A program made the position numbers and the translations under genes. Below are positions 1 through 64,000 of a DNA stretch of 64,000 nucleotides, one piece after another. This DNA is from a virus, in IMG/VR virus record IMGVR_UViG_3300038463_000730, positions 1 to 64,000 of that record, one strand, 5' to 3'. Below the pieces are notes generated by a model. The model searched no databases. It was given only the letters and a program-made list of their open reading frames with translations, and was not told the DNA's origin. Positions within the stretch are counted from its first letter, which is position 1, and each line of letters opens with the position of its first letter.

Positions 1-321
1 TCATGAGATTCTCGATTCTGGAACGGTCTCACCCTCGAACATGACGTCCGGTCCCATGATCGATTCGGCGATATCTACTGCGTACTGTGGAATCTCCCAA
101 TCTCCCGGCCAACCGCCAACTCCCTCGGGACTGACGAGGTAGAGATCGTACACGCACGACACGGCGAAGTCGAACGCCGAGCCGAACGCACGGTCGTTTC
201 GATTCCGCGCCATCCACCGACGAACCAGCGCCTCGCGCTGGGCTTGGTTCATTGCGTTCCGCTTATAATACACGCGCCGGAACCAACGTGCTCTCGGATT
301 GAATACTCGACGTTGGCTCAC
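1..321 (-). CDS. hypothetical protein, 106 aa
   Basis: Complete minus-strand gene ending in TGA at the window edge. The GTG start is chosen because GGAGG lies 5 nt upstream, whereas the first internal ATG has no such site. The protein is basic and Arg/Asn-rich at the N-terminus and acidic at the C-terminus. I recognise no family. It overlaps the upstream gene by 4 nt, so the two are probably translationally coupled. Confidence 0.7.
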   Translation of the reverse strand: MSQRRVFNPRARWFRRVYYKRNAMNQAQREALVRRWMARNRNDRAFGSAFDFAVSCVYDLYLVSPEGVGGWPGDWEIPQYAVDIAESIMGPDVMFEGETVPESRIS

Positions 322-545
322 AGCATCCTCCGACCATGGAAGTTGTTCGACATTCTCTTCAATGTCAACTTGGCTTGCTCGACCGGAACATTACCTCCGA
401 CGATAAACGAGCAACACGAACATTGCTCCTCGGGAAACTGCGTCGGAGGATCGGCAGCGGGTAACGCAACCCACTTGTGATCGCAATCGTAGGAGCGACG
501 AAGGAGAACAGTCTCTCGCACAAGGTGTCCAACGGTCGGATACAT
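318..545 (-). CDS. small cysteine-rich protein, 75 aa, possible metal binder
   Basis: ATG start with a GGGAGA Shine-Dalgarno (SD) about 10 nt upstream. A CDH segment near residue 20 and a CSCC cluster near residue 43 suggest a small metal-binding fold. The N-terminus (TVGHLV) has a Gly-His, but the protein lacks the C-terminal cysteine of the family A genes further right. Function unknown. Confidence 0.65.
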   Translation of the reverse strand: MYPTVGHLVRETVLLRRSYDCDHKWVALPAADPPTQFPEEQCSCCSFIVGGNVPVEQAKLTLKRMSNNFHGRRML

Positions 546-550
546 GATTT

Positions 551-721
551 TTAGTTCTCCCGCATCGCCGCCTCCTCGGCGAGTGTGCGACCTAGTTGTT
601 TTTCGTAGGCTTCGAGTTTGTCCAGCATGATCCGTTCATCGATATGTAACGATGTAGCTTTACGAAGAGCTTGGAGATGCTCGTGCAACTCCCGCAACTC
701 GGCAGGACTTAGCCGGTGCAT
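551..721 (-). CDS. small charged helical protein, 56 aa
   Basis: Short gene read directly from the minus strand: it begins MHRLSPAEL and ends AAMREN, then TAA. The composition (Leu, Glu, Lys, Ala) suggests two amphipathic helices, possibly a short coiled coil. Its ATG shares one base with the TAA of the upstream gene (TAATG), a coupling geometry common in this operon. No recognised family. Confidence 0.6.
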   Translation of the reverse strand: MHRLSPAELRELHEHLQALRKATSLHIDERIMLDKLEAYEKQLGRTLAEEAAMREN

Positions 722-999
722 TATTTCCTCTTGAACTCACCACGTGAGAAGCGTTGCCGGGCTTGCTCGATTGCTCGGGCCTCGACCTTTTTCATCTCTT
801 CGCGCCATGCCGTATCACCAGCTAACGCGCCATCCGCCGCGTAGATTGCGTTGATCTGGTCTTTACGAATCGAACTCATATCGACTGTCTCGTCGATATC
901 TGTTCCACGAACCCGGGCCGTAACGTAACCACGCCCGCTCATCTTGACGTCGAGCTGTTTGGTAAACGAAAGGCGGTTCTTATCGCGGTTCTTACTCAT
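721..999 (-). CDS. hypothetical protein, 92 aa, basic
   Basis: Starts MSKNRDKNRL and overlaps the upstream 40-aa membrane peptide gene by 4 nt (ATGA). The C-terminal half is a charged helix rich in Glu, Arg and Ala. No recognised domain. Position in the operon and clean codon use support a real gene. Confidence 0.65.
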   Translation of the reverse strand: MSKNRDKNRLSFTKQLDVKMSGRGYVTARVRGTDIDETVDMSSIRKDQINAIYAADGALAGDTAWREEMKKVEARAIEQARQRFSRGEFKRK

Positions 1000-1118
1000 G
1001 GATACTGATACTCAGGTTTGCTGATGTCCAAGTCGTATCGCCAAGCAATGTAAAAGCAGACTGCCATGACTAAAAGGGCCAGAACGAACCCGTTAACCGA
1101 TGCCTCTTTCCTAGCCAT
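996..1118 (-). CDS. single-span membrane peptide, 40 aa
   Basis: The ATG at 1118 is preceded by GAGGA at normal spacing. Residues 9-25 form a hydrophobic segment (FVLALLVMAVCFYIAW) flanked by a basic N-terminus, so an N-in single transmembrane helix is likely. Overlaps the next gene by 4 nt. Function unknown. Confidence 0.6.
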   Translation of the reverse strand: MARKEASVNGFVLALLVMAVCFYIAWRYDLDISKPEYQYP

Positions 1119-1158
1119 GGCAATCCTCACACGTCTACTACTCTCGTGGCGACTCGAT

Positions 1159-1689
1159 TCAGGCGTTCTTGCTGGCCTTGAACTCCGCCACCGCCTCGTC
1201 GTGACGAGGTAGCATCTCCGGGGCCGCTCCGTCCACCACGAGGATCGAACCGCCATAACTCCACACGGAACGCAGCACCTTCAGGAGCGCCTTCTTCTGC
1301 GCCACCGGAATGTACGTGCAGCCCTCGGCCTTCACGAAGTCGCGCTCGATGTTGGCCTCGGTGGCAAGCTTGAGAAAGCCCCCGGCGAACGGCGCTTCGA
1401 GACGGAGCACCTGGGCTCCGTTGCGCTCCACGGTGTCGAGCGTGAGGATCTTCCGCTCGGCCTTCTTCATCGTCTTCTCGACCGCCGCCTGCTCCTTCTT
1501 CGTGCCTCCCGTCGCCGCGACAGCCACCTTCGTCTCGCCGAGGAGCTGCGCGAGCAACCCCGTCACGATGGCCCGGCTGGCACCGGTACCGGCCGGAGCT
1601 GCCACGGTCGCGGGCGCCTCGACCGGCTTCGCCGCCACCTTCTGCTTCTTGTTGCTCGTCTTCTTCGCGTTCGTCTTCGTCGTGTTCAT
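1159..1689 (-). CDS. hypothetical protein with Lys/Ala-rich N-terminus, 176 aa
   Basis: The start at 1689 (MNTTKT) has GGAAGGG about 11 nt upstream. In-frame ATGs at 1815-1818 and a TTG at 1857 could extend the N-terminus. Residues 1-40 are low-complexity Lys, Ala, Thr and Pro, resembling the N-terminus of the gene at 21247-21696. The rest looks globular, with a conserved-looking segment ending in EMLPRHDEAV. No recognised family; the start is uncertain. Confidence 0.65.
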   Translation of the reverse strand: MNTTKTNAKKTSNKKQKVAAKPVEAPATVAAPAGTGASRAIVTGLLAQLLGETKVAVAATGGTKKEQAAVEKTMKKAERKILTLDTVERNGAQVLRLEAPFAGGFLKLATEANIERDFVKAEGCTYIPVAQKKALLKVLRSVWSYGGSILVVDGAAPEMLPRHDEAVAEFKASKNA

Positions 1690-1853
1690 GTTGTCCGCAA
1701 TCCCTTCCATGTTCCTGATCTCGACTGGCTGCCTGATTGCTTCCAGCCGATTTCCTGAGCTGCGCTCCAGCATCTCACCGATCGATGCACTGAGACGCCC
1801 GCTACCTTCGTTCATCATGTTCGTGTGCTTTCTATTTAGGCTCCGGCACCTTC

Positions 1854-2036
1854 TCAATGAAGTAACCGAGGCATTGGTTGTGGGTAATCTCGTGATCCAA
1901 CATCAGTACACATGTATTGCCAGCGCTCACCATACTCGCTGTTGTAACAAGCAACGTCACCGTATTTGGCTTTGAGCTGTTCCCATGCCGCATTCCATTC
2001 TGGACTGTCCCGAACGATGATTGTGAAGTTGGTCAT
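1854..2036 (-). CDS. hypothetical protein, 60 aa
   Basis: Begins MTNFTIIVRDSPEWNAAWEQL and has alternating strands and a helix typical of small soluble phage proteins. Only a weak GGTGA site precedes it. Contains Cys30 and Cys43 but no clear metal motif. Function unknown. Confidence 0.6.
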   Translation of the reverse strand: MTNFTIIVRDSPEWNAAWEQLKAKYGDVACYNSEYGERWQYMCTDVGSRDYPQPMPRLLH

Positions 2037-2050
2037 GTTCTATCACCCAG

Positions 2051-2566
2051 TTAGAGCAGACTAGAACTTAACAATCTCACAATTCCACTATCCTCTTTGG
2101 AGGATGGGTATACGATGACGACGTTCATCAGATGCGATTTCCCGTCTTTAAGAACAGAGAAGAGTGCTTTAGCGTCGGTCTTTTTGATATAACCGTTTAG
2201 CTCTCCTTCTCCGGCACACATTCCATATTTGAATTCGTCTGCGTCACACAAGCGAATTGAGTAGTAGGCAGCTTTGCCCTCACTAAACTCGTAGTTGTAA
2301 TAGTCTGACAACTTACCAACCATTACGAAACTAGATTTCTCGGTTGGCATAGTTGCTTTGTAAACACTTACTGGCGAAGTGTTATACGTTTTGGGTACCG
2401 GATCGGGCTCCGGCACGGGATCCGCTACGGAAACTGCTGCAACGGTGCCATGATCGGCTTTGATGCTCGCTTCCGTCTTAGCATTCCCAATCACGATTCC
2501 AATTAGGATCACAAGTGGAATGATGTAGAACAAGTGCTTCGGATTTACCTTCGTGTCATTCGTCAT
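2051..2566 (-). CDS. membrane-anchored or secreted protein, 171 aa
   Basis: Residues 12-28 (LFYIIPLVILIGIVIGN) form a strong hydrophobic segment after a lysine-containing N-terminus: a signal anchor or uncleaved signal peptide. A Pro/Asp linker at about residues 50-62 leads to a globular part with CDADEFKYGMC (two cysteines, possible disulfide), consistent with a periplasmic location. No family recognised. Confidence 0.7.
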   Translation of the reverse strand: MTNDTKVNPKHLFYIIPLVILIGIVIGNAKTEASIKADHGTVAAVSVADPVPEPDPVPKTYNTSPVSVYKATMPTEKSSFVMVGKLSDYYNYEFSEGKAAYYSIRLCDADEFKYGMCAGEGELNGYIKKTDAKALFSVLKDGKSHLMNVVIVYPSSKEDSGIVRLLSSSLL

Positions 2567-2570
2567 TACA

Positions 2571-3425
2571 TCACCATTGTGTTGTCGGGCCTGTAAATGG
2601 ACCGAGCTTCATCGCTTCGCGTGCCCAAGCGCAGTTGGCGTTGTGATAACCGATCCATGAATCGGTCTCACTATTCGGCAGCATCCGCATGTATTGCATT
2701 TGACGCCGAATCTTCTGAATCTTGCGAGCTTGTGTACCGATGATCTCGGCCATGTGCCCGACCATTCCGATTCTCGAATCGATCCGAAGGATGTTGTTCC
2801 GATCCTGCTCGCATTCCTTCTGAACCTTCCGAACATCATCGTAGGTTCGAGGGTCTTCCAACCGCTGCGACCAACGTGAATACGGAGGATGCGCCCGCTT
2901 CATCATGGCAAGCTCGTGCTCACCTGAACGATACTCGTTCCAGAACTCCGGAAGCCGATCGTAAGAACGATTCAACTCGCGCTCCGCTTCCCACAGCGGA
3001 ACGTGCCAGAACTCCGGCGCCATGTACCACTCGAACTTGCTCTCCGGACTCGGCGAACGACCGGTCTGTTCGATCGCTTCAACCAAGTCGATTCCGATCT
3101 TGATCTCCCGGGCCTCACCGATATGCTTCGGTTTGTATGGTTCGTTACTGATCGATACCCCGCACCACAAACCAGGGAACCAATCGTTCGTTACTTTGGC
3201 AGGCAGCGTCGCAACACAGCTCAAGTAGTGCGGATGAAACGGCGCCTGGGCCAAGCGGACCAGGAAGATACCCGTTTCACTGGTCCGCTCTTCCCACCAC
3301 GCCGCGCACTCGTATGAGTCGTTACGGTAAACGTGCGGTTGATTGACTCGCACGGCACCGATCACTGTTCCGACCACGACACTAGAATAGGATTCGGGAC
3401 GTAGCTCGGTAGGAATGTGGATCAT
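2571..3425 (-). CDS. hypothetical protein, 284 aa
   Basis: Longest gene of the first 5 kb. The N-terminal half is beta-rich with many Trp and Cys residues (CAAWWEERT). Residues about 130-250 are charged and helical, with repeated Glu/Arg. There is no signal peptide or membrane span. The stop is 4 nt upstream of the next start. I recognise no domain. Confidence 0.7.
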   Translation of the reverse strand: MIHIPTELRPESYSSVVVGTVIGAVRVNQPHVYRNDSYECAAWWEERTSETGIFLVRLAQAPFHPHYLSCVATLPAKVTNDWFPGLWCGVSISNEPYKPKHIGEAREIKIGIDLVEAIEQTGRSPSPESKFEWYMAPEFWHVPLWEAERELNRSYDRLPEFWNEYRSGEHELAMMKRAHPPYSRWSQRLEDPRTYDDVRKVQKECEQDRNNILRIDSRIGMVGHMAEIIGTQARKIQKIRRQMQYMRMLPNSETDSWIGYHNANCAWAREAMKLGPFTGPTTQW

Positions 3426-3437
3426 GTTGAACTCCGT

Positions 3438-3728
3438 TTATGCCTTCCATTGGCCGTAGCCATTAACGCTTCCGAGTTGATAGAAACCGGTGAACCAAAC
3501 TTGGCCCTGCCGTGGATCATCGTCGCTGCACTTCCAGCAAACGCTAATCTTATCGGCATCGGGAAACTCATCTACACTAGCGTGTGCTGCCTTGATCGCA
3601 TCCTCTTGCGTCGTGAAGGAACGCTCGTTGTTTCCGTCGATGTAGACCAGCCATTCGCCGGGGTATTCCACACACGGCTTCGTGCGATGCACCGTTCCGA
3701 GGTCAGCGTAGCGGGGAAGCGTGGTCAT
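3438..3728 (-). CDS. hypothetical protein, 96 aa
   Basis: The ATG at 3728 overlaps the stop of the upstream 58-aa gene (ATGA). The protein contains SVCWKCSDDD, a CxxC pair near residue 66, and a TTQEDAIKAAHAS helix, typical of small phage proteins that pair a beta strand with a helix. Function unknown. Confidence 0.7.
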   Translation of the reverse strand: MTTLPRYADLGTVHRTKPCVEYPGEWLVYIDGNNERSFTTQEDAIKAAHASVDEFPDADKISVCWKCSDDDPRQGQVWFTGFYQLGSVNGYGQWKA

Positions 3729-3901
3729 GTTCCGTCTTCCCGGACTCCGTCTTCCCGGACTCCGTCTTCCCGGACTCCGTCTTCCACATCAATCGGTCCC
3801 CAGATCTGGTATTCGCAACCGATGCTTCCGGTATATTGAATGTCCAGTTCTTTGCATGCCGTGGGTTCATCGACATTGTTGGTCCAAGTATGCAACAACA
3901 T
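3725..3901 (-). CDS. small protein with C-terminal GVRED repeats, 58 aa
   Basis: Read from the minus strand: MLLHTWTNNVDEPT, then a core with Cys-containing beta strands, then three tandem copies of EDGVR before TGA. The repeats come from a perfect 15-bp DNA repeat. The gene overlaps the XRE gene by 35 nt and the following gene by 4 nt. The start is tentative (no strong SD), but the core and tail are well supported. Confidence 0.5.
   Translation of the reverse strand: MLLHTWTNNVDEPTACKELDIQYTGSIGCEYQIWGPIDVEDGVREDGVREDGVREDGT
3731..3786. repeat. 15-bp tandem repeat, three perfect copies plus a partial
   Basis: The unit TCCGTCTTCCCGGAC occurs at 3731-3745, 3746-3760 and 3761-3775, then a partial copy. 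On the minus strand it encodes the EDGVR repeats and carries GGGAAG/GGAG motifs just before the next start codon, so copy number could alter both the protein tail and the spacing to the next gene. Confidence 0.9.
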
Positions 3902-4103
3902 TGTTATTTACCGCATTGAGTGGAAGACCGTTCTTCATCAGCTCTTCCAATACATCGAGCTTCGCTTGTTGCGGTTTGCCTCGACCGTTCTCCCAGCGAT
4001 TGATCGTGACATAGTCAACGCCAATCAAGCTAGCGAGCGCCTTCTGTGTTATCGCATTCTTGCGTCGGAACTCGCGTAGCTTCCGAGGAAAGGCCTGATC
4101 CAT
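3867..4103 (-). CDS. XRE/Cro-type helix-turn-helix regulator, 78 aa
   Basis: Residues 5-55 match the HTH_3 (Cro/CI, XRE) pattern: REFRRKNAITQKALASLIGV followed by a recognition-helix segment ending INRWENGRGKP. The start at 4103 (MDQAF) is chosen because its ATG overlaps the upstream stop as TAATG. No ligand or protease domain follows, so it is a minimal DNA-binding regulator; its operator is not evident. Confidence 0.85.
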   Translation of the reverse strand: MDQAFPRKLREFRRKNAITQKALASLIGVDYVTINRWENGRGKPQQAKLDVLEELMKNGLPLNAVNNNVVAYLDQQCR

Positions 4104-4432
4104 TACCGCACCGTATACATCCGGACTCGGCCAGTATCGGAGTCTTCCCAAACGAGACCAAGTTCGAGAAGTTTCGCCACCGTGACTTCCATGATGTCGA
4201 GTGCCATCAAGGGTGGAACCGAATCACTCATCTCCGAAGCATAGGCAATCGGGCGAGCGATCCTGACCATCGTATGGATTCCGGGACGAACCAATGCGAT
4301 TTTCTCACCGATAGATGTAGTATTGGATGTGTCGATGATCGTTCCCATACTGTACGGGCCATCATCGAGCACTCCGAACATCCGAACCGGAACGCCGCGT
4401 TTGATCTCCTCAGCCTTGATTGCTCGCCACAT
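4103..4432 (-). CDS. hypothetical protein, 109 aa
   Basis: The ATG at 4432 follows AAAGGAA by about 7 nt and overlaps the upstream TGA; a GTG 3 nt earlier is possible. Small alpha/beta protein (MWRAIKAEEIKRG... GTIID...) with no recognised motif. Lies between the DUF7007-like gene and the XRE regulator. Confidence 0.65.
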   Translation of the reverse strand: MWRAIKAEEIKRGVPVRMFGVLDDGPYSMGTIIDTSNTTSIGEKIALVRPGIHTMVRIARPIAYASEMSDSVPPLMALDIMEVTVAKLLELGLVWEDSDTGRVRMYTVR

Positions 4433-5112
4433 CACGTATTCCTTTCGACCAGCTCCAACGCTTCTCCACCTGGAGCGTTATGGTTACGTGAAGGTTCAGA
4501 AACAACCTTCCGACTCACAAGTTCGGCATGTTCTCCGACCTTGATTACGAAACTGAATTCACCTCTGGTATCGTACTCGGCTTTCGGCACGAGAAAGATT
4601 CGTTCAGATGAGCGTTCGTAGTGACCACGTTCGTCACGTCCACCTTTGACCGCCGTACATTCCACCATTCCGGGGTGCATGGATGAGGTACTGGCGGCAA
4701 TGACGAGCATATCATTCAGGTGCTCGGAACGAAACTTGGCTTCGCGTTTCTTGAACGACTCGGCCAGCGGAATCTCGTAGTCCGGCTCCGGGTTTCGGCC
4801 GGTCCCGTCCTCACCTAGCATCCGCCGCCATGCTTCGTACAGATTCGGGTACCAAGTCTTGGCCGAACGATGCGCACGCTCGATTGCCTTGGCATCGAAG
4901 TGCTGTTGGAACACCAAGACAACCTTGGCATACTCACAGTCTTCTTCGTAATGTCGGTCTTCGTTATGGAAGCACGGAGCCTTGTTGAAAAGCTCACGAT
5001 TGCGACAAACCGACAAAACAAAACCGCCATGACTGGCCGTTGAGTATGACATGATACCACGCGCAATCTTTGTAGACTGTTGTGCTGGTCCCCATTTTGT
5101 TCTGGTTGACAT
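4432..5112 (-). CDS. DUF7007-like protein, 226 aa
   Basis: The N-terminal region reads WGPAQQSTKIARGIMSYSTA, then SHGGFVLS, then YEEDCEYAKVVLVF. This order (W..AQ, A.GI, STASHGG, EEDCE) is what I recall of the DUF7007 family found in phages and plasmids; no function is known. The C-terminal half, after about residue 115, looks like a separate beta-rich segment. Good SD (AAGGAA). Recognition is from memory. Confidence 0.7.
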   Translation of the reverse strand: MSTRTKWGPAQQSTKIARGIMSYSTASHGGFVLSVCRNRELFNKAPCFHNEDRHYEEDCEYAKVVLVFQQHFDAKAIERAHRSAKTWYPNLYEAWRRMLGEDGTGRNPEPDYEIPLAESFKKREAKFRSEHLNDMLVIAASTSSMHPGMVECTAVKGGRDERGHYERSSERIFLVPKAEYDTRGEFSFVIKVGEHAELVSRKVVSEPSRNHNAPGGEALELVERNT

Positions 5113-5130
5113 CGCAGTTTCCTTTCCACT

Positions 5131-5139
5131 GATATATAG
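5131..5139 (+). promoter_or_regulatory. GATATATAG motif upstream of HNH gene
   Basis: GATATATAG lies 9 nt before the GTG of the first HNH gene. The identical nonamer lies 6 nt before the start of another plus-strand HNH gene (16172-16180). Neither gene has an SD, so this may be a -10-like element driving near-leaderless transcripts. Confidence 0.4.
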
Positions 5140-5148
5140 TACCAGTAT

Positions 5149-5979
5149 GTGCCAAGAAGTAACAAAGCTGTAGTTAAAAAGAGCCTCGCCGGAAAACGTT
5201 TTGGAAAGCTAACCGTTGTCGCACCGATATTTCTAACCAAACGTAACCATTACGGATGGGAATGCAAGTGCGATTGCGGCGCTACCGTCTTGGCGTCAGC
5301 CTACGAACTGCGCTGCGGTAGCACAATCAGTTGCGGTTGCGCAAGACGAAAGCCAAAACCACCTCGAAAACCGCGAGTACTCAAAACCGATCCACCAATC
5401 AAACAACCAGATTCCTTTTGGGAAAAAGTTGATAAGACGGATGGATGTTGGCTTTGGGTCGCCGGAAAAGATTCGGGAGGATACGGTATATACCGTAAAC
5501 GTCCAGCTCATCGAGTTTCTTACGTTTTAGCGTATGGCAGCATCCCAGATGGACATATCATCTGTCACACGTGCGATCATCGTGGTTGCGTTAGACCGGA
5601 GCATCTATATGCCGGGACCGATGCTGACAATGCGCGCGACCGAAACATGTGTGGTAAGGGTGCGAGAAACTTCAGCGGTCCAGTAAAGAAAACTACACCG
5701 CTAGAGAAGTTTTGGGCGCGAGTAAATAAGAACCCTGATGGTTGCTGGGAATGGACAGCATCACTAAGTTCCAACGGTTACGGTCGTTTTAGTCCGACCT
5801 CTTGCTACCGTGATCGTGTTTTAGCTCACCGCTTCAGTTACGCACAATTCGTCGGAGCAATTCCAGACGGAATGATAATCTGCCATCACTGTGACAACAG
5901 AAAGTGCGTGCGACCAGATCACTTATTCGTTGGAACGAACGCTGACAATGCAAAAGATCGTATACTCAAAGGGCGATGA
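5149..5979 (+). CDS. HNH endonuclease with tandem HNH domains, 276 aa
   Basis: Residues 15-65 form a GKRFGKLTVV / CKCDCG... CGC zinc-binding module of the kind seen in phage HNH proteins. Two HNH_3-type domains follow: one with GYGIYR, HRVSY, then ICHTCDHRGCVRPEHLY and GTDADNARDR, and a second with HRFSY, ICHHCDNRKCVRPDHLF and GTNADNAKDR. This duplicated nuclease lies on the plus strand inside a minus-strand operon, the arrangement expected of a free-standing homing endonuclease. GTG start; its end abuts the stop of the convergent neighbour. Confidence 0.88.
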   Translation: MPRSNKAVVKKSLAGKRFGKLTVVAPIFLTKRNHYGWECKCDCGATVLASAYELRCGSTISCGCARRKPKPPRKPRVLKTDPPIKQPDSFWEKVDKTDGCWLWVAGKDSGGYGIYRKRPAHRVSYVLAYGSIPDGHIICHTCDHRGCVRPEHLYAGTDADNARDRNMCGKGARNFSGPVKKTTPLEKFWARVNKNPDGCWEWTASLSSNGYGRFSPTSCYRDRVLAHRFSYAQFVGAIPDGMIICHHCDNRKCVRPDHLFVGTNADNAKDRILKGR

Positions 5980-6495
5980 TCAATTTCCCTTCAGCAAGTT
6001 GTGTTGACGAATGAACTTGCACGCAATCATGGCGCTGGTCCGGGCTTCTTCCGTTCCAGTATTGTGATGAAGCGCACGGTCCAGCAGGCTATTAACCTTA
6101 CCCATGGCTGCCGCATCGAATCGATGTGCGGCCGGAGAAGGACAGGCAGGTTGTGACGGGGCCTTCGGGGGCTTGGGCGTAGACTTGGGCTCGGCCTCGG
6201 GCTCGGCCTCGGGCTCGGCCTCGGGCTCGACCTCATGTTCGGGCTTTGCTTTCGGCTTTGGAGCACCGGGAGGGGTTTGGTTTCTTGCATGTGCCTTGGC
6301 TCGTTCACCGGGCGGACGACCACGCAACCGAACAAAGAGTTTCGGGTTACGTTCGGCATATCGATCGACTTCGTCGATTGACGGAAGCTGACGCCCCCAC
6401 CATTCTTTACGAATACGATTGACAGCTCGTTCGTCGGAACGGAAACCAAGTCGTTGCAGACACCACTTAAGGCGAACATTGAGTCCTGACGCCAT
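5980..6495 (-). CDS. DUF2786-like protein with Glu/Ala/Pro linker, 171 aa
   Basis: The N-terminal 60 residues are basic and helical. Residues about 75-115 are a Pro/Glu/Ala linker with EAEP repeats encoded by a 12-bp DNA repeat. The C-terminus (KVNSLLDRALHHNTGTEEAR then IACKFIRQHNLL) resembles a DUF2786 helical hairpin. ATG at 6495 with GGGAGGTG upstream. A second DUF2786-like gene lies at 15789-16145. Confidence 0.7.
   Translation of the reverse strand: MASGLNVRLKWCLQRLGFRSDERAVNRIRKEWWGRQLPSIDEVDRYAERNPKLFVRLRGRPPGERAKAHARNQTPPGAPKPKAKPEHEVEPEAEPEAEPEAEPKSTPKPPKAPSQPACPSPAAHRFDAAAMGKVNSLLDRALHHNTGTEEARTSAMIACKFIRQHNLLKGN
6187..6234. repeat. 12-bp tandem repeat, three perfect copies plus one variant
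   Basis: GGGCTCGGCCTC at 6187-6198, 6199-6210 and 6211-6222, then a copy with one change. It is translated on the minus strand as an EAEP repeat linker, so copy-number change keeps the frame. Confidence 0.9.
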
Positions 6496-6524
6496 AGTTC
6501 ACCTCCCATCTCGGCATCCCATGT

Positions 6525-6770
6525 TCAGCTCGGCCCAGCGCTATCTACGGCTCGCATGGCGTAGACAATTACATATGCGAGATACTTCGCATCGTTCTCT
6601 TGTCCGAGCTTGCGATTGATCTCGGTGATGTTCGGTTCAATAACCTCTTTGGCAATCAGCTCGGCCCACTTGGCTTCGCCTGATTCCCAGTTCTGAACAA
6701 CGATGCGCTTGCACTGGGCAATCATATCGTCGGTCATGAAGTCGCCAATCGCTACTGTCTTGTTTGACAT
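6525..6770 (-). CDS. hypothetical protein, 81 aa
   Basis: All-helical, acidic small protein beginning MSNKTVAIGDFMTDDMI, without recognised motifs. Three bases separate it from the upstream gene. Clean codon use supports it. Confidence 0.65.
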   Translation of the reverse strand: MSNKTVAIGDFMTDDMIAQCKRIVVQNWESGEAKWAELIAKEVIEPNITEINRKLGQENDAKYLAYVIVYAMRAVDSAGPS

Positions 6771-6773
6771 GGT

Positions 6774-7163
6774 TTACTCCGGCAGCTTCTTGAAGCCAAC
6801 GCTATCGACCAGCCACAACACACCGGAGGCTCCGCCCATGATCTCGACAATGTCTCCCATACTCATGCTGGTATGAGTATCGAGCCTACGGATCATCATG
6901 TTGGCCTGGCCTTGCGGGCTCCACATCTCGCCTTGCATGGCGTGAAAAACGTCCTCGGGATGGTCCAGGTTGATCGTGCCGATCAAAACGTAGTTCTGAG
7001 TGAGCGTCGAACGGGTCGGAAGCAAGTTACGCTTGACCAACCAATCATGGCCCATCATGGCATCGGCAGCGAACGATCCTTTCCAGTAGTAGACCTTGGT
7101 TGTCCCGGCTCCGTAGACCGGGTTGCCTGTTACGATGGCGGCATCGGCGAGTGTCGTGTACAT
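6774..7163 (-). CDS. hypothetical protein, 129 aa
   Basis: Strong SD (GAAGGAG) 6 nt before ATG. Beta-rich with several Met and Gly residues (KVYYWKGSF, QANMMIRRLD). No recognised domain. It follows a structured RNA element on the same strand. Confidence 0.7.
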   Translation of the reverse strand: MYTTLADAAIVTGNPVYGAGTTKVYYWKGSFAADAMMGHDWLVKRNLLPTRSTLTQNYVLIGTINLDHPEDVFHAMQGEMWSPQGQANMMIRRLDTHTSMSMGDIVEIMGGASGVLWLVDSVGFKKLPE

Positions 7164-7209
7164 GATTATCTCCTTCGCTTAGGCTTCCAGCCAGGCCGGA
7201 GGCCGCTGA

Positions 7210-7318
7210 AAGATGCCACCTAGCCACGGGCTCGGTTCCCGGCTAACCACTACACCACGGTGCCGTTAGCTGAGCATTCGTGGTAGTGTATTTACCGTTT
7301 TAGGCTAGGTGACATCTT
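7210..7318 (-). ncRNA. structured, tRNA-like RNA element
   Basis: 7210-7225 and 7303-7318 are complementary over 16 bp with one G-U, closing a 77-nt interior. On the minus strand the 3' side carries a CGGG/CCCG hairpin with a 7-nt loop next to the closing stem, like a T-arm on an acceptor, but the loop lacks TTCGA. A segment resembling a tRNA D-arm (GTGGTGTAGTGGTTAGC) precedes it. No anticodon arm can be drawn. Confidence 0.5.
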
Positions 7319-7330
7319 GCAACGAACGTT

Positions 7331-7792
7331 CTATTCCGGGTTCAATGCGTGAACCTTCCAGAACTCCGTGCAGCGGGCCAACTCTGAGCCGCCAGCCTTG
7401 ATCACATCCGGGTCGCCCGGCTCACGAGGGCTCGCAATCAATCCCCCGTATGCCGTGTAGAGAATGATTCCGCCTGGCCCGTCGGGTCCGGTAGGGCCAC
7501 TTTGTGGCCCCGCGATAACTACCATCTTCCGGACCATACGCGGGGCACGCCGAACCATTCTCGACACCCACGTCCGGGTGCCACGTCGCTCGTAGTAGAC
7601 CTCCGACTCCAGCACGGGCTCATCTCCCATTGTCGGACCATGCAACGCACTCGGAAGACTCGCCAAGTTCTCCGGGATGTCGATGACTTCCGCAAAGAAG
7701 CTGGTTCGTTCTCGGAAGGTTGACCGGATCAACTCCAAGTGACCGAGCGTCAGATTGTGATCGGTGTGACTCTCGCTAGTAATACGAAACAT
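7331..7792 (-). CDS. conserved phage hypothetical protein, 153 aa
   Basis: The pattern LALHGP / MGDEPV, then YYERRGTRTWVSR, then a Gly/Pro-rich VIAGPQSGPTGPDGP and ILYTAYGG with PREPGDP resembles a hypothetical family I recall from phage and plasmid genomes, of unknown function. Beta-rich, no signal peptide. The stop lies just before the structured RNA element. Confidence 0.65.
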   Translation of the reverse strand: MFRITSESHTDHNLTLGHLELIRSTFRERTSFFAEVIDIPENLASLPSALHGPTMGDEPVLESEVYYERRGTRTWVSRMVRRAPRMVRKMVVIAGPQSGPTGPDGPGGIILYTAYGGLIASPREPGDPDVIKAGGSELARCTEFWKVHALNPE

Positions 7793-7827
7793 TGTCTCGG
7801 CCCTCCGGGCTCCCCGCCCTTCAATGT

Positions 7828-8160
7828 CTATTCGTCTTCGCCGGTTGTCTCGAACCCGTCGTCACCGGCTGGATCATTACCAGCGGGACCGTCTTCTTCC
7901 TCCTCTTCCTCGTCTCGGTCCACCTCCCCATCCGACAGGACATCGAGCGGCTCGAACCCAACCAGCTTCCGCAGCTTGTTGTTCGATTCGACCGATACCG
8001 TGCCGCAATTCTGGCAACCTTCGGTCTCGAAGTCGTTGGCAACATCCGAGAGGATCGTTGGCAACTCGGTTGCCATGATGTTGGCGAGCGTGTTCCTGAG
8101 TAACTCGGGGTCCGTGATGGTCCGGGCTAGCGCGTCCTCAATCATGTCCTGAAGTTTCAT
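7828..8160 (-). CDS. acidic-tailed protein with CxxC, 110 aa
   Basis: Residues 1-45 are helical; a CQNC pair sits near residue 49. The C-terminal 35 residues are almost entirely Asp, Glu, Gly and Pro, probably disordered and DNA-mimic-like in charge. Overlaps the upstream gene by 4 nt. Function unknown. Confidence 0.65.
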   Translation of the reverse strand: MKLQDMIEDALARTITDPELLRNTLANIMATELPTILSDVANDFETEGCQNCGTVSVESNNKLRKLVGFEPLDVLSDGEVDRDEEEEEEDGPAGNDPAGDDGFETTGEDE

Positions 8161-8399
8161 CCGGTCTCCTCGTTGCCATCTTGGAATTCACCAGTGAACG
8201 CACCGACGAGCATGAGGTTGGATTGAACCCGATCACTCATGTCATCCACGTCAGCCCAGAAGACGTTCTCACCCTTTGCCGGATCCATCTTGGCATACTC
8301 GGCCTTGGCAACTTCGTTGCGCTCCTTGAACGTATCGTACGGCCCGAGACTCTCCATCTCGCAACCGTTCACCAGACATAGAACGAAGTACTTTGCCAT
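8157..8399 (-). CDS. hypothetical protein, 80 aa
   Basis: Starts MAKYFVLCLVNGCEMESLGP and has a beta-beta-helix look (YDTFKERNEVAKAEYAK) seen in many small phage proteins. GGAGGA upstream. No recognised family. Confidence 0.65.
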   Translation of the reverse strand: MAKYFVLCLVNGCEMESLGPYDTFKERNEVAKAEYAKMDPAKGENVFWADVDDMSDRVQSNLMLVGAFTGEFQDGNEETG

Positions 8400-8411
8400 G
8401 ATGTCCTCCTG

Positions 8412-8591
8412 TTAAAGACTGTTCCTCTTCCGGTGCTCGATCCATTCGATCGCTTCCTTGGCAACATCGTCGATCTGTTTCAGGTAAGCCTGCGCCGAGG
8501 TAACCTTCTGCCCTTCCTGAGCCAACTTCCGAATCTTCTCCAACGCTACCGTCAACCGTTCGACTTCCTTGATCTTGGCCGTGCTCACCAT
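8412..8591 (-). CDS. small helical protein, 59 aa
   Basis: Reads MVSTAKIKEVERLTVALEKI through to a basic C-terminus, HRKRNSL. GGAGG lies 2-3 nt before ATG and 5-6 nt before the following GTG, so translation may start at 8588. Predicted helical hairpin; function unknown. Confidence 0.55.
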   Translation of the reverse strand: MVSTAKIKEVERLTVALEKIRKLAQEGQKVTSAQAYLKQIDDVAKEAIEWIEHRKRNSL

Positions 8592-8607
8592 TACCTCCGA
8601 CCTCCGG

Positions 8608-8685
8608 TTACCGGTCTGCCATGTCTTCCTGGCGCTTCTCTTCGTTCATTCGGGATATGGCATTCCCATATGCATATTCAGTCAT
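8608..8685 (-). CDS. possible 25-aa peptide
   Basis: MTEYAYGNAISRMNEEKRQE followed by DMADR and TAA lies between the HNH gene start and the 59-aa gene. It may be a tiny gene or the remaining C-terminus of one cut by the HNH insertion. No SD is visible. Confidence 0.25.
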   Translation of the reverse strand: MTEYAYGNAISRMNEEKRQEDMADR

Positions 8686-8691
8686 CTTAGC

Positions 8692-9183
8692 ATGACCGAA
8701 GATGAAAGAAAAGAACGCCAACGGATCAGTAATCTCCGCTACAACAAGGAAAACAAAGCCAAACGTGCAGAACATCAGCGCAAGATTGCACCACAATTAC
8801 GGGCTTATCGCAAGGCTTGGCGTGCAAAGAACCGCGACAGATGCCACGCTGCGGAACAGAAACGAGCCACGAAGTTTGAGCGCAGACTCAACCACTCCAT
8901 TGGTGCGGCAAAAGTGCGTAACCTGGAATTTACTTTGAGCGAGGAGGAGTGCCGGAATCTTATCGAGATGCCCTGTTACTATTGTAATAATGAGCTTGGC
9001 GAGAAGACGATGACGAGTCTAGGGCTTGATAGGTTGGACCCAAAACTTGGCTATGTATCTGGAAACTGCGTTTCATGCTGTAAGATATGCAACTTCCTCA
9101 AGTCCGATCGGTTCACCCCCGAAGAGACAAAGGCTGCCGTTGATGCCATTTTGGCTCATCGTCGTTCTTGCATTGCCTCGTAA
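8692..9183 (+). CDS. HNH endonuclease, 163 aa
   Basis: A basic helical N-terminus (residues 1-75, many Lys and Arg) leads into an HNH core: PCYYCNNEL near residue 104, LDRLDPKLGYVSGNCVSCC, then KICNFLKSD. This is the CxxC / LDRxD / GNCVxCCxxCNxxK layout of intron- and phage-type HNH nucleases. Plus strand within a minus-strand operon; its 3' end overlaps the neighbour by 28 nt antisense. Probably a homing endonuclease. Confidence 0.85.
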   Translation: MTEDERKERQRISNLRYNKENKAKRAEHQRKIAPQLRAYRKAWRAKNRDRCHAAEQKRATKFERRLNHSIGAAKVRNLEFTLSEEECRNLIEMPCYYCNNELGEKTMTSLGLDRLDPKLGYVSGNCVSCCKICNFLKSDRFTPEETKAAVDAILAHRRSCIAS

Positions 9184-9491
9184 CGAGCTTCCTCATTACT
9201 TTGGCACGTATCCCAGAACTCTTCGATCAACGCGGCATGAAGCAGCTTGTCATCTTTCAGCCGAAGCATGGCAGCCGGGTCCAGTACCCAATCTTGGACC
9301 GACTCGCTATACGTCTCGATCAACGTGATCTCGATCGATTCAGATCCGGCCTTCGGTACCGGAATCCCCTCATCGTCGAGCCGTTCCGGGATCGTAATGA
9401 CGCCGCAGATGTAGTAGTCCACGCCACCGAACTCGAACTCTTCGGCCTCGAAGTCACACTCGTCTCGGCTGGCACGGCTAGTCAGGTGCAT
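9156..9491 (-). CDS. hypothetical protein, 111 aa, acidic
   Basis: The start at 9491 has AGGAG 8 nt upstream; a GTG two codons earlier is too close to the SD. Acidic and beta-rich (FEFGGVDYYICGVITIP). The last 28 nt overlap the end of the HNH gene on the other strand. No recognised family. Confidence 0.65.
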   Translation of the reverse strand: MHLTSRASRDECDFEAEEFEFGGVDYYICGVITIPERLDDEGIPVPKAGSESIEITLIETYSESVQDWVLDPAAMLRLKDDKLLHAALIEEFWDTCQSNEEARYEAMQERR

Positions 9492-9493
9492 GG

Positions 9494-9910
9494 TCACGGC
9501 TCCTGTTCTACCTTGATCGTTTTGAGTGACTTGACGAACCGATTGTACGCGGCGATCGTCTGGGCATCAGTCAGTTCCAACGAAGATGAACCCTCGCGCA
9601 AACCAAGGTTGCCCCGCAGCCTACACAATGTTTCGTGCATCGCCTGTACGTGACTGTAAATATGCTGGACAGCCGTTGCTTCGGCCATGTTCTGCTCGGG
9701 ATATGTCGCGACGGTCACCTCGTCATCGGCATTCGTCTCGATCACTTTGAACCACCGACGCCTCGGAGCATTACCGTCAGGCCCCGTTCCATGACGCCAG
9801 CGCTGAAGGTTGGGGCAACGACAACCGCCAAGTTGAGGTTCGGTATATGGGTGAGCGATACCTTCGCAGTCACCGCATCGAACTATGTCAGGGTGATCAT
9901 TAGTAGTCAC
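9494..9910 (-). CDS. zinc-ribbon-like hypothetical protein, 138 aa
   Basis: GTG start at 9910 with AAGGA at normal spacing. CGDC near residue 13 and GGCRC near residue 28 form a probable zinc ribbon. A C-terminal helical part follows (residues 60-138). It overlaps the upstream gene by 11 nt. Function unknown. Confidence 0.65.
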   Translation of the reverse strand: MTTNDHPDIVRCGDCEGIAHPYTEPQLGGCRCPNLQRWRHGTGPDGNAPRRRWFKVIETNADDEVTVATYPEQNMAEATAVQHIYSHVQAMHETLCRLRGNLGLREGSSSLELTDAQTIAAYNRFVKSLKTIKVEQEP

Positions 9911-10112
9911 GTTCCAGTCCTTCCAGTCCTTCCAGCACCGACTCCAGCGGCACGACCGTTTCGTTCTCGCAGCAGTTTTGGCGAGCATGTTTCTCGACCG
10001 TGAAGACCCGAGCCTTCTCCAGCTTGTCGGTATATGAATGTTCCTGGCCCGGTGGAGCGACGTACCGGCCTCGCTTCGTTTCTTTGTAGTCTTTCAGGAG
10101 GATGATGAACAT
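9900..10112 (-). CDS. hypothetical protein, 70 aa
   Basis: The ATG at 10112 has AAGGAG 6 nt upstream. Begins MFIILLKDYKETKRGRYVAP; contains QNCCEN and an acidic C-terminus with LEGLEGLE. Small alpha/beta protein of unknown role. Confidence 0.65.
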   Translation of the reverse strand: MFIILLKDYKETKRGRYVAPPGQEHSYTDKLEKARVFTVEKHARQNCCENETVVPLESVLEGLEGLERDY

Positions 10113-10114
10113 CG

Positions 10115-10336
10115 TTACTCCTTGCCGCTGTACCAATCCAAGATCGCTTGGAGCGTCTTGGGAGATACCTGAACGATGTTGTTCAAACCCGGCCTTGACG
10201 GGCAACCCTGCTCGATCTGGAGCGCCGGTTCGCCATCGTGCATCGAACCAGGGTCACGGTATGTCACGACCTCCACCCTTGGAGTCAGCTCACCGCCTCC
10301 GGTGATCATGATCTTGTCACCCGTTTTGCGCATCAT
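10115..10336 (-). CDS. hypothetical protein, 73 aa
   Basis: Begins MMRKTGDKIMITGGGEL, beta-rich, ending with a helix (PKTLQAILDWYSGKE). It shares one base with the upstream stop. The second ATG may be the true start. No recognised family. Confidence 0.6.
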   Translation of the reverse strand: MMRKTGDKIMITGGGELTPRVEVVTYRDPGSMHDGEPALQIEQGCPSRPGLNNIVQVSPKTLQAILDWYSGKE

Positions 10337-10500
10337 CAGCTTCTATCCTCCAGTGAGAACCGGACCAGCATCTCTTGGAAGGTCTCGAAGTTGATTACCT
10401 TCGTCTTCACCCACTCGTAGACGATCTGGCGTCCCTTGATTTTGTTCAGCCGATAGTATTCGACTGCCGTGGCGACTCTGGTTAAGTCGAGGGTCATCAT
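10336..10500 (-). CDS. small helical protein, 54 aa
   Basis: Starts MMTLDLTRVATAVEYYRLNK and is all-helical and basic. A longer reading frame upstream lacks coding character, so the short start is preferred. No SD stands out; translation may depend on the gene 8 nt upstream. Confidence 0.5.
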   Translation of the reverse strand: MMTLDLTRVATAVEYYRLNKIKGRQIVYEWVKTKVINFETFQEMLVRFSLEDRS

Positions 10501-10507
10501 CGGACCG

Positions 10508-10720
10508 CTACTTCTCGTCGTTGAGTTTGGAATGCTGAACGAGCTGATGAAACTGCGTGTTGTCGCAGTTGTTTCCGAGGAGACGACGCCAAGCATCGGC
10601 AGCCGAGACAAGGTCACGACCGAACCGACGATAGACCAGCCACGCCATGTCGCAACTATCCTCGTAGGAGAAGCGCTCGCCCTTGGTTGTCGTGATGTCG
10701 ATGTCTTGCGCCATTGTCAT
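10508..10720 (-). CDS. hypothetical protein, 70 aa
   Basis: MTMAQDIDITTTKGERFSYE, then a helical body with WRRLLGNNC near residue 45. Overlaps the upstream gene by 4 nt. Function unknown. Confidence 0.6.
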   Translation of the reverse strand: MTMAQDIDITTTKGERFSYEDSCDMAWLVYRRFGRDLVSAADAWRRLLGNNCDNTQFHQLVQHSKLNDEK

Positions 10721-10977
10721 ACCGCTCTCTTCCAGTTACCGTTGCGAACATCATCCGCCATCCCGGAATAGATACCCCGGCGCTCCGTCAGGGTAGCCCG
10801 CTCCTCCTTCGTAATGTTGAGACGAAGGGTTGACAGAAGAGTTGATTCGAGCCCGTCGAGATAGTCAGCAATCTTCTTGACGATCTCGGCCTCGGTCAAC
10901 TCACGAGGTCGGGTCACGAGACTCGGGTTGACTTGCGGAACGCGGAACATCGGTTTGACTCGAACTCGTTTCGGCAT
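10717..10977 (-). CDS. hypothetical protein, 86 aa, basic N-terminus
   Basis: The N-terminal 25 residues are Arg/Lys/Pro-rich (MPKRVRVKPMFRVPQ), followed by two helices. Could bind nucleic acid, but no motif confirms this. The upstream gene overlaps it by 77 nt in another frame. Confidence 0.6.
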   Translation of the reverse strand: MPKRVRVKPMFRVPQVNPSLVTRPRELTEAEIVKKIADYLDGLESTLLSTLRLNITKEERATLTERRGIYSGMADDVRNGNWKRAV

Positions 10978-11164
10978 CGTTTGCTCCAGATGTTCCTACC
11001 GGACCCGGCCCTGACGGGCAATGCTTCTCGGTGAAGTTGTTTTCCCGGTTTGACTTATCAGTCAGGATATGTAGCTCGTGGTCCGGGTAGAACCGGATGA
11101 TGAACGTGACATCTGCCACGTTGCATACGAACGGATTCCGAACCTCATCGCCCTTCTTACCCAT
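10901..11164 (-). CDS. hypothetical protein, 87 aa
   Basis: GGAGG 6 nt before ATG. The first 45 residues look globular (FVCNVADVTFIIRFYPDHEL); the tail is low-complexity Ser, Gly and Pro and overlaps the next gene by 77 nt, so the tail may be an extension past an original stop. Confidence 0.55.
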   Translation of the reverse strand: MGKKGDEVRNPFVCNVADVTFIIRFYPDHELHILTDKSNRENNFTEKHCPSGPGPVGTSGANDAETSSSQTDVPRSASQPESRDPTS

Positions 11165-11187
11165 GACTGGCCTCCGCTACGACTCCC

Positions 11188-11871
11188 TTATGTTCCGTAC
11201 TCGAAGCAGTGAACGGTTGTCGCGGCGTTCGAGATGATCATCACGTCATCGTTGCGACGGTACAGTGACGAACCGTGGCTCCGATGGAAGTGACCACACA
11301 TGAGGAACTTGGGAAGGTACTCGTTATCGTAGTCGAGCCACGACGAGAGGTGCTGATTGCCAAGCTTCGAGCTAGGACGATTTGGATCCTCCTCGTCGCT
11401 CAGGATGCCGAACGGAGGACAGTGGGCGACCAGGATATCGACCTTGCTCTTCGGTATCTTCGCGACCGCTTCCCTCATCTGCTCGTGATCCAACTCACCA
11501 TTCCAATGACCTTGGATGCGGGGCACGTACGGGAACCCGTAGAATGCAATCCCGCAATACGTAGATAGGAACCCGTCGATGTTGATCGCTTGGATTCCGT
11601 TGGCCTGAAGTATCTCGGCCGTGTTGACGAAGGTATGGTTACCTCCCGATACAACATAGGTCCGGCCATCGAGCCATCGCTTGTAGTCTTCGATGTGCTC
11701 CCGAACCCATATCCGCTGAAACCGTTTCTCCTCTTCCACGTCCGCCGCGACCATGCTGGCCCGCGGTGCGTGATTCGGTAGGTCATCCCCCGAGTCGATG
11801 ACCATGATCGTGCGAGGAGAAAGGTCGGGGAACGAACCATGTCGGTCTGAACAATGATCAATACGAAACAT
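11188..11871 (-). CDS. calcineurin-like metallophosphoesterase, 227 aa
   Basis: Residues show the metallophosphoesterase metal-site series in order: DRH (residues 9-11, the DxH), DSGDD (26-30), GGNHTF (76-81, the GNH), AHCPPFG, and CGHFHRSHG near the C-terminus (GHxH). The family hydrolyses phosphomonoesters, phosphodiesters or nucleic acid ends with two metals; the substrate here is unknown. The start at MFRIDH is supported by an upstream SD (AAAGGAG) and by family length. Cytosolic. Confidence 0.82.
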   Translation of the reverse strand: MFRIDHCSDRHGSFPDLSPRTIMVIDSGDDLPNHAPRASMVAADVEEEKRFQRIWVREHIEDYKRWLDGRTYVVSGGNHTFVNTAEILQANGIQAINIDGFLSTYCGIAFYGFPYVPRIQGHWNGELDHEQMREAVAKIPKSKVDILVAHCPPFGILSDEEDPNRPSSKLGNQHLSSWLDYDNEYLPKFLMCGHFHRSHGSSLYRRNDDVMIISNAATTVHCFEYGT

Positions 11872-11894
11872 GGTCGTCTCCTTTCTATTCCGGT

Positions 11895-12443
11895 TCACCC
11901 CGGTCCTTTGTAGACTTGGCTCATCCGCTCCTCCGCACCGAGCCGGAGGAAGTCCAACACCGTGCAACCCTGACCCGTTGCCGGGTTACGGTAGCGTTTT
12001 TCCGTACGAACGTAAAGCTCGCCGAGCCGTTCCCAGCTACCCAGGGCAGGAACGGACGCACTCCCGACGTAGAGCCGCTCAGGCGTCTTCGCCGCTACGA
12101 CCTCCGGTCCGGCTTGGCAACCCGGGAGCCCACGGTCGTTGGGCTCCGCCCCGACCAAAGGTCGCCACAGCTCGGCTCGGTAGAGAGCCCGGTGGTACCA
12201 ACCGGCAGCGTGCCAGAGATACTCCTCCGGCCCGGCCAGTGCGAACGGCGACATGCACGAGGCATAGTCAGAGTCTTTGGAACTGAACCGACCCAGGATC
12301 GAATCCTGGCACCAATAGATGTCGATCGTCCCGTACCCACCGAGGAATACGCAACACCGAGAGTCGTGGAGATGTTGTGAACCGGGGTAGTTCGGGTCAG
12401 GCTTCGCTACTGGATTGGGCTTGAAACTGAGTTGCTTGCTCAT
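11895..12443 (-). CDS. hypothetical protein, 182 aa
   Basis: Soluble protein with several Cys and Trp residues (CCVFLGGYGTIDIYWCQDS, AAGWYHRALYRAELW). No domain recognised. Overlaps the upstream reading frame by 4 nt and precedes the metallophosphoesterase. Confidence 0.65.
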   Translation of the reverse strand: MSKQLSFKPNPVAKPDPNYPGSQHLHDSRCCVFLGGYGTIDIYWCQDSILGRFSSKDSDYASCMSPFALAGPEEYLWHAAGWYHRALYRAELWRPLVGAEPNDRGLPGCQAGPEVVAAKTPERLYVGSASVPALGSWERLGELYVRTEKRYRNPATGQGCTVLDFLRLGAEERMSQVYKGPG

Positions 12444-12640
12444 TCGTCAACTGCCTTCTTGACCGACGTGATTCCCTCGAACGAATCGTCAATGACAAGG
12501 TCATCCCGGGCATCGAACGTCCCGGCCATGACTAGCTCACGGGCCTGCTCTTCCGACAGGAAACGTAGTTGTGTCGAAGGACTTGGCCAGAGGCTCGATC
12601 CCGTCACGCTTGTAGTCCTTGCAGTGCTACCGCTCCGCAA
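12440..12640 (-). pseudogene. probably frameshifted small gene
   Basis: The C-terminal part (FLSEEQARELVMAGTFDARD...) looks coding, but the in-frame N-terminus is Ser/Thr/Arg junk. In the adjacent frame the upstream DNA reads CKDYKRDGIEPLAKSFDT before a stop, which joins sensibly to the C-terminal part. This suggests one gene broken by a one-base indel and by a TAG further upstream. A shorter product from the ATG at 12529 is possible. Confidence 0.45.
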
Positions 12641-12696
12641 GTCCTACCGGCACAACCACCCCGCATTCTCATACCTGGCCCGCGTTTGACCAGTTA

Positions 12697-12733
12697 GGAT
12701 GCGTTCGAGGTGGGACTCGAATCCCACGCATCC
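12697..12733. ncRNA. tRNA-like minihelix (acceptor stem plus T-arm-like hairpin)
   Basis: GGATGCG (12697-12703) pairs perfectly with CGCATCC (12727-12733). Inside is TGGGA/TCCCA closing a TTCGAG/CTCGAA loop. There is no room for D- or anticodon arms between the paired arms. The minus strand carries the TTCGAG sense of a T-loop; on the plus strand the T stem abuts the acceptor as in a tRNA. Orientation and role unresolved. Confidence 0.4.
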
Positions 12734-12768
12734 GGAACTTTCGGCCCGGCATGTCGGGCTACCTTTGA

Positions 12769-12792
12769 GGCGTTCGCTAGGGCGTTCGCTAG
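12769..12792. repeat. 12-bp tandem duplication
   Basis: GGCGTTCGCTAG occurs twice in tandem (12769-12780, 12781-12792) at the 3' edge of the Cys-rich gene that ends at 12789. Confidence 0.8.
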
Positions 12793-12980
12793 TGAACGTC
12801 TCTCGACTCTTCCAATCCCTTGCGATGACCACGGGCAAACCCGATGCTGAACGAACATCCCGAACAGGGACACTCGCAACATTCCTGCGGTTCGTCATCC
12901 GGGTTGCCACGCTCCTTGGCAGATAGATCCATCCGGTTACACCGGCCTCCGTCGCAATGATGCTTGTCTCGGCGTGCCAT
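12789..12980 (-). CDS. cysteine-rich small protein, 63 aa, probable zinc binder
   Basis: Strong SD (AGGAGGAG) before ATG. Pattern: HHCDGGRC near residues 7-14, then CCECPCSGC near residues 34-42. Probably a zinc knuckle or ribbon. Function unknown. Confidence 0.65.
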   Translation of the reverse strand: MARRDKHHCDGGRCNRMDLSAKERGNPDDEPQECCECPCSGCSFSIGFARGHRKGLEESRDVH

Positions 12981-12986
12981 GCTTGC

Positions 12987-13109
12987 TTACTCCTCCTGCT
13001 CGGGCCGGGGCTCGGGTGGCTCCGGCGTCTCGAAGTCGATGATCGAACCGGGAGTGAATGCCCGAAACCATTGCTCGGCCGCTATCTCGATTACTTCGTG
13101 TGTTTGCAT
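12987..13109 (-). CDS. small acidic protein, 40 aa
   Basis: MQTHEVIEIAAEQWFRAFTP then a Pro/Glu-rich tail. The end of its coding sequence (GAGCAGGAGGAGTAA) supplies the SD of the following gene. A compact helix with a disordered tail; function unknown. Confidence 0.55.
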   Translation of the reverse strand: MQTHEVIEIAAEQWFRAFTPGSIIDFETPEPPEPRPEQEE

Positions 13110-13273
13110 GAGTCACACTGGTCTCCGGGGTTCTGCACCCCGAGATTGTTCTGGCACGTTCGACACTTGCGTCGAATCTCGACGGGAGGAAGTAACTCGT
13201 CCGAAACGAACGGGCGGCACGCAGGTCCGCGCCAAGGTTGGGTACAGGCGTCTTCGCCGCTAGGTTTGTTCAT
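13091..13273 (-). CDS. zinc-ribbon-like protein, 60 aa
   Basis: GAGGA before ATG. CRTC near residue 37 and CDSC near residue 53 form a two-knuckle zinc ribbon; two further Cys (10, 19) are N-terminal. Overlaps the following 40-aa gene by 19 nt. Confidence 0.6.
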   Translation of the reverse strand: MNKPSGEDACTQPWRGPACRPFVSDELLPPVEIRRKCRTCQNNLGVQNPGDQCDSCKHTK

Positions 13274-13282
13274 CGTTTCCTC

Positions 13283-13633
13283 TCAGAACGCGGAGTTCGT
13301 TTCACCCCACGGCGTCTCGTTGTCCGAGCCCGACTCATCCGGCTCATCCGACTCGTTCTCATAGAAGCCGTTGGCAAACCCGACCAACGCACCTTCTACA
13401 ATGGCATGATCGTTCGGTGCCGGGCATTCGTTTCCCGATTCGATATCGAACCAGGTAAACCGGGGCGGACTTTCGACGGTCTTGCCTGGTTCGATATGTG
13501 TGAAGCCGATGTCGTCCAGGTTGCACCAACAGGTTCCCGTCTCCTCCCATGCCGAGAACCCTTCCGACATGATCCCGACGCCACGATCGGCAGGCTCGAC
13601 ACTGAAGACGATTCGTTTCTCCATCGGGCGCAT
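13283..13633 (-). CDS. hypothetical protein, 116 aa
   Basis: Starts MRPMEKRIVFSVEPADRGVG, beta-rich in the middle, with an acidic disordered C-terminus (ENESDEPDESGSDNE). No recognised family. Confidence 0.65.
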   Translation of the reverse strand: MRPMEKRIVFSVEPADRGVGIMSEGFSAWEETGTCWCNLDDIGFTHIEPGKTVESPPRFTWFDIESGNECPAPNDHAIVEGALVGFANGFYENESDEPDESGSDNETPWGETNSAF

Positions 13634-13636
13634 TGT

Positions 13637-13792
13637 CTACCTCCCTGATGCTTTGGATTCCGCTGCACCGATAGCGGCACAAGCCGCACATCCGACGCAA
13701 CTTGCAACAGGTAGAACAATGAAGAAAAAGACAACGGCTAACACGATGCCGAGAAATGTTCCTCCCGCACTCTTTACGACTTCGTTGCTCAT
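13637..13792 (-). CDS. single-span membrane peptide with CxxC, 51 aa
   Basis: AGGAG 5 nt before ATG. MSNEVVKSAGG, then a hydrophobic span at residues 13-31, then CVGCAAC. Membrane protein with a cysteine cluster at the membrane face; possibly lipidated or metal-binding. Unknown role. Confidence 0.6.
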   Translation of the reverse strand: MSNEVVKSAGGTFLGIVLAVVFFFIVLPVASCVGCAACAAIGAAESKASGR

Positions 13793-13804
13793 AACTTCTC
13801 CTGG

Positions 13805-13885
13805 TTACGGCTTGCGTTTGTTCTTTTCGTTTGCGGCAGCCATCCCGCAAACCACCAGGATGACGATGAAGATTAGCCAGCCCAC
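13805..13885 (-). CDS. 26-aa membrane peptide
   Basis: GTG start with GGAGG about 7 nt upstream. MGWLIFIVILVVCGMAAANE followed by a basic tail: one transmembrane helix. Very small but SD-supported. Confidence 0.45.
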   Translation of the reverse strand: MGWLIFIVILVVCGMAAANEKNKRKP

Positions 13886-13887
13886 CG

Positions 13888-14043
13888 TCAGACCTCCGTG
13901 TATGCAACAGAGATGTTTCGACCAGGGTTGGCCGGGCCGAGCTTCTTCTTCGCTTTGTCTTCCGCCGCGTTCTGACCAGCGGCCCGGACCCACTTGTCAC
14001 GGGGCTGCTCGACACCATCGACGTAGGTAATGTACGTTTTCAT
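13888..14043 (-). CDS. hypothetical protein, 51 aa
   Basis: Starts MKTYITYVDGVEQPRDKWVR with GGAG 6 nt upstream. Beta strand, helix and strand layout, with a Lys/Ala-rich helix. Overlaps the upstream gene by 4 nt. Confidence 0.6.
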   Translation of the reverse strand: MKTYITYVDGVEQPRDKWVRAAGQNAAEDKAKKKLGPANPGRNISVAYTEV

Positions 14044-14189
14044 GTTGGTCTCCGGTTCGGATTGTTCTCGATCGCCACGACCACGCCGGTACGCTCGAAG
14101 ATCCGGCTCGCTGCTTTGGTCGCCTCCAGCATCGAGTCGAAGTATCGCCAACGTCGAGCCTTGACGACGTAGGGTTTCTTTGACTTCAT
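14040..14189 (-). CDS. hypothetical protein, 49 aa, basic
   Basis: MKSKKPYVVKARRWRYFDSM..., ATG with GGAGG 6 nt upstream. Overlaps both neighbours by 4 nt. Compact strand-helix-strand peptide, strongly basic. Unknown. Confidence 0.6.
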   Translation of the reverse strand: MKSKKPYVVKARRWRYFDSMLEATKAASRIFERTGVVVAIENNPNRRPT

Positions 14190-14371
14190 CCCGCACCTCC
14201 GGTCTGAACTTTCGCGTTCTTGATACAGAAGCCAGTCTCGTCGCTAGCCTGGTCGATAGCTTCGTCTTCGCTTTCGGCCTCGACCGTCATGGTACTGGGG
14301 AGAGCCACGAGCTGAGTCACACCATCGGTCTCCCGGTCCCACTTGATGTTCGTGATTAGAAACTTGGGCAT
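14186..14371 (-). CDS. hypothetical protein, 61 aa
   Basis: MPKFLITNIKWDRETDGVTQ then an acidic helix (EAESEDEAIDQASDE) and a strand. Resembles the strand/helix/strand peptides on either side, perhaps distant relatives. Function unknown. Confidence 0.6.
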   Translation of the reverse strand: MPKFLITNIKWDRETDGVTQLVALPSTMTVEAESEDEAIDQASDETGFCIKNAKVQTGGAG

Positions 14372-14375
14372 AGCC

Positions 14376-14627
14376 TTACCCAGTCCTCTTCAGCGCAATC
14401 TTGGCAACCATCTCACGGCCCTTGTCCGTGATGGTCAAGAGATGGTTCGACTCTTCGATCAACTCGCCCGACTTGGCCAGGCTGATCAACATCTGGTACT
14501 CGTCCAGCGTCATACCTTTGCTGTTGAACGCGGCGTAGAGATACCCGTTCGGGGCTCCTGACTTGCCAGCCTTGGCAACCGTTTCGAGAATGACCGCGAG
14601 ATACTGGTTCGCTTCGTTCCTGGTCAT
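14376..14627 (-). CDS. possible winged-helix protein, 83 aa
   Basis: Helix-rich N-terminus, then MTLDEYQMLISLAKSGELIE and HLLTITDKGREM. A recognition helix followed by a wing ending in TDKGREM is the usual end of winged-helix DNA-binding domains (LTxxG). Phage relatives that I recall are hypothetical proteins. Could regulate this operon. Confidence 0.6.
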   Translation of the reverse strand: MTRNEANQYLAVILETVAKAGKSGAPNGYLYAAFNSKGMTLDEYQMLISLAKSGELIEESNHLLTITDKGREMVAKIALKRTG

Positions 14628-14630
14628 GGT

Positions 14631-14780
14631 TCAGCCCTCCTCCGCCTTCAACATGTAGCCCGACAACACCTTGCGGATCTGAGCCAGGTTCGCCTCGGTG
14701 AATCCGATCGTTCCATCCTGCGGAGTATCGTGACGACCGACGTTGTGAGGTTCGTTCGATTCGTTCGGATCATTTGACAT
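14631..14780 (-). CDS. hypothetical protein, 49 aa
   Basis: MSNDPNESNEPHNVGRHDTP, then a helix (LAQIRKVLSGYML). GGAG upstream. The start at 14780 is preferred over a longer frame, which would run through a tRNA-like element. Confidence 0.6.
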   Translation of the reverse strand: MSNDPNESNEPHNVGRHDTPQDGTIGFTEANLAQIRKVLSGYMLKAEEG

Positions 14781-14800
14781 GATCGTCTCCGGGAAAAGGA

Positions 14801-14940
14801 AGCCCCTTGTCGGACTCGAACCGACATGATCTAATCCCACCAGAGTGCTCTGGAGCACCGAGGCTCTCGCCTTCGTTGCTTGTAGATTCGATCTCCCCCG
14901 TCTAGCACTCGACGGGTTGCCCGCCAACCGGGCAAGGGGC
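14801..14940 (-). tRNA. atypical tRNA-like gene with expanded middle
   Basis: Perfect 7-bp acceptor stem (GCCCCTT at the 5' end with AAGGGGC) and a perfect T-arm (GTCGG, loop TTCGAGT, CCGAC) directly against the acceptor, as in tRNA. After the acceptor comes a D-arm-like hairpin (GCCCG/CGGGC), then CCCGTC/GACGGG with an 8-nt loop containing TGCTA, which would be a Ser GCT anticodon if the loop were normal. About 70 nt with further hairpins follow where the variable arm belongs. CCA is not encoded. Either an unusual tRNA or a tRNA-mimicking RNA. Confidence 0.5.
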
Positions 14941-14984
14941 GTAGCGAAGGCGCCTGTATGTAAACTTACTACCACTATGAGAAT

Positions 14985-15780
14985 TAGATGCGTGAGTTGG
15001 GTTCGACCCTAGCGTCTGTCCCAACGATGATCAGTCGTCGGTTCTGCGCCTCACGCAACGGCTTTCGGCCTGTGCATTGCCTGTCGCTCGGTCCCGTTAT
15101 GTTCGTTAGAAAGCCTTGCTTCTAACTATCGGCTACGCTTCTGAGAGGAACACGAAAGTCTACTGATCCGAGCTGGTCTCTGTTGCAACAGAGCCAGTCA
15201 CGTCAGCTAACGAGTGTTCAATCGTCATCGGCACGTGCCTAACCCGTTCGCTACTCGCCTTGCATCTCGGCGCAATGTTGAATCGGGCTGTTTGGTGGGA
15301 CGCAGGATACACTCAGGTTATGTAGGCTTCCCCGGAGCTACCTCTCATCACAATGAGAACTGGGTCGTAGTTGCAAAGGCGGTTCTTCTTTCCAGAGCGC
15401 TGGCCTTGCGGCGTTCTGGTAAAGCTAACCCGAGGCCCTTAGCAACGGGTCACGTCCTACTCACTATTCGGCGTGACCTTCTATAGACCGTTAGTAGCGT
15501 TGTATTACTACGGGGCCGTTGCCGCCTTACCGCGGCGCGGGCATACCCTTGGTCATTGGACACCTCTTTCGCTGCGAAGATGTTTGCCCGTTCACCCGCT
15601 GACCGTCATGGGTTAGTAGGGTCGCACTCTCTCACAAGGTTCGCGCAGACCATCATTGGGTATAAACTTAGTTCGCTGCTACACCATTGGAGCACCTCAC
15701 GTTTGAACCGGAGGATTCTTCGCGTCCTCCGTAGCTTGTACTGCCGAAAGGCACCGTGTCAACGGCGCCGGATCGGTAGA
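14985..15780. ncRNA. structured gene-free region, possible large ncRNA
   Basis: No convincing gene in 800 nt. Many strong hairpins: GTTAGAA/TTCTAAC around 15107, CTCTGTTGCAACAGAG around 15178, a 9-bp stem CCAGAGCGC/GCGTTCTGG at 15393-15420 with one G-U, TCTCAT/ATGAGA, GGTCACG/CGTGACC around 15449-15478, and TGCC-GAAA-GGCA around 15742. On the minus strand one stem is capped by GCAA; on the plus strand another by GAAA, so the transcribed strand is unclear. Flanking genes are minus-strand. Confidence 0.5.
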
Positions 15781-15788
15781 GGTTCGTT

Positions 15789-16145
15789 TCACTCTCGTAG
15801 ACCACGCATCACGCCACGAACGAACGGGACAGTAAACGGAGCTGAGAGCAGCAGCCCTCCAAGTACACCCGGGTACATGGCGACGACAATCGCTGCGACG
15901 AATGCAACGATTGAACCAACACACTGAAAGGCAATGTTGCTGGCTTTCTCATTCGGTTGTTTGGTTGGTGGCTTTCGAGGTTGCACCGTAGGTGCTGGCC
16001 TAGGTGCTGGCCTGCTATCGGGAGAGAGCTTAGTCTCCTCGATCAATCTACACGCTTGGAAGGCAGCATTACGCGCTTCATCTTTTGGAGTATTAGGATG
16101 CGCGGCCAGAGCGATTAGCTTCCTTATCTTTTCGGCCTTATCCAT
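15789..16145 (-). CDS. DUF2786-like protein with C-terminal membrane segments, 118 aa
   Basis: Residues 1-40 (MDKAEKIRKLIALAAHPNTP, KDEARNAAFQACRLIEE) fit a DUF2786 helical hairpin. A Pro/Arg linker leads to two hydrophobic stretches (about 70-90 and 92-110), so it is probably membrane-anchored. A second DUF2786-like gene is at 5980-6495. Confidence 0.7.
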   Translation of the reverse strand: MDKAEKIRKLIALAAHPNTPKDEARNAAFQACRLIEETKLSPDSRPAPRPAPTVQPRKPPTKQPNEKASNIAFQCVGSIVAFVAAIVVAMYPGVLGGLLLSAPFTVPFVRGVMRGLRE

Positions 16146-16171
16146 GTTTCAGCACACTCCGGGCCTAGGCC

Positions 16172-16180
16172 GATATATAG
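16172..16180 (+). promoter_or_regulatory. GATATATAG motif upstream of HNH gene
   Basis: Identical to the nonamer before the first HNH gene; here 6 nt before ATG. No SD is present, so a leaderless transcript is conceivable. Confidence 0.4.
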
Positions 16181-16186
16181 ATCGGT

Positions 16187-16744
16187 ATGAAAGATTACGA
16201 TACCTGTCCAGGTTGCCGTGGAACGAAACGTAAAGTAGCGAAGCTATGTCGCCCTTGCCGCTACCCAGTCGGTAAAACTAAAGTATGCAAAGGCCCCTGC
16301 GGTCTCGACTTGCCTATTACGGCATTTCGTATCCGAACAAGGAAGACGCCAAAGCCTCGCTCACGTTGTATGGGATGTGAAAGTAAGGCAGAACGCAAGC
16401 GTTACAATGCCAGACCTATTGCAACCCGCAAGGTATCCACTCGCCGATGGGAGAAGAACAACCCAGAGAAGCATAAGGCGCAACTGCTACGCGCTCGGGT
16501 TCGCAAGCTCGGGTTAGCTTCTGATATGGATAGGATCATTGCGTTTGCCGCGCAGTATTCCGCCTGTCCATTGTGCGGCACTACTAAGAGTGACTTGGCT
16601 GGTTCTCGCATGTGCATTGACCACGACCACAAGACCGGCAAGTTTCGTGGTCTTATCTGCGAAGCATGTAACTTTGGCATCGGCCAATGCAAAGATAGCC
16701 CGGCAACATTACGTGCTGCGGCAGACTATCTCGAATCAGCCTAA
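16187..16744 (+). CDS. endonuclease VII-type HNH protein, 185 aa
   Basis: The N-terminus has zinc pairs (CPGC, CRPC, CKGPC) and a basic middle. The C-terminal domain reads CPLCGTTKSD, then CIDHDHKTGKFRGLICEACN, FGIGQCKDSP and a final helix, which is the recombination endonuclease VII signature (CxxC, DHDHxTGxxRGLxCxxCN, G..KDxP). Related enzymes cut branched or nicked DNA, or act as homing nucleases. Plus strand inside a minus-strand operon, ending 4 nt into the neighbour. Confidence 0.88.
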   Translation: MKDYDTCPGCRGTKRKVAKLCRPCRYPVGKTKVCKGPCGLDLPITAFRIRTRKTPKPRSRCMGCESKAERKRYNARPIATRKVSTRRWEKNNPEKHKAQLLRARVRKLGLASDMDRIIAFAAQYSACPLCGTTKSDLAGSRMCIDHDHKTGKFRGLICEACNFGIGQCKDSPATLRAAADYLESA

Positions 16745-17199
16745 CGCCCGGCGCATTCTGGACCCAGGCCGATCAAAAGGCTGCTCGGGACGGTCAGAGC
16801 CCGACCACATCTCCCACACCGACCCTCATGCCATACCTCAACCTGAGGAGGCATCCGACCCGACACAAGATAGTTCCAAGCATATAAGAACGCTTGGATA
16901 CTCGGCGCTGTTACGGCGATCCTTGCTTTCCTACTATGACTGTAGGTTTGCCGATCGAAGATCGTTCCGACGAATTCGTATGCCGATTCATTATCAGGTC
17001 CGGTCAGGACCGATACAAAGTGCGGCGTTCGAGATCCAGGTTGTGAGCCGGGCCGGGTATCTTCCTTTTGCCGTAGTCGGTAAGTAAACCGAGTTCCGGT
17101 CTTCTCACTAACCAACGTGACCCGAGCGTTGCCAGCTAGGATGAAGTTGCGAGCCTGTTCGCCTTCCGTGATTCGAGACTCGCTTCCGGGCTTGGCCAT
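16741..17199 (-). CDS. DUF6011-like protein, 152 aa
   Basis: GGAGGAAG before ATG at 17199. The middle contains NARVTLVSEKTGTRFTYRLR and FVSVLTGPDNESAYEFVG; the end contains VEVWHEGRCGRCGRALTVP and GLGPECAG. This is the DUF6011 pattern (substrate-like beta region, then a CGRCGR zinc knuckle and GPEC). The four cysteines probably bind zinc. Common in phages and plasmids, function unknown. Confidence 0.8.
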   Translation of the reverse strand: MAKPGSESRITEGEQARNFILAGNARVTLVSEKTGTRFTYRLRQKEDTRPGSQPGSRTPHFVSVLTGPDNESAYEFVGTIFDRQTYSHSRKARIAVTAPSIQAFLYAWNYLVSGRMPPQVEVWHEGRCGRCGRALTVPSSLLIGLGPECAGR

Positions 17200-17474
17200 G
17201 TTCCGACTTCCTCCAGCGCAGTGAATGTCCGTTGCAAGATATCGAGCCGGTTCAGCATACGGACACGAGCCATACCGGCCCAACCCCACGCGTACCTGTT
17301 CTCCGGGCCAAGCTCGCCGTTCCAAACATCCAGGCAGTATACTAGACCGTAGACCAACATAGCTCGGTCAAACTGATCTCGGGTATGTTCCCCGGCCCAC
17401 CAACATAGCGCGGCTCGACTATCTCGATGCTCGGAGGCTCGGCTGAGCCATTCGATTGATTCGGCATTGATCAT
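17136..17474 (-). CDS. hypothetical protein, 112 aa
   Basis: Helical, Trp- and Arg-rich (LSRASEHRDSRAALCWWAGE). The last 64 nt overlap the DUF6011-like gene in another frame. No recognised family. Confidence 0.6.
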   Translation of the reverse strand: MINAESIEWLSRASEHRDSRAALCWWAGEHTRDQFDRAMLVYGLVYCLDVWNGELGPENRYAWGWAGMARVRMLNRLDILQRTFTALEEVGTWPSPEASLESRKANRLATSS

Positions 17475-17496
17475 GTCGGGCCTCCTGCACTCGCCG

Positions 17497-17856
17497 CTAC
17501 CGAGCTATGTTGACAGGCTTGCCAGAGTCGAGACAAACCAATCGGTAAGATGAGTCCGGGCCACACAATCGCTTGCGAGGAACCTTGAATCGTTCGACAC
17601 CGATCATGAGGGTCGAACCTTGAAGCTGAGCATGCGGGCGTTCGAGCATGACCCACTGAGTATCATCATCGCTTCGGTCTTCGACGACAACGCAATCGGC
17701 GAACGCGGGAGAGATGGCGGTCCCGAACTTCGTTCCGGCATCAGCAGAGCGAACCTGGCCTTGACAGGCAACATAGCTAGACTTGCTGATCTCCCTCAGC
17801 ACGTTGCCAGGTTGAAAGTCGTCTTCCGTCAACTCGCACAACTTCCCATCCGGCAT
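17497..17856 (-). CDS. hypothetical protein, 119 aa
   Basis: MPDGKLCELTEDDFQPGNVL... beta-rich, Cys-containing soluble protein. No domain recognised. SD (AAAGGAA) upstream. Confidence 0.65.
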   Translation of the reverse strand: MPDGKLCELTEDDFQPGNVLREISKSSYVACQGQVRSADAGTKFGTAISPAFADCVVVEDRSDDDTQWVMLERPHAQLQGSTLMIGVERFKVPRKRLCGPDSSYRLVCLDSGKPVNIAR

Positions 17857-17876
17857 GACTATGTTCCTTTCTTGAC

Positions 17877-18314
17877 CTACTTACGGAGCTGGTTGATCTC
17901 GTCCTTCGCGTCGTCGATGACGGTGCCGCCGAACTTCCGAGCGGCGGCGGCTTGCTCGGGCAGCTTATCCCGTTCTTGCTGCGCCGCCTCGCCCGTTTTG
18001 ATCGCCCCTTCGATCACGGCGTCTTTCGCGCTGGTCGCGAGACTCCGCACCTCTGCCGATGCGGCGTCGCAGTAGTGACGGAGACTCGGATGCTCCGTCG
18101 CGTCGATGCGAGAGCACGCCGGAAGCGGGATGACCAGCGTGGGCTGCTCGTTGCTCGGCTCGGGTTGAGCGGTTGACACGGGCTCGTTCGGTCGGGCCGG
18201 TTCTTCCTGGCTCGGAGCAATGCTACTCGGTCCCTTCGGTGCAAACTCGGAAGGGGTGCAGGCCAGACCGGCGACGGATGCGAGCGACACGGCGAGCAAC
18301 ATGATCAGCTTCAT
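17877..18314 (-). CDS. predicted lipoprotein, 145 aa
   Basis: Signal peptide MKLIMLLAVSLASVAGLAC with cysteine 19 as a likely lipidation site (GLAC, a loose lipobox), then a Pro/Ser/Glu-rich linker, then a helical C-terminal domain (KDAVIEGAIKTGEAAQQERD). Probably exported and membrane-anchored; possible superinfection-exclusion or lysis role, by inference only. A second Cys pair (Cys68, Cys82) may form a disulfide. Confidence 0.72.
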   Translation of the reverse strand: MKLIMLLAVSLASVAGLACTPSEFAPKGPSSIAPSQEEPARPNEPVSTAQPEPSNEQPTLVIPLPACSRIDATEHPSLRHYCDAASAEVRSLATSAKDAVIEGAIKTGEAAQQERDKLPEQAAAARKFGGTVIDDAKDEINQLRK

Positions 18315-18355
18315 TGTTCTAGTTCTCCTGGTTTGTTTCGTTCGTATTAGAAGAA

Positions 18356-18515
18356 TGGTGCCCGCCCAGGGGATCGAACCCCGGCATACTCCCGACCTTG
18401 TACTTCGGTAAGGGTACTTCCCAACCTATCCTACTCTACCTTCACCTGGCCAGGCTTAGTAGAGTCCTTTCAAATTGGGTTCTCGGTAACTTGCCAGTCA
18501 CCGCCTGTTACGGGC
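18356..18515 (-). tRNA. atypical tRNA-like gene with encoded CCA
   Basis: The 3' end is tRNA-like: T-arm CGGGG, loop TTCGATC, CCCTG, then GGCGGGC and ACCA. The 5' GCCCGTA pairs with GGCGGGC over 6 of 7 positions. The 115 nt between hold GTAAC/GTTAC, CTCTAC/GTAGAG and CCGA/TCGG hairpins, the last with GTACAAG in its loop, but no standard D-arm. Much longer than any tRNA; either split by an insertion or a tRNA-mimicking RNA. Confidence 0.5.
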
Positions 18516-18536
18516 TAACTTGGTCAACCAGTCGCG

Positions 18537-18833
18537 TTAGCCAGTGTACATGATACTGGCATCCGACATTGCTTTCTCGTACGAGTACGCCTTCTCGGGC
18601 TTGTCGGAATACCCGTATCGAAGACGCCACGTATCGGTCACGACGTTGTATTGGTAGATCGTGTCGAAGAACCGCTCGAAGTTATCCGAGACCTCGATCA
18701 CGTCTCCTTCCTGCCGTATGTATAGAAGCTTCTCGACGAAACCCTCGTCGTCCGGGCTATCCCACTTCGTTCGTGCGTTCGACAAGATTGCCTCGACGAA
18801 CGACTTGACCTGGGGCGATGTCTGCCAGTTCAT
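18537..18833 (-). CDS. hypothetical protein, 98 aa
   Basis: MNWQTSPQVKSFVEAILSNA... Aromatic and acidic, with IYQYNVVTDTWRLRYGYSD. SD (GAGGGATGA) upstream inside the 428-aa gene. Function unknown. Confidence 0.65.
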   Translation of the reverse strand: MNWQTSPQVKSFVEAILSNARTKWDSPDDEGFVEKLLYIRQEGDVIEVSDNFERFFDTIYQYNVVTDTWRLRYGYSDKPEKAYSYEKAMSDASIMYTG

Positions 18834-20120
18834 TCATCCCTCCGAATGGTTCTGGTTCGACTTGTTCGAACCGTTGATCAGCTTGTCGATGTCTTCGGCC
18901 GAACCTACCAGGCCCTTGCCGAACACCGCCTCCTGCAACATGGAAGCAAGCGACTTACCCTTACCCGAACGAGCGCCGGTCTTGGTGCTCTTCGTGTAGA
19001 CCCCGCTAGCCTTCGCTTCCTCACGAAGGATGTCACGAATCTCGTAAACGATCGGATCCTGGATCGTGAGGCCGAGCGCGGTCATGTTGACCACGTACCG
19101 CTTCGCGTCTTCGTAGGCGAGGAGCTTCTCCGTCGTCACGGCCCCCGGAATGGTACGCCGAGTCCAATCACGCACGTCCACCTTGTCTGCCAGCGGAACG
19201 CCGAGGAGATCCATGAACACCCGTCGAGCCGCTTCGATCATCTGGTACGCATTGATCTGGCAACGACGATACTGAAGCATGTAGCGAGTCGTGCCAGCGT
19301 GGGAGCTGAGTAGCTCGGAGTGAGTCTCGACGATGACCCGAGCGTCGATCCCACCCTTCTCGCGAGTCTGGCAGATCATCTGCCTACGAGCCTTGCGGTA
19401 CTCAGTAAGCAATGCGTTCGTGTCATCGACCTTGGCCTTGGAGTTACGACGCTGGCCGAGAACCGTATCACGATCCCCCGTGTTTGCCACGGCGCCGATG
19501 TTGCCACCGATCATCCTTCGCACATCGACGAAGAACGCTTCGATTGCCTGTTTCTGTTGAACCGTTCCCATGTGGACCGGCTTGACGTTGATCGTTGCGC
19601 TCGGCGTATACGCTTCGGGAACAATACCCTTTGCGTAGTTCAGCTCAGGGCGCGGAGCGATTTCCTTCGCTTGCGCCGCTTCGGCAGCTTTCGCCGCACG
19701 CCGCTCTTTACGTGACTTCGGTTGTTCCTCTTCCTTCAGCTTCGCGTTGACCTCCTTGATCAACCCGATCGCCTTGCGGAAGTTGCGACGCTCTTCCTGG
19801 TTGATCTGGCGATCACCGGGTTGCGCCGGGATCAGCTTGATCCGAACATTCTCACCGATGCGAACCGGCTCCGGCGTGGCCCGACCAGAGATCGGTTTGG
19901 CAGACTTCAGCAAGTCATCCAAGTCCATCCGCACGACCACGGCCAACGCCGTGTAGGCCGCTCTGATCTGATCGTTCGACTTCCCGGTCAAGATGCCGTT
20001 GATATACGGCTGGGCCTTGGGAAGCTGAGCCAACTCGTCCGCGTGTTCCTCAACGAACTTCCTCGCGGGCATGAACGTCGCGGCCTTCTGCAATTCCCTC
20101 AACATATCCGGTTTGAGCAT
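18834..20120 (-). CDS. large hypothetical protein, 428 aa
   Basis: Longest gene of the left block. Residues 1-80 are helical. Residues about 105-160 are Lys/Glu/Ala-rich (KSRKERRAAKAAEAAQAKE), probably a coiled coil or linker. Residues 185-400 look globular and Arg-rich. No nuclease, helicase or structural motif is recognisable. ATG preceded by CGGGAGA. One copy of the GGCTCCATTCCATTG element lies about 170 nt upstream, so it is probably the first gene of its transcript. Confidence 0.75.
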   Translation of the reverse strand: MLKPDMLRELQKAATFMPARKFVEEHADELAQLPKAQPYINGILTGKSNDQIRAAYTALAVVVRMDLDDLLKSAKPISGRATPEPVRIGENVRIKLIPAQPGDRQINQEERRNFRKAIGLIKEVNAKLKEEEQPKSRKERRAAKAAEAAQAKEIAPRPELNYAKGIVPEAYTPSATINVKPVHMGTVQQKQAIEAFFVDVRRMIGGNIGAVANTGDRDTVLGQRRNSKAKVDDTNALLTEYRKARRQMICQTREKGGIDARVIVETHSELLSSHAGTTRYMLQYRRCQINAYQMIEAARRVFMDLLGVPLADKVDVRDWTRRTIPGAVTTEKLLAYEDAKRYVVNMTALGLTIQDPIVYEIRDILREEAKASGVYTKSTKTGARSGKGKSLASMLQEAVFGKGLVGSAEDIDKLINGSNKSNQNHSEG

Positions 20121-20207
20121 GTGATTGTCTCCCGTTGTGATTGACTACCATCGGTCCCGATCAATGCGGGATGATAGTCGGTTTGATAAGGAGAGTAAGT
20201 GTAACTA

Positions 20208-20220
20208 AGCTATGTTGCAC
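20208..20220. promoter_or_regulatory. AGCTATGTTGCAC element
   Basis: Similar to AGCTATATAATGCA (24197-24210) and AGCTATATATTGCA (24267-24280). AT-rich core between two inverted short words; possible promoter or protein site. Confidence 0.3.
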
Positions 20221-20235
20221 GTGAAACATTGGGTA

Positions 20236-20248
20236 GGGACTTATTGAC
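20236..20248 (-). promoter_or_regulatory. GTCAATAAGTCCC element, copy 1
   Basis: The minus-strand GTCAATAAGTCCC, with similar flanks (GGTAA upstream, CC two bases downstream), recurs at 21139-21151. It lies about 116 nt upstream of the 428-aa gene. Function unknown; conservation outside genes suggests a regulatory site. Confidence 0.45.
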
Positions 20249-20286
20249 ATTGCCATCTTTACCGAACCGACCCCAATGTCGAAGCA

Positions 20287-20301
20287 CAATGGAATGGAGC
20301 C
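20287..20301 (-). promoter_or_regulatory. GGCTCCATTCCATTG element, copy 1
   Basis: One of five identical 15-mers between 20.3 and 24.1 kb, all in gene-free DNA and in the same orientation as the genes. Precedes the 428-aa gene. Likely a phage-specific promoter or processing site. Confidence 0.55.
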
Positions 20302-20315
20302 GTTACGTTGACCCG

Positions 20316-20651
20316 TTACTCCGCGGCCTTGTCTCCTGTACCGGCCAGGTTCTCCCAATGAGGAGATATATCCTCCGGATCAGCGAACATGGAGAACGCG
20401 CCGCCGTATCCGTACTGCGCATTGAGCGCCTGGCTCACCTCCGTCATCGCGTGCTCTTTCGACACCGTGTCACGCACGCTGAATGGTAGGTAGTCGATCT
20501 GAACCATCTCGATCGATTCCCTAACCATCAGCCGATCGATGTCACGTCGGAGCTTGTTGACTCGCCGCTTCTCCGTTCTGCGCTGGAGCATTCCTCCGCC
20601 GCTAGGTAGTTGGATCATGGCGTGCTTGTGTGCTTGACGGAGCTTGATCAT
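20316..20651 (-). CDS. hypothetical protein, 111 aa, basic N-terminus
   Basis: Begins MIKLRQAHKHAMIQLPSGGG, then RRTEKRRVNKLRRDIDRLM, strongly basic, and an acidic aromatic C-terminus. Possibly nucleic-acid binding. No family recognised. Confidence 0.65.
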   Translation of the reverse strand: MIKLRQAHKHAMIQLPSGGGMLQRRTEKRRVNKLRRDIDRLMVRESIEMVQIDYLPFSVRDTVSKEHAMTEVSQALNAQYGYGGAFSMFADPEDISPHWENLAGTGDKAAE

Positions 20652-20654
20652 CGC

Positions 20655-21092
20655 TCAGTGAACCTCCTCAGTCGTTTCGATCTTCGTCTCTTCCTTCTTG
20701 GGCCAGCCGAATGCCACCTCCTCGATGTGAAGCCGGAAGTCCTCGTCCCACGAATGGCGAACGAGCGGCTCGATGTCGCCGAGGATCTTGATCAATCGGG
20801 CCTCCTCCTCATCCCGGAGCACGTGCCAGGCATCCGTCGCCCGACGATACTGCTCGCGCACAACATTGTGCGCCTCCTCTTCCGGTGACTCGGGGCGAGG
20901 GTTGGACTTGTACCACTCCTCGATCATCGCGTTCAGTGCATCACGCTTGCCGATTTCTCGACCGAGCCGCACGTACTCATGATCGCGGAAGTTCTCCGCG
21001 TCACGCTCTTCCTCGAACGCACGAAGCGTCTTCTCGAAACGATCGCAGCAACGACAACCCGAAACGAACGTAACAACGTGAATCGTCTTCAT
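20655..21092 (-). CDS. hypothetical protein, 145 aa, helical
   Basis: MKTIHVVTFVSGCRCCDRFE at the N-terminus looks superficially like a thioredoxin-type strand with a CxCC motif, but the rest is a charged helical protein (Glu/Arg-rich), so I do not call a redox function. SD AGGAG upstream, and a GTCAATAAGTCCC element 47 nt before the start. Confidence 0.65.
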   Translation of the reverse strand: MKTIHVVTFVSGCRCCDRFEKTLRAFEEERDAENFRDHEYVRLGREIGKRDALNAMIEEWYKSNPRPESPEEEAHNVVREQYRRATDAWHVLRDEEEARLIKILGDIEPLVRHSWDEDFRLHIEEVAFGWPKKEETKIETTEEVH

Positions 21093-21138
21093 GGTTGCAC
21101 TCCTGCGGGTTAGAGTAACTCGATATGATTCGCAGGCG

Positions 21139-21151
21139 GGGACTTATTGAC
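21139..21151 (-). promoter_or_regulatory. GTCAATAAGTCCC element, copy 2
   Basis: Second copy, 47 nt upstream of the gene starting at 21092. Together with copy 1 about 28 positions can be aligned. Confidence 0.45.
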
Positions 21152-21194
21152 TTGGCCCTCTTACCTATGTATCGACTCTGCGAATCCCATTAGA

Positions 21195-21234
21195 GCGCGC
21201 CGGGGGAATCGAACCCCCGTATACCATAGCGCGC
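21195..21234 (-). ncRNA. tRNA-like minihelix
   Basis: Minus strand: GCGCGCT pairs with GGCGCGC, and between them a perfect T-arm (GGGGG, loop TTCGATT, CCCCC) abuts the acceptor. Only about 8 nt separate the acceptor 5' strand from the T-arm, so D- and anticodon arms are absent. It is the top half of a tRNA, placed after the stop at 21247, where it could act as a processing or termination structure. Confidence 0.55.
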
Positions 21235-21246
21235 TTGGCCGTATTA

Positions 21247-21696
21247 CTACGCGGCCTTCGTGATCGCTTCGAGACTCTTCTTCGCGTTCGCCACGAACGA
21301 CTTACCCATCGGCGTCTCCAGCACCGATCCGTACACGGCGAGGTAATCCTCGGCGAGCTTGAGGTAGTACCCGCTGAGCGGCGCACCCTCGACCGCATCG
21401 ATCCAACGCACCGGACCCTTGCCGCCGCGCCCCTTGGACTTGAACCCCTCCTTGCCGGTGAGCTTGTCCAGCGCCGAGTTGATTCGCCACGAAGTCACGG
21501 CGAGGAAGGTCTTGGACTTCACCCCGTTCGCATCGGCCTTCTGCGGAACGAGGCCCGACGCCATCATTCCGGCGAGCGCGGTGAACAGGATCTCCGTCGT
21601 CGTGAATACACGCGGTCCCGGCTTCGGAGCCGCAACCTTGGCAGGCGTGGTGTTGGTCTTGATCGAAATCGCAGCGAGAACCTTGTTCGTGTGCAT
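21247..21696 (-). CDS. hypothetical protein, 149 aa
   Basis: Starts MHTNKVLAAISIKTNTTPAK; the first 30 residues are Lys/Pro/Ala-rich as in the 1159-1689 gene. A globular part follows with TEILFTALAGMMASGL and a Lys-rich loop (FKSKGRGGKGPVRWID). AGGAG 10 nt upstream and a promoter-like 15-mer 55 nt upstream. Function unknown. Confidence 0.68.
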   Translation of the reverse strand: MHTNKVLAAISIKTNTTPAKVAAPKPGPRVFTTTEILFTALAGMMASGLVPQKADANGVKSKTFLAVTSWRINSALDKLTGKEGFKSKGRGGKGPVRWIDAVEGAPLSGYYLKLAEDYLAVYGSVLETPMGKSFVANAKKSLEAITKAA

Positions 21697-21750
21697 GACT
21701 TGTTTCTCTCCTGGTTTGAGTAACCGTAACTCGCAACTACCGGCCCTCCA

Positions 21751-21765
21751 CAATGGAATGGAGCC
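21751..21765 (-). promoter_or_regulatory. GGCTCCATTCCATTG element, copy 2
   Basis: Identical 15-mer, 55 nt upstream of the gene starting at 21696. Confidence 0.55.
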
Positions 21766-21780
21766 GCTTGTGACATTGGA

Positions 21781-21839
21781 TCGCACGACTGGATTCGATC
21801 CGTAGGAACATAGTCGCGTTGACTACTTCCGTCGTGCGA
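21781..21839 (-). ncRNA. tRNA-like or terminator-like hairpin element
   Basis: TCGCACGAC (21781-21789) and GTCGTGCGA (21831-21839) form a 9-bp closing stem. Inside on the minus strand are a GGAA/TTCC-TAGTC/GACTA hairpin and a GGATCGAATCC hairpin with a T-loop-like sequence. It sits immediately after the stop at 21848. Confidence 0.4.
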
Positions 21840-21847
21840 AGACTTGC

Positions 21848-22648
21848 TCAGCCACGTGAGAACGTGACACGGGTTTCCGAGACCTTGACTCCGAATCCCA
21901 AGGTAGCCCTCGGATTGTGAGTCTGGTGTGTGATCGGTCCCTTCTTCTCGCGGCTCGTTTGACTTGCCGCCGCCGATGCTGCTTCGACGTAGGTGACATG
22001 GATCACCTTCGGATTACCGCTCGGATAGTTCTGGCAGACGCGGATCGTACCCTCGTCCGTCTCCACGGGTTCCTGCTCTTCGTAACGAACCCGCATACCC
22101 TGATGCTGGCCTCGTTCGGACTTCAGGACCCACCAACGGCAACCCGCACGGTGAGCCTCGAACGCCTTGTCATAGTTCGCCGTACGAGTCTCCTCGCCCG
22201 GAATCTCGACAATGAGCTGAAACGGCTTGAATGCGCCGGAGTGTTTCACGACACGCTTCGCCGTGAAACCGCCGATGAAGTACACACCCCACTTCTCCCA
22301 GAGATCCGTATCGACGTTCTCTTGGAAGATAGCGGACTTCTCGTTCCGCTTCGCCGCCTCATAGGCAACGGCCACGTCCGGGTCTCCGAGCCCGATATCA
22401 CGAGCGAGTTTCCCGCATGAGAACACGGCCTTGTTCCGCGTCTCCAGATCCGTCTCGCACAACGCATTGTGCAGTTTGAACGCCAGGGTCTCCCCTTCGC
22501 TCGCATCCTTCGGAACGCTCACGCGCCCTTCGGGCTTTGCCTTCGCCGGAGCCTTTGCAGGTTTCGGCGCTTCTTTCGCGACGGGCTTACCGATCACCTT
22601 GATCGGGGTGATCGTACCCGTTTCACGGTTTCGCTTGATCACTTGCAT
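21848..22648 (-). CDS. hypothetical protein, 266 aa
   Basis: GAGGTGA before ATG. An N-terminal Lys/Pro/Ala linker (residues 20-45) precedes a globular domain: LAFKLHNALCETDLETRNKA, then FIGGFTAKRVVKHS and WWVLKSERGQHQGMRVRY, then a Ser/Ala/Thr-rich tail. No recognised fold. A promoter-like 15-mer lies 26 nt upstream. Confidence 0.7.
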   Translation of the reverse strand: MQVIKRNRETGTITPIKVIGKPVAKEAPKPAKAPAKAKPEGRVSVPKDASEGETLAFKLHNALCETDLETRNKAVFSCGKLARDIGLGDPDVAVAYEAAKRNEKSAIFQENVDTDLWEKWGVYFIGGFTAKRVVKHSGAFKPFQLIVEIPGEETRTANYDKAFEAHRAGCRWWVLKSERGQHQGMRVRYEEQEPVETDEGTIRVCQNYPSGNPKVIHVTYVEAASAAASQTSREKKGPITHQTHNPRATLGFGVKVSETRVTFSRG

Positions 22649-22673
22649 TCGCGTCACCTCCGTTGTTGTTTCG

Positions 22674-22688
22674 CAATGGAATGGAGCC
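22674..22688 (-). promoter_or_regulatory. GGCTCCATTCCATTG element, copy 3
   Basis: Identical 15-mer, 26 nt upstream of the start at 22648; the closest spacing of the five, which would place a transcription start just upstream of the SD if it is a promoter. Confidence 0.6.
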
Positions 22689-22714
22689 AATTGCTTAAGT
22701 TGCGAGTTTCCTCA

Positions 22715-24055
22715 CATTCAAACCCACGTATCTAACACGGAGTCGTCATCATCGAACGGTAACTCCCATACTACAGCAATCAAGCGTAGATATGTTGTGT
22801 AGCAGATTCGTAGGCTTGAATGCGAAGGCCAGGGTTCTCACCGTATGGTTTAGCCGATACAGGAAAACCCTGGCTTCGCAAGTTTATGCTTAGAGACCAA
22901 CCTACCAACTAACCCGCTCGGTTCACATACACTTTACCCCATATGACACTGATAGGCGTCCGGCATTGCTCGCCGATGACTCTCTCCTACCTATGGCCGT
23001 GTTGAGATTACCACTAGACCTAGACGCCTGGCATTATCCCGCCAATGGCTTTCTTCTCGGTTTCGTGATCCGATGCACACATTCAAGTGTGACACTGGTA
23101 TCTAGTAACACGATGCAACCCGTAACAGCGAATTAGTAACTCACGTATCACCCGGCACAACCCACTAGGCTTGCGTACCTACTTCCTTTCACACGGCGTT
23201 TTTACACGCCTCACCATGTATGTAGCCTTTCGGCATCACGGCGAGTTTTCATGTTACTCGCTTTCGGCCCCTACACACTTACCCGGTCAACGATTCCAAT
23301 TCACGCTCAACCTACACACCAGGCCAAGGCCAAGTTTTCAGCTAATCATGTTTCGGTTTCTCGCGGGTTAGCATGTAGCTTTGCGCGCCCCTAGCAGATT
23401 GCGAAGACAATACGCTTTCGGTACGGCGCTTCGCATACGAAGAGCTATCTCCTGTCCCTTAGCGATACGGCTTACAAGGCCATACGGTATACCCCAATGT
23501 CAAAGGCGCCCGGTACTAACTCACCGATAGCTTTCTCCTTTGACCTTTCGGTCACTCCGCACCCTCTAACACTGGACTAGTCGCGACCCCTTGGCATCGC
23601 AACCCTATCCCGTAGAGTGAGAGTCATGGTTACTGTCCCTTTCGGAACGCCAACTAGTTAGCTGGCCCGACCTACTCGTTTCGGATATACTATCTCGCCT
23701 ACTCTAGGGAGACAGTCTCTCCGTTTCTTATAGTCGTCCTACTTGCAACGGGTTCCCATTCCCGATGCGTTCAGCATTAGCCCACCTCTCCCGTCAAGGA
23801 GCGAGGTCATATGATGGGCGCCACGTTATGCCCTAGAGGCTAGACTTACTCCGAGGACCCCGTAGGGTAGGCATACCGCCCGGAGGGAACTAGCCACCCT
23901 ACCAGCGAGCGGCTGATAGGTGGGTCGTGGGAGTCGGATTCGGCTCCACCCACTGCAAGCAATGGAATGGAGCCTAGTCATCTCGCGGAACCGAATCGCG
24001 AGACCGCGGCAACCCCGCTTTTCAGCGGGGCGGCATCGCTGCGGCTCAAACCCGG
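22715..24055 (-). ncRNA. giant structured noncoding RNA candidate, about 1.3 kb
   Basis: No plausible gene on either strand. The minus strand shows repeated GAAA-capped hairpins: GACC-GAAA-GGTC (23542-23553), GCC-GAAA-GGC (23225-23234), a 7-bp CCCCGCT-GAAA-AGCGGGG (around 24019-24036), and others near 23269, 23415 and 23639. A 15-bp stem with one bulge pairs 22821-22836 with 22866-22880. GAAA loops appear on the minus strand, and two promoter-like 15-mers lie at its 5' end (24060, 23960). GOLLD and ROOL are large phage-borne RNAs near tRNAs, but I cannot match this sequence to either. Confidence 0.65.
23960..23974 (-). promoter_or_regulatory. GGCTCCATTCCATTG element, copy 4
   Basis: Identical 15-mer within the 5' part of the structured region; a hairpin with stem CTCGCG/CGCGAG lies just upstream on the minus strand. 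Confidence 0.55.
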
Positions 24056-24059
24056 ACCA

Positions 24060-24074
24060 CAATGGAATGGAGCC
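24060..24074 (-). promoter_or_regulatory. GGCTCCATTCCATTG element, copy 5
   Basis: Identical 15-mer at the start of the structured region, partly inside a perfect 22-bp palindrome (24070-24091). Best candidate for the promoter of the giant RNA. Confidence 0.55.
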
Positions 24075-24091
24075 TACCGATCGGTAGGCTC
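24070..24091. repeat. perfect 22-bp palindrome
   Basis: GAGCCTACCGA followed by its exact reverse complement. Overlaps the last five bases of the 15-mer element, suggesting a dimeric protein site or hairpin. Confidence 0.8.
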
Positions 24092-24179
24092 TGATTCTTG
24101 TGAGAGTAGATCGCGCGCCCGCGTTGCACGTACCATGCCAGCCCAATTTGACGCGAGACAGCAATGAGACGACGCGCTG

Positions 24180-24690
24180 CGTTATGGCATGTTTCGAGCT
24201 ATATAATGCATAAAAGATACCTACAATGTCTTTACAATAACATTGTAATTGATCTGGTATGATCTAAGCTATATATTGCACGGAACATACCAATCATACT
24301 CCAGGCCTGGCACGGAACTTGCCTGCCACCCGCCGCTGGCACGAATCTTGCCTGGATAGAGCGACAAACTGGTGAAAACTCTGGCAGATAACCTGGCAGA
24401 TAACCTGGTGAAACTCTGGCGGTAAAACTTGGCGAAACTGGGATCAACCCAGCTACGACTCCGATATTCCCCGGCATTGCCCAGCGCTACTGAATCAAAA
24501 CCAGATTAAGCACATCGGTTATTTCAATTTCTTTTGGGAAACTAAAGATCTGGACATAATTCTTGGTCTGGAACGGATCTCTAACCTCGTTTCTAGCCAG
24601 AAGCCAAACCGTTTCCAGTACTTAGCCGATAAAAAAGAAATTTTACGTATCTAGCTGGCCGTTCCTGCTCCCGAATCAGCATACCTTTGA
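24180..24690. other. strand-switch intergenic region with short direct repeats
   Basis: Gene-free junction between the minus block and the plus block. Contains AGCTATATAATGCA and AGCTATATATTGCA (24197, 24267), two similar 21-mers beginning CTGGCACG (24307, 24338), a 12-bp tandem pair CTGGCAGATAAC (24381-24404) and further CTGG/TGAAAC words to about 24450. AT-rich ends. Could be a divergent promoter region or replication origin; no SD-linked small gene was found. Confidence 0.45.
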
Positions 24691-24696
24691 GGATTG

Positions 24697-24936
24697 ATGA
24701 GTAAAGCTCAGGACAGGAGAATACGGCAGAAAAGGCTGCGATCGAAGCAGCTGGAAGAAGCTTTGATTCGCGGTGAGATTCGTTTCTATTCCTTCATGAC
24801 TGCGCGAGTTCTCAATACTATCGTCGGAATCGTTATCGGCTTTTTAGTCGTGACATTTCTCATCCTTCTATTCGTAAAAGGAATCGAATTAGAGAAGCTT
24901 CTAGAGTATATCTTTGACATCGATCCGGATGATTGA
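24697..24936 (+). CDS. single-span membrane protein, 79 aa
   Basis: First gene of the plus-strand block. GAGG 4 nt before ATG. Basic N-terminal helix (SKAQDRRIRQKRLRSKQLEE), a hydrophobic span at about residues 41-60 and an acidic tail. Orientation probably N-in. Function unknown. Confidence 0.65.
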   Translation: MSKAQDRRIRQKRLRSKQLEEALIRGEIRFYSFMTARVLNTIVGIVIGFLVVTFLILLFVKGIELEKLLEYIFDIDPDD

Positions 24937-24970
24937 AACGTAGTTCGAAACGTAGTTCGAAACGTATTAG
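24935..24970. repeat. 12-bp tandem repeat at a gene end
   Basis: GAAACGTAGTTC twice (24935-24946, 24947-24958), then a degenerate copy; overlaps the stop codon of the membrane-protein gene. Confidence 0.8.
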
Positions 24971-25284
24971 TCTGGTCATTACATTTGTTATCATTTGATA
25001 TTTGGATTCCTTCCTATTCTTTGATCTCCGGGCTTTGTTTTTGGGACGCCAGGAGAGGCAGCCGGAATCTAATCCTGGCTCCAATCCAATCCTCGCGGCA
25101 GGAACGTGGCAAAGAATAATGGTTCGGATCGGCTCTTGATAGGCCAGAACTAGATATTTCAGTCGAGCCAGCTCAATCTCCCGTTTAATAGAGCAAAACC
25201 TGAATCATTCGGGTCGTTCCGGTAGTCGAGTTCCCGGGCCGGTACAACAGGAGGGGAACGTGGAATCACGGGAAAAGATCTGGA
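24971..25284. other. intergenic, no gene seen
   Basis: Apart from a GGAGGGGAACG purine stretch at about 25251, no gene, strong hairpin or recognisable promoter was found. Probably the leader of the following gene. Confidence 0.4.
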
Positions 25285-26202
25285 ATGAAGTCCCTCCTAA
25301 AAGGCATGCCACCCGGAATCGTCGGGAAACCTATATTTGAAAACGGTCAGACTCGTTACAGGACAGCCGGGCCGGAGGGACCGGGATATTGGACCCGCAC
25401 GGAACAAGGCTATATGATCTGGGAAGGTGACCCGGCAAAACCTCAAGGAGAACTAAACCGAGCTAGTTTAGAAGACGCTCATCAGGAATTGATCCGGATG
25501 AAGCAACTACTTGATGAAAATTCTCCGCTTCCTCCTCTCCCGCCCATTCCACCGCTTCCAGTCTTGGATATGGATCCGATCCGGCCCACTCCTTACTTTG
25601 CGGAAGTTCTCCAGGCCAATCAGAATCGACTTAAAGAAGACCAGACGAACATGGAAAGGTTGGCTCGGAGCTATGAAAATTCTAGGCCTGAAATGAAATT
25701 GGAAGAAAACCCAAAACGTTTTTGCGAAACATGTTCGCAAGAATTACCAGTCTTGTTTACCGGTTCGTATCGAGATAATGCCAACCTGAATGCCAATCTG
25801 AATATTCGCGCAGTTAAAGAGTTAAAATCCATGTACCTGAAAAGTCTAGCACGAACCATCGGATTAACATTCCAGAAACGGATCATGATTCTCGGGCCAA
25901 ACGTTTGGTATTTTTTGATTGGGTTGTGGTTGTTGCTTCGTTGGGTATTTGTTCTCACGGTAGGAATTTGGTGCGCTGGAGATCTGGCGAACCAATTCTA
26001 CTTCCATTGGAACGTATCAGTATGGCATGAGGGAAACCTATCCATGCCGTATCTAGCTTGGTTTAGAACTTGGCTTCTTGGTTTGCCGGTTGTTGTTTTG
26101 TTCTTTGCCGGTTGGGGAATTTTCGGAGCCATTCATCATTTCGGGATGATGCATGTAAAATATCGGCACATCCAACTTCCGCCCGGACCGCCTCCCGGAT
26201 GA
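25285..26202 (+). CDS. two-span membrane protein with CxxC, 305 aa
   Basis: The N-terminal 80 residues are soluble; residues about 80-95 are a Pro/Leu linker (PLPPLPPIPPLP). A CETC pair lies near residue 148. Two hydrophobic spans sit at about 205-232 and 258-282, and the tail ends in QLPPGPPPG. Its stop overlaps the start of the first family A gene, so it may be co-translated with the array. No family recognised. Confidence 0.7.
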   Translation: MKSLLKGMPPGIVGKPIFENGQTRYRTAGPEGPGYWTRTEQGYMIWEGDPAKPQGELNRASLEDAHQELIRMKQLLDENSPLPPLPPIPPLPVLDMDPIRPTPYFAEVLQANQNRLKEDQTNMERLARSYENSRPEMKLEENPKRFCETCSQELPVLFTGSYRDNANLNANLNIRAVKELKSMYLKSLARTIGLTFQKRIMILGPNVWYFLIGLWLLLRWVFVLTVGIWCAGDLANQFYFHWNVSVWHEGNLSMPYLAWFRTWLLGLPVVVLFFAGWGIFGAIHHFGMMHVKYRHIQLPPGPPPG

Positions 26203-26639
26203 AGCCGGAACTTGACGAATGGGAAATTCCCGAGTCCGAACAGGTTAGACAATTGTTATCATTCCTTCAGTTTACCTCCGGTAAAAGTGCTCCAGTAATT
26301 AAGAAAATCGAGCGAGCCTTTTATTTACTAGGACATCGTATTCGATTCAACGAAGAAACCGTTCAAGCTAGTGGATGGTTCGGGTTTGAATTCGTTTGCG
26401 ATCGTTGTCATGTTTGGTTTTTCGTGCCGAGTTCGACATTGGAAAGTGACACGTTTAAAGGCAATAAGGTTTACTCCATCTATGCTTTGAATCGTTCGAT
26501 TCTTTCCGACGATCGTTCATTCGGCCCGCGAGTCTTTCGGGTTACGGATAAAGAAGAGGTCCTGACTCGTATTCCTCATCACAACATTGATTTCTTGAAA
26601 CCAAATTGGGTCTGTCATAAGTATCAGGTTATGGTATGA
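26199..26639 (+). CDS. family A protein, 146 aa
   Basis: First member of the array. LGH at residues 44-46, CDRC at 67-70, and C139 followed by seven residues to the end (CHKYQVMV). ATGA overlap with the upstream membrane protein. The one His and three Cys shared by the family could bind one metal; this is inference from conservation. Confidence 0.75.
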   Translation: MKPELDEWEIPESEQVRQLLSFLQFTSGKSAPVIKKIERAFYLLGHRIRFNEETVQASGWFGFEFVCDRCHVWFFVPSSTLESDTFKGNKVYSIYALNRSILSDDRSFGPRVFRVTDKEEVLTRIPHHNIDFLKPNWVCHKYQVMV

Positions 26640-26643
26640 TGGT

Positions 26644-26967
26644 ATGAGCGACGTTCCGATAAAAGTTCAGGAGCTATTCACAGCCAGATTACGAACCCTT
26701 GGTCATCGGGTCAACACATTCTATGAGTACGGTTATCATGATTTAATTGGTCAATGTTCTATTTGTTTGGCCAATTTTGCAATCGTACCGGGTGCCTCGA
26801 ATCGGCCCGGCATCCGTCATTTGTATTCTTTGCGCGAATTGCATCGACCTAGTTATCCTCGTTCTCTGGATATTTGGGGTTGTCGCGTTGAAGAAGGAAT
26901 CATAACCCGCGATATCAAGCTTCATTTCGCTCCATTGGTTTGTCCAAAGTTTGCGGCTTTTCTTTAG
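26644..26967 (+). CDS. family A protein, 107 aa
   Basis: LGH at 19-21, CSIC at 38-41, C100 seven residues from the end (CPKFAAFL). The gap from the CxxC to the tail is short. The next gene has AAGG just after this stop. Confidence 0.75.
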   Translation: MSDVPIKVQELFTARLRTLGHRVNTFYEYGYHDLIGQCSICLANFAIVPGASNRPGIRHLYSLRELHRPSYPRSLDIWGCRVEEGIITRDIKLHFAPLVCPKFAAFL

Positions 26968-26978
26968 ATAAGGTTCGG

Positions 26979-27218
26979 ATGCATCCCGAGTTCGTCATCT
27001 ATCGTCACGTCGGAGGAAAAAGTATCGTTCCGAAAGTTGAGCGGATCTTTCGTTTGCTCGGGCACCAAATCGAATGGAGTCCGTACATTCGTCATTTGCA
27101 TGTCGATGGTTACGATTTTCTTTGTAACCGGTGTTACGAGCGATTCTTTATGCCGAGTAAGAATTTCGCTCCTTTCTCGGTAGACATCGAGTATCCTCTT
27201 TATTTTGTTTGCGAATGA
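26979..27218 (+). CDS. family A protein, N-terminal part of a split member, 79 aa
   Basis: LGH at 27-29 and CNRC at 49-52 are present, but the frame stops (YFVCE) before the usual C-terminal cysteine tail. The missing tail is in the next frame, starting at an overlapping ATGA. Either a frameshifted member or two subunits. Confidence 0.65.
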   Translation: MHPEFVIYRHVGGKSIVPKVERIFRLLGHQIEWSPYIRHLHVDGYDFLCNRCYERFFMPSKNFAPFSVDIEYPLYFVCE

Positions 27219-27361
27219 AATGGTCTTTCGATATCGGTGACTTCAAACTTGGGAATTGGATGTTCCAGGTCACGGATTTTGTTGGAGAGGATCTGACTTG
27301 GGATGGTCTAGCTTTTCTTCGGCCTCAGTATCTTTGCAAACGGTTTCATGTTCTTCTTTGA
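27215..27361 (+). CDS. family A C-terminal part, 48 aa
   Basis: MKWSFDIGDFKLGNWMFQ... ending CKRFHVLL, the family tail with its cysteine eight residues from the end. Lacks LGH and CxxC, which are in the overlapping upstream gene. Together they make one normal-length member. Confidence 0.55.
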   Translation: MKWSFDIGDFKLGNWMFQVTDFVGEDLTWDGLAFLRPQYLCKRFHVLL

Positions 27362-27394
27362 CGATTGCGCCGGATTTACATTTATAACCAGATC

Positions 27395-27805
27395 ATGACT
27401 CCGGTTTTTCGCGCCTCTCAGATTGTTCTGGAGATCAACCGACATCTTCGAGTGTTTGGTCATCGGATTTCTCGTCTCGTAACCGATTCTGGAAAAGAGC
27501 TTGGAAGTCGTGGAGCACGGCGTTGGCGTCCCGGAACGGGCAGTCGCTTTGCCAATTGCGTTCATTGTCATGTTCGACTCGAAGCATTTTTGTTTCATTC
27601 CGGTTCTGGTGATGGAATTTCGAATATGTTTTGGGTTAGTAAAGTGGAGAAAGTTTATCGGCCCGGTGGATATATTACTCGATTCTTCCAGATAAAAGAA
27701 ACATCTTCCGGATTTGCTTTGGATGAACCGTATGCCAAATTACTAGAGCGACGTCAGAAGTATCCTGAGATATTGGTTTGTACCAGGATTGCTGCGTTCT
27801 TATGA
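27395..27805 (+). CDS. family A protein, 136 aa
   Basis: FGH at 21-23, CVHC at 55-58, C129 with the tail CTRIAAFL. An Arg/Gly-rich loop lies between the His and CxxC. A TTG 30 nt upstream is an alternative start. Confidence 0.7.
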   Translation: MTPVFRASQIVLEINRHLRVFGHRISRLVTDSGKELGSRGARRWRPGTGSRFANCVHCHVRLEAFLFHSGSGDGISNMFWVSKVEKVYRPGGYITRFFQIKETSSGFALDEPYAKLLERRQKYPEILVCTRIAAFL

Positions 27806-27817
27806 TCAGTACAATTC

Positions 27818-28018
27818 ATGTTAGGTCGAACACATCGCATACTGGTTAAGCATCGGCCCGAGTTGGACTCAATCCATTGGAGTTTATTTGTTTTCGGAAT
27901 CAAATGTTCGATAGCGATCTGTCGAGATCTGCTTAGTGTCTTCTCCTACCGGTACCGAGGTGATGCATGGCTCAAGATAGCGAAGAGGTTCTTGCGGCTC
28001 GATATCGGAGAGAAATAG
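27818..28018 (+). CDS. doubtful small protein, 66 aa
   Basis: Open frame MLGRTHRILVKHRPELDS... with no SD; overlaps the next, better supported gene by 52 nt. Kept because the space would otherwise be empty. Confidence 0.3.
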   Translation: MLGRTHRILVKHRPELDSIHWSLFVFGIKCSIAICRDLLSVFSYRYRGDAWLKIAKRFLRLDIGEK

Positions 28019-28179
28019 ACGCTTGGAAACGAATTCTGGAAGCTGGTGAGAAAACAATTGATCCGGATCGGGAACACGATTGGGAGGATATGTGTTACGG
28101 ATTCTTTCTTGCTTTAGCGCCGAATCAACAAGTCGCTGAAGAGTTGACGGTATATTGTTACGATCATAACTTACTGTGA
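27967..28179 (+). CDS. hypothetical helical protein, 70 aa
   Basis: GAGGTGATGC precedes ATG. MAQDSEEVLAARYRREIDAW..., acidic and helical; ends YCYDHNLL. Not a family A or B member. Function unknown. Confidence 0.65.
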   Translation: MAQDSEEVLAARYRREIDAWKRILEAGEKTIDPDREHDWEDMCYGFFLALAPNQQVAEELTVYCYDHNLL

Positions 28180-28198
28180 GGACCGAGGCGAAGCCAAG

Positions 28199-28483
28199 AT
28201 GAACGAATGTAAATACTGTTCTCCTACAGGTGCCGGAACGACTCGCTGCGATAATCCAAATTGTCGTGCTCCGACACTGGATGAGCTGAATCAGATGAAT
28301 GGGATCAGTCCTTATCGAAGTCCTCATGTTCCTGAGTACAAACTTCTCTCCAGCCATCACAGCATGAAAGACCTGGAGGAACATGTCAATTCTGCCTCCG
28401 GCGAAGGATTCGAGCCGCTCATGATGACCGGAACCGGTTCGGGCCACGGTGGGTACGTTTTCGTATTGATGGTTCGACGGTAA
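28199..28483 (+). CDS. zinc-pair plus DUF4177-like protein, 94 aa
   Basis: The N-terminus has CKYC and CDNPNC (residues 4-22), a probable zinc knuckle. Residues 45-94 (EYKLLSSHHSMKDLEEHVNS, GEGFEPLMM, YVFVLMVRR) fit the DUF4177 pattern of strand, helix, G-x-G-aromatic and strand. A second DUF4177-like gene is at 31896. Confidence 0.65.
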   Translation: MNECKYCSPTGAGTTRCDNPNCRAPTLDELNQMNGISPYRSPHVPEYKLLSSHHSMKDLEEHVNSASGEGFEPLMMTGTGSGHGGYVFVLMVRR

Positions 28484-28490
28484 CGAAGTC

Positions 28491-29108
28491 ATGATCGACG
28501 GGTTAACTTACATTCCCGGGTTCATCACGCCGGAGATCGAATCAGATCTGCTGACCGCGATCGATATGATGCCTTGGGATATGAGCTTGAAGCGTCGTAC
28601 CCAACATTATGGTTACCGTTACGATTACACTCAGAAGTCGATTGATCGATCTCAGTTTTTGGGTCCGTTTCCTTCTTCCTTTGATGATGTGGTCCGGTTA
28701 CTTAAACCGTACGGAACGTTTGATCAATGCATTATCAATGAATACATGCCTGGTCAAGGTATCGCGGCCCACGCCGATTGTATTCCGTGTTTCGGGCCAG
28801 TCATTTGTTCGGTTAGTCTCGGATCGACATGTACGATGGACTTTGCTAATTTTCGTAACGAGAAGCCTTACCGTCGAGCCGCGATCGAATCGTTGTTCCT
28901 CGATGCTCGTAGCTTGATCATTCTTGATGGTTCGGCTCGATACGATTGGACTCATGCCATTCCGGCTCGGAAGCACGACGAGATGATTGAGCGCGGTCGT
29001 CGGGTCTCGTTAACATTTCGCTCGGTCATACCCACGGTCATACCCACGGTCATACCCACGGTCATACCCACGGTCATACCCACGGTCATGCCTTCGGTAC
29101 AGAAATGA
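28491..29108 (+). CDS. AlkB-like 2OG-Fe(II) dioxygenase, 205 aa
   Basis: Iron-site residues in order: H94xD96 (AHAD), H155 (WTHAIP), and R-x-S-x-TFR around 170-177 for 2-oxoglutarate; N83-E84-Y85 matches the AlkB NxY motif. AlkB enzymes oxidatively remove alkyl groups from DNA or RNA; a base-modifying or host-interaction role is also possible. The C-terminus has five VIPT repeats from a perfect 12-bp DNA repeat, a tail not seen in AlkB. ATG at 28491 follows the upstream stop by 7 nt. Confidence 0.82.
   Translation: MIDGLTYIPGFITPEIESDLLTAIDMMPWDMSLKRRTQHYGYRYDYTQKSIDRSQFLGPFPSSFDDVVRLLKPYGTFDQCIINEYMPGQGIAAHADCIPCFGPVICSVSLGSTCTMDFANFRNEKPYRRAAIESLFLDARSLIILDGSARYDWTHAIPARKHDEMIERGRRVSLTFRSVIPTVIPTVIPTVIPTVIPTVMPSVQK
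29024..29095. repeat. 12-bp tandem repeat, five perfect copies plus a variant
   Basis: GGTCATACCCAC from 29024 to 29083, then a changed sixth copy. Encodes the VIPT repeats at the AlkB-like C-terminus. Confidence 0.95.
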
Positions 29109-29114
29109 ACTCCG

Positions 29115-29474
29115 ATGAAATCCGATATCAAGAACCTTAAGCGCTTCCGAAGTCGGGTTAACAAAATGGCCAACCAATATGAGCTGGATAAAGCTCGCGA
29201 GTTGTTAACCATGTTCGAATGTGAAAGTTTGATTGACGTCGTATCTGCTTCATTGCCGCGATATCTTCTTCGTAACTGGAGGCTGGTCGAGTTTAAACAG
29301 CAAGAGACAGCGTACGATTCAACATCGTTTTGGAAGTTTCGTTATGGTCGTCGGAGGTTCTTTTGTCACTTAACCGTTAATTGCTACGATATTGTATCGT
29401 ACGTCAACTTCGAAGACCCGGAAAAGTACGAAGAAATCGAACGCCAGATTAAACGTTACGCGCAATACATGTAA
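29115..29474 (+). CDS. hypothetical protein, 119 aa
   Basis: Basic N-terminus (KSDIKNLKRFRSRVNK), then helix and strands with WRLVEFKQQE and WKFRYGRRRFF. Lacks LGH, CxxC and the array tail, so not family A. An internal ATG at residue 18 is a possible start. Confidence 0.65.
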   Translation: MKSDIKNLKRFRSRVNKMANQYELDKARELLTMFECESLIDVVSASLPRYLLRNWRLVEFKQQETAYDSTSFWKFRYGRRRFFCHLTVNCYDIVSYVNFEDPEKYEEIERQIKRYAQYM

Positions 29475-29481
29475 GCAACGT

Positions 29482-29778
29482 ATGAGTAATCAAGCTACCA
29501 AACTCGCGACCGTTCTTCTAGAACGCCTCGGCCACAAACCATCAGCTTGGACCGTGACCTCGCTCGGGTTCGATATTACGACTTGTACCGTATGCGATGC
29601 GCCGTTTCTCGTCGATAGCCGTGGTACTAAGATCATTCTCTCAACAACCGGCTTAATGAGTATTAGTGGTTGGGAGAAGACTTATACATTTAAACCAGAA
29701 GACGTTACATACTTTATTCGCCAGGTTGCTCGCCGGTTTCCTTGGGCTTTTTGCTTGAAGTTTCAGGTTATGGTATGA
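29482..29778 (+). CDS. family A protein, 98 aa
   Basis: LGH at 16-18, CTVC at 35-38, C91 with tail CLKFQVMV. One of the shortest complete members. The tail codons CAG GTT lie just before the ATG of the next gene, which overlaps by ATGA. Confidence 0.75.
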   Translation: MSNQATKLATVLLERLGHKPSAWTVTSLGFDITTCTVCDAPFLVDSRGTKIILSTTGLMSISGWEKTYTFKPEDVTYFIRQVARRFPWAFCLKFQVMV

Positions 29779-30152
29779 AACGCGATTCGATCAGCTTCTT
29801 TATTGAGAGGGACTCGGATCCATCTCATCAGAAATATGCCGAGCAGTTCATCCGTTTACTCGGCCATCGAACCAGTCCGTGGATCCTGGAACGCGCTCAT
29901 CCGAACTATGGTTCGTATTCCGGTATGTATCATCTTACTCGTTGCGCTCATTGTGACATGTTGTTCGACGTCAAGATCTATCATGATTCGGCCGATGTAA
30001 ATGCTGCCGATGGCTTAATGATATATTGGCGTAAGCACGAATATTCTGGCGAGAACGATGCCGATTTGGTCACTCGAATCAATAAAACGGCCAAAATGAT
30101 GCGCCAGCACCGAACCCAAGTCATCTGCCCGAGATTAACGGTATTGCTATAG
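29775..30152 (+). CDS. family A protein, 125 aa
   Basis: LGH at 29-31, CAHC at 57-60, C118 with tail CPRLTVLL. ATGA overlap with the preceding member. Confidence 0.75.
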   Translation: MKRDSISFFIERDSDPSHQKYAEQFIRLLGHRTSPWILERAHPNYGSYSGMYHLTRCAHCDMLFDVKIYHDSADVNAADGLMIYWRKHEYSGENDADLVTRINKTAKMMRQHRTQVICPRLTVLL

Positions 30153-30164
30153 AGTAGGTTACGC

Positions 30165-30575
30165 ATGAACATCAAGCCCGAAGCACTATTTAAGAAGTTT
30201 CTCGAACGAATGCAACACACATATTCGATTCAGAAGAAGAAACCGACATCAAAACCAAACATCCACTTTGATGATGCGGAACTTCGTTTCGAAGAGATCG
30301 TTCGTGCTCGGTGCCATACTTGTCTTCGTGAGTACCGCCTGCTACTTACGAAAGAGACCAACTATACCAAAGTAGGTAAGGTAGGTCACACGTACGAAAT
30401 CCGTGTCAACGGTAATAAACAAGACAATGTATCGTACAACCGTTTGTTGTTTGGATTCGAGGGAGAGTTCGTCGATAACGAGATCATCATCCCGGAAGAT
30501 TGGTTTACTTCGGCTTACAAGATTGCGATGGAAAAGAAGCTATCTACCTGTACTAAATTCGATGTGATGAAATGA
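30165..30575 (+). CDS. divergent family A protein, 136 aa
   Basis: CHTC at 50-53 and C129 with tail CTKFDVMK are kept; LGH is replaced by MQH at 16-18, keeping the His. A Lys-rich insert follows. Confidence 0.68.
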   Translation: MNIKPEALFKKFLERMQHTYSIQKKKPTSKPNIHFDDAELRFEEIVRARCHTCLREYRLLLTKETNYTKVGKVGHTYEIRVNGNKQDNVSYNRLLFGFEGEFVDNEIIIPEDWFTSAYKIAMEKKLSTCTKFDVMK

Positions 30576-31030
30576 GAAAACCGACTCATCTTCAAGAACT
30601 TCGCGCTTGGGCTCACGAACGAGCTAGATTGATCGGGCATTCAATAACTATTCCGAACCGATATTCTTTTGAGCCCGGAAGGCATCTTGGTTATTTAAGT
30701 TCTTGCGCTCATTGTCCACAGAAGTTTGTATTGTGTTTGGAACGGCGCCAACTTCAAAAAGACATATCCTATTCCGGCAAGTTCTCGCTTGAGACCGGTC
30801 ATCTCCTGTACCTGACCGATCAATATACCGAGGTTAGGAATGTCACGGGTTACCTTCGATCGATCTTTGGGCAAGAACTAAACAAGAAACGTTTCTCCGA
30901 TCTGCCGAGCTACTTTCATATCATCGGTGTCCACTGCTATCATTTGGATCGAACCATATCGATGGATGAACCGATGAAGAAACCGAGGACGAAGAAGTTC
31001 TTGTGTCCTCGGTTGAAGACGTTTTTATGA
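30572..31030 (+). CDS. family A protein, 152 aa
   Basis: IGH at 21-23, CAHC at 45-48, C145 with tail CPRLKTFL. Extra His/Cys-containing segment near residues 110-120. Overlaps both neighbours by 4 nt. Confidence 0.75.
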   Translation: MRKPTHLQELRAWAHERARLIGHSITIPNRYSFEPGRHLGYLSSCAHCPQKFVLCLERRQLQKDISYSGKFSLETGHLLYLTDQYTEVRNVTGYLRSIFGQELNKKRFSDLPSYFHIIGVHCYHLDRTISMDEPMKKPRTKKFLCPRLKTFL

Positions 31031-31500
31031 AAAACTACCCTGAGTCATTTTCTCATTATCCATGGTACATGGCATTCGAATACATCATCAACATGATGCG
31101 AATTGCGTGCCATCATCGGATGCAAATAGACGATACACCGCTTGTACGCACGATCGGAACCGACCAAGCATTTCTTGCCAATTGCATTGCTTGTGAAGCA
31201 ACGTTTATTATTATGTATCGCGCTTATTCTGGTGGAGCGGCTTCCATATGGGTTATGCAAACAATGGATTACGAAACTTTACAAACCAAAACTGATGTAA
31301 ACTTGATGTCTATTAACGGAATAACCGATATACGTAACGCATTCGGCACAGATGTCGTGAATAGTCTGCCGAATCCATTAGATGGACATTGGGTTGTTCC
31401 GGTAATGGTTCTTTACCAAGATGGTCTGGTTATTACACGACGAGAGCAAGATTATACGGACCAGATCAACTGGTGTTCGAGATTCAAATCATTCTGGTAA
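31027..31500 (+). CDS. family A protein, 157 aa
   Basis: CIAC at 53-56 and C150 with tail CSRFKSFW; the His motif is degenerate (CHH at 28-30). ATGA start overlap. Confidence 0.7.
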   Translation: MKNYPESFSHYPWYMAFEYIINMMRIACHHRMQIDDTPLVRTIGTDQAFLANCIACEATFIIMYRAYSGGAASIWVMQTMDYETLQTKTDVNLMSINGITDIRNAFGTDVVNSLPNPLDGHWVVPVMVLYQDGLVITRREQDYTDQINWCSRFKSFW

Positions 31501-31589
31501 TCCGAAAACTATCTTGCATGAATTTAGTCGAGATCCATCGGAGTTATTCGTATAACCGAACTAACGTGTAAACCGCTGATAACACTCCG

Positions 31590-31880
31590 ATGTCATATTC
31601 CTACACAAATTCCGTTATACCGAGCAAGTCACGGCGTTATGCTTTGCCTTGGGAGTTGAAAAACGGTCAATATATCCGCAGACTTTTTGCCGGAGAGACC
31701 GAATTAACTCCAATTATTTTGACGTTTGATTCTTTCCGTTGTTCATGGACGAGTCGCCCCGAATCCGCCTATTACGTTGGAATGTGTACCAGTCTTGAAG
31801 GAGCCAAATCAACGGCCGAGCGGCGTTTGAAGAAAATGGGGTTCCTATTCATAAGCAAACGTTTGGTTTGTATGTTGTGA
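31590..31880 (+). CDS. family B protein (Pro-Trp type), 96 aa
   Basis: RRYALPWEL near residues 15-23, a CSWTS core, then a helix (AKSTAERRLKKMGF) and tail KRLVCML. Shares the N-terminal PW and the C-terminal helix-G-strand with six other genes. The tail resembles the family A tail without its fixed cysteine. Confidence 0.68.
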   Translation: MSYSYTNSVIPSKSRRYALPWELKNGQYIRRLFAGETELTPIILTFDSFRCSWTSRPESAYYVGMCTSLEGAKSTAERRLKKMGFLFISKRLVCML

Positions 31881-31895
31881 TGACGTGAGGATCTG

Positions 31896-32084
31896 ATGTA
31901 CCGTTATCGCCAAATTGAAAACGTCGTTCCAACCGAACTTGAAAACTTACTGAATAAAGAAGCAAAGGATGGCTGGGAACTTGCCAGTACGTACAATATC
32001 ATGCAACGTGACCCGTGGTCTCACTACCACAATAAATTGAATGTCGTTCTGCGCCGTGATCGACGGTTAGATTCATTCGGATGA
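31896..32084 (+). CDS. DUF4177-like protein, 62 aa
   Basis: GAGG before ATG. MYRYRQIENVVPTELENLLN, then EAKDGWELAS and a final strand with LNVVLRRD: the DUF4177 layout (Y at start, LN..., GWEL). Function unknown. Overlaps the next gene by 4 nt. Confidence 0.7.
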   Translation: MYRYRQIENVVPTELENLLNKEAKDGWELASTYNIMQRDPWSHYHNKLNVVLRRDRRLDSFG

Positions 32085-32404
32085 AGAACAGAGTTGCTTA
32101 TCCATGGGTAACCAATCCAATACCTTTGTTGCGCATGATTGTTATGTATCGTGACCTTTATTGCAATTGGCATGAAGAACCAGTTCATAAGTTTGCCACG
32201 ATAGCTATCTACTATGAAGAAGCGGGTACGTTCATTATCGAAGGTCCGATCGAACAATTTATTCACGGAGAAGAGAAGAATCTTTTCGGCCAATATATCC
32301 CGGAATCCGAGATGACGTGGGACGTTGGCAAAGCATACGTTGACCGATATCTCGTATTGAACGGATTTCGCCTGGTAGATCAACGAGCCGCAATCTTCGG
32401 ATGA
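32081..32404 (+). CDS. family B protein, 107 aa
   Basis: NRVAYPWVT at residues 3-11, CNWHEEP core near 28, then GKAYVDRYLVLNGFRL and an end (AAIFG) without the common tail. Longest spacer between PW and the C-terminal helix. Confidence 0.65.
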   Translation: MKNRVAYPWVTNPIPLLRMIVMYRDLYCNWHEEPVHKFATIAIYYEEAGTFIIEGPIEQFIHGEEKNLFGQYIPESEMTWDVGKAYVDRYLVLNGFRLVDQRAAIFG

Positions 32405-32436
32405 CGACCGGCGCTTCCTGACTTCCATCGAGTCTG

Positions 32437-33042
32437 ATGATCAAAGAAGGAACCCGAATCACAGACGATCAGCCCCGAACACCGCTCATCGGTCAGTACA
32501 AGCTTCGCCAGGATGTCGTTCGTGTCTCAAAACGAATCGTGCGTCGTCTTGGGCATCTCATGCCGAAAGGAGCATGGCTCGAAACCTTCTCCTATCCTGG
32601 CTCGAAACTAACGGCGCGGTGTCGTCATTGTTCTCGCATTTTCGTTCTCTCGGGGCGCCCCGATGTCGGGCAAGGTAAGTGGAAGGTCGCGCCACAGTAC
32701 ACGACATCCGACGAACCAGGATTCATTGCGCGCTTCGAGCTTGACCCGTGGATTATGTTTGAAGTTATTTCAAACGCGGCAGAGATCGAGACGTCAACGG
32801 CGTTTCAAAGCGGTCGCGCGGCAACTTCTTCCGAACGGATCACGGATGTTGGCCCGAGGGATTGGGAACTGAACGCTTTTCAGCGCAGTTTTCATACGCT
32901 CGTGCAATTAGCAGGCGGAACACCTCCAACGTTCGAGGACGAATCTCTTGACGAAGAGACGAAGGAAGCTCGGCTCATTGAAAAGAAGCTCAAACCAATC
33001 GATAAACGTTTTTACTGCGCGAAGGTAAAGACCTGGTTGTAG
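32437..33042 (+). CDS. family A protein, 201 aa
   Basis: LGH at 38-40, CRHC at 62-65, C194 with tail CAKVKTWL. The largest single-domain member: an extra 70-residue acidic helical insert sits between the CxxC and the tail. Confidence 0.75.
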   Translation: MIKEGTRITDDQPRTPLIGQYKLRQDVVRVSKRIVRRLGHLMPKGAWLETFSYPGSKLTARCRHCSRIFVLSGRPDVGQGKWKVAPQYTTSDEPGFIARFELDPWIMFEVISNAAEIETSTAFQSGRAATSSERITDVGPRDWELNAFQRSFHTLVQLAGGTPPTFEDESLDEETKEARLIEKKLKPIDKRFYCAKVKTWL

Positions 33043-33082
33043 TCGGAAGTCGAGAGTCCGGTTGGGGAATCGTCTACTCGGG

Positions 33083-33478
33083 ATGATCGATGACTCGAAT
33101 GAGAGTGCTTATCGCTCGTACATGTTGCTGACGCATTTGGTTCTGCGTGTCATGGGCCATCGAATCGGTCCGTTCGCAAAACTTCGGGATGGAACCAGCA
33201 CACCGGGCGAGGGGCTCGTAGTCACGGATGAAGCGAAGTGTTCCGCTTGTGGCCGTTATTTTCGAGCGACCATGACAAACCGAACGTATTTTCAGATTCG
33301 CATTTCTCACGTTCATAACAATGTCATGTATTCGCCTCGCTCGTTCTACTTCGTAGCCAGCTTTGAGCCAACCAGCCGGGAATTGCTCGATGCACCGGTC
33401 AGCCATGTTCGTCGGTTCTTAGCAGCGGAGTCAAACTACAAGGAATCTATCTGTACACGTTTTAAGGTGATGGCTTAA
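33083..33478 (+). CDS. family A protein, 131 aa
   Basis: MGH at 24-26, CSAC at 53-56, C124 with tail CTRFKVMA. A TTG 21 nt upstream is an alternative start. Confidence 0.72.
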   Translation: MIDDSNESAYRSYMLLTHLVLRVMGHRIGPFAKLRDGTSTPGEGLVVTDEAKCSACGRYFRATMTNRTYFQIRISHVHNNVMYSPRSFYFVASFEPTSRELLDAPVSHVRRFLAAESNYKESICTRFKVMA

Positions 33479-33497
33479 AAAAGGTTCGGGCATTATT

Positions 33498-33809
33498 ATG
33501 AAAATTCTTTCCATTTTACCTTGGAACTCTTTCGGTAAGCTTAAGGCATTCAAGATTTTTCATACTCGTTCGTCGATGTACCCGACCCATACCCATTTCG
33601 CTCGGGCCGGTGTGATTCGTTCCTCTTCTTGGAAGAATAAAGTTGCCTACGTTTGCGAAGTGAAACGCTTTCGAAAGGAGAAGGTTGTTCTCTTTGGCAT
33701 CGCCTATTCGCTCAAAGCGGCGAAAGACAAAGTGGATGAGTTTCTGCGCCAGAATAACGTTCGCATCAAAACCCGTAAACAGATCGAGCGACTCCAGGTG
33801 ATGAAATGA
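33498..33809 (+). CDS. family B protein, 103 aa
   Basis: SILPWNSFG near the N-terminus; basic; C-terminal helix AAKDKVDEFLRQNNV and tail RLQVMK. The tail codons CAG GTG lie before the ATGA of the next gene. Confidence 0.62.
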   Translation: MKILSILPWNSFGKLKAFKIFHTRSSMYPTHTHFARAGVIRSSSWKNKVAYVCEVKRFRKEKVVLFGIAYSLKAAKDKVDEFLRQNNVRIKTRKQIERLQVMK

Positions 33810-34096
33810 ATCGTAAGACTGCTTTCCCTTGGCGTAAAGTGTTTGCTGTTTCGGAAGTCTATGCCAGGTTCGATCCGAAAGGCGTTAAGATTGCGCAGAT
33901 CATCGTTCGAAAAAGTGACGATGGTTCGTTCGCAATCTGGAATATCCTGGCGACCGAGATGATCGACGGTGATGCGATCACCGGGCGTTGCGAGACGTTG
34001 GACTACGCATTCGAATTAGTGGATGACACGTTAGAGATGCACGGCTGGACTCTTCTTTGCACGGATATGAAGTCGGAAACAGCAATCCGTTTGTAG
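33806..34096 (+). CDS. family B protein, 96 aa
   Basis: RKTAFPWRK at 3-11, a SFAIWNI core near residue 43, helix YAFELVDDTLEMHGW, end without the full tail. Overlaps the previous member by ATGA. Confidence 0.65.
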   Translation: MNRKTAFPWRKVFAVSEVYARFDPKGVKIAQIIVRKSDDGSFAIWNILATEMIDGDAITGRCETLDYAFELVDDTLEMHGWTLLCTDMKSETAIRL

Positions 34097-34097
34097 C

Positions 34098-34442
34098 ATG
34101 ATTACTCGGTATGTACTTCCTTGGACCGCCATTCCGAAGGCTCTACGAGCCCCGGATTATCGGTACTATTACTCACGAACAATCGTTTCCCCAACCATTC
34201 CGTATGGCATGGGGTTGTCTGCTGGTTCGGTTCATCTTCTTAATGGGAAATACAAAGGACAATGTGGTCCGAATGATTGGCAATGGGCCGTATGGAACTG
34301 GCAAGAGGAACCTCTTCGGCATTCAGTTGATTCATGGTCTGGAGTCGGTTGCACGGAAGAACAAGCTCGTCGTTATGTAGATAAAAAGCTACGTAAGCTT
34401 GGATTCAAATTCGTTACAAAAAAGTGTTTGGTGTTCCTATGA
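34098..34442 (+). CDS. family B protein, 114 aa
   Basis: TRYVLPWTA at the N-terminus, WQWAVWNWQEE core near 62-72, helix EEQARRYVDKKLRKLGF, tail KKCLVFL. The Trp-rich core strand is clearest here. Overlaps the next gene by 4 nt. Confidence 0.68.
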   Translation: MITRYVLPWTAIPKALRAPDYRYYYSRTIVSPTIPYGMGLSAGSVHLLNGKYKGQCGPNDWQWAVWNWQEEPLRHSVDSWSGVGCTEEQARRYVDKKLRKLGFKFVTKKCLVFL

Positions 34443-34891
34443 GCGAAGCTGCAACCAAACGCCCGGATGAAAACGACATCCTACGAATCGTACATAATAC
34501 CATTACAGGAGCTATTCGTCGGATTGGTCACCAGCTCGCCGAAAACAAATGGAAAGAAGGACCGGTCATTTACGGATATCATCACGGTCATGCGTGGTGG
34601 CAGGATTGTGCCCGTAAATGTAAATGGCGATTCGCAATCGAGAAACAGCTTGATATTGCCGGTCGCACCCGTTTCGATATACGAGCGGTCGTCGTTCATA
34701 ACGAGAATCCGTTCATGCAAGAGATCCTGGAAAGCCACTCGCTATTTGAAATCGTTCTAGGACCGGACTTGAACCTCATCGGAGATTACACAAAACAGAA
34801 CGTCATCATTCCACTAGACGAGAACGTGATGAGAACGTTTGTTCTCGGCAGTAAAGATTGTCTATGCAGTCGTTTAACAAATTTCATCTAG
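34439..34891 (+). CDS. family A protein, 150 aa
   Basis: IGH at 29-31; cysteines at 57 and 61 are spaced CxxxC rather than CxxC; C143 with tail CSRLTNFI. Three His residues near 48-51 precede the Cys pair. Confidence 0.72.
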   Translation: MSEAATKRPDENDILRIVHNTITGAIRRIGHQLAENKWKEGPVIYGYHHGHAWWQDCARKCKWRFAIEKQLDIAGRTRFDIRAVVVHNENPFMQEILESHSLFEIVLGPDLNLIGDYTKQNVIIPLDENVMRTFVLGSKDCLCSRLTNFI

Positions 34892-35265
34892 AGTTCCCGC
34901 TCGTCACGGATGAAATCGTTGCGAAGGCGACGCTTATCCTGACCATGCTAGGACACAAAATTGATGAAACGTCATGGGAGATCGAATCATACGGCCACAC
35001 GTTTAAAGCAGCGGCTCCACGAGTGCGTTGCTTGATTCAGAACTGCACTCACGTTTTTGGATTGATGGAAATGAGGTTTCCACGAAGTGTCAAACTGATT
35101 CGATACTTTGAACTAAACAGTGATAAAATACCAGACATACTTCTACTTATTCCAGGTCCGAGCGTTTCGCTAGATCAACTTCGAGCTACGGTAAAAACGC
35201 ACCCTGACTTTAATACTAGAGAAGTAGAACAAGCTTATTGTGTTCGGTACCGGAACCTGAGATGA
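34864..35265 (+). CDS. family A protein, 133 aa
   Basis: LGH at 29-31, cysteines 56 and 61 (CxxxxC), C126 with tail CVRYRNLR. Overlaps the previous member by 28 nt; TTG at 34858 is an alternative start. Confidence 0.7.
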   Translation: MQSFNKFHLEFPLVTDEIVAKATLILTMLGHKIDETSWEIESYGHTFKAAAPRVRCLIQNCTHVFGLMEMRFPRSVKLIRYFELNSDKIPDILLLIPGPSVSLDQLRATVKTHPDFNTREVEQAYCVRYRNLR

Positions 35266-35540
35266 ACCGTGACCTGAGCAAAATGTTGTTTCCTTGGCAA
35301 CAGCTTCCACGTCATCGGCACGCCAACTACTCTGCTCGTTACGTTAGACGCGATCGTTACGGTGAAAATATCGCTTGGATTTGGTTAAGATCGGACAGGA
35401 AGGACTGGTTATGGGAAATCTCATCAACGGGCTTAACGGGTTTCGATATGGACTTGCAGGTAGCGATGACGAAAGTGAATATCTTGCTGATCTCCGCAGG
35501 GTATACGGAACTACCAAACCGACTAAAGGTTCTCCTATAA
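35262..35540 (+). CDS. family B protein, 92 aa
   Basis: SKMLFPWQQ at 6-14, IAWIWL and WLWEIS strands, C-terminal helix and tail NRLKVLL. ATGA overlap with the upstream family A gene. Confidence 0.67.
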   Translation: MNRDLSKMLFPWQQLPRHRHANYSARYVRRDRYGENIAWIWLRSDRKDWLWEISSTGLTGFDMDLQVAMTKVNILLISAGYTELPNRLKVLL

Positions 35541-35551
35541 TTCGGATCGCC

Positions 35552-35857
35552 ATGCCATGGCATCGCGACTATTGGGAGAATGGTTGGCCAGCACCGAGTC
35601 AACCGTGCAACGATAAACGAGTTCGTATGATGTCGATGCGGATGAATCCGGAACGATACATGCTCGGAACGATTGTTCAGAACCTCGGGCAGAAAGATTT
35701 CTCTTGGGAAGTTAACAGTCAGGTATTGACGGAGAATATACTAGACGAATGGAAAGGACGATGCCGTTCCGAACTCGACGCCACTTTAACGGTCGAACGT
35801 ATTCTCCGAGAGAATTGCTTCAAACTACTAGAAGAGAAGCACTTGTTACTAGGATGA
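35552..35857 (+). CDS. family B protein, 101 aa
   Basis: Starts MPWHRDYW. Other members have two to six residues before PW; here the codons before ATG read IIRIA in frame, so a non-ATG start upstream is possible. FSWEVNS core, C-terminal helix, end EEKHLLLG. Confidence 0.6.
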   Translation: MPWHRDYWENGWPAPSQPCNDKRVRMMSMRMNPERYMLGTIVQNLGQKDFSWEVNSQVLTENILDEWKGRCRSELDATLTVERILRENCFKLLEEKHLLLG

Positions 35858-36642
35858 AACCTGTCAGCACAAAGATGTCTCGAATCCAAGATCAGCTGAC
35901 CATTCTCAAAGAATGGAGAGCGTTCGAGTTCTTTGGCATTCGATTGATGGATAAACTTGCTCACGACATCTATCCGATGGAAGTGAAGCTTGAAGCTCGT
36001 CCAACCGACATCAATGCTTACACCGAATGTAGGCGTTGTCTCAAGAGCTTTCGCTTCCGTCTTATGCAAATGGCGAATGGTGACAAGTTCTGGCGACTGA
36101 CTGGCCGAGCCACAACTAATTCTCATCATTCATACGAACTACCTTGTTACGATCTTGACTATGATAGTCCGCAAGCCGGGATCGAGCTGTTAAGCGACAT
36201 CGATGACAACGGATTGTTCTGTTCAGAGGTTCGTGAATGTCACATCGATCGTAAAGAGTTCAAGAAGAAGCTCTATAAACTTGCGAAACTATCCTCTAAA
36301 TACTTCGAGCATTGTTTTTTGCATAAGGCTACGTTCAAACGGATCGTAGCCGGTTACATGACTCAAGGTGACATCACGTACACTCGGGCCCGAACTGCCG
36401 CGTTCGAGGGTCGATGCCGCGTTTGTAACATGACCTTCGGTATTCGTGTGGATGATCAGATTCACACATTCTTTCTTGGTGGGCCGAGCGGTAAATCGAT
36501 TCTGATTGAGAAAGCCGATGTACTAAATGTTGACGATTGGCTGGTCGATGCATCAAAACGCATAAGAAATGAAACGAACATCACCTTCAAAAACCAAGAC
36601 TATGCTCATTTCGCCTGTACTCGTCTCGAAATTCTTAAGTGA
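35854..36642 (+). CDS. double-length family A fusion, 262 aa
   Basis: Two family A units in one frame. Unit 1: a His-containing segment, CRRC near 56, and a tail-like CSEVREC near 123. Unit 2: a segment with FLHK, CRVC near 191, and a final tail CTRLEILK with Cys eight residues from the end. No stop separates them. The fusion supports a dimeric or multi-unit assembly for the family, by inference. Confidence 0.65.
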   Translation: MKPVSTKMSRIQDQLTILKEWRAFEFFGIRLMDKLAHDIYPMEVKLEARPTDINAYTECRRCLKSFRFRLMQMANGDKFWRLTGRATTNSHHSYELPCYDLDYDSPQAGIELLSDIDDNGLFCSEVRECHIDRKEFKKKLYKLAKLSSKYFEHCFLHKATFKRIVAGYMTQGDITYTRARTAAFEGRCRVCNMTFGIRVDDQIHTFFLGGPSGKSILIEKADVLNVDDWLVDASKRIRNETNITFKNQDYAHFACTRLEILK

Positions 36643-37075
36643 TCCAGATGAACCCGATTACTACAAAGCGGCTCGGATCGTTGCCAACTTAATGAAGCAT
36701 GACTTGGCTGAAAAGAATCCTTGGAAGAAACTGCAAGGGGAATACGGAACAGTCGTGGATGGCCACTGCCAATGCCTCTACCCAACGTGTCAACGGCATC
36801 TCTTTGTTTGCAAGGTGAATCTCCCGATCGATCCGACCTTCCTTAATAAACTAGGAATCATCGAGGAGAAAACAACCCACGCCTACTATCTCATTCAGCA
36901 GCATGAAGGACGGGAACAGACACTCTGCACGCTCGGCTACGGTCGCACGGATCGCCGGTATGCTAAATACCGACAGTATCATGCGTACGTATCGATCCCC
37001 AGGTTGTTAGCTGGTAAACAAATCATTCAAACTGACGATAAGTACTTGTGCGGTAGATTTAACATTCTCCGGTGA
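36602..37075 (+). CDS. family A protein, 157 aa
   Basis: MKH at 31-33 replaces LGH; cysteines at 56, 58 and 63 (CQC, then PTC); C150 with tail CGRFNILR. The start overlaps the upstream gene by 41 nt and has no SD, so it is tentative. Confidence 0.62.
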   Translation: MLISPVLVSKFLSDPDEPDYYKAARIVANLMKHDLAEKNPWKKLQGEYGTVVDGHCQCLYPTCQRHLFVCKVNLPIDPTFLNKLGIIEEKTTHAYYLIQQHEGREQTLCTLGYGRTDRRYAKYRQYHAYVSIPRLLAGKQIIQTDDKYLCGRFNILR

Positions 37076-37078
37076 ATT

Positions 37079-37426
37079 ATGTCAGATTTTGACTTGGTAT
37101 TTCGAGACTCGATGTCGTTTATCAAACGATTGGGTCATCGTATCCCGCTCGGAGAATGGCGGGACATACGTGGTGGCACATTAGGATGGTGCTCGGCCTG
37201 TGAACGCGGATTCATGTTCAAACGTATTCCGGTAGAACAATTCATACTATTTGAGTGTACCGATTCGTACAATCATGGTGCATCTGCTGCGATAGCTTAT
37301 TGGTCCAGCAAATTACATTCTTTTCAAAAAGGTTACTACAAGATATTTAAAATTGGTGACCCCGTTGATTTCGTTTCTGCTACTCATACCAAATTCATGT
37401 GCTCCAGACTACGGGTAATGATGTAA
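37079..37426 (+). CDS. family A protein, 115 aa
   Basis: LGH at 18-20, CSAC at 38-41, C108 with tail CSRLRVMM. The final codons GGTAATGATG lie against the next start (TAATG). Confidence 0.75.
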   Translation: MSDFDLVFRDSMSFIKRLGHRIPLGEWRDIRGGTLGWCSACERGFMFKRIPVEQFILFECTDSYNHGASAAIAYWSSKLHSFQKGYYKIFKIGDPVDFVSATHTKFMCSRLRVMM

Positions 37427-37755
37427 TGCACCTAGAATATTTCTCTGCGTTCCTTCGTCATCTCGGTCATGAACTGGCTGACTGGAGAATGATCGAGTCC
37501 AAATATTGGAAAGAGTTCCATACCTATTGTCCGAAAGTTGGTTGTGGCAAAATGTTCAAGATCCACAACCACTCTAGTCAATGGACAATGGATCGAATCA
37601 TGGTTAATCAATACGGCCATGACCGTGAAGAGAAAGTTATGGATTTCCATGATCGTGAACTGAGCGCATGGAATGGTGAGCCGCTTAATTATCATCGGGA
37701 GAAAGCTACCATATACAAGCAACATCTGTGTTCGAAAGTGAAGGCTTTTCTATGA
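37426..37755 (+). CDS. family A protein, 109 aa
   Basis: LGH at 13-15, cysteines 35 and 40, C102 with tail CSKVKAFL. Coupled to both neighbours by overlapping stop/start. Confidence 0.73.
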   Translation: MHLEYFSAFLRHLGHELADWRMIESKYWKEFHTYCPKVGCGKMFKIHNHSSQWTMDRIMVNQYGHDREEKVMDFHDRELSAWNGEPLNYHREKATIYKQHLCSKVKAFL

Positions 37756-38069
37756 GTTTCTATCACAACAAACGAGTTATCCTGATCACAACCAAACTAC
37801 TCCAGCATTTCGGCCATGAGCTTGACCCGGTCAACTGGCAGCCTGGGGAGGACTCGGATCTGGTCAACGCTTGCACGAATATGGAGTGTCGGAATCGGTT
37901 TACTTTGTTCACACCTTTTCCACACAACTACTCGGCCGATCGTATCTGGCGTATGATGAACATCGAATCATTCGAAGGCTTCCACTTCAATGAGAGCATG
38001 GAGTATCAGGAAGTAAAGAATCGTGTATTGCGCATTCGTAATAAGAACCTGTATTGTGGCTGTCACTAA
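37752..38069 (+). CDS. family A protein with shortened tail, 105 aa
   Basis: FGH at 20-22, CTNMEC at 41-46, then ends LYCGCH: the tail cysteine is present but the usual seven following residues are lost, probably by an indel near 38055. The only member of the array ending this way. Confidence 0.65.
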   Translation: MSFYHNKRVILITTKLLQHFGHELDPVNWQPGEDSDLVNACTNMECRNRFTLFTPFPHNYSADRIWRMMNIESFEGFHFNESMEYQEVKNRVLRIRNKNLYCGCH

Positions 38070-38398
38070 TGGCCCGTTCTTTGTACCATAGGAAAGCTGA
38101 ATCTGGCTTGCGTACCCTAGGTCATAAGATCGAGGTACGTGAGGTCATCCCGACTCTCAACGAATTGAACGCGCGAGCCGTGTTTACCGACTATGTGGTA
38201 AAACTGTGGGTATGTTTAAAATGCAAAAAAGTATTCATGCTACACAAAACGCCCAGCTCGCAGTACGTTACCAAGCACGTTGAACAATTCTACTCAACAT
38301 TCATGTTTACTGTCCTGCGTGGCGAGGTGTATGGTCAGACCTTCCTAAACAAGGTTGACAGGTATTTCATATGCGACCGACTGAAGAATCTAGCGTAG
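38069..38398 (+). CDS. family A protein, 109 aa
   Basis: LGH at 17-19, CLKC at 49-52, C102 with tail CDRLKNLA. The ATG overlaps the previous TAA by one base (TAATG). Confidence 0.73.
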   Translation: MARSLYHRKAESGLRTLGHKIEVREVIPTLNELNARAVFTDYVVKLWVCLKCKKVFMLHKTPSSQYVTKHVEQFYSTFMFTVLRGEVYGQTFLNKVDRYFICDRLKNLA

Positions 38399-38772
38399 AA
38401 GAGTCCGGCATAAGAGAAGCTGAAATCGTCAGCTTCAATCTGGACTGGAGCATTTGCGAATCGAACGTGGCGAAGATTCTTACGAGCTGGGGTCACCAGA
38501 TCGACGAGCAATCCTGGGTCAAAAACAAAGCCGATGAAGGCCGATTAATTTGGTGCTCGAACGAATCTTGTCGAAAACTTTTCCAGGTCACTTTAATCGG
38601 TGGCACAAACATCGCCTGGAACATCGGACAGCTTATCGTGAAGGAAGATGAAGAGCATCTTTATCGACGCGGAATCATCATCTTGTTCAACGACATTTAC
38701 TACAATGTCAGCCACTTAAAACGGGGAGTTAAACCCGAATTCTTTTGTTCTCGGTACATTAACTTCAGGTGA
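38371..38772 (+). CDS. family A protein, 133 aa
   Basis: WGH at 40-42, cysteines 62 and 67, C126 with tail CSRYINFR. Acidic N-terminal extension of 25 residues. Followed by a 63-nt gap, so its tail is not needed as a coupled SD. Confidence 0.72.
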   Translation: MRPTEESSVEESGIREAEIVSFNLDWSICESNVAKILTSWGHQIDEQSWVKNKADEGRLIWCSNESCRKLFQVTLIGGTNIAWNIGQLIVKEDEEHLYRRGIIILFNDIYYNVSHLKRGVKPEFFCSRYINFR

Positions 38773-38835
38773 CTTTCGCCATCCGCCGTAGTAAGCTGTC
38801 GGTGCTTCGGAAGAGCCGTTTAGAGCCTGGCGATA

Positions 38836-39267
38836 ATGAGACATTTTCTAAAGAGCAGAACAGTTTCTCGCGTCGAGATCCCGAATAAGGATCGTCTTCA
38901 GCTCTTTAGGATGGACTCTTTGACTAAAAACAAATCAATTGCACTCGACAGTGGTGATGATTCTTGCACCAGAATAAAAATTGCCGAACCGGAAGATACT
39001 CGGCATTGTGTCGCGCCACCGGCTCCGACAGAAAAAGAATCGGATGAAATGTTCGGGCTCGAAGCTGGATTGATTCGGCTGCCCGTCATGTCTGCGATTT
39101 CGGACCCGTACGTGCTGGAGGAACTAGTTCTATTCACACGTAGCGAGAAGCTTCATGAGATGGCGGAGGATTTAGGACTCTTTGACGAAGAGGAAGAAAA
39201 GTCCACCGTTGACAGCCACACGATCGCTCCCGGCAGGATTCGTCGGAAGCTTGATGACATTGCCTAA
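38836..39267 (+). CDS. hypothetical acidic protein, 143 aa
   Basis: A basic N-terminus, then an Asp/Glu-rich body with LFDEEEEKSTVD near 115. Not family A or B. The start could be the internal ATG at residue 26. Function unknown. Confidence 0.55.
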   Translation: MRHFLKSRTVSRVEIPNKDRLQLFRMDSLTKNKSIALDSGDDSCTRIKIAEPEDTRHCVAPPAPTEKESDEMFGLEAGLIRLPVMSAISDPYVLEELVLFTRSEKLHEMAEDLGLFDEEEEKSTVDSHTIAPGRIRRKLDDIA

Positions 39268-39533
39268 TGGACGAGTGCCCTCTATGTGGGTCGTGCGTTC
39301 CGTCGCTGTGTGATTGCTCGGCAACCCTGAAACAAATTCACAACGATCTAGTCGAGATCAATCGGCGAATCGAAAGTGAACGACCTCGGAATACACCGAT
39401 CACGATCCTTCCAGTCCCGGATAAGAAAATCAAATACTCACCCGACCTCAGAACTCCTGCGGAACCAACCTCGAAACTAGCTCAGTTCTTTAGACGTATA
39501 AAGGATTGGTTTCGTGGTATATGGTCGTGGTGA
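39267..39533 (+). CDS. N-terminal zinc-knuckle protein, 88 aa
   Basis: MDECPLCGSCVPSLCDCS: four or five cysteines in 17 residues, a probable zinc knuckle. A helix follows, and a basic aromatic tail (FFRRIKDWFRGIWSW) that could touch membrane. Starts one base into the upstream TAA. Confidence 0.65.
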   Translation: MDECPLCGSCVPSLCDCSATLKQIHNDLVEINRRIESERPRNTPITILPVPDKKIKYSPDLRTPAEPTSKLAQFFRRIKDWFRGIWSW

Positions 39534-39904
39534 CATTAGCAGCAATTCAAGCGCCAATAATCAAACGAGCCGTTCGAGTCTTCCAGCACTTCGGTCATCA
39601 TTTCGATCTTCAGCGGGTCAAACTAAAACCAAACTTCCGTCCTATCTCTCGCTTTCCTGACCCGAACATCAATCTAGCTGTCGGACCGAACAAAGGACAG
39701 AAAGTCTATTGCGCAGGGTACGCTTCGGTTTGTACGGTGTGCAGCGTTAATCTAGGCATGCAAGAAAGCCCATTCGAACATGAGTGGGCTTTTTCAATTA
39801 ACGAGTTGGTACTTCGGGATTACTCAGAAGACGAGCAGCTAAACACCGAACTACACCGTAGATACCCAGGTCTGGTTTGTCCCCGTCTTAGGAATTTCTT
39901 ATGA
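39521..39904 (+). CDS. family A protein, 127 aa
   Basis: FGH at 24-26, CTVC at 71-74 with an extra Cys at 64, C120 with tail CPRLRNFL. Start ATG at 39521 or a nearby GTG. Confidence 0.72.
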   Translation: MVVVTLAAIQAPIIKRAVRVFQHFGHHFDLQRVKLKPNFRPISRFPDPNINLAVGPNKGQKVYCAGYASVCTVCSVNLGMQESPFEHEWAFSINELVLRDYSEDEQLNTELHRRYPGLVCPRLRNFL

Positions 39905-40284
39905 TCGTCAACACCGAGCAACAAGCCAAACTTCACAAAGTTGTCAGTGATTGTGTTACGGCTTTCGACTTCATTGACCATTCGTTCCCATTTAGACTTC
40001 TACGGCAAGCATCGATGGTAGCAGCCCACATTCCTGAGGTCAAAGAATATCCTCGAACAACTACAACACGATTCGTTGGTTATTGCCGAAACTGTTCTAT
40101 TGAAATAATGTTAACTGTCGGATCATTCCCAATGCGTACGTACACTCACTATGATTTGTTTTTCAATCGAGAACGGTCTTTCAATCTCGTTCTAGACCGC
40201 ACGTTCATTAAAGACCTGGGGTTTCGTACACACTCGAATGGTTTCACAATACCGATTTGCAAAAAGTTCGAGGCTTTCGTATGA
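39901..40284 (+). CDS. family A protein, 127 aa
   Basis: IDH at 25-27 replaces LGH; CRNC at 62-65; C120 with tail CKKFEAFV. ATGA overlap with the upstream member. Confidence 0.72.
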   Translation: MIVNTEQQAKLHKVVSDCVTAFDFIDHSFPFRLLRQASMVAAHIPEVKEYPRTTTTRFVGYCRNCSIEIMLTVGSFPMRTYTHYDLFFNRERSFNLVLDRTFIKDLGFRTHSNGFTIPICKKFEAFV

Positions 40285-40619
40285 GAACGAAGATTCAGAT
40301 TGAACTGGAGACGTTAGCCCGAGCCATGAGTAAACGTTTTCTACACAAATTCTGGGGCAAAGAATACATCGGCTTAATCAAACGAGTCAAAGGGTACTGT
40401 AGTCACTGCGGCATTCAAATTCTATTGGTCAAAGGAAAGGGTGCCGAGCATTCGTTATTCCTTGGGACACGACACTTTCGCGTGGGCAATGAGCGGTTCG
40501 CTTCATCCGGAACTTATCCTAGCTTGATCGTTTCAAAAATGCTGATCATGCCATCAGATCCGATATCGAGAGAATTGCTTCTTGAGCACGGCTGTAAAAA
40601 GTTCGTAGCTTTACTATGA
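40281..40619 (+). CDS. family A protein, 112 aa
   Basis: FLH at 20-22 replaces LGH; CSHC at 40-43; C105 with tail CKKFVALL. Basic (pI clearly high by composition). ATGA overlap upstream. Confidence 0.72.
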   Translation: MRTKIQIELETLARAMSKRFLHKFWGKEYIGLIKRVKGYCSHCGIQILLVKGKGAEHSLFLGTRHFRVGNERFASSGTYPSLIVSKMLIMPSDPISRELLLEHGCKKFVALL

Positions 40620-40634
40620 CGAGAGATCCGGGTC

Positions 40635-40991
40635 ATGACAGCTGTAATTGGAATGGCGGAATTGAACCTGGAAACAAAGCAAACATTTGAGGAGCTGGTC
40701 CAGATTGCCCGTCCCTACGTTCGTAAATTAGGCCACACGATTGGCGAGTGGGAGCTTGGGCCTCGACCTCACATCAGCTTCCACATCTTCACAATTTGCA
40801 AAGCGTGCAAGAAGAAAATCAAATGCCAGAAGTGCCTTGTCGTTGGGACTGAAGACGAGATCACGTATCGCTGGGAGATTATCGTTGGTAACTACATAAG
40901 TGTCTCGTTGAGCCGTGAAGCCGAACTAGTCGAAAACATTAAAGACACGTGGGAACGATGTCTCTGTACTAGACTATCGGTGATGCTGTAA
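40635..40991 (+). CDS. family A protein, 118 aa
   Basis: LGH at 32-34, CKAC at 55-58 plus a further CQKC at 64-67, C111 with tail CTRLSVML. The extra CxxC could form a second half-site. Confidence 0.74.
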   Translation: MTAVIGMAELNLETKQTFEELVQIARPYVRKLGHTIGEWELGPRPHISFHIFTICKACKKKIKCQKCLVVGTEDEITYRWEIIVGNYISVSLSREAELVENIKDTWERCLCTRLSVML

Positions 40992-40992
40992 C

Positions 40993-41319
40993 ATGAAATA
41001 TCTTACGGAAGATAAACTACAGGTCATCCACACTGGCCTCCGAAAGATGGGACATCGCATCGATTGGAAATCTCCAGATGAACCGGTGTTCAATCTAAAT
41101 GGGGAACTGATCCTGGTCGGAACATGCCAGAATTGTCATCAACTGCTTGAATGTTTTTATTCTGGAATGAGTTCGGTCTGTAACGTCTACGTTGACAAGG
41201 TTCGAACGATATACATTTCGAAAAAGGGTGACGTTCGAATAAGTGGGATGAATGGGATGAAATATTACCCCGTGAGTTACGGCTCGATTCAATGCCCGAA
41301 GCTTGTTGTCATGCTTTAG
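40993..41319 (+). CDS. family A protein, 108 aa
   Basis: MGH at 19-21, CQNC at 45-48, C101 with tail CPKLVVML. Confidence 0.74.
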   Translation: MKYLTEDKLQVIHTGLRKMGHRIDWKSPDEPVFNLNGELILVGTCQNCHQLLECFYSGMSSVCNVYVDKVRTIYISKKGDVRISGMNGMKYYPVSYGSIQCPKLVVML

Positions 41320-41327
41320 GATAATCT

Positions 41328-41606
41328 TTGGCAAATCCACAGACTCAATCAATCGCCAGCATTTTCGCAGCGATAAAAAAGAAAACGGGGCATAAAGTCG
41401 ATAGGCTCGATAATGAATTCGTTCGCGGTTGGCTCGTTTATACGGCCAGGTGTCGATACTGCAATTCAGAAATTGAGCTTTACACAGAGGGAAATCTAGT
41501 CGCGATCAATAAATTCATTGCCGGTTCGTTTGAAAACAATCGATGGCGAATCAATCCATTGGTCACGAAGATGCTCTTGTGTAAAAGATTGAAGGTGATG
41601 TTGTGA
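41328..41606 (+). CDS. family A protein, 92 aa, TTG start
   Basis: The shortest complete member: TGH at 20-22, CRYC at 42-45, C85 with tail CKRLKVML. TTG start chosen because AGGA lies 6 nt upstream and there is no ATG before the His motif. Confidence 0.72.
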   Translation: MANPQTQSIASIFAAIKKKTGHKVDRLDNEFVRGWLVYTARCRYCNSEIELYTEGNLVAINKFIAGSFENNRWRINPLVTKMLLCKRLKVML

Positions 41607-41929
41607 TGCCGCTGATCATTTGGCCGTTGATTCCAAAGCCTGTCCCATCCGGGACAATCGAACAAAAGACCGAGTGGTTTTTAGCAATGCTTTGCGAGGT
41701 CCGCCGCCGTGCAGGACATCGCTGGGCACCTCTAAAGGAGGGAGCCTTTGACGTGCCGAGGGTCATTTGCCTCTACACATTCTGCCTCTCGTGTGGCATA
41801 TACATTCACATGTACCCGGAGGAACCACACCTTTACTTCCAGAATGGAACTGGAGGCTTACAGTTCGGTTTTGACATCCCAGACGGTTGGAAACCAAAGG
41901 TTTGCGACAAGCTGGCGTCATTCGTTTAG
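41606..41929 (+). CDS. family A protein, 107 aa
   Basis: Last member of the array. AGH at 36-38, CLSC at 60-63, C100 with tail CDKLASFV. The start follows AAGGTG, which is embedded in the previous gene's last codons. Confidence 0.73.
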   Translation: MPLIIWPLIPKPVPSGTIEQKTEWFLAMLCEVRRRAGHRWAPLKEGAFDVPRVICLYTFCLSCGIYIHMYPEEPHLYFQNGTGGLQFGFDIPDGWKPKVCDKLASFV

Positions 41930-42304
41930 TACCGGGTGACTTTCTCTCAATGCCACTTTTCTCGCTTCGAGTTCGGCCAATTCCATTGACTCTGGTCGTG
42001 CAGAATACATACTGACTACAGACACGACTTGAAAAGGTGGGGTATTCAACCACCAAGGACCGATGGTAGCGCTCCTTTGCGGCCGATGGCAAAGCTCTCG
42101 CTTTCGAGCCTCAGACCAGCCTATCGTCAGGTGTTTTCAACCAGTTGTAAGTTGTTGAATTCACACAGGATCTAACCGCTACTACGAGTACACGCCGGAC
42201 CTTTGGCACCCGGTTTGCAAAGTGTTTTCGTAGGCAGCCCGATAAGAGTTGGATCTCCGTTCCTCACGAACTCAACCAAGGGAGCCCAGGCCAAACCCCA
42301 AAGG
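41930..42304. other. gene-free leader, possibly structured
   Basis: Between the end of the array and the next gene. Several hairpins can be drawn on the plus strand (GGTGG/CCACC at about 42037-42055, TTGC/GCAA near 42078, GCTC/GAGC near 42094, GAGTT/AACTC near 42247), and no coding frame. No tRNA passes the T-arm test. Could be a long 5' leader or small RNA. Confidence 0.4.
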
Positions 42305-42313
42305 ATGGATCAG

Positions 42314-42724
42314 ATGACAACGACTCGTAACACAGCCAGTACTTCGCCCCCTGTGACGCCGATGACTCCTGCAACTCCTGGATTGGCCGATGCAAATGCG
42401 CTGATCAAGAGGGTGTTCGACGCCACGGAACACGCGATCGAAAACCTCACGATCGGCGAACGCATCTCCTTGAAAGGCTTGACCGAAAGGGTTTCGGCCT
42501 TTCTAGCTCTACCGCAGTCAACTGTTTCACCTTTCGTCTCGCTCTGGACGAAAAACAACAGTGACAAATGCACAGTGATGAAAGGACGAAAAGGAGGAAT
42601 CTATCGCGGCAAGCCCGTGAGAAAAGAAGACCTCGTCCCACGTTGCTCGCATTGCGGTCAAAAGCTACGCGCTGGAAAAGGCGCGGCAGCGAAGAAGCAG
42701 GAAACGACGCCGAAGGCTGCGTAA
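42314..42724 (+). CDS. zinc-knuckle hypothetical protein, 136 aa
   Basis: A Thr/Ser/Pro-rich N-terminus, a helical domain (residues 25-85), then a basic segment and CSHCGQKLR near 112, with an Ala/Lys tail. AAAGG lies 9 nt before the second ATG. The helix-plus-zinc layout suggests nucleic-acid binding. Followed by a clear terminator, so probably a monocistronic transcript. Confidence 0.7.
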   Translation: MTTTRNTASTSPPVTPMTPATPGLADANALIKRVFDATEHAIENLTIGERISLKGLTERVSAFLALPQSTVSPFVSLWTKNNSDKCTVMKGRKGGIYRGKPVRKEDLVPRCSHCGQKLRAGKGAAAKKQETTPKAA

Positions 42725-42761
42725 CCATTCGTCAAATCATCATCTGTCCGGCCTAGAACGA

Positions 42762-42791
42762 GGCCCGGCGCGAAAGCGTTCGGGCCTTTTT
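42762..42791 (+). terminator. intrinsic terminator
   Basis: GGCCCG-GCGC-GAAA-GCGT-TCGGGCC hairpin (42762-42786) followed by TTTTT: a textbook rho-independent terminator with a GAAA loop. The best one in the window. Confidence 0.9.
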
Positions 42792-42906
42792 CTTTTGTCA
42801 CAAATGTACGCCATTACCGCCTCACACTGGCAAAACGCCACGCCTCAAGCGAAAGCTACGACTCATCGTTTGACGATGGACTGAGAACGAATCGATCCCC
42901 GTTGGC

Positions 42907-43362
42907 ATGGTTGATCACACCGTACCGCGCTTCGTCGAGCTGGCATTCGGCAAACTTCAGCCCTTCGATCGATGCCCGCTGTGTGAGTCGAAAGCTCCGG
43001 CATGCTTTTATCTTCGAGAGTCGAACAGCACACGGTATTTTATTGATCCGAAGGATGACTCCCGAACCATCATCTCGGATCAAATCCTGCACTTTAGCTG
43101 CCGTACTCAGTCAATCCAGATCGTTCAGAAGGTTGAAGCAAATAGAAGACTTGTTACCTCGTCATGTCAGGTAGAACGTAATGGTTCCCTGTACATAGCG
43201 GTGATCGACTTCGCACAAAACAACACTTCTTTTCGGAAGACACGCGCAAAGCATGAAGATGGCTACCAGTTCAGTGTAACGGGGTGCCGCAAACGCCTGT
43301 TCCTCTCTGAGAGCGTAGATGAATGGTGTGACTCACTAGACCGCTTCTTTAACTTCGCATGA
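42907..43362 (+). CDS. cysteine-containing hypothetical protein, 151 aa
   Basis: CPLC at residues 23-26, then further single cysteines (33, 65, 87, 124). Beta-rich. The C-terminus (SVDEWCDSLDRFFNFA) differs from the array tail. No SD is obvious. Function unknown. Confidence 0.6.
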   Translation: MVDHTVPRFVELAFGKLQPFDRCPLCESKAPACFYLRESNSTRYFIDPKDDSRTIISDQILHFSCRTQSIQIVQKVEANRRLVTSSCQVERNGSLYIAVIDFAQNNTSFRKTRAKHEDGYQFSVTGCRKRLFLSESVDEWCDSLDRFFNFA

Positions 43363-43396
43363 TCTCAATGCTTAGCGACTTTCGGTGGTCGGGCCA

Positions 43397-43424
43397 TTGA
43401 CACGAGCTACAGGTGAGCTACTGT
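43397..43424 (+). promoter_or_regulatory. sigma70-like promoter candidate
   Basis: TTGACA at 43397-43402 and TACTGT at 43419-43424, 16 bp apart, just upstream of the ATG at 43432. A start point would fall inside or just before the start codon, so the fit is imperfect. Confidence 0.35.
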
Positions 43425-43431
43425 AATAGAC

Positions 43432-44043
43432 ATGATACCGGACCTGACCCAAGCGCTCGCCAATGCCGCGATCGGCATGAAACGCATTCATTTCACGCCC
43501 GGTGACGAAAACTCGTACCAGAAGTCGTACGTCGAGGGAGAAGAGTTGATCATCAACGATGATCGAAATCGCGCTCATAATGGATTCCGGATGAACATCC
43601 GAACATTGGTTTTTACCGAACTCGCGAAGGTTCGTAACGAAACCAAACTATTCAGGCCAACGTTCGAGCCTGCAACACGAGCCACTGGGATCCGACCGAT
43701 CGCTATTCAAATCAATGACAGCTCGGTCATGAACGATCATTGGGAAGCTAGTTTGATCTATCGCTGCGCATTGAACTTGGAGCGGCGGTACTTGATGGAC
43801 ACCGTACTCTATTACATGTCGCGGCGAATCAAAACTGCCAACTCTGAACTGCGGATTGAATGGGAAGCACACAACCATAACTGCCGCATTACAGAGTACC
43901 CGATTCTCACAGAGGAGAACCCGAGCGTCGAAGCAATTCGGGCGGCACGGACCGGGAAACTAAAGCACACGTTTAAAAACGTGAATCGTGAATTCTTTGA
44001 AACGATCGGTTCAAAAATCGAGCGATTACAAACGTGGCTCTAA
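43432..44043 (+). CDS. hypothetical protein, 203 aa
   Basis: MIPDLTQALANAAIGMKRIH... soluble mixed alpha/beta protein. Its end, KIERLQTWL, resembles the array tail (RLxVML type). No CxxC. Function unknown. Confidence 0.65.
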   Translation: MIPDLTQALANAAIGMKRIHFTPGDENSYQKSYVEGEELIINDDRNRAHNGFRMNIRTLVFTELAKVRNETKLFRPTFEPATRATGIRPIAIQINDSSVMNDHWEASLIYRCALNLERRYLMDTVLYYMSRRIKTANSELRIEWEAHNHNCRITEYPILTEENPSVEAIRAARTGKLKHTFKNVNREFFETIGSKIERLQTWL

Positions 44044-44194
44044 CGGTCTAATGGTTTCCAGTCGCCAAAATCATTGGTTTCTGCACTATCAAACATCGTC
44101 CTTTTCTGGTACACTTCCGTGATAAATCAGTGGTTACGGCCACTTGAGGGTTTGTTCAGAGTTCAGCCGTACGCTGAAATAAAAGGGGGATTCA

Positions 44195-45256
44195 ATGCTC
44201 AGTGCATTCATCTTGAGCAATCGACGTGAAATCATTGCAAATTCGTGTAGAACGATCGCATTGAGATCTGGTTTGATTCCAGACGAAACTCCTGCCGCAG
44301 TGCCGGTATTCCTGAATTTTTTTCTCAGCCAATTGGTCAATATTCTTTCGTATTCGTGTCCTGATGACGGAATGAAACGAACGGCTGCCATCCACGGCGG
44401 CTCGATGCTGGGTCTCGGTTATTCCGTTTCACATGTCGTCCACGACTATGGAGACATTGGTAAGGCTATTATCTGTTTGGCTTTGAAATGTGAAATAGTC
44501 TTCACTGTCCAAGACTTTTACCAGCTATGTCGATGCATCGATTCAGCAGTTTCGGCAGCCGTTACAGAATACGAACGTCTTCGAGACCAGAACGTTGCTC
44601 GGGCCGAGACAGAGCGCATCGGTATATTCGCCCACGAATTACGAAACAAGATGAGTGCCGCAACACTCGCCTACCAATCCATCGTTTCGGGACGCTCACC
44701 TGTTAAAGGCGGAGTCTCGGCAGTCGTTACAAGGAACCTGATCAACGTTAATGATCTGATCGAACGAGAAATCAATCAGGTTCGAGTTGACTCGGGGAAT
44801 TGTCACCAGAAACGAATCCATCTTTACCAGTTTATGGAAGAAGCCGGATCGGATGGAATGGTTTCGGCAAATGCTCGCGGTATCTCGCTTAAGGTAAGCC
44901 CGACTCCACGCGAGATCGACATCGACGTCGATCAACAGATTCTTGCTGGAGCTGTTTCGAATCTATTGCAGAATGCATTCAAATTCACACCTCAAGGCGG
45001 ACAAGTGCTGCTGCGTACGTCTGTCTTGGACCACCGCGTTTTGATCGATGTGGCGGATGAATGCGGCGGTTTGCCAATTGGCAAGAATGAGGAATTGTTT
45101 CGAGCGTTCGAGCAACGCGGAACGAATCGCTCCGGACTCGGGCTCGGATTGTTCATCAGCCGAAAAGGCGTTGAGGCTAATAATGGCTCGATCCATGTTC
45201 AAGACATTCCCGGATCAGGATGCGTTTTCACGATCGATTTGCCATTGGCTTCGTAG
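44195..45256 (+). CDS. soluble sensor histidine kinase, 353 aa
   Basis: Residues 1-130 are an N-terminal regulatory region without transmembrane segments (EIIANSCRTIA motif). H-box AHELRNKM with His147 in the phospho-acceptor position, then a dimerisation helix pair. ATP-binding domain: N-box SNLLQNAFKF (Asn260), D-box DVADECGGLP (285-294), G-box GLGLGLF (314-320). All catalytic boxes look intact, so autophosphorylation is expected. AGGGGG precedes ATG. No receiver-domain gene was found in this window; the partner may be a host regulator or lie elsewhere. Host-type kinases are rare in phages. Confidence 0.9.
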   Translation: MLSAFILSNRREIIANSCRTIALRSGLIPDETPAAVPVFLNFFLSQLVNILSYSCPDDGMKRTAAIHGGSMLGLGYSVSHVVHDYGDIGKAIICLALKCEIVFTVQDFYQLCRCIDSAVSAAVTEYERLRDQNVARAETERIGIFAHELRNKMSAATLAYQSIVSGRSPVKGGVSAVVTRNLINVNDLIEREINQVRVDSGNCHQKRIHLYQFMEEAGSDGMVSANARGISLKVSPTPREIDIDVDQQILAGAVSNLLQNAFKFTPQGGQVLLRTSVLDHRVLIDVADECGGLPIGKNEELFRAFEQRGTNRSGLGLGLFISRKGVEANNGSIHVQDIPGSGCVFTIDLPLAS

Positions 45257-45304
45257 CACTGTTCTGATTTGTCGAGGCGTTCATTCGGCGGTCATTCCTC
45301 ATGA

Positions 45305-45841
45305 ATGGCCCAAGGTAATTACGATCCGAATGTCACCGACGTCGATAAGCTCGAAGGTATCCGGCTTCATGAGGCTGCCGAGACCGAACGCAAACTCATC
45401 TCCGAACGCGAGCTGACCAAACGCGAAGAGTTGAAACAACGAGACACGGGCGGATTCATTGCCGGTCGTGTCGGAATGATTATCGTTGGCGTCGGAGCAA
45501 TCATTGCGATTGCGATCAGCGCAAACAGTTACATCGACAAGATCCCGCCTGGCGGCGCCCGTAGTCCGATCGTGCTCGAACCAGCGAAGATCATTACGCC
45601 TCCAGCACCGGAGAAGATGAAATGCGCAGATGAATTCTGGCGTGTCTCGGGAGCCCAGGCTTACATGCATGCCTCGTGTTCGCACGAGACACACCAGGCT
45701 CGCACGGAGCACATGATCGGTAACGGTGAGCCGATGGACATTATGTTCTGTCTATGTCCGGGTAATCCGATGGCAAAGGCTCCAGAACCAACACCAGCAG
45801 TGCCCGCACCGACTCCGACAGCTACAACAGAGAAGAAATAA
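45305..45841 (+). CDS. single-span membrane protein with extracytoplasmic domain, 178 aa
   Basis: A charged helical N-terminus (residues 1-48), a transmembrane span at about 52-74, then CADEFWRVSG, CSHETH and CLCPGN, a cysteine-containing domain probably outside the cytoplasm, and a Pro/Thr/Ala tail. Lies 48 nt after the histidine kinase; could be its partner, but nothing shows it. Confidence 0.68.
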   Translation: MAQGNYDPNVTDVDKLEGIRLHEAAETERKLISERELTKREELKQRDTGGFIAGRVGMIIVGVGAIIAIAISANSYIDKIPPGGARSPIVLEPAKIITPPAPEKMKCADEFWRVSGAQAYMHASCSHETHQARTEHMIGNGEPMDIMFCLCPGNPMAKAPEPTPAVPAPTPTATTEKK

Positions 45842-45848
45842 GTTTCGA

Positions 45849-45966
45849 GGGTGCATAAGCTCAGGGGTCCAGTCCCGCCGATGTTGTATGTAGCGCTGCT
45901 ACAACGTTGGAAGGTAGAGCTAGGTCGTCAAAGGCCTGGTCGTCGGTCCGAATCCGGCTGCATCCA
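45849..45966 (+). tRNA. degenerate tRNA-like element
   Basis: Acceptor GGGTGCA/TGCATCC (7 bp with one G-U) and T-arm GTCGG, loop TCCGAAT, CCGGC, adjacent as in tRNA. A D-arm-like AGCTC...GAGCT brackets a D-loop swollen by about 44 nt, itself containing a TGTAGC/GCTACA hairpin. The anticodon-like stem AGGTC/GGCCT has a 6-nt loop (GTCAAA) instead of 7 and lacks U33. Probably a non-decoding relic or mimic. Confidence 0.45.
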
Positions 45967-45967
45967 C

Positions 45968-46678
45968 TTATTCTCCAGCTTCACGCTCAGTATCGGGGAC
46001 AGGTTCTCGCCTCGTTTGAGGTTGAATCTCGAACGGCTCCGCTGGTAACTCGGGAGGTTCGGCCTCACCGTAATTCCATTGCTGTTCGTATGGCTCTGGT
46101 TCTTCTTTTGGTTCCGTTGGTAAGACGGGTGCAATATCAACTGCGGCAACCCCGTTCTCCTGAATACGAGCCAACCTATGAAGCTCCTTAATTGAGAATA
46201 ACGACTGAAACAGTATTCGTACATTGTGACGGTCAGCTTGCGAATCGATCGCATCTAGTTCGTAGATGATCTTCGCTACATCCAATCGCGCCTTCGTCAC
46301 CGGATTATCCGGGATTTCGAATTCCGGATCAATATCGAGCGGAGGAGCCTCGGTTTGCAGATCTGCAATCAGATCATCAAGCCATGGCTTATAGTAGTTC
46401 GGAATGAACGAATCAGCAAGATAACGGTACTGACTAAGTGATCTAGTAACCTGCTTTCTTGCTTCCGGCCTTCCGCCAACTTCTAGGTATTCAGATTCAT
46501 ATCGAGCGATCATTACCTGGATATTGGCTAGGTCATTAGGAATCGAATCTCGAATACCTTCAAGAGCCGAGATCATTTGTTCCTTCGACAGCAAAGGAGC
46601 TCGAACGGCTGAGTAATCCTGACCTCGTTTAATTGCCAAGCGATTGGCTAATTCGAATGTTTTTGTGAATCTAGACAT
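45968..46678 (-). CDS. hypothetical helical protein, 236 aa
   Basis: Isolated minus-strand gene. Helical body (residues 1-165) with many Arg/Glu pairs, then a Pro/Glu-rich C-terminal third (EPKEEPEPYEQQW). Possibly structural; no family recognised. Confidence 0.65.
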   Translation of the reverse strand: MSRFTKTFELANRLAIKRGQDYSAVRAPLLSKEQMISALEGIRDSIPNDLANIQVMIARYESEYLEVGGRPEARKQVTRSLSQYRYLADSFIPNYYKPWLDDLIADLQTEAPPLDIDPEFEIPDNPVTKARLDVAKIIYELDAIDSQADRHNVRILFQSLFSIKELHRLARIQENGVAAVDIAPVLPTEPKEEPEPYEQQWNYGEAEPPELPAEPFEIQPQTRREPVPDTEREAGE

Positions 46679-46774
46679 ATCAAATACATGCTATAACAGT
46701 GGCATCTAAATTGTTCGAACGATCGCCGATGTCGAGCTGTACTTTGGCTTGTTCTTTTCTCTAAAGGTATTTGT

Positions 46775-47308
46775 GTGCATATCTTCCTTAGCGTAATTGG
46801 TTTGCTTTGTTCGATCGGGACAACCATCCTGTTCAACCAAATCATTCTTCCAGGTTACTTTCGGACACGAAAGTTTAACTACATTCTGGAAGACATAATT
46901 AACGAGGACGTTGCATCCATTATCTTTCGATTGGAAATGAACAATTGGTATGAAGCATTCGATCGTATGGCTACGAAGAACGTTCGTAATCAACTTCTGC
47001 GAACTCTTCAGCGCGGGTTTCGCCTGGGCAGCTCGGTCGAGCAAAGACCGCTCATCGTCGGTCAGGCGCTCGGCAATCTAGCCCGTATGAGCGGCAAGGC
47101 CCGGCAACGTGCAATCAAGATAACGATCATGCTTTCACTTCGCCATCAGAACTACGATTTCATCGTTGGATTATTGGACCGTAACAAAACGATCAAGACT
47201 AAGATCTTTCTTTCTACGATCAAAACAATCAACAACCCGAACCGTGAACTTGTATTCAAATACATGAACCGAGATCACGATACAGCAAAGCTATTAGTCA
47301 TGCTTTAG
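46775..47308 (+). CDS. membrane-anchored helical-repeat-like protein, 177 aa
   Basis: GTG start with AAAGG upstream. An N-terminal hydrophobic segment (FLSVIGLLCSIGTTILF) is followed by helices typical of HEAT- or ARM-like stacking, and an end TAKLLVML that resembles the array tail. Function unknown. Confidence 0.65.
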   Translation: MHIFLSVIGLLCSIGTTILFNQIILPGYFRTRKFNYILEDIINEDVASIIFRLEMNNWYEAFDRMATKNVRNQLLRTLQRGFRLGSSVEQRPLIVGQALGNLARMSGKARQRAIKITIMLSLRHQNYDFIVGLLDRNKTIKTKIFLSTIKTINNPNRELVFKYMNRDHDTAKLLVML

Positions 47309-47310
47309 TT

Positions 47311-47733
47311 ATGATTAACATTACAGATAAAGAATTCAAACTGTTTCGGGCTGCGTGTCCGAAATGCAACAACTCACTTTTCCCCACAAGGCTTGAGGCG
47401 AATTACGATCGGTATTGCAAGAAGTGTAATTACCGCGCCGCATTCTATCTTGACACGAGCAAGCGTACCACCTTCCTGAACTACGAGCAAATCTACGGCA
47501 CCCGGGAACACGGTATCAAAACTGTATTGGTCCGAATCGATTACACCGAACAAGCCGCGATAATCACCGTGTTGAATAAAGGATTGTTCATTCCCTCTTC
47601 TCTGGATCGAGAGTCTCGTGAGGAATACAAAATGCCATTGAAAGATGAGTACTTTGACGACAACTGCTTGATACGAATGGACGCATTAGACGAGATCGTA
47701 ACCAGATTCAAAAAATTGGGTATCATGCGCTAA
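47311..47733 (+). CDS. zinc-ribbon protein, 140 aa
   Basis: CPKC at 16-19 and CKKC at 36-39 make a classical zinc ribbon at the N-terminus. The remainder is mixed alpha/beta and ends FKKLGIMR. Two bases after the previous stop. Possibly binds nucleic acid. Confidence 0.68.
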   Translation: MINITDKEFKLFRAACPKCNNSLFPTRLEANYDRYCKKCNYRAAFYLDTSKRTTFLNYEQIYGTREHGIKTVLVRIDYTEQAAIITVLNKGLFIPSSLDRESREEYKMPLKDEYFDDNCLIRMDALDEIVTRFKKLGIMR

Positions 47734-47763
47734 ACATGCGGATGGCCCGTTATATCGAGGAAT

Positions 47764-48150
47764 ATGAGTAAGTCTAATTCTGCCACCCGCTTAGAATCTT
47801 TGAAATGCTTGCTTCGGAATTCGCTTCCGAAAAAAGACGCCTCAGCAAAAGCTTCAGTTGCTCCATTGTTGTCAGATGACGATCTGAAGGTCTTTCTTGA
47901 ACACGGAGAGAACGCAACCAAAACTGCGATGAACATCTCGGAAGTGCCGGACCACTATTCTGATCTAGTCATCGAGTACGCGATGTATATGGCATTGATG
48001 TCTAACTCTCTTATTGAGAAGGGTCGCGAGTTTGCGTTCCTCGACAGCGGAGTGACGTTTACTCCTCCCGCTCTCGCAGACCACATGATGCAAGTAGCTC
48101 GTGCGGTGATCGACGGTTGGTTCAAGAAGGTCGCGTTCTACAAGAGCTAA
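47764..48150 (+). CDS. hypothetical protein, 128 aa, possibly virion-associated
   Basis: GAGGAA before ATG. The second half (EYAMYMALMSNSLIEKGREF, then FTPPALADHMMQVARA) resembles, from memory, a hypothetical family found among phage structural proteins. That assignment is weak; no motif proves it. Confidence 0.6.
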   Translation: MSKSNSATRLESLKCLLRNSLPKKDASAKASVAPLLSDDDLKVFLEHGENATKTAMNISEVPDHYSDLVIEYAMYMALMSNSLIEKGREFAFLDSGVTFTPPALADHMMQVARAVIDGWFKKVAFYKS

Positions 48151-48151
48151 G

Positions 48152-48691
48152 TTGTACATACCGTACAACAATTTCTATCTGAAGAACGTCTTCATCGTAG
48201 ATAACGTGCCATACGGCGCGATGGCGTCCTACCCTGGTGATCCCGGGTTACCACGAGTCTTGGTCACGCGAAACCTTCGACAGACCAACCATCTCATTGG
48301 AGGTCCGCAGATCGAGATTCAGGACTTCGGTGACCATTTCTACATCGAACCATTCGAGATGGAATCGGAAGACCAGTTCAACAAACTGGCCCTACTCGCT
48401 ATTTGTGAAGCTCACAAACTAACACGTCAAACGGCAGATAATCACAAAGATGCCGAGTACATGCTACTGCGATGGGACATGGATATCGGTGTTTCGGTCC
48501 CGGATCCACATAATCTCAACGACTACTTTCTCTTAGCTAACAAAGAATACTTCGGCTGCGTAGCTATTCGTGACCTATCTAACTTTGACCAGCTGTACGC
48601 TCTCGCGATAGCCAATCCACGTGGCGTAGTCAAAGTGACAAACCGGTCCGTGCCAACGTGCGAATCTCATTTAGGCCCGTTGAAGTTTTAG
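48152..48691 (+). CDS. hypothetical protein, 179 aa
   Basis: TTG start (MYIPYNNFYLKNVF) one base after the previous TAA, or ATG at 48221. Beta-rich, Pro and Asn loops, no signal. Paired with the preceding gene, so perhaps part of the same particle or complex. Confidence 0.6.
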   Translation: MYIPYNNFYLKNVFIVDNVPYGAMASYPGDPGLPRVLVTRNLRQTNHLIGGPQIEIQDFGDHFYIEPFEMESEDQFNKLALLAICEAHKLTRQTADNHKDAEYMLLRWDMDIGVSVPDPHNLNDYFLLANKEYFGCVAIRDLSNFDQLYALAIANPRGVVKVTNRSVPTCESHLGPLKF

Positions 48692-49104
48692 TACATCACT
48701 GGATAAACTACACGCCCACCATCTAGGTCGATCGTAGTTACAGGCTTGTTCATACCGAGCATGTACTTCACCGTATTCTCGCTGCCACCCGTTCGGTCGG
48801 GCATGACCAGCGCGTACAGATGATCCGAGTCACGCGCAATCTTCTTATTCCGAGCGTAGAACCGCTTCGTTGCTTCAGAGTACGATGCAGCCTTCGGTTC
48901 CTTTGCAGGGTAATGGACCAGCATCGACACACCGAAGTAATCGGCAGCTTGCTCGGTGAAACCATCTGCCCCTTGCGGACACCCGCCCGACACCAGGACC
49001 AGTTCGTCCCCGTGCTTCGCGATCATCTCTTTCACGAGATCGAATACGAGTTGACGATCGACTGCACTGGTACGCCTTCTGCTTCCTACGATACCGATTT
49101 TCAT
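48688..49104 (-). CDS. SLOG-family nucleotide-binding protein, 138 aa
   Basis: MKIGIVGSRRRT at the N-terminus, VLVSGGCPQGADGFTEQAA at about 37-55, then SEATKRFYARNKKIARDSDH and ALVMPDRTGGSENTVKYM. This is the Rossmann-like SLOG/DprA-related layout (GSR, SGGxxxGAD, RN..I, W/MP...GT..). SLOG proteins bind nucleotides and occur in anti-phage and phage counter-systems; the ligand here is unknown. GAGGAA upstream. Confidence 0.8.
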   Translation of the reverse strand: MKIGIVGSRRRTSAVDRQLVFDLVKEMIAKHGDELVLVSGGCPQGADGFTEQAADYFGVSMLVHYPAKEPKAASYSEATKRFYARNKKIARDSDHLYALVMPDRTGGSENTVKYMLGMNKPVTTIDLDGGRVVYPVMY

Positions 49105-49277
49105 TCGTGTTCCTCTTCCTTACGTACAGGGTGTACATAGCCAGAACGTGCGACCGGCTTCTTCTCTATCGGAAAGCACTTGACCGGATGGATCGGTCTC
49201 GACTCGTTCTCCAGCTCAGTATAAGGGTAGTACAAATTTCGGTGGATAGCAAAGTCTTTCGGGTCGATCACGTTCAC
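49101..49277 (-). CDS. hypothetical protein, 58 aa
   Basis: GTG start overlapping the upstream TGA (GTGA). MNVIDPKDFAIHRNLYYPYT..., ends EEEHE with its stop overlapping the SLOG gene start. Small soluble protein. Confidence 0.55.
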   Translation of the reverse strand: MNVIDPKDFAIHRNLYYPYTELENESRPIHPVKCFPIEKKPVARSGYVHPVRKEEEHE

Positions 49278-49537
49278 TCCATAATGTGTCCGATTAGCTC
49301 GGTCTCTTCAACATCCAATCGAAATACTTCTTTGGCAAATTTGATTGCCAGCTCGTCTTTACCACTACGTACAAGTTCCTCAAGAACTTCGAGGTAGATT
49401 TTCTCGGGAGAGTATCCGATCAATTCCTGTGTATTTCCACCACAAATAGAAAGGATGAATCGATCCGCAGCCTGATTGTTACAAAACGATTTACTTTTGC
49501 CGCTGTAACCTCGGCACTTAACAGTAATGATCTTCAT
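49274..49537 (-). CDS. family C protein, 87 aa
   Basis: MKIITVKCRGYSG... ends ELIGHIME. Most divergent of five tandem paralogues that start MKIW/MKII/MMIW and end LxGHxxE. Strand, helix, then a helical hairpin (YLEVLEELVRSGKDELAIKF). Confidence 0.72.
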   Translation of the reverse strand: MKIITVKCRGYSGKSKSFCNNQAADRFILSICGGNTQELIGYSPEKIYLEVLEELVRSGKDELAIKFAKEVFRLDVEETELIGHIME

Positions 49538-49538
49538 C

Positions 49539-49802
49539 TTATTCCATCACATGTCCAGTAAGATCGGAGGCCATGATATCAACGTTCTTTTTGAAATGCC
49601 GATAAAGCGCTAGTGCAATATCGTATTGCTTTAGCTCAACCAACTTCTTGTAAGCTAGTTCAGCTGCTTGCGGCATGAAGTCGCCATAGCTAGTGAGATG
49701 GTTGTTAATAAACTTGATTGCTCGTTTCTGAGCAAGAAGTTCAGTTGAAAACGACTCAACGTTATGACACGGTTCCCCGAAAACAACTGTCCAGATTTTC
49801 AT
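49539..49802 (-). CDS. family C protein, 87 aa
   Basis: MKIWTVVFGEPCHNVESFST... ends DLTGHVME. Helical hairpin AYKKLVELKQYDIALALYRH is TPR-like in spacing. Overlaps the upstream paralogue by 4 nt. Confidence 0.75.
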   Translation of the reverse strand: MKIWTVVFGEPCHNVESFSTELLAQKRAIKFINNHLTSYGDFMPQAAELAYKKLVELKQYDIALALYRHFKKNVDIMASDLTGHVME

Positions 49803-50062
49803 TCGAGTGCATGCCCGGTCAAATCTGATTCGTGGATTGTTCCGACCTCTATCTCAAGGTTGGCCAACCTCAATGCCTCGCGATACTCCTCATGTTGCAT
49901 CAGAATATCAAACGTAGGTTTCAACCGCCCCATACTTGGGGCGCATGTAAGAACATGCTTCAGCGCTTCTTTCTCTGTAGCAAACGAAGTCACTCGCTTT
50001 ATCTTAGCCGAACCACTTGAGTTACTTCTATAGTCCCAAACGATAGCTGTCCAGATTTTCAT
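49799..50062 (-). CDS. family C protein, 87 aa
   Basis: MKIWTAIVWDYRSNSSGSAK... ends DLTGHALE. Contains SFATEKEALKHV and a hairpin DILMQHEEYREALRLANLEI matching its neighbours. Confidence 0.75.
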   Translation of the reverse strand: MKIWTAIVWDYRSNSSGSAKIKRVTSFATEKEALKHVLTCAPSMGRLKPTFDILMQHEEYREALRLANLEIEVGTIHESDLTGHALE

Positions 50063-50328
50063 TCCATCACATGACCGAGTAGGTCATTCTCCTTGATACT
50101 AATTCCTGAGTGTGACTTATACTTCTCATAGAACTCATAAGCCAGTTTGTATTCTTTCTCGCGGACAAGAATGTTTAGCACGAGATTGAACGGATCTTTT
50201 GGATCATACCGATAGGCGCTACGATCATTGATTAGCTCGATCAGCAGCGTTGCTACGTACTGGTAAGCCAGTTGTTCAGTCGCGTACGAGACTATCTTTG
50301 CCCTGTGCTCTATTGTCCATATCTTCAT
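50059..50328 (-). CDS. family C protein, 89 aa
   Basis: MKIWTIEHRAKIVSYATEQL... ends DLLGHVME. Hairpin NILVREKEYKLAYEFYEKYK. ATGA overlaps on both sides. Confidence 0.75.
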   Translation of the reverse strand: MKIWTIEHRAKIVSYATEQLAYQYVATLLIELINDRSAYRYDPKDPFNLVLNILVREKEYKLAYEFYEKYKSHSGISIKENDLLGHVME

Positions 50329-50591
50329 TCTAGCGGATGTCCTTTCAGGACAGTGGACTCAACACAAATCTGAGCATCCTTATTGGATGAGTTAAACAAA
50401 TCCAACATGAATTTGTACTGTTCCTCGTCCTTTAAGTAATGAAGGAGCCCAAGAAGTCGCCTTGGGACATTATGGCGTCGAATCATAACTAGTTCGGCCG
50501 CTCGCTTCAGCGCAATGGCCTCGGTCGCATAAGCCTCGACTTCAGGAGAATCTTCTTCATGCTGGGAAAACACGACAGACCAAATCATCAT
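50325..50591 (-). CDS. family C protein, 88 aa
   Basis: MMIWSVVFSQHEEDSPEVEA... ends VLKGHPLE. First gene of the five-gene set; its start is 12 nt from a divergent plus-strand frame, leaving little room for promoters. Confidence 0.73.
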   Translation of the reverse strand: MMIWSVVFSQHEEDSPEVEAYATEAIALKRAAELVMIRRHNVPRRLLGLLHYLKDEEQYKFMLDLFNSSNKDAQICVESTVLKGHPLE

Positions 50592-50602
50592 GAAACGTTG
50601 AT

Positions 50603-51034
50603 TTGACGATCGAACCGGATCTCGTCAAGTTCTCGTTAGACTGGCTGCCAATAAAATCGAATCGATATATGCTAAAAGTTTCTGTTATGCTAGACGTATG
50701 GGAAAAGATGCTCTCCAAAGCCCAGATGCCATCTGCTCAATCTGGAGACATTGAAGATGTCCTAAAATCTTCTGGGCTATTCGATGTAGCCCAGCAGGTA
50801 TCTCCATTACTGGATCAGGCTGGGGTTCCTGGAAACGCATCGGTTGAAATCGGATTAACAATAGATCGTGGTCTTAACCCGAGTTTTCCCGTTATAACAA
50901 ATCCTCCGAGCCCGACAGCCAGGGCATTATCCGGGCTGCTAAAACAGCACTTTGCGGGTCCGATCAAGAAAGCGTTAACAAACGCTAAACTGAACGTAAC
51001 GGATACGGTCAGCCTAAAATGGCTGAAGTTCTGA
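50603..51034 (+). CDS. hypothetical protein, 143 aa
   Basis: TTG start kept because codons from 50603 look coding, but no SD is present; ATG at 50669 is an alternative. Contains MLSKAQMPSAQSGDIEDVLK and a C-terminal beta part. Lone plus-strand gene between minus-strand sets. Confidence 0.5.
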   Translation: MTIEPDLVKFSLDWLPIKSNRYMLKVSVMLDVWEKMLSKAQMPSAQSGDIEDVLKSSGLFDVAQQVSPLLDQAGVPGNASVEIGLTIDRGLNPSFPVITNPPSPTARALSGLLKQHFAGPIKKALTNAKLNVTDTVSLKWLKF

Positions 51035-51136
51035 GAGATCCAGTAGTTAACTGATCTTAACAGATCAAGATCTAATCCCTCCCCCTAATATCCCCCTCAG
51101 TGAGAGACGATATCGTCAGAGATCGATCCTGGCTAT

Positions 51137-52159
51137 TTAGTACGTGCCAGAAGAATTGATCAGTTCGTTAATCTGCTGTAAGAACTGGGCTGCCTTTGGA
51201 TTCTGGCGACCATTTCCTTCGTAGAATTTCTTCCGCCATTGAAGTGCCGGTAGATAAGTTTTGTTCCACTTGTCCTGCGACTGCTTCCGTTTCGGATCTT
51301 GACTCTGTCGAGAGTTCTGAAGGTATTGAACGAGCTTCTTTGAAGCATCGATAATGTTCTGTGCGATCTGATCGTCACTCTGTGTATTTTGTTTTGGCGC
51401 CTGAGTAGCTGCTTCACCGACGTTTTTGTTTTTGATCGCGGTAGCAACGTCCGGCATCAGCCGGATAGCTTGAATCAATGGCTCAACTTTGACAGCTTGC
51501 TCACTTAGACGTTTATCTGTATCGACTGCCTGCGGAGACTGACCGGCCTGTACGAGCTGGTTAGCGAGTTTCTCTGCATTCTGAAGGCCCAAGGCCAGGG
51601 CCGAACCAAACTGTTCTTTCGGCAACTGATTGGCTTCGTAAATAGTTTGAGCCAAATCATTTGCTGTATCGGTGATGTCTTTTTTACCAAGAACATTTGC
51701 CAAGACGCCGATCTGCTTCAGCAAATCTTTCAAGCTAACAATGTTGTTCCACTCATTCGTACCACCGGCCTCTTGCGCTTTCTTGCGCAACTTCAAATCA
51801 GCCAACTTATTGAATGTTGCGGCCAACGATGCGACGTTCGAAATAGGTTTCGAAACCGGACTCGATGGGCTTGGAGTCGGAGCCTGTTTTTGTTTTGGTG
51901 ATTGAATAACCGGTGTCGAATCAATAATTCGAACGACTTCAGGATCGGTCAAGATACCGTTGATGTACGATATGTTTACCAGAGCGTTCGGATCCTGTGC
52001 TCCGGCCGTTGCATAGTAATGCTGACGCCATTGAAGTGCCGGTAGCCACTTACGTACGAATTGATCGTAGAGTGGTTTCTGAGCTGCCGTGAGTCGGGTC
52101 GGGTCTGCGCCTTGTAGATTGGCAAGAATCTTTTTCGATTCATCGATGATGTGCTGCAC
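51137..52159 (-). CDS. repeat-domain protein, -1 frame part, at least 340 aa
   Basis: GTG at 52159 is the first start-like codon, but the frame stays open another 78 codons upstream to a slippery A-AAA-AAG at 52393-52399, where it meets the preceding gene. Two repeat units lie here: one near the N-terminus (HIIDESKKILANL... WLPALQWRQHYY... INGIL) and one at the C-terminus (NIIDASKKLVQYL... YLPALQWRKKFY... INELI), separated by a helical region. The preceding gene holds a third unit. Probably one about 630-aa protein made by frameshifting. Possibly structural. Confidence 0.75.
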   Translation of the reverse strand: MQHIIDESKKILANLQGADPTRLTAAQKPLYDQFVRKWLPALQWRQHYYATAGAQDPNALVNISYINGILTDPEVVRIIDSTPVIQSPKQKQAPTPSPSSPVSKPISNVASLAATFNKLADLKLRKKAQEAGGTNEWNNIVSLKDLLKQIGVLANVLGKKDITDTANDLAQTIYEANQLPKEQFGSALALGLQNAEKLANQLVQAGQSPQAVDTDKRLSEQAVKVEPLIQAIRLMPDVATAIKNKNVGEAATQAPKQNTQSDDQIAQNIIDASKKLVQYLQNSRQSQDPKRKQSQDKWNKTYLPALQWRKKFYEGNGRQNPKAAQFLQQINELINSSGTY

Positions 52160-52386
52160 AATCCGATTTTCACCCGCCGAGTCAACCGTTTTTGGAGCAA
52201 GACGATTGGTAATATTCGGATCTACCGGTCCACCGGTACCGGCCGATTCAGACGGTCCACCGCGAGTCTGCGTAGGAATGCTGTGTTCAGCTTTTTCCTG
52301 AGCGATAGTCTTGTTCGTATGCTCGTAGCCAGGCTGAATCGGTCCGCCCGTACCGGCAGCCGGAGAGACAACATCAGAACGCTGAC

Positions 52387-53028
52387 TTAGTACTTTTTTT
52401 TTACGTTGAGTCTTCCAGCTTTTTGCTGAGCTGCTTCACCCGTATTTGTCGGTGGCGCTGCGGGACCAGGCTTTGGTGCCGTGCCGTTCGGCATCGGAGC
52501 CGGTGTACCAGATCCCATATTCTTGTAACCATTGGTGATGGTGTAGAAAGTCTTGTCATCAGCCATGATGCCGTTAATTTCAGACATCAACAGAATCGCG
52601 TCCTGATCGTTCAATCCGGCCGCACCCTTAGCAAGCCAGTTACGACGCCAAACGAGAGCTGGATATAATTTCTTCATGAACTCATCAATCTGTTTACGCT
52701 GAGCATCCGTGACGCTCTGCATATTGATGCCGCTCAAGCTAGCCAAGATACTCTTAGACTGGCTGATGATGTTCTCGGTGATCTGTTTCTCACGAGCCCA
52801 ATCTTGTTTTGGCTGTGGCTTCGCTTCACCCGTGCCAGGTTCGGCGTGACCAGATGGTGTTGGTCGGAAACCAGAATCAATATTTACATTGGTCGGGTCA
52901 ATAGACTGTGCCGCGACCGGGTCAGTTGGGGTTGCATTTGGTTCAGCAGGCGTTTGCTGTGCCAGAACCCGACGCAAACGTTGCTCGGCCATTTTTTCAA
53001 ACACGTTAGCTTTTTCAAGAATTTTCAT
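52387..53028 (-). CDS. repeat-domain protein, 0-frame part, 213 aa
   Basis: MKILEKANVFEKMAEQRLRR, a Pro/Thr-rich linker (residues 25-80), then one repeat unit (ENIISQSKSILASL... LYPALVWRRNWL... INGIM), another Gly/Pro/Thr linker, and the end NVKKKY at TAA. The last codons contain nine A residues. Ribosomes that do not slip make this 213-aa form; slippage would add about 418 residues. Confidence 0.78.
   Translation of the reverse strand: MKILEKANVFEKMAEQRLRRVLAQQTPAEPNATPTDPVAAQSIDPTNVNIDSGFRPTPSGHAEPGTGEAKPQPKQDWAREKQITENIISQSKSILASLSGINMQSVTDAQRKQIDEFMKKLYPALVWRRNWLAKGAAGLNDQDAILLMSEINGIMADDKTFYTITNGYKNMGSGTPAPMPNGTAPKPGPAAPPTNTGEAAQQKAGRLNVKKKY
52393..52399 (-). promoter_or_regulatory. candidate -1 programmed frameshift site (A AAA AAG)
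   Basis: On the minus strand the zero-frame codons GTA AAA AAA AAG TAC TAA contain the dnaX-type heptamer in the correct phase. Slipping -1 continues with GTA CTA AGT into the frame ending at 51137. A GGAAG that could act as the stimulatory SD lies 12 nt upstream (52412-52416). A sequencing indel in the A9 run would look the same. Confidence 0.6.
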
Positions 53029-53079
53029 TTTACCTTATCCCAAGTTGATATCGAATTATTGCCACGGCTTTACAACGAA

Positions 53080-53832
53080 TTATGGTAGAGGACCCTTTTT
53101 CCACCAAGGAATGAATGGATCATGGAATTGAGCTGCCGAACCAGAAGGAGGTCCGATATTTCCATTAAGTGCCATTTTCTGATGATAATATAGCGTCCCC
53201 ATTGTTAATCGTTCCAAAGGAAATGTAGGACCGGCATGATGGTGGTCTGGCGTCATGATCCCGGCTTGCCCGAACGGGCTCAAGGCCGAGCCTCCTTGCC
53301 AAGCCGATTGCCATGGATATGTGCGAACAATGTGATGATCCCAGTCCCATTGCTCAATCATCTCCCGATGAAAAGGCCCGAACGGCGGTGCTCCCTCAGG
53401 AATATGATCGATGAACGGGTTTTCTCTTGGCCCTTCCTCAATTAGTACGTGAGGGCGAACGTCTCTCTCTGGTTTGAAATGAAGCCCTGGTTCATGCCAG
53501 CAGCCATGTTCTGCGCGATAGCCATCGTAACCGTCAACTCGTTGCGCATACGGATCCGATTCGCTACGACGAACATAATTTACCGAAACCAAACCATTTC
53601 GTAAATCCAGGATAAAATCTACGTTTTTACGATCACATGAATAGATATCCTGGCGAATTACAAGTACACGACGACCTAACATATACACTTGACGATGGTA
53701 GGTCGGGTCCACTGTGACTCGATCATCGAATTCTTCGCCTGTAATGATCTCTGATAGATCAAGCTGAGTCTTCAAAGACAACAAATCTTGCTGAGTCATT
53801 TCAGGATTGATAACAATGATGCCAGGAATCAT
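53080..53832 (-). CDS. hypothetical protein, 250 aa, His/Trp/Pro-rich C-terminus
   Basis: MIPGIIVINPEMTQQDLLSL...; the middle is Tyr/Arg/Asp-rich. The C-terminal 110 residues are rich in Pro, His and Trp (HHIVRTYPWQSAWQGG, DHHHAGP), suggesting an extended structural segment. Follows the repeat protein on the same strand; perhaps virion-related. Confidence 0.65.
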   Translation of the reverse strand: MIPGIIVINPEMTQQDLLSLKTQLDLSEIITGEEFDDRVTVDPTYHRQVYMLGRRVLVIRQDIYSCDRKNVDFILDLRNGLVSVNYVRRSESDPYAQRVDGYDGYRAEHGCWHEPGLHFKPERDVRPHVLIEEGPRENPFIDHIPEGAPPFGPFHREMIEQWDWDHHIVRTYPWQSAWQGGSALSPFGQAGIMTPDHHHAGPTFPLERLTMGTLYYHQKMALNGNIGPPSGSAAQFHDPFIPWWKKGPLP

Positions 53833-53840
53833 GTCGTTCC

Positions 53841-54062
53841 TTATGGGATCGGAGTAGTAGCGCCGAGGACCGCAGCTATACGGTCAATAGCTTCTTGAAC
53901 AGTCTTTGGTGGAGTTCCGGCCCATTTCGTATGATCGGCAGGAGTGTAACAAATATCAATTGGAGGTGGTTCGACAACAATCACCTTCTTCGGATCCCTA
54001 TCAAACAATGGATAGGGGGACGGGTAGTGATGTCTATGATCATAATCGTCTCGGTCAGTCAT
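53841..54062 (-). CDS. small His/Asp/Pro-rich protein, 73 aa
   Basis: MTDRDDYDHRHHYPSPYPLF... then PPIDICYTPADHTKWAGTPP and a C-terminal helix. Low-complexity N-terminus. Function unknown. Confidence 0.6.
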   Translation of the reverse strand: MTDRDDYDHRHHYPSPYPLFDRDPKKVIVVEPPPIDICYTPADHTKWAGTPPKTVQEAIDRIAAVLGATTPIP

Positions 54063-54167
54063 ACCGGTATGTCTTTTTATGGCTAACCGGGCTTGTCGAG
54101 ATCGACGGTTTCGTCTGTTTCGTATCTCACACCAGCTATTTCTTACGAATTACATGGAGCACAAATC

Positions 54168-54689
54168 ATGAGCGACTGGAATCCTCCGACATATCGGTTC
54201 GCCTTACGTGAAGGTCTTAAGGACGAGAAGATTTTCCTTCCCCGAAAAGGGGAGCCGTTGGCTACAGGGTGGGATGTTCGGGCTGCTTTTAAGTTTCCTA
54301 CAGGGGAAACAGATCGGGAACCGCTTAAACTGCGCCCGGGACAGTTCTTTAAGATACCGCTCGGATTCCGAGTCTTTTGCCCACCGGGCTGGTGGTACAG
54401 CCTTCACCCTCGATCTAGTTCGTTCATTAAGAAGTCGATGCACTGTCTTATCGGAGTGATTGATGAGACGTATCCTGACGAACTTGTTTTCGCTGGTCAA
54501 TATATTCCGGATGTCAGTTCGTTAGGAAACGATCTAGTTATTAACTTCGGGGATGCGATCGGGCAAATCATTCCGGTGCGCAGACAAGAAATGGTGATCG
54601 AGGAAATCTCGAACGAAACGATGGAGCAGATGCTCGTCAACAGAAATGCCGTACGCCAGGGCGGGATCGGCTCGACGGATAAGAAATGA
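54168..54689 (+). CDS. dut: dUTPase (deoxyuridine triphosphatase), 173 aa
   Basis: All five trimeric dUTPase motifs: ATGWDVRAA (32-40, Asp36), HPRSSS (80-85), GVIDETYPDEL (96-106, catalytic-site Asp99), GDAIGQIIPV (128-137) and the C-terminal arm RQGGIGST (163-170). It converts dUTP to dUMP and pyrophosphate, lowering uracil in DNA and feeding dTMP synthesis. The ATG at 54168 has GGAG upstream and the expected N-terminus. Part of the nucleotide-metabolism genes on the right side. A dCTP deaminase is less likely because the GVIDxxYxxEL and GGxGST motifs are dUTPase-like. Confidence 0.9.
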   Translation: MSDWNPPTYRFALREGLKDEKIFLPRKGEPLATGWDVRAAFKFPTGETDREPLKLRPGQFFKIPLGFRVFCPPGWWYSLHPRSSSFIKKSMHCLIGVIDETYPDELVFAGQYIPDVSSLGNDLVINFGDAIGQIIPVRRQEMVIEEISNETMEQMLVNRNAVRQGGIGSTDKK

Positions 54690-54967
54690 ATAAGACTGGA
54701 AACTTCGAAACTACAGATGAAAAGGTGTCAGAGGCCAAGCAAAAACCTTTGCACGTTTACGAAATAAAGATCGAGGCAGATGTTCCGTCGATCTTGACGT
54801 ACCGAATTACCGCCGAGTCGCCAGAGAAAGCGCTTGAACGAGCGCTCAAAAGCCAACCTTCGGGGGTTCGACCGAATCTTGCGCGTAGACGGAACCTCAA
54901 AGCCTCGGTTGTTGAAGCCGGTACTTCAATCATTCGGCTTGTGCGTGACCTTAAGAAATCTTGGTGA
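54686..54967 (+). CDS. hypothetical protein, 93 aa
   Basis: ATGA overlap with dut. KPLHVYEIKIEADVPSILTY, then a helix AESPEKALERALKSQ and basic strands: a strand-helix-strand protein of a type common in phages. Function unknown. Confidence 0.65.
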   Translation: MNKTGNFETTDEKVSEAKQKPLHVYEIKIEADVPSILTYRITAESPEKALERALKSQPSGVRPNLARRRNLKASVVEAGTSIIRLVRDLKKSW

Positions 54968-54973
54968 GGCCTG

Positions 54974-55615
54974 ATGTCAGACATTGAATTCTATATTCTC
55001 GACACTGAAACGAACGGACTTAGAGTAAACTATCACGAGTTGACACAAATCTGTGTCATTCGACGACGTGATCGAATGCGTTATGATTGCACGATTCGTG
55101 CGTTATTCCCCCAGCGTTCGGAGCCGATGGCGCTAAGGATCACAGGTAAAACGCATGACGACCTCCGCAAAGGTGTCGAGCAGATCGAAGCAGTCGATAC
55201 CTTCGAAAAGTTTCTAGCAACGGATGGTTCGAAACCCTCACACCGATGCATCGTCGCTCATAACCGATCATTCGATCAACGCTTCATGCATGCACTATGG
55301 ATTCAACATAAACGGGATTTTCCAGCGGATTTGTGGGTCGATACGATTCCAATGTTCAAATCGTGGGCAAAGAAACAAGGGATGGTTAAACCATCGGCCA
55401 AGCTAGAAGCCGTAGCGGCAGCGATCGGAGCACGTAAGGTTCCGGGCCTGCACAATGCTGTTGATGATTCGAAGAACCTTTACTTCATCTTTCAAAAACT
55501 AGAAGAGCTTGGCGAAGATTTTTTGAGCTTTGCAAAACTGATCCCTTGTCGTTCATCCATCTCTAAAGGAGATGAGGAGAACGATCTGATGAAAGAAGCT
55601 GCCGAGGATGAATAA
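54974..55615 (+). CDS. DEDDh 3'-5' exonuclease, 213 aa
   Basis: Exo I: LDTETNG (Asp10, Glu12); Exo II: AHNRSFDQRF (Asp101); Exo III: HNAVDD (His160, Asp164/165). Spacing matches the RNase T / DNA polymerase III epsilon family. It would trim DNA or RNA 3' ends with two metals. No polymerase domain is attached; role in repair, recombination or RNA turnover unknown. Confidence 0.85.
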   Translation: MSDIEFYILDTETNGLRVNYHELTQICVIRRRDRMRYDCTIRALFPQRSEPMALRITGKTHDDLRKGVEQIEAVDTFEKFLATDGSKPSHRCIVAHNRSFDQRFMHALWIQHKRDFPADLWVDTIPMFKSWAKKQGMVKPSAKLEAVAAAIGARKVPGLHNAVDDSKNLYFIFQKLEELGEDFLSFAKLIPCRSSISKGDEENDLMKEAAEDE

Positions 55616-56009
55616 CGTATTCTGGGTTTCGCTTATCTATACATGTTTTTGGGTCGTGATGATCTTCGTTACGAAGATCGCAATGCAATCTTTCAAGATT
55701 AAGGTCTCGTTCAAGAGTGTCGTGGCGATCATTGTTCAGAACGTCATGACCGCTTTTGGCTGGGTCGTACTGGTAGCGTTGATCAAAACGTATGCGCTGG
55801 CTGCCTGTATTAACGCGGCCTATTTCATTACGAAAGAGTTGCTTTTTACCAAAGCATACCAGAAGCAAACGACCTCTGCCATGATCGGCACACTGACAAT
55901 TGCTTGGCTTTTCTGGCCCCAGTATTTGGGGTTCAATCTATTCTCATCTTTTCATACGAAAGAATTTGACGCAGTTCGGACTGCGGCCCAGTCCGGATCG
56001 GATGAATAA
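55608..56009 (+). CDS. membrane protein with about three spans, 133 aa
   Basis: Hydrophobic segments at about residues 3-24, 43-63 and 98-115, basic loops between. Overlaps the exonuclease by 8 nt. No family recognised. Confidence 0.65.
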   Translation: MNNVFWVSLIYTCFWVVMIFVTKIAMQSFKIKVSFKSVVAIIVQNVMTAFGWVVLVALIKTYALAACINAAYFITKELLFTKAYQKQTTSAMIGTLTIAWLFWPQYLGFNLFSSFHTKEFDAVRTAAQSGSDE

Positions 56010-56718
56010 GGTCGGGATAGATAAGTTTTACGATCGACATCGTGGCTACGTCAATGTCACAGCGGGCTATCTCAGTGAAAAACGTATTCCGTTTATTCTC
56101 AAGTCTTGTAGATTGCGGCCTTATGCTTCTCTTAGTGCTCCTCTACCAACTACTCCGCAACTCGAAAGGTGGTGGGTGGATGAATTCGGTAATTCGTTTA
56201 TGGTTGGTAAGAATAAGCGAGTATCGCTCCGATACGGAGATTTGAAAATTGAGCGCTCCAAGCTACAGACTACAGATCTATACGCGAATGTCAGCATTAG
56301 AGACCTATACACGATCAGTAGGTTTCTTTACATATGTGTGGCTGAGTTTGACGTGGTCAGAGATGCGTTGGTTCAAACGATTCCATCGCCAGTTACTTCA
56401 GGAAATGGGCAAGGCAATAACCTGATATATATTTTGAGCTTCCTTGGTCGGGATAATTTTTTTCGAACCAGACTCCTATACCGGGACCAGGAAGACAAGA
56501 TTTCTACGTTGTATCTAGGCTACAAACTTCTGAAGATGATCGCTACTTACACAGACATTCGTTACTATCACAAGTTGACTGCTAGATCTATACTACCGAA
56601 CCTCCCGCTGGTGAATGTGCGCCAGTGGGTTTCTTTTTTACCATCACATACCAAGTTGGCATCTGAAATAGAATCCGAGTGCCCGCTTGCAACAAAAATC
56701 ATCGGGTTGGAGAAATAA
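56002..56718 (+). CDS. hypothetical protein, 238 aa
   Basis: MNKVGIDKFYDRHRGYVNVT... soluble, basic and aromatic, with WWVDEFGNSF near 58. Ends ATKIIGLEK. No domain recognised. Overlaps the membrane protein by 8 nt. Confidence 0.65.
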   Translation: MNKVGIDKFYDRHRGYVNVTAGYLSEKRIPFILKSCRLRPYASLSAPLPTTPQLERWWVDEFGNSFMVGKNKRVSLRYGDLKIERSKLQTTDLYANVSIRDLYTISRFLYICVAEFDVVRDALVQTIPSPVTSGNGQGNNLIYILSFLGRDNFFRTRLLYRDQEDKISTLYLGYKLLKMIATYTDIRYYHKLTARSILPNLPLVNVRQWVSFLPSHTKLASEIESECPLATKIIGLEK

Positions 56719-56724
56719 CAGATA

Positions 56725-56949
56725 ATGGTTTCGAACAAGCGTGATCGATTGGAATTTGAAGGCGAAGTGGTTGAGGAGAACAAGGGCAAATTCCTTGTGA
56801 AGGTTACGGAGACCCACTCCGTGCGTTGCACTCTGGCCGGGAAGGTCCGTCAGAATCAGGTGCATATCCTACCCGGTGACAAAGTAAAGATTGAAGTTAG
56901 TCTTTACGATACGACTCAGGGTCGTATCACGTTCCGTATGAAGAAGTAA
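56725..56949 (+). CDS. infA: translation initiation factor IF-1, 74 aa
   Basis: S1/OB-fold sequence: EFEGEVVEENKGKFLVKV (strands 1-2), VRCTLAGKVRQNQVHILPGD, then KVKIEVSLYDTTQGRITFRM. The GKxRxN...ILxGDxVxxExxxYDxxxGRIxFR pattern is diagnostic of bacterial IF-1, and the length (74 vs about 72) fits. IF-1 sits in the ribosomal A site with IF-2 and IF-3. A phage copy could favour phage mRNAs or replace a host factor. Small intergenic gap after the upstream gene. Confidence 0.92.
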   Translation: MVSNKRDRLEFEGEVVEENKGKFLVKVTETHSVRCTLAGKVRQNQVHILPGDKVKIEVSLYDTTQGRITFRMKK

Positions 56950-56955
56950 AACCGA

Positions 56956-57096
56956 ATGTCAAGCTGGTCGAAGCTGCGAAAGTTTACTTTCGTCGAGATA
57001 GATCTGTGCAAGAAGTGCTACCGCGCTATCTTCGTCCATGCGTCAGACGAAATGGATGCGCGGAACCAACTTAAGGTATCGTGGGCTGTGGATTGA
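56956..57096 (+). CDS. small CxxC protein, 46 aa
   Basis: MSSWSKLRKFTFVEIDLCKK, CxxC (CKKC at 18-21), then AIFVHASDEMDARNQLK. Begins 6 nt after the IF-1 stop. Possibly a minimal zinc-bound strand-helix protein. Confidence 0.6.
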   Translation: MSSWSKLRKFTFVEIDLCKKCYRAIFVHASDEMDARNQLKVSWAVD

Positions 57097-57236
57097 TCAA
57101 TGTTTCCACCTCGAAAGCAAAAAAGCGCGGATACAAATACGCGCTTTTGCGAACACAAGTTGAACTTGATAATCTGCTAGACCGATTCTTGTTGACCAAG
57201 AAAGATCTTGATATTCTGATTAACCTATCGTATTAG
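57081..57236 (+). CDS. small helical protein, 51 aa
   Basis: GTG with AAGG 4 nt upstream, overlapping the previous gene by 16 nt. MGCGLINVSTSKAKKRGYKY... with Leu-rich helices. A 9-bp inverted repeat lies within it, so an untranslated terminator is the alternative reading. Confidence 0.45.
   Translation: MGCGLINVSTSKAKKRGYKYALLRTQVELDNLLDRFLLTKKDLDILINLSY
57121..57148. terminator. inverted repeat, possible bidirectional terminator
   Basis: AAAAGCGCG and CGCGCTTTT with a 10-nt loop, between convergent gene sets. A-run before and T-run after suit termination on either strand, though the plus-strand 51-aa frame also spans it. Confidence 0.45.
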
Positions 57237-57237
57237 T

Positions 57238-58047
57238 TTATGGAACGAGCGCTTCGACCCGCGTCGGAACCCATAAGTCGTTGGTCATATCGGCAGCAAT
57301 ATAGGCCGAACTAAACCATGCGTGTCCTGGGTAGTTCGTATCTCCCCATCCCGTTCCCCACGAATTACGAACGAGGAACTGAATGTCCGGGTTACGACGA
57401 ACACCAACGATGCACTGCGCGTGGCCACCGGCCGGATTGGTTGGTGGTTGCCACACATTCGTGCCACCGGTCCAGCTTTCATACTGTTGCGAAACCTGAG
57501 TTCCGAACACGACCGGGTGATTGGCGCGAATCGCCATTTCAACATCGGCAATTCTCTGGTCACCGGTTGAGTCGATTCGGTAGAAGTTCGACAATGGAAC
57601 TTCGTTATCGCTGGCTACTTTGTAAGCCTGTGTTGGTGGTTGGGTAAATACAGCAGCTTCGACATACGGCCACTCCGACTCCGGACAAATACCGAAGCGC
57701 ATTAGAGAGTCAAAAGCATTGTGAATGAATGTGCCCTGGTCTACATTCGTATCATGATCGTATGAACGAGCATTCCAATAAACGAACAAACGTGACAACG
57801 GTGTAATCGTTACGCCTTCGACACCCTGTAGAATCTCCAACGCGCCACATGTTGAGTTGGCAACACACGAGCCGAGCTGACCCTGATCAAAACATGGAAC
57901 CTTTTCAGAGATGATGTACGGGTTGGCTGCTGGAGTCGCGGCCATCCTAGCAAACGCGAGCTTCGTCATGCCGCCGCGCATGACTGAGAATTTGTTGTAA
58001 GGAACCCAGCTTGGTGTTGGTCGGTATCCATTGATATTGTAAGGCAT
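57238..58047 (-). CDS. papain-like (C1A) cysteine protease, 269 aa
   Basis: Catalytic set in order: oxyanion Gln55 and Cys61 in DQGQLGSCVA, His209 in GGHAQCIVG, Asn228 in RNSWGTGWGD. These are the C1 peptidase signatures. No N-terminal signal or typical propeptide: residues 1-50 are short and Pro/Asn-rich, so it may be made active or be processed during virion assembly. Phage roles could be prohead maturation, host-protein cleavage or envelope degradation; not decidable from sequence. Confidence 0.87.
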   Translation of the reverse strand: MPYNINGYRPTPSWVPYNKFSVMRGGMTKLAFARMAATPAANPYIISEKVPCFDQGQLGSCVANSTCGALEILQGVEGVTITPLSRLFVYWNARSYDHDTNVDQGTFIHNAFDSLMRFGICPESEWPYVEAAVFTQPPTQAYKVASDNEVPLSNFYRIDSTGDQRIADVEMAIRANHPVVFGTQVSQQYESWTGGTNVWQPPTNPAGGHAQCIVGVRRNPDIQFLVRNSWGTGWGDTNYPGHAWFSSAYIAADMTNDLWVPTRVEALVP

Positions 58048-58059
58048 CGTATCCCCTAG

Positions 58060-58368
58060 TTACTTAGTTGGTTTGTTACAAAGATTTGCCGATTCACAAT
58101 CCGTGATTCCGGCGAGACATTTCGGATCGATTTCGATGCCGTTGTTTTGCGTCTGACGACAAAAATCTCCGAATGACAGGCCCTTCGCGGTTGGCTGACC
58201 CAACGCGCAATTGAGCTTCAATAGGTTCTTTTGGGCCGCATCACAGGAATCTGTATCGGTTACGAGCGGCGTCGGATGTGGCGGCGCATACGAACTACCG
58301 CAATGAATCGATGACAACGCAATCGAGCCAACAATCACAACGAATATCCCTTTAAGTAGTTTACTCAT
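58060..58368 (-). CDS. secreted, possibly lipidated, cysteine-rich protein, 102 aa
   Basis: Signal-like N-terminus MSKLLKGIFVVIVGSIALSS then IHC (Cys23). The Cys is a weak lipobox match. The mature part has seven further Cys, probably disulfides. Directly downstream of the protease region on the same strand. Confidence 0.62.
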   Translation of the reverse strand: MSKLLKGIFVVIVGSIALSSIHCGSSYAPPHPTPLVTDTDSCDAAQKNLLKLNCALGQPTAKGLSFGDFCRQTQNNGIEIDPKCLAGITDCESANLCNKPTK

Positions 58369-58404
58369 AACAATAAGATGTATGAAAAATGATAGAAGGA
58401 TCAG

Positions 58405-59451
58405 GTGTCGATATCCTGCTTGTTTTACCCTTCGAACGATATGCTTCCTCTGATTAAAGAAGGGCTTACGTTCGATGATGTTCTGTTGGTACCGAGGCAT
58501 TCGAAAGTGAAAAGCCGATCGGATATCAAACTGAACGTGAATCTGTCCGGTTTCAGATTCAACACGCCAATCATCCCGGCAAACATGAAGAGTGTTTCGG
58601 GAGAAGCGATGCTCCACACCATGCAAGCTCGTGGAGGAATGGGACTACTTCACCGGTTCATGCCATTCGGCGAACAACTAACGATCATGAGTCAACCGAA
58701 TGTATTGTTCGGTCACGTTGGTGTTTCACTAGGTGTGAATGAAATCGACCTGATTCACCTGGAACAGTTCTATAAGATCGGTGTTCGGATCTTCTGTATC
58801 GACGTTGCTCATGGCGACTCGGATGCTTGTATCGAGATGACTAAGGCGGTCGCGGCCAAAACCGGAACATTGGTCATCTCAGGTAATGTAGCGACAGGAG
58901 ACGGAGCGAGCCGTTTGTGGGCGGCTGGTGCGGATGTTGTAAAGGTTGGGGTCGGACCAGGAAGCCTTTGTACGACCCGGATTGAGACCGGAAACGGTGT
59001 CCCGCAACTTACTGCATTGATGGAAATAGCGGCGGTTCGCGACCACATGAATTACAAAGGTCGTAAATTCATCATCGCGGATGGCGGTATCAAAAACGCT
59101 GGCGATTGTGTCAAGGCTCTCTGTTTCTCAGATATGGTGATGGTCGGTAATCTGCTGGCTGGAACAGACGAGACGCCTGGCGACTTCATCAAACTTACCG
59201 GCGCAAACTACAAACGATATGATGGTAGCTCGACGCACAAAACTAATCGTGTTGAGGGCGTTACAGCCCTTGTTCCATCGAAGGGTCCGGTGGAACATAT
59301 TCTTACCAAATTGGAAGAAGGAATACAGTCAGGATGTTCCTACCAAGGCGCGAGTAATCTAGCCGAGCTGAAACTGTACGTACATATGATTCGCATTACC
59401 AATGCTGGGCTGCAAGAGAGTCATCCTCATGATGTGGCGGTCATCAAATGA
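58405..59451 (+). CDS. IMP dehydrogenase / GMP reductase family enzyme, 348 aa
   Basis: GTG at 58405 has AAGGA at 4 nt; the usual family N-terminus ([10 protein letters not shown]) begins 12 residues later at an ATG (58441) with no SD. TIM-barrel signatures: [26 protein letters not shown] with the catalytic Cys (177 from the ATG), [10 protein letters not shown], and [15 protein letters not shown]. The C-terminus GCSYQGA is GMP-reductase-like whereas [14 protein letters not shown] is IMPDH-like. There is no CBS pair. Either enzyme would alter the guanine nucleotide supply. Confidence 0.87.
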
Positions 59452-59834
59452 AGGTTATTGATCCGGGACACGAGTATGAGTTGAAAACGTTGGATGTTCC
59501 TGAGAACACGATCTCAGATCCGCTTTTAATAGCGTTTGTTAAACGCACCGGGGATAACTATCCCGGCAACATCGAGCCTGCTCATTCCGGAACGACTTCG
59601 CAAGAAGTCATGCGCATGTTGATTGAACGGGCAAAATACGTCAACCATCAGAAACCGCACGAAGCTAATGAGCTTATCATCAAGCATCTGCGCGACTGCA
59701 TTTGGATGTTGGAAGAACGAGCTGCTCAACAACACAATCGCAAACTGCCAGAGCGGCACACGGTTCGATATGCAATCGAGTATATTGAAACGTGTCCACA
59801 GTGTGGCCACATCTACTGTGAGCATGCGGAGTGA
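59448..59834 (+). CDS. conserved phage hypothetical protein, 128 aa
   Basis: [20 protein letters not shown]..., FVKRTGDNYPGNIEPAHSGT, EVMRMLIERAKYVNHQ, HLRDCIWMLEERAAQQHNR: a pattern I recall from phage proteins of unknown function (helical, with FVKRxGxxYPGN). CPQCGHIYC at the end adds a zinc pair. ATGA overlap with the IMPDH/GMPR gene. Confidence 0.7.
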   Translation: MKVIDPGHEYELKTLDVPENTISDPLLIAFVKRTGDNYPGNIEPAHSGTTSQEVMRMLIERAKYVNHQKPHEANELIIKHLRDCIWMLEERAAQQHNRKLPERHTVRYAIEYIETCPQCGHIYCEHAE

Positions 59835-60079
59835 GACAGCATTTCATTATCATTCAGCTGATCATTCTGACTCTGATGGTTGCTAAAACAGAGTTCAGCT
59901 CTGACTACGGACTAGGTCAGAAGGTCAGTACTACTATATGTGCTTTGTTCATCTTCCATGCACTGATTTATGTGTTCCATAAAATCAACTATGAACCTAT
60001 CAAAAGAAACGATCGATATCGGCATCCATCGCGGGAAGAGAATTATCGAAGGAGTTGGGCATCGGATTCCTTGGATTGA
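59831..60079 (+). CDS. single-span membrane protein, 82 aa
   Basis: GTG start in the GTGA overlap. Hydrophobic segments at about 4-18 and 36-50 with a basic tail. Its last 89 nt overlap the next family A gene in another frame. Confidence 0.55.
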   Translation: MRQHFIIIQLIILTLMVAKTEFSSDYGLGQKVSTTICALFIFHALIYVFHKINYEPIKRNDRYRHPSREENYRRSWASDSLD

Positions 60080-60347
60080 AGCGTATCAAGATGCTTTTCA
60101 GAAATACGAAGGCAATCAGGTACTAATCAACGGGTTATGCAAACATTGCTCACAGCGATTCAAAGTAGTTCATTGGGGTTCACAGGCCATAATCGTCTAC
60201 TATACCGATCGCTGGAACCAATTATGTAAGTTCGATTTGAACGAACGTTGGTTTTCGAATCGAACGGCAAACAAAAAAGAGGACCAAGAACGGATTCGGG
60301 CGTTGTTAAAAACAAACGTCTGTAGACGTCTTCAGGTCATGTTATAA
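59991..60347 (+). CDS. family A protein outside the array, 118 aa
   Basis: VGH at 22-24, CKHC at 50-53, C111 with tail CRRLQVML. Same architecture as the 26-42 kb genes, but 18 kb away. The tail codons CAG GTC lie before the next ATG, as in the array. Confidence 0.74.
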   Translation: MNLSKETIDIGIHRGKRIIEGVGHRIPWIEAYQDAFQKYEGNQVLINGLCKHCSQRFKVVHWGSQAIIVYYTDRWNQLCKFDLNERWFSNRTANKKEDQERIRALLKTNVCRRLQVML

Positions 60348-60515
60348 ATGGCCCGTTTATCGTGGTTTCGATACAGAATAACGATTATGAATAGTAAACG
60401 ACGTGTGGAGTACAACTATTTCTACGACCATTTGTATGAAGCACTGATTGCGATCGGGCTCTATGGAGCAATGGGTAATGTCATACGTATAGGTATGAAC
60501 AGAAATGAATACTGA
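60348..60515 (+). CDS. small paralogue D1, 55 aa
   Basis: MARLSWFRYRITIMNSKRRV..., with LYEALIAIGLYGAMGNVIRI at the C-terminus. The next gene shares this end. ATG immediately after the TAA of the family A gene. Confidence 0.6.
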   Translation: MARLSWFRYRITIMNSKRRVEYNYFYDHLYEALIAIGLYGAMGNVIRIGMNRNEY

Positions 60516-60732
60516 GGCTATCACTAGGCTGCCTAGATTCGCAAGAATCACGGTCGAACATTGGCGTCGGTACGATGGTAGGCGGTTCAAATACCGAATC
60601 TGTTACTACAGTAATCAAGAAGATGATGGGGATGGTGGGTTTGTCGGATTGATCTATCAGAATTTGTTCGAGGCGCTTTTGGCCGTTGCGATCTTTGGAA
60701 TGTTCGGAAGGGTAAGAATAGGTAACAAATGA
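60505..60732 (+). CDS. small paralogue D2, 75 aa
   Basis: MNTEAITRLPRFARITVEHW..., LFEALLAVAIFGMFGRVRIG at the C-terminus, matching the preceding gene (L-Y/F-EAL-A-..-G..G..R-IG). The hydrophobic helix may insert in membrane. Overlaps D1 by 11 nt. Confidence 0.62.
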   Translation: MNTEAITRLPRFARITVEHWRRYDGRRFKYRICYYSNQEDDGDGGFVGLIYQNLFEALLAVAIFGMFGRVRIGNK

Positions 60733-61049
60733 ATATCAATGTCATTACTTCACGTATCATCTTGGCTTGTTTTGTTGGCCCGATGCTTTTCGCATTGGCA
60801 TGCGAGGATTCTCCCAAGACAACAGATGGAAAACCGAATCTGGATTGGGCCGGTGATGCTTCGAAAGAATGGGTGAAAGACGTAAAGACCGAAATCCGTG
60901 GCGTTAGCTGTATGTACCACAGCTCGTACGCACTCTGTGATCTTCTTTACCCGAGTGGTGCGACGGATCAGCTAAAATGTTATCCTGGAAAGAATGACGA
61001 GACGCCTCGTGGTTGTTTCCGTGTAGAACCGGTGAAGGCATCAGAATGA
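60729..61049 (+). CDS. predicted lipoprotein, 106 aa
   Basis: Signal sequence MNINVITSRIILACFVGPML then FALAC with Cys25 as the likely lipidated residue; then Glu/Asp/Lys-rich mature part with four more Cys. Ends overlapping the deaminase start by 4 nt. Confidence 0.7.
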   Translation: MNINVITSRIILACFVGPMLFALACEDSPKTTDGKPNLDWAGDASKEWVKDVKTEIRGVSCMYHSSYALCDLLYPSGATDQLKCYPGKNDETPRGCFRVEPVKASE

Positions 61050-61570
61050 GAATATTACTAGGATCGGAACTGGACGCGACGAACAAGTGGTTCGAAATGG
61101 TTCGTCAAGAAGCGATCAAATCACCCTGCAAACGAGCCAGATGTGGAACGGTGATCGCTCGGATGTATGGCGACGAAATTGCGCTCGGCTGGGGCTGGAA
61201 TCAACCGGCCGGTGGAGTCAATCCGCGTTGTGAAAACCTAGCTCTTCGATCAGGTTTCAAGTCAGACAAGACTTGCTGCATTCATGCCGAGCAAGTCGCG
61301 ATCATGCACGCTCTCTCCCGTGGGCGAGAGTATGATTCACATTATGCCAGACTCTATTTCGCACGAGTTGATGACGATGGTCAGCTGAAACCATCGGGAC
61401 AACCCTATTGCACGATCTGTAGCAAAATGGCTTTGCATGCTGGAATCAAAGAATGGTGTTTGATTCATAAAGCAGGCGTGACGGTTTACGATGCAACAGA
61501 ATACAATGAACTAAGTTATGATTACGGTGACCCGGTTACGACCGGCCCAATGGGAGCGTACAATGGCTAA
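61046..61570 (+). CDS. deoxycytidylate deaminase-like protein, 174 aa
   Basis: Zinc deaminase signature HAEQ (His80, Glu82) and PYCTIC (Cys122, Cys125), with GTVIAR and NPRCENL upstream as in dCMP deaminases. It would convert dCMP to dUMP for dTMP synthesis, fitting dUTPase and DHFR nearby. GAAGG 7 nt before the ATG. The N-terminal 30 residues are longer than in some relatives. A nucleoside deaminase cannot be excluded. Confidence 0.82.
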   Translation: MRILLGSELDATNKWFEMVRQEAIKSPCKRARCGTVIARMYGDEIALGWGWNQPAGGVNPRCENLALRSGFKSDKTCCIHAEQVAIMHALSRGREYDSHYARLYFARVDDDGQLKPSGQPYCTICSKMALHAGIKEWCLIHKAGVTVYDATEYNELSYDYGDPVTTGPMGAYNG

Positions 61571-62129
61571 ACGAATCAGCATGATTGCGGCAGTGGCTCA
61601 GAATGGTGTCATGGGGGACGCGGATACAAACAAGCTTCCGTGGCATTACCCCGAGGACTTCAAGCGTTTCAAGGCTGTTACGACAGCCGGATTCGAGCCA
61701 GAGGTTCAGGGCACGATCATCATGGGTCGTAAAACATGGGAATCGATCGGTTCGCGTCCGCTTCCGAAGCGTCGCAATATCATTGTGTCCAGCACAATGG
61801 GTCGCCTCGGTAATGACCCGGCCAAGCCGGATGTCGTCTACGTCAGTACGCTCGAAGACGCGATCGAGAACGGCACAGACAATATCTGGATCTGCGGAGG
61901 TTCGTCAGTTTACGAGCAATCGATGAAGTATGCCGGGTTGATCGACTTGACGATCGTTCCGGATGCTCCGCAGCTAAAGAATCCTGTGCGGTTTCCGTGG
62001 ATCAATCCTCTTCTGTTCAAGCTCGTGTCAGAAGAATCGACTTCATACACGAAAGGTGACATAACGGGTAAATTGATTCATGTACAGTATGAACGCATCG
62101 ACGATACATTGGAAGCGTTTACTCATTGA
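61563..62129 (+). CDS. folA: dihydrofolate reductase, 188 aa
   Basis: MIAAVAQNGVMGD at the N-terminus, KLPWHYPEDFKRFKAVT (Trp27, Asp32 in the substrate site), GTIIMGRKTWESIG, RRNIIVSS and IWICGGSSVYEQ: the DHFR motif series in order. Reduces dihydrofolate after thymidylate synthesis. GGGAG 6 nt before ATG; overlaps the deaminase by 8 nt, so coupled. No thymidylate synthase is in this window. Confidence 0.92.
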   Translation: MAKRISMIAAVAQNGVMGDADTNKLPWHYPEDFKRFKAVTTAGFEPEVQGTIIMGRKTWESIGSRPLPKRRNIIVSSTMGRLGNDPAKPDVVYVSTLEDAIENGTDNIWICGGSSVYEQSMKYAGLIDLTIVPDAPQLKNPVRFPWINPLLFKLVSEESTSYTKGDITGKLIHVQYERIDDTLEAFTH

Positions 62130-62572
62130 GCACTGTGATGTTGATCGGCCAGGCTGCTGTTGGGTATGATACCGGCATGCTGACTATGAACGTGAAGCTA
62201 TGCTCAGTAATCATCGTGACCGATTCAATCTGTCAACTGATAGGTGAGCCGGATAACGTAACTATTCCAGGCCCACCGAGAACAATACTCGCTCATGGTG
62301 ATGGTGGCGTCATTGCTGCGTTCTACGATGACGGTAGATTAGAACTGGTCGATACAGCAAGAGAAACCGGGCTTGCTTTGTATCGGCTAACGAAACAATT
62401 CAAGATATCATCAATGAGTGAGAGCCCGGTTGTCATTCGTATCTCGATGGCTCAACACACCATCACGATCATGGATGACATGAAGCTAAGTTGGACTGGT
62501 AACCAATCTCTAGAGTTAAAACTAGTACAAGATTACATGAAGCATTTTGCTAACGCGGAGGTGATGGCATGA
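62126..62572 (+). CDS. hypothetical protein, 148 aa
   Basis: The TTG in the TTGA overlap has GGAAG about 10 nt upstream; ATG at 62138 is the alternative. Mixed alpha/beta with LIGEPDNVTIPGPP and GGVIAAFYDDGR strands. Function unknown. Confidence 0.6.
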   Translation: MSTVMLIGQAAVGYDTGMLTMNVKLCSVIIVTDSICQLIGEPDNVTIPGPPRTILAHGDGGVIAAFYDDGRLELVDTARETGLALYRLTKQFKISSMSESPVVIRISMAQHTITIMDDMKLSWTGNQSLELKLVQDYMKHFANAEVMA

Positions 62573-63000
62573 GCGCAAGTGAAACAGATGCGGCAAACGA
62601 GGAAATCAAAGCTCTTCAGGCTCGGGTCATAGACTTGGAGACAAAGTATTCCTATGCGATCGAACAGATTCATGATCTAGGTGTTCGGTGCAAACTTAAC
62701 CGAGACAATGATCATCCTTCGTTCAAGATCGATCCTGAACATGTCTTCAAAGTAGAAGAGGCGCTTACGAAGATCTATAAGGGACCGACCAGCCCGTCTC
62801 GGTTCCGGCTTAGTCCAGAGGCCGAAGCGAAGGCCGGTGCATTCATTACGAAACATAACGAGTTGCACCGGGGTAAATACCAAGGCGCGATCGGCGGAGC
62901 GCTAACATTTACTTTCACCGATACAAGCATCGGCCAGATCCAAAACGTCGAATGCTATTGTGGCGATAAAGAGTGCATCAACGCCGATGAGGTATGGTAA
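62569..63000 (+). CDS. coiled-coil plus Cys-containing protein, 143 aa
   Basis: GGAGGTGATGGC before ATG. Residues 8-40 are heptad-like (EEIKALQARVIDLETKYSYA), a probable coiled coil; the C-terminus holds CYCGDKEC. Unknown role. Confidence 0.65.
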   Translation: MSASETDAANEEIKALQARVIDLETKYSYAIEQIHDLGVRCKLNRDNDHPSFKIDPEHVFKVEEALTKIYKGPTSPSRFRLSPEAEAKAGAFITKHNELHRGKYQGAIGGALTFTFTDTSIGQIQNVECYCGDKECINADEVW

Positions 63001-63299
63001 TGGCTGCTAGAAAAACAGCCAAGCCTGAGAAACGGTATGTTGTAATATGTATGCATGATGGTGGATTGCGCCAGGTCTATACACAGAAGTCTTACGATTA
63101 CGCTATCGCCATTGCCGGGCTCTATTGGATGAGCCGTGACCTGATGTTCGATCCGAATTCAAAAGAAGTATTTTTAGTGGACCCAAAATACTTCGATCCT
63201 GACGATCTCGTTCTAACTCGTAAGAGAGGCAAAATCGCTTACGTATCTTACAGCGATACTCAGATCTGGATTGTTCAGGAAGGTAACCACTGCCTATGA
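63000..63299 (+). CDS. hypothetical protein, 99 aa
   Basis: GAGG 7 nt before the ATG at 63000. Basic N-terminus, then CMHDGGLRQVYTQKSYDYAI and strands. Overlaps the next gene by 4 nt. Confidence 0.62.
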   Translation: MAARKTAKPEKRYVVICMHDGGLRQVYTQKSYDYAIAIAGLYWMSRDLMFDPNSKEVFLVDPKYFDPDDLVLTRKRGKIAYVSYSDTQIWIVQEGNHCL

Positions 63300-63724
63300 A
63301 GGCTACGTTTCATCCCAACGGTTTCTTCGTTCGTGTACTGCACCAGTTCAGTAACGGGATGCGACTTCGTCTACACACATGGCCCGCAGATCGCTCGGAC
63401 AGATCGGATCCACATGACCATCGCACGTGGTTCATATCACTCCCACTCTGTGGCAGATTCATTGAACATCGTTATCGGGAGGTTCCGGGCTCGATACCTA
63501 TTTACAAATGTCGCGTTACAACTGGAGCTGAACGATTGGATGTTCATCGTGATGGGCAGTCCGGTCTTGAACGTATCGAGACGAAAATTCGGTATCCCGG
63601 TATTCCGTATTATTGTTCGAAGGAAGTGATTCACTCGTACAGCCCAGCACGGAAGCGATTCGCTGCATCACTTGTGTTGTTTGGACCAACGATCGGAAAG
63701 ATACCGAAGGCTTGGATTATTTGA
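63296..63724 (+). CDS. cupin-like protein, 142 aa
   Basis: DPHDHRTWFISLPLCGRFIE near 39-58 fits the cupin first motif (HxH...G), and FHPNG with VIHSYSPARKRFAASLVLFG the second-motif region. Cupins of this kind bind a metal and act as dioxygenases or sugar-modifying enzymes; function here is not assignable. Confidence 0.65.
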   Translation: MKATFHPNGFFVRVLHQFSNGMRLRLHTWPADRSDRSDPHDHRTWFISLPLCGRFIEHRYREVPGSIPIYKCRVTTGAERLDVHRDGQSGLERIETKIRYPGIPYYCSKEVIHSYSPARKRFAASLVLFGPTIGKIPKAWII

Positions 63725-64000
63725 AACTTATTAGTTTTTCAATGCTTAGAAGGCTAGTTCGCGCACGTCTTAATGCATCATCAAATGAGATAGTATCTCA
63801 ACATTACAATGTCTCATTGAGCTAAATGTAATTGACGTGCTGTTGCCATGAATTTTGGCATGCTCCATCAGTCTATTTGTTGGTACGAACAATTGAATAG
63901 TTTCGTTAACTACGCTGGTCCCAAGCATAGTTACACAATATTCGCACTTTAAACATCCATAAAGTTTATATGGAGCGGGTAGCCAACTTCACTTAATTCT
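63725..64000. other. right end of window, no supported gene
   Basis: Contains a short 34-codon frame (63848-63952) without SD and an ATGAGATAGTATCTCA palindrome near 63786. AT-rich; probably leader or intergenic DNA. Confidence 0.35.

Follow-up and report, generated by a model that had tools for sequence, protein, structure and literature searches.

An Array of Small Duplicated Proteins and a Portable Six-Residue C-Terminal Tag in a Very Large Uncultured Phage

Organization of the Array

The DNA analyzed here (the window, 64,000 nucleotides) corresponds to positions 1 to 64,000 of the IMG/VR record IMGVR_UViG_3300038463_000730. The source is a very large, uncultured phage, and the full phage record is 434,688 bp. 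Within 15.7 kb of the window (26199-41929) there are 27 loci of a protein family that we denote as family A: 25 single genes, one two-domain fusion, and one gene that is split by a frameshift. The original prediction had arrived at the same number of loci, but with 26 full-length genes. In all 27 loci a GH or H is followed by a CxxC-type motif and then by a last Cys. This Cys was predicted to stand exactly seven residues from the C-terminus in every locus, which was found to be correct for all but one of them.

The family A genes are encoded on the plus strand and, except where other evidence is given, were assigned by alignment and HMM. The first two encode proteins of 146 aa (26199-26639, tail CHKYQVMV) and 107 aa (26644-26967, CPKFAAFL). 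The N-terminal half of the split gene (26979-27218), with the GH and CxxC part, was recognized by HMM (E 1e-4) and from the DNA. The C-terminal half (27161-27361) is in another frame and was located by a frame scan, codons, and DNA; its tail, CKRFHVLL, is intact. Further members are found at 27395-27805 (CTRIAAFL), 29482-29778 (CLKFQVMV), 29775-30152 (CPRLTVLL), 30165-30575 (CTKFDVMK), 30572-31030 (CPRLKTFL), 31027-31500 (CSRFKSFW), 32437-33042 (201 aa, CAKVKTWL), 33083-33478 (CTRFKVMA), 34439-34891 (CSRLTNFI), and 34864-35265 (CVRYRNLR). The fusion (35854-36642, 262 aa) has two domains that both match the HMM. The inner first domain keeps the last Cys (GLFCSEV) and lacks the tail, and the tag (CTRLEILK) is present only at the true C-terminus. 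It is followed by 36569-37075 (CGRFNILR), 37079-37426 (CSRLRVMM), 37426-37755 (CSKVKAFL), and the exceptional member at 37752-38069 (HMM E 1e-16; sequence), which ends in CGCH and is without a tag. The remaining members of the array are 38069-38398 (CDRLKNLA), 38371-38772 (CSRYINFR), 39521-39904 (CPRLRNFL), 39901-40284 (CKKFEAFV), 40281-40619 (CKKFVALL), 40635-40991 (CTRLSVML), 40993-41319 (CPKLVVML), 41328-41606 (92 aa, CKRLKVML), and 41606-41929 (CDKLASFV).

The ending is concentrated on the coding strand of the array. Between 26.0 and 41.95 kb, 26 of the 57 plus-strand stop-to-stop frames of at least 60 aa end in Cys-x7-stop, compared with 1 of 46 frames on the minus strand of the same region and 13 of 370 in the rest of the window. 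In an alignment of 28 family A domains the only invariant columns are the His, both Cys residues of the CxxC-type motif, the last Cys, and Met1. An HMM built from this alignment scored the members at E 1e-5 to 1e-20 in a search of the whole genome, and the motif alignment is therefore not a product of chance, a concern that had been raised with the original prediction.

Nine additional family A loci were found in the phage record. One is within the window (59970-60347, plus strand, CRRLQVML; HMM E 2e-17), and the others are located at about 92.8, 93.2, 286, 320, 362, 378.5, 378.8, and 381.6 kb of the genome. A refined HMM search gives a total of 36 loci, and the paralogues are only about 10-25% identical to one another. 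The proposal that the family grew by duplication and that the bodies of the proteins diverged strongly is supported.

The array is broken up by other genes, including seven that belong to a second family, family B (31590-35857). This family (about 18 genes in the phage) lacks the last Cys, and it ends in the same tag. The seven plus-strand members, assigned by alignment and HMM unless stated otherwise, are 31590-31880 (PW motif, tag KRLVCML), 32081-32404 (weak tag, QRAAIFG), 33498-33809 (ERLQVMK; also by PSSM), 33806-34096 (degenerate tail, ETAIRL), 34098-34442 (KKCLVFL), 35262-35540 (NRLKVLL; alignment, and used as the structure query), and 35552-35857 (EKHLLLG). A small plus-strand ORF at 31896-32084 (RRLDSFG; alignment, HMM, and PSSM) is a doubtful relative of this family and was part of alignment A2.

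Predicted Fold and Putative Metal Site

The small one-domain proteins of family A form a duplicated, lineage-specific family, which among the genomes searched is unique to one phage. The HMM detected no relatives in 36 terminase-related or otherwise linked phage records, and none were found among the viral contigs or in the phages collection, where the array has no relatives at the nucleotide level either. The GTDB genomes gave a single match of 31 residues, which was taken as chance. No match to Pfam or PHROGs was shared by several members (the best of the weak single-member matches was about 8e-4), PADLOC gave no match, and the best match among the PDB chains had an E-value of 0.21. The expectations that no described family has this layout and that matches would be limited to one phage group were thus borne out, the second more narrowly than anticipated.

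The AlphaFold model of family A, made with the residues from 40653 of the member at 40635-40991, shows one confident fold (pLDDT 84.9, pTM 0.74) in which an N-terminal helix is followed by four strands and C-terminal helices. No match at E <= 0.001 was obtained with Foldseek in either PDB or BFVD. The helix would end in the GH motif, the four-stranded β-sheet would bear the CxxC-type motif, and the C-terminal helices would begin at the last Cys, which looks like a fourth metal ligand. Judged from residue conservation, the His and the three Cys residues may bind a single zinc ion. Such a site would tie the two ends of the domain to the β-sheet and leave the remaining surface free to diverge. 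Of the common fold with a metal site that was originally proposed, the single fold is predicted by AlphaFold and the metal site is made probable by the four invariant residues.

Definition and Distribution of the C-Terminal Tag

The "Cys plus seven" ending is composed of two modules, the last Cys and a separate six-residue C-terminal tag with a consensus of about [KR]-[LFYHV]-x-[VAIN]-[MFL]-[LKVAR]-COOH. The regular C-terminus had been regarded as a trait of the family. This is true of the last Cys, which is peculiar to family A, but the last six residues are common to unrelated proteins throughout the genome.

A PSSM was trained on 52 tails of families A and B, all 52 of which have Lys or Arg at the first position of the tag. 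At a threshold of p <= 3e-3, 61 of the 547 genes are tagged (more than a tenth of the genes of the phage), where 1.6 are expected. Of these, 31 belong to neither family and fall into 29 sequence groups (expected, 1.5). When the search was shifted off the exact end of the protein, the count for a tag regular expression dropped from 17 to 0-3. Three of the unrelated carriers are encoded on the plus strand beyond the array: a protein of 203 aa (43432-44043, ERLQTWL; PSSM p 2e-4), a protein with a hydrophobic N-terminus (46775-47308, AKLLVML; p 1e-5), and a protein with an N-terminal CPKC (47311-47733, KKLGIMR; p 8e-4). In Pfam and PHROGs all of the tagged proteins besides families A and B are orphans with the exception of 319691/320029. 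Their matches are PHROGs to which no function is assigned, and the same is true of one tagged protein of the related phage G004.

Tagged genes are rarely large (4 of 174 genes of at least 210 aa). None is located between 110 and 230 kb, the site of the structural genes, and the replication enzymes of the phage are without the tag. A search for k-mers, motifs, and promoters upstream of the tagged genes gave nothing clear. A head maturation protease domain is found inside a protein of 1140 aa (190695-194117).

The conserved ends might be imposed by the DNA, through overlapping stop and start codons (ATGA) or a recombination site. In several genes of the array the end runs into the next start (...TTATGA), and the last codons are thus partly shared. 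However, each conserved position of the tag is encoded by diverse codons, with all kinds of codons used for the Lys/Arg and the Leu/Phe/Tyr/His positions. Outside the array, tight spacing (within 15 nt) is no more frequent among tagged genes (13 of 38) than among the others (180 of 450), and the gene ends have no DNA repeat in common. On these grounds, and chiefly on that of codon diversity, translational coupling and DNA recombination are rejected as the cause, and we regard a DNA by-product of any kind as extremely improbable.

Portability of the Tag

It is almost certain that the tag is real, acts at the level of the protein, and is portable. In Microbacterium phage A3Wally and Bacillus phage Goe8, the proteins homologous to 319691/320029 stop short of the tag, as does the G008 homologue of 404021. 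With patterns fixed beforehand on other genomes, 7 tagged proteins were found in the related phage G005 (0.1 expected), and the PSSM identified 7 in G011, also a related phage (0.4 expected). The same kind of tag is present in altered form in three more related phages, G004, G006, and G008. It was not seen in G017, G014, G003, G013, or G018, nor in a 50-kb stretch of T4. The consensus differs from phage to phage, ending in VML or AFL in G000 and reading KLKAFL in G008. The paralogues 106238 and 106941 share their C-terminal 45 residues, and some tags have therefore spread as part of a domain.

These observations bear on the proposal that the tag merely completes the fold, the likeness being due to convergence or to a C-terminal subdomain whose shared origin went undetected. 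The 45 residues shared by 106238 and 106941 fit this proposal, as does the family A model, whose tag region is predicted with confidence to be a helix and could belong to the fold. The family B model (pLDDT 88.2) nevertheless has a different fold, with no match in PDB at E <= 0.001 and a tail of lower confidence (pLDDT about 64-81). Since two tagged groups have homologues without the tag, and the 29 groups besides families A and B are separate, a purely structural role is unlikely.

Destination of the Tagged Proteins

That some 30 unrelated groups of proteins have a regular C-terminus in common suggests that many proteins are sent to the same place. We consider it probable that the tag is a docking or sorting signal to one common receptor, to which it would carry about 60 small accessory proteins. 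It is plausible, at somewhat less than even confidence, that in one clade of very large phages a short tag that can evolve serves as a general address, by which a newly acquired gene joins the delivered or co-localized accessory set on gaining about six C-terminal residues, with a receptor and destination of a kind undescribed for phages. No account of such a tag was found in a literature search of incomplete coverage. A search for the receptor among genes present in tagged but not in untagged relatives, whose records are incomplete, returned 17 genes; these are mostly structural or metabolic-looking, and none is convincing.

Short C-terminal signals with hydrophobic ends, such as ssrA and the end of MuA, are classical protease tags, and the tag could accordingly set a timed half-life as a degradation or stability signal for an AAA+ protease of the host or phage. 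Its position at the very end, and its loss inside the fusion, would suit this role. The consensus is unlike that of ssrA (LAA) or MuA (RRKKAI), and a need for such a signal in dozens of small proteins but in almost no large ones would be difficult to explain. We give this explanation little credence.

The explanation that we prefer, tentatively as a complete chain that includes one receptor and zinc, is delivery to the phage head during its assembly. Once packaged there, the tagged proteins would be injected to disarm or reprogram the host, by analogy with the T4 internal proteins, and would have diversified against many hosts or defenses. An N-terminal packaging motif like that of head genes is not clearly enriched (24 versus 17 expected). 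Proteins packed with DNA might be more basic; the median charges of tagged and other small proteins differ, but not significantly.

A less probable but serious competitor is docking to a single intracellular hub, of host or phage origin, by small takeover proteins that are made during infection, with nothing packaged. RNA polymerase, the ribosome, the replisome, the membrane, or a cytoskeletal element would be candidates; no hub was found. The tagged genes are small, often overlapping or closely spaced, of no known function, and outside the structural module, which is typical of early takeover genes. If the tag follows a changing receptor, a shift in consensus is expected, and the differences between phages fit such a receptor. 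A conserved phage tubulin gene is immediately followed by two tagged paralogues; however, the tubulin gene is also present in G017, which is without the tag, and in G005 there is no tag-passing gene beside it. The hydrophobic spacing resembles that of the bacterial clamp motif QLxLF, which is sometimes C-terminal, but the tag has Lys/Arg in place of Gln in every typical case. Moreover, the Pfam DNA_pol3_beta models identified no clamp gene in the phage, and a canonical QLSLF is present in one of its proteins. The last two results make binding to the clamp less likely.

Most genes of jumbo phages are functionally uncharacterized, and a six-residue tag selects, by sequence alone, proteins with a common destination; it can be used in the same way in phages related to this one. 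Were the virion the destination, the phage would be predicted to inject an unusually large arsenal of proteins, probably directed against host defenses, and large phage heads could be loaded by means of a portable signal. In the case of an intracellular hub, a pull-down would name it.

Comparison with Known Systems

Selective sorting of proteins in jumbo phages is exemplified by the PicA system, and the phage described here also has a tubulin gene. PicA-dependent sorting into the nucleus of Chimalliviridae was found to involve no conserved signal sequence, and recognition of a surface was proposed (PMC11087766). In contrast, the tag is a clear linear signal and is absent from the replication enzymes.

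Conserved TVGSL motifs have been reported in the cargo-loading peptides of encapsulins (PMC8346489). The likeness to the phage tag is that short C-terminal peptides load unrelated proteins into a shell with the HK97 fold. Encapsulins are, however, cellular compartments with few types of cargo per shell, and their TVGSL-like motif differs from the tag consensus ([KR][LFYH]x[VAI][MFL][LKVA]).

The capsid targeting sequence of T4 is N-terminal and is removed by the head protease. As with the tagged proteins, the T-even internal proteins IPI, IPII, and IPIII are very diverse small phage proteins with one short terminal signal. At least one of them is a specific anti-restriction protein (PMC3012670, PMC9391042), and IPIII enables T4 to infect one strain of E. 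coli (PMC9391042). IPI* is described as having N- and C-terminal helices on either side of β-sheets (PMC3012670, PMC9391042), and the elements of the family A model are arranged in this order too, although family A has no sequence match and no Foldseek match in PDB at E <= 0.001. The T4 signal is N-terminal and is found on few proteins, whereas the tag described here consists of six C-terminal residues on about 60 proteins, for which packaging is suggested by analogy.

Family A and Its Array

The original prediction placed about 27 paralogous small proteins (family A) at 26199–41929, and this array is borne out far above chance. Frames ending in Cys-x7-stop make up 26 of the 57 plus-strand frames in the array region, versus 1 of 46 on the opposite strand and 13 of 370 across the rest of the window. 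In an alignment of 28 family A domains the His, the CxxC-type cysteine pair, and the final Cys are invariant, and an HMM built from it recovers the members at E-values of 1e-5 to 1e-20. Within the array, family A comprises 25 single genes, a fusion of two domains, and a gene that is split. The refined HMM finds 36 family A loci, including one beyond the array at 59970–60347 and eight scattered on the minus strand between 92.8 and 381.6 kb. Also inside the array is an AlkB-like 2OG-Fe(II) oxygenase gene (28491–29108; Pfam E-value 1.5e-22), in which 12-nt repeats at the C-terminal end encode a run of VIPT.

Pfam, PHROGs, and PADLOC contain no family matching more than one family A member, and no relatives were found among PDB sequences, viral contigs, the phage collection, GTDB genomes, or 36 other phage records. 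The AlphaFold model of family A, made from 26 window members (pLDDT 84.9, pTM 0.74), has a helix at residues 6–25, strands at 42–49, 55–64, 70–78, and 81–87, and helices at 97–103 and 106–111. It has no structural match at E ≤ 0.001 in the PDB or BFVD. Judged from conservation, H28, C49, C52, and C105 form a putative single metal site, which would link the hairpin to the point where the first helix ends and to the point where the last one begins.

A C-Terminal Tag on Unrelated Small Proteins

A genome search with family B, which is interleaved in the array, showed that its members lack the Cys yet have C-terminal ends like those of family A. Family B proteins carry PW near the N-terminus and are encoded at 31590–35857, 270 kb, 332 kb, and 369–376 kb. 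A six-position PSSM was trained on 52 tails from both families: R/K at −6 (52 of 52), L/F/Y/H/V at −5, any residue at −4, V/A/I/N/S at −3, M/F/L at −2, and L/K/V/A/R at −1. At p ≤ 3e-3, 61 of 547 genes carry this tag, versus 1.6 expected from a null of internal windows. The genes were called by a simple codon-usage method, which left some array genes split or missing; the tails depend on stop codons only. Outside families A and B there are 31 tagged genes in 29 blastp groups (1.5 expected), of which 30 are independent, the tail of 31896–32084 having been in the family B alignment and training set. With a regular expression, 17 matches at the exact end fall to 0–3 once shifted. Since C-terminal lysine enrichment is general to all these phages, the shifted and other-genome controls outweigh the internal null. 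No description of such a tag was found in the open-access literature subset, and an earlier one is possible.

The stop/start overlaps of the array do not explain the tag, because codons are diverse (AAG, AAA, CGT, CGA, CGG, CGC, AGA, and AGG at −6; all six Leu codons at −5), tagged genes outside the array are spaced no more tightly to the next gene than others, and no common repeat was found at gene ends.

The tag is portable. The bodies of 319691–319999 and 320029–320397 align to gp254 of A3Wally and to a protein of Goe8, both of which terminate before the added tag, and the G008 homologue of 404021–404509 (39% identity) stops about 10 residues sooner, just ahead of the tag position. The inner domain of the array fusion has the last Cys without the tag; thus, the Cys is part of the domain and the tag part of the terminus. 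In the split gene (26979–27361) the second frame keeps an intact tag; programmed frameshifting, a frameshift of recent origin, or an error in sequencing could account for the split.

Genomic Distribution

The window opens a 434,688-bp virus record (G000) whose phage genes include those for terminase, portal, head maturation protease, and DNA polymerase III alpha. NAMPT, an SPFH/Band 7 protein, an NAD-dependent ligase, and topoisomerase I are also encoded, as are EF-Tu (all three domains; G000:C1:390926–392089) and trigger factor (N and C domains; 229815–231146). A 1140-aa protein with a head maturation protease domain near its N-terminus (G000:C1:190695–194117) is possibly a protease–scaffold fusion. 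At about 24 kb, G+C falls to 0.46 from about 0.55, and coding that was mostly on the minus strand switches to the plus strand.

With a median length of 108 aa, the tagged proteins are small, and their genes are inserts among core genes; of the 174 genes of at least 210 aa, 4 are tagged. The stretch from 108 to 267 kb, which holds the structural and core replication genes, has only one tagged gene, a weak case at 232 kb. Two tagged paralogues lie directly downstream of the conserved tubulin gene, a site that differs among relatives. The 451-aa tubulin-family protein itself (G000:C1:107363–108718; Pfam Tubulin E-value 2.6e-16) is strongly conserved among the relatives G004, G005, G006, and G017; the G004 gene (G004:C1:34305–37076) is a single 923-aa frame of twice the usual size, perhaps because it contains an insertion, for example an intein. 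A further array whose members share a conserved C-terminus occupies 49274–50591 on the minus strand, where five tandem paralogues of 87–89 aa all end in L-x-GH-x-[ML]-E, an ending not found elsewhere in the genome or the relatives examined.

The Tag in Related Phages

A terminase search identified an uncultured phage clade whose members, mostly at 50–77% identity, are represented by incomplete contigs. Tag patterns were fixed on G000, G004, G006, and G008 before new records were tested. G005 gave 7 pattern matches versus 0.1 expected, and G011 gave 7 PSSM matches versus 0.4. One pattern gave 6 versus 0.3 in G004, 6 versus 0.1 in G008, and 3 versus 0.1 in G006, having been picked after these were seen. 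The tag was not seen in G017, G014, G003, G013, G018, a 50-kb stretch of T4, or 41 kb of LR756508. G011 and G013 encode family B proteins, which have the tag-like ends KHLAFL, RIKLFT, and NKLRILL; family A is absent from both. The tag consensus drifts between phages.

Possible Function and Comparison with Known Systems

Many small proteins with nothing else in common bear a short, portable, terminal, and drifting motif, as a shared receptor would select; no candidate receptor emerged. The tag may be a docking motif for an intracellular hub, a reading that we regard as less likely than not and somewhat less probable than the head packaging favored below. Nucleus import as in the Chimalliviridae is unlikely, because no linear signal was found there (PMC11087766), whereas here a linear tag is present and the replication enzymes are untagged. 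The closest worked-out case is that of the T4 internal proteins, which are diverse, have only a capsid targeting sequence in common, and include at least one that defeats a restriction enzyme (PMC3012670, PMC9391042). By analogy with this use of one short signal on diverse proteins, we tentatively favor head packaging over hub docking: the tagged proteins would be packaged in the phage head and then injected.
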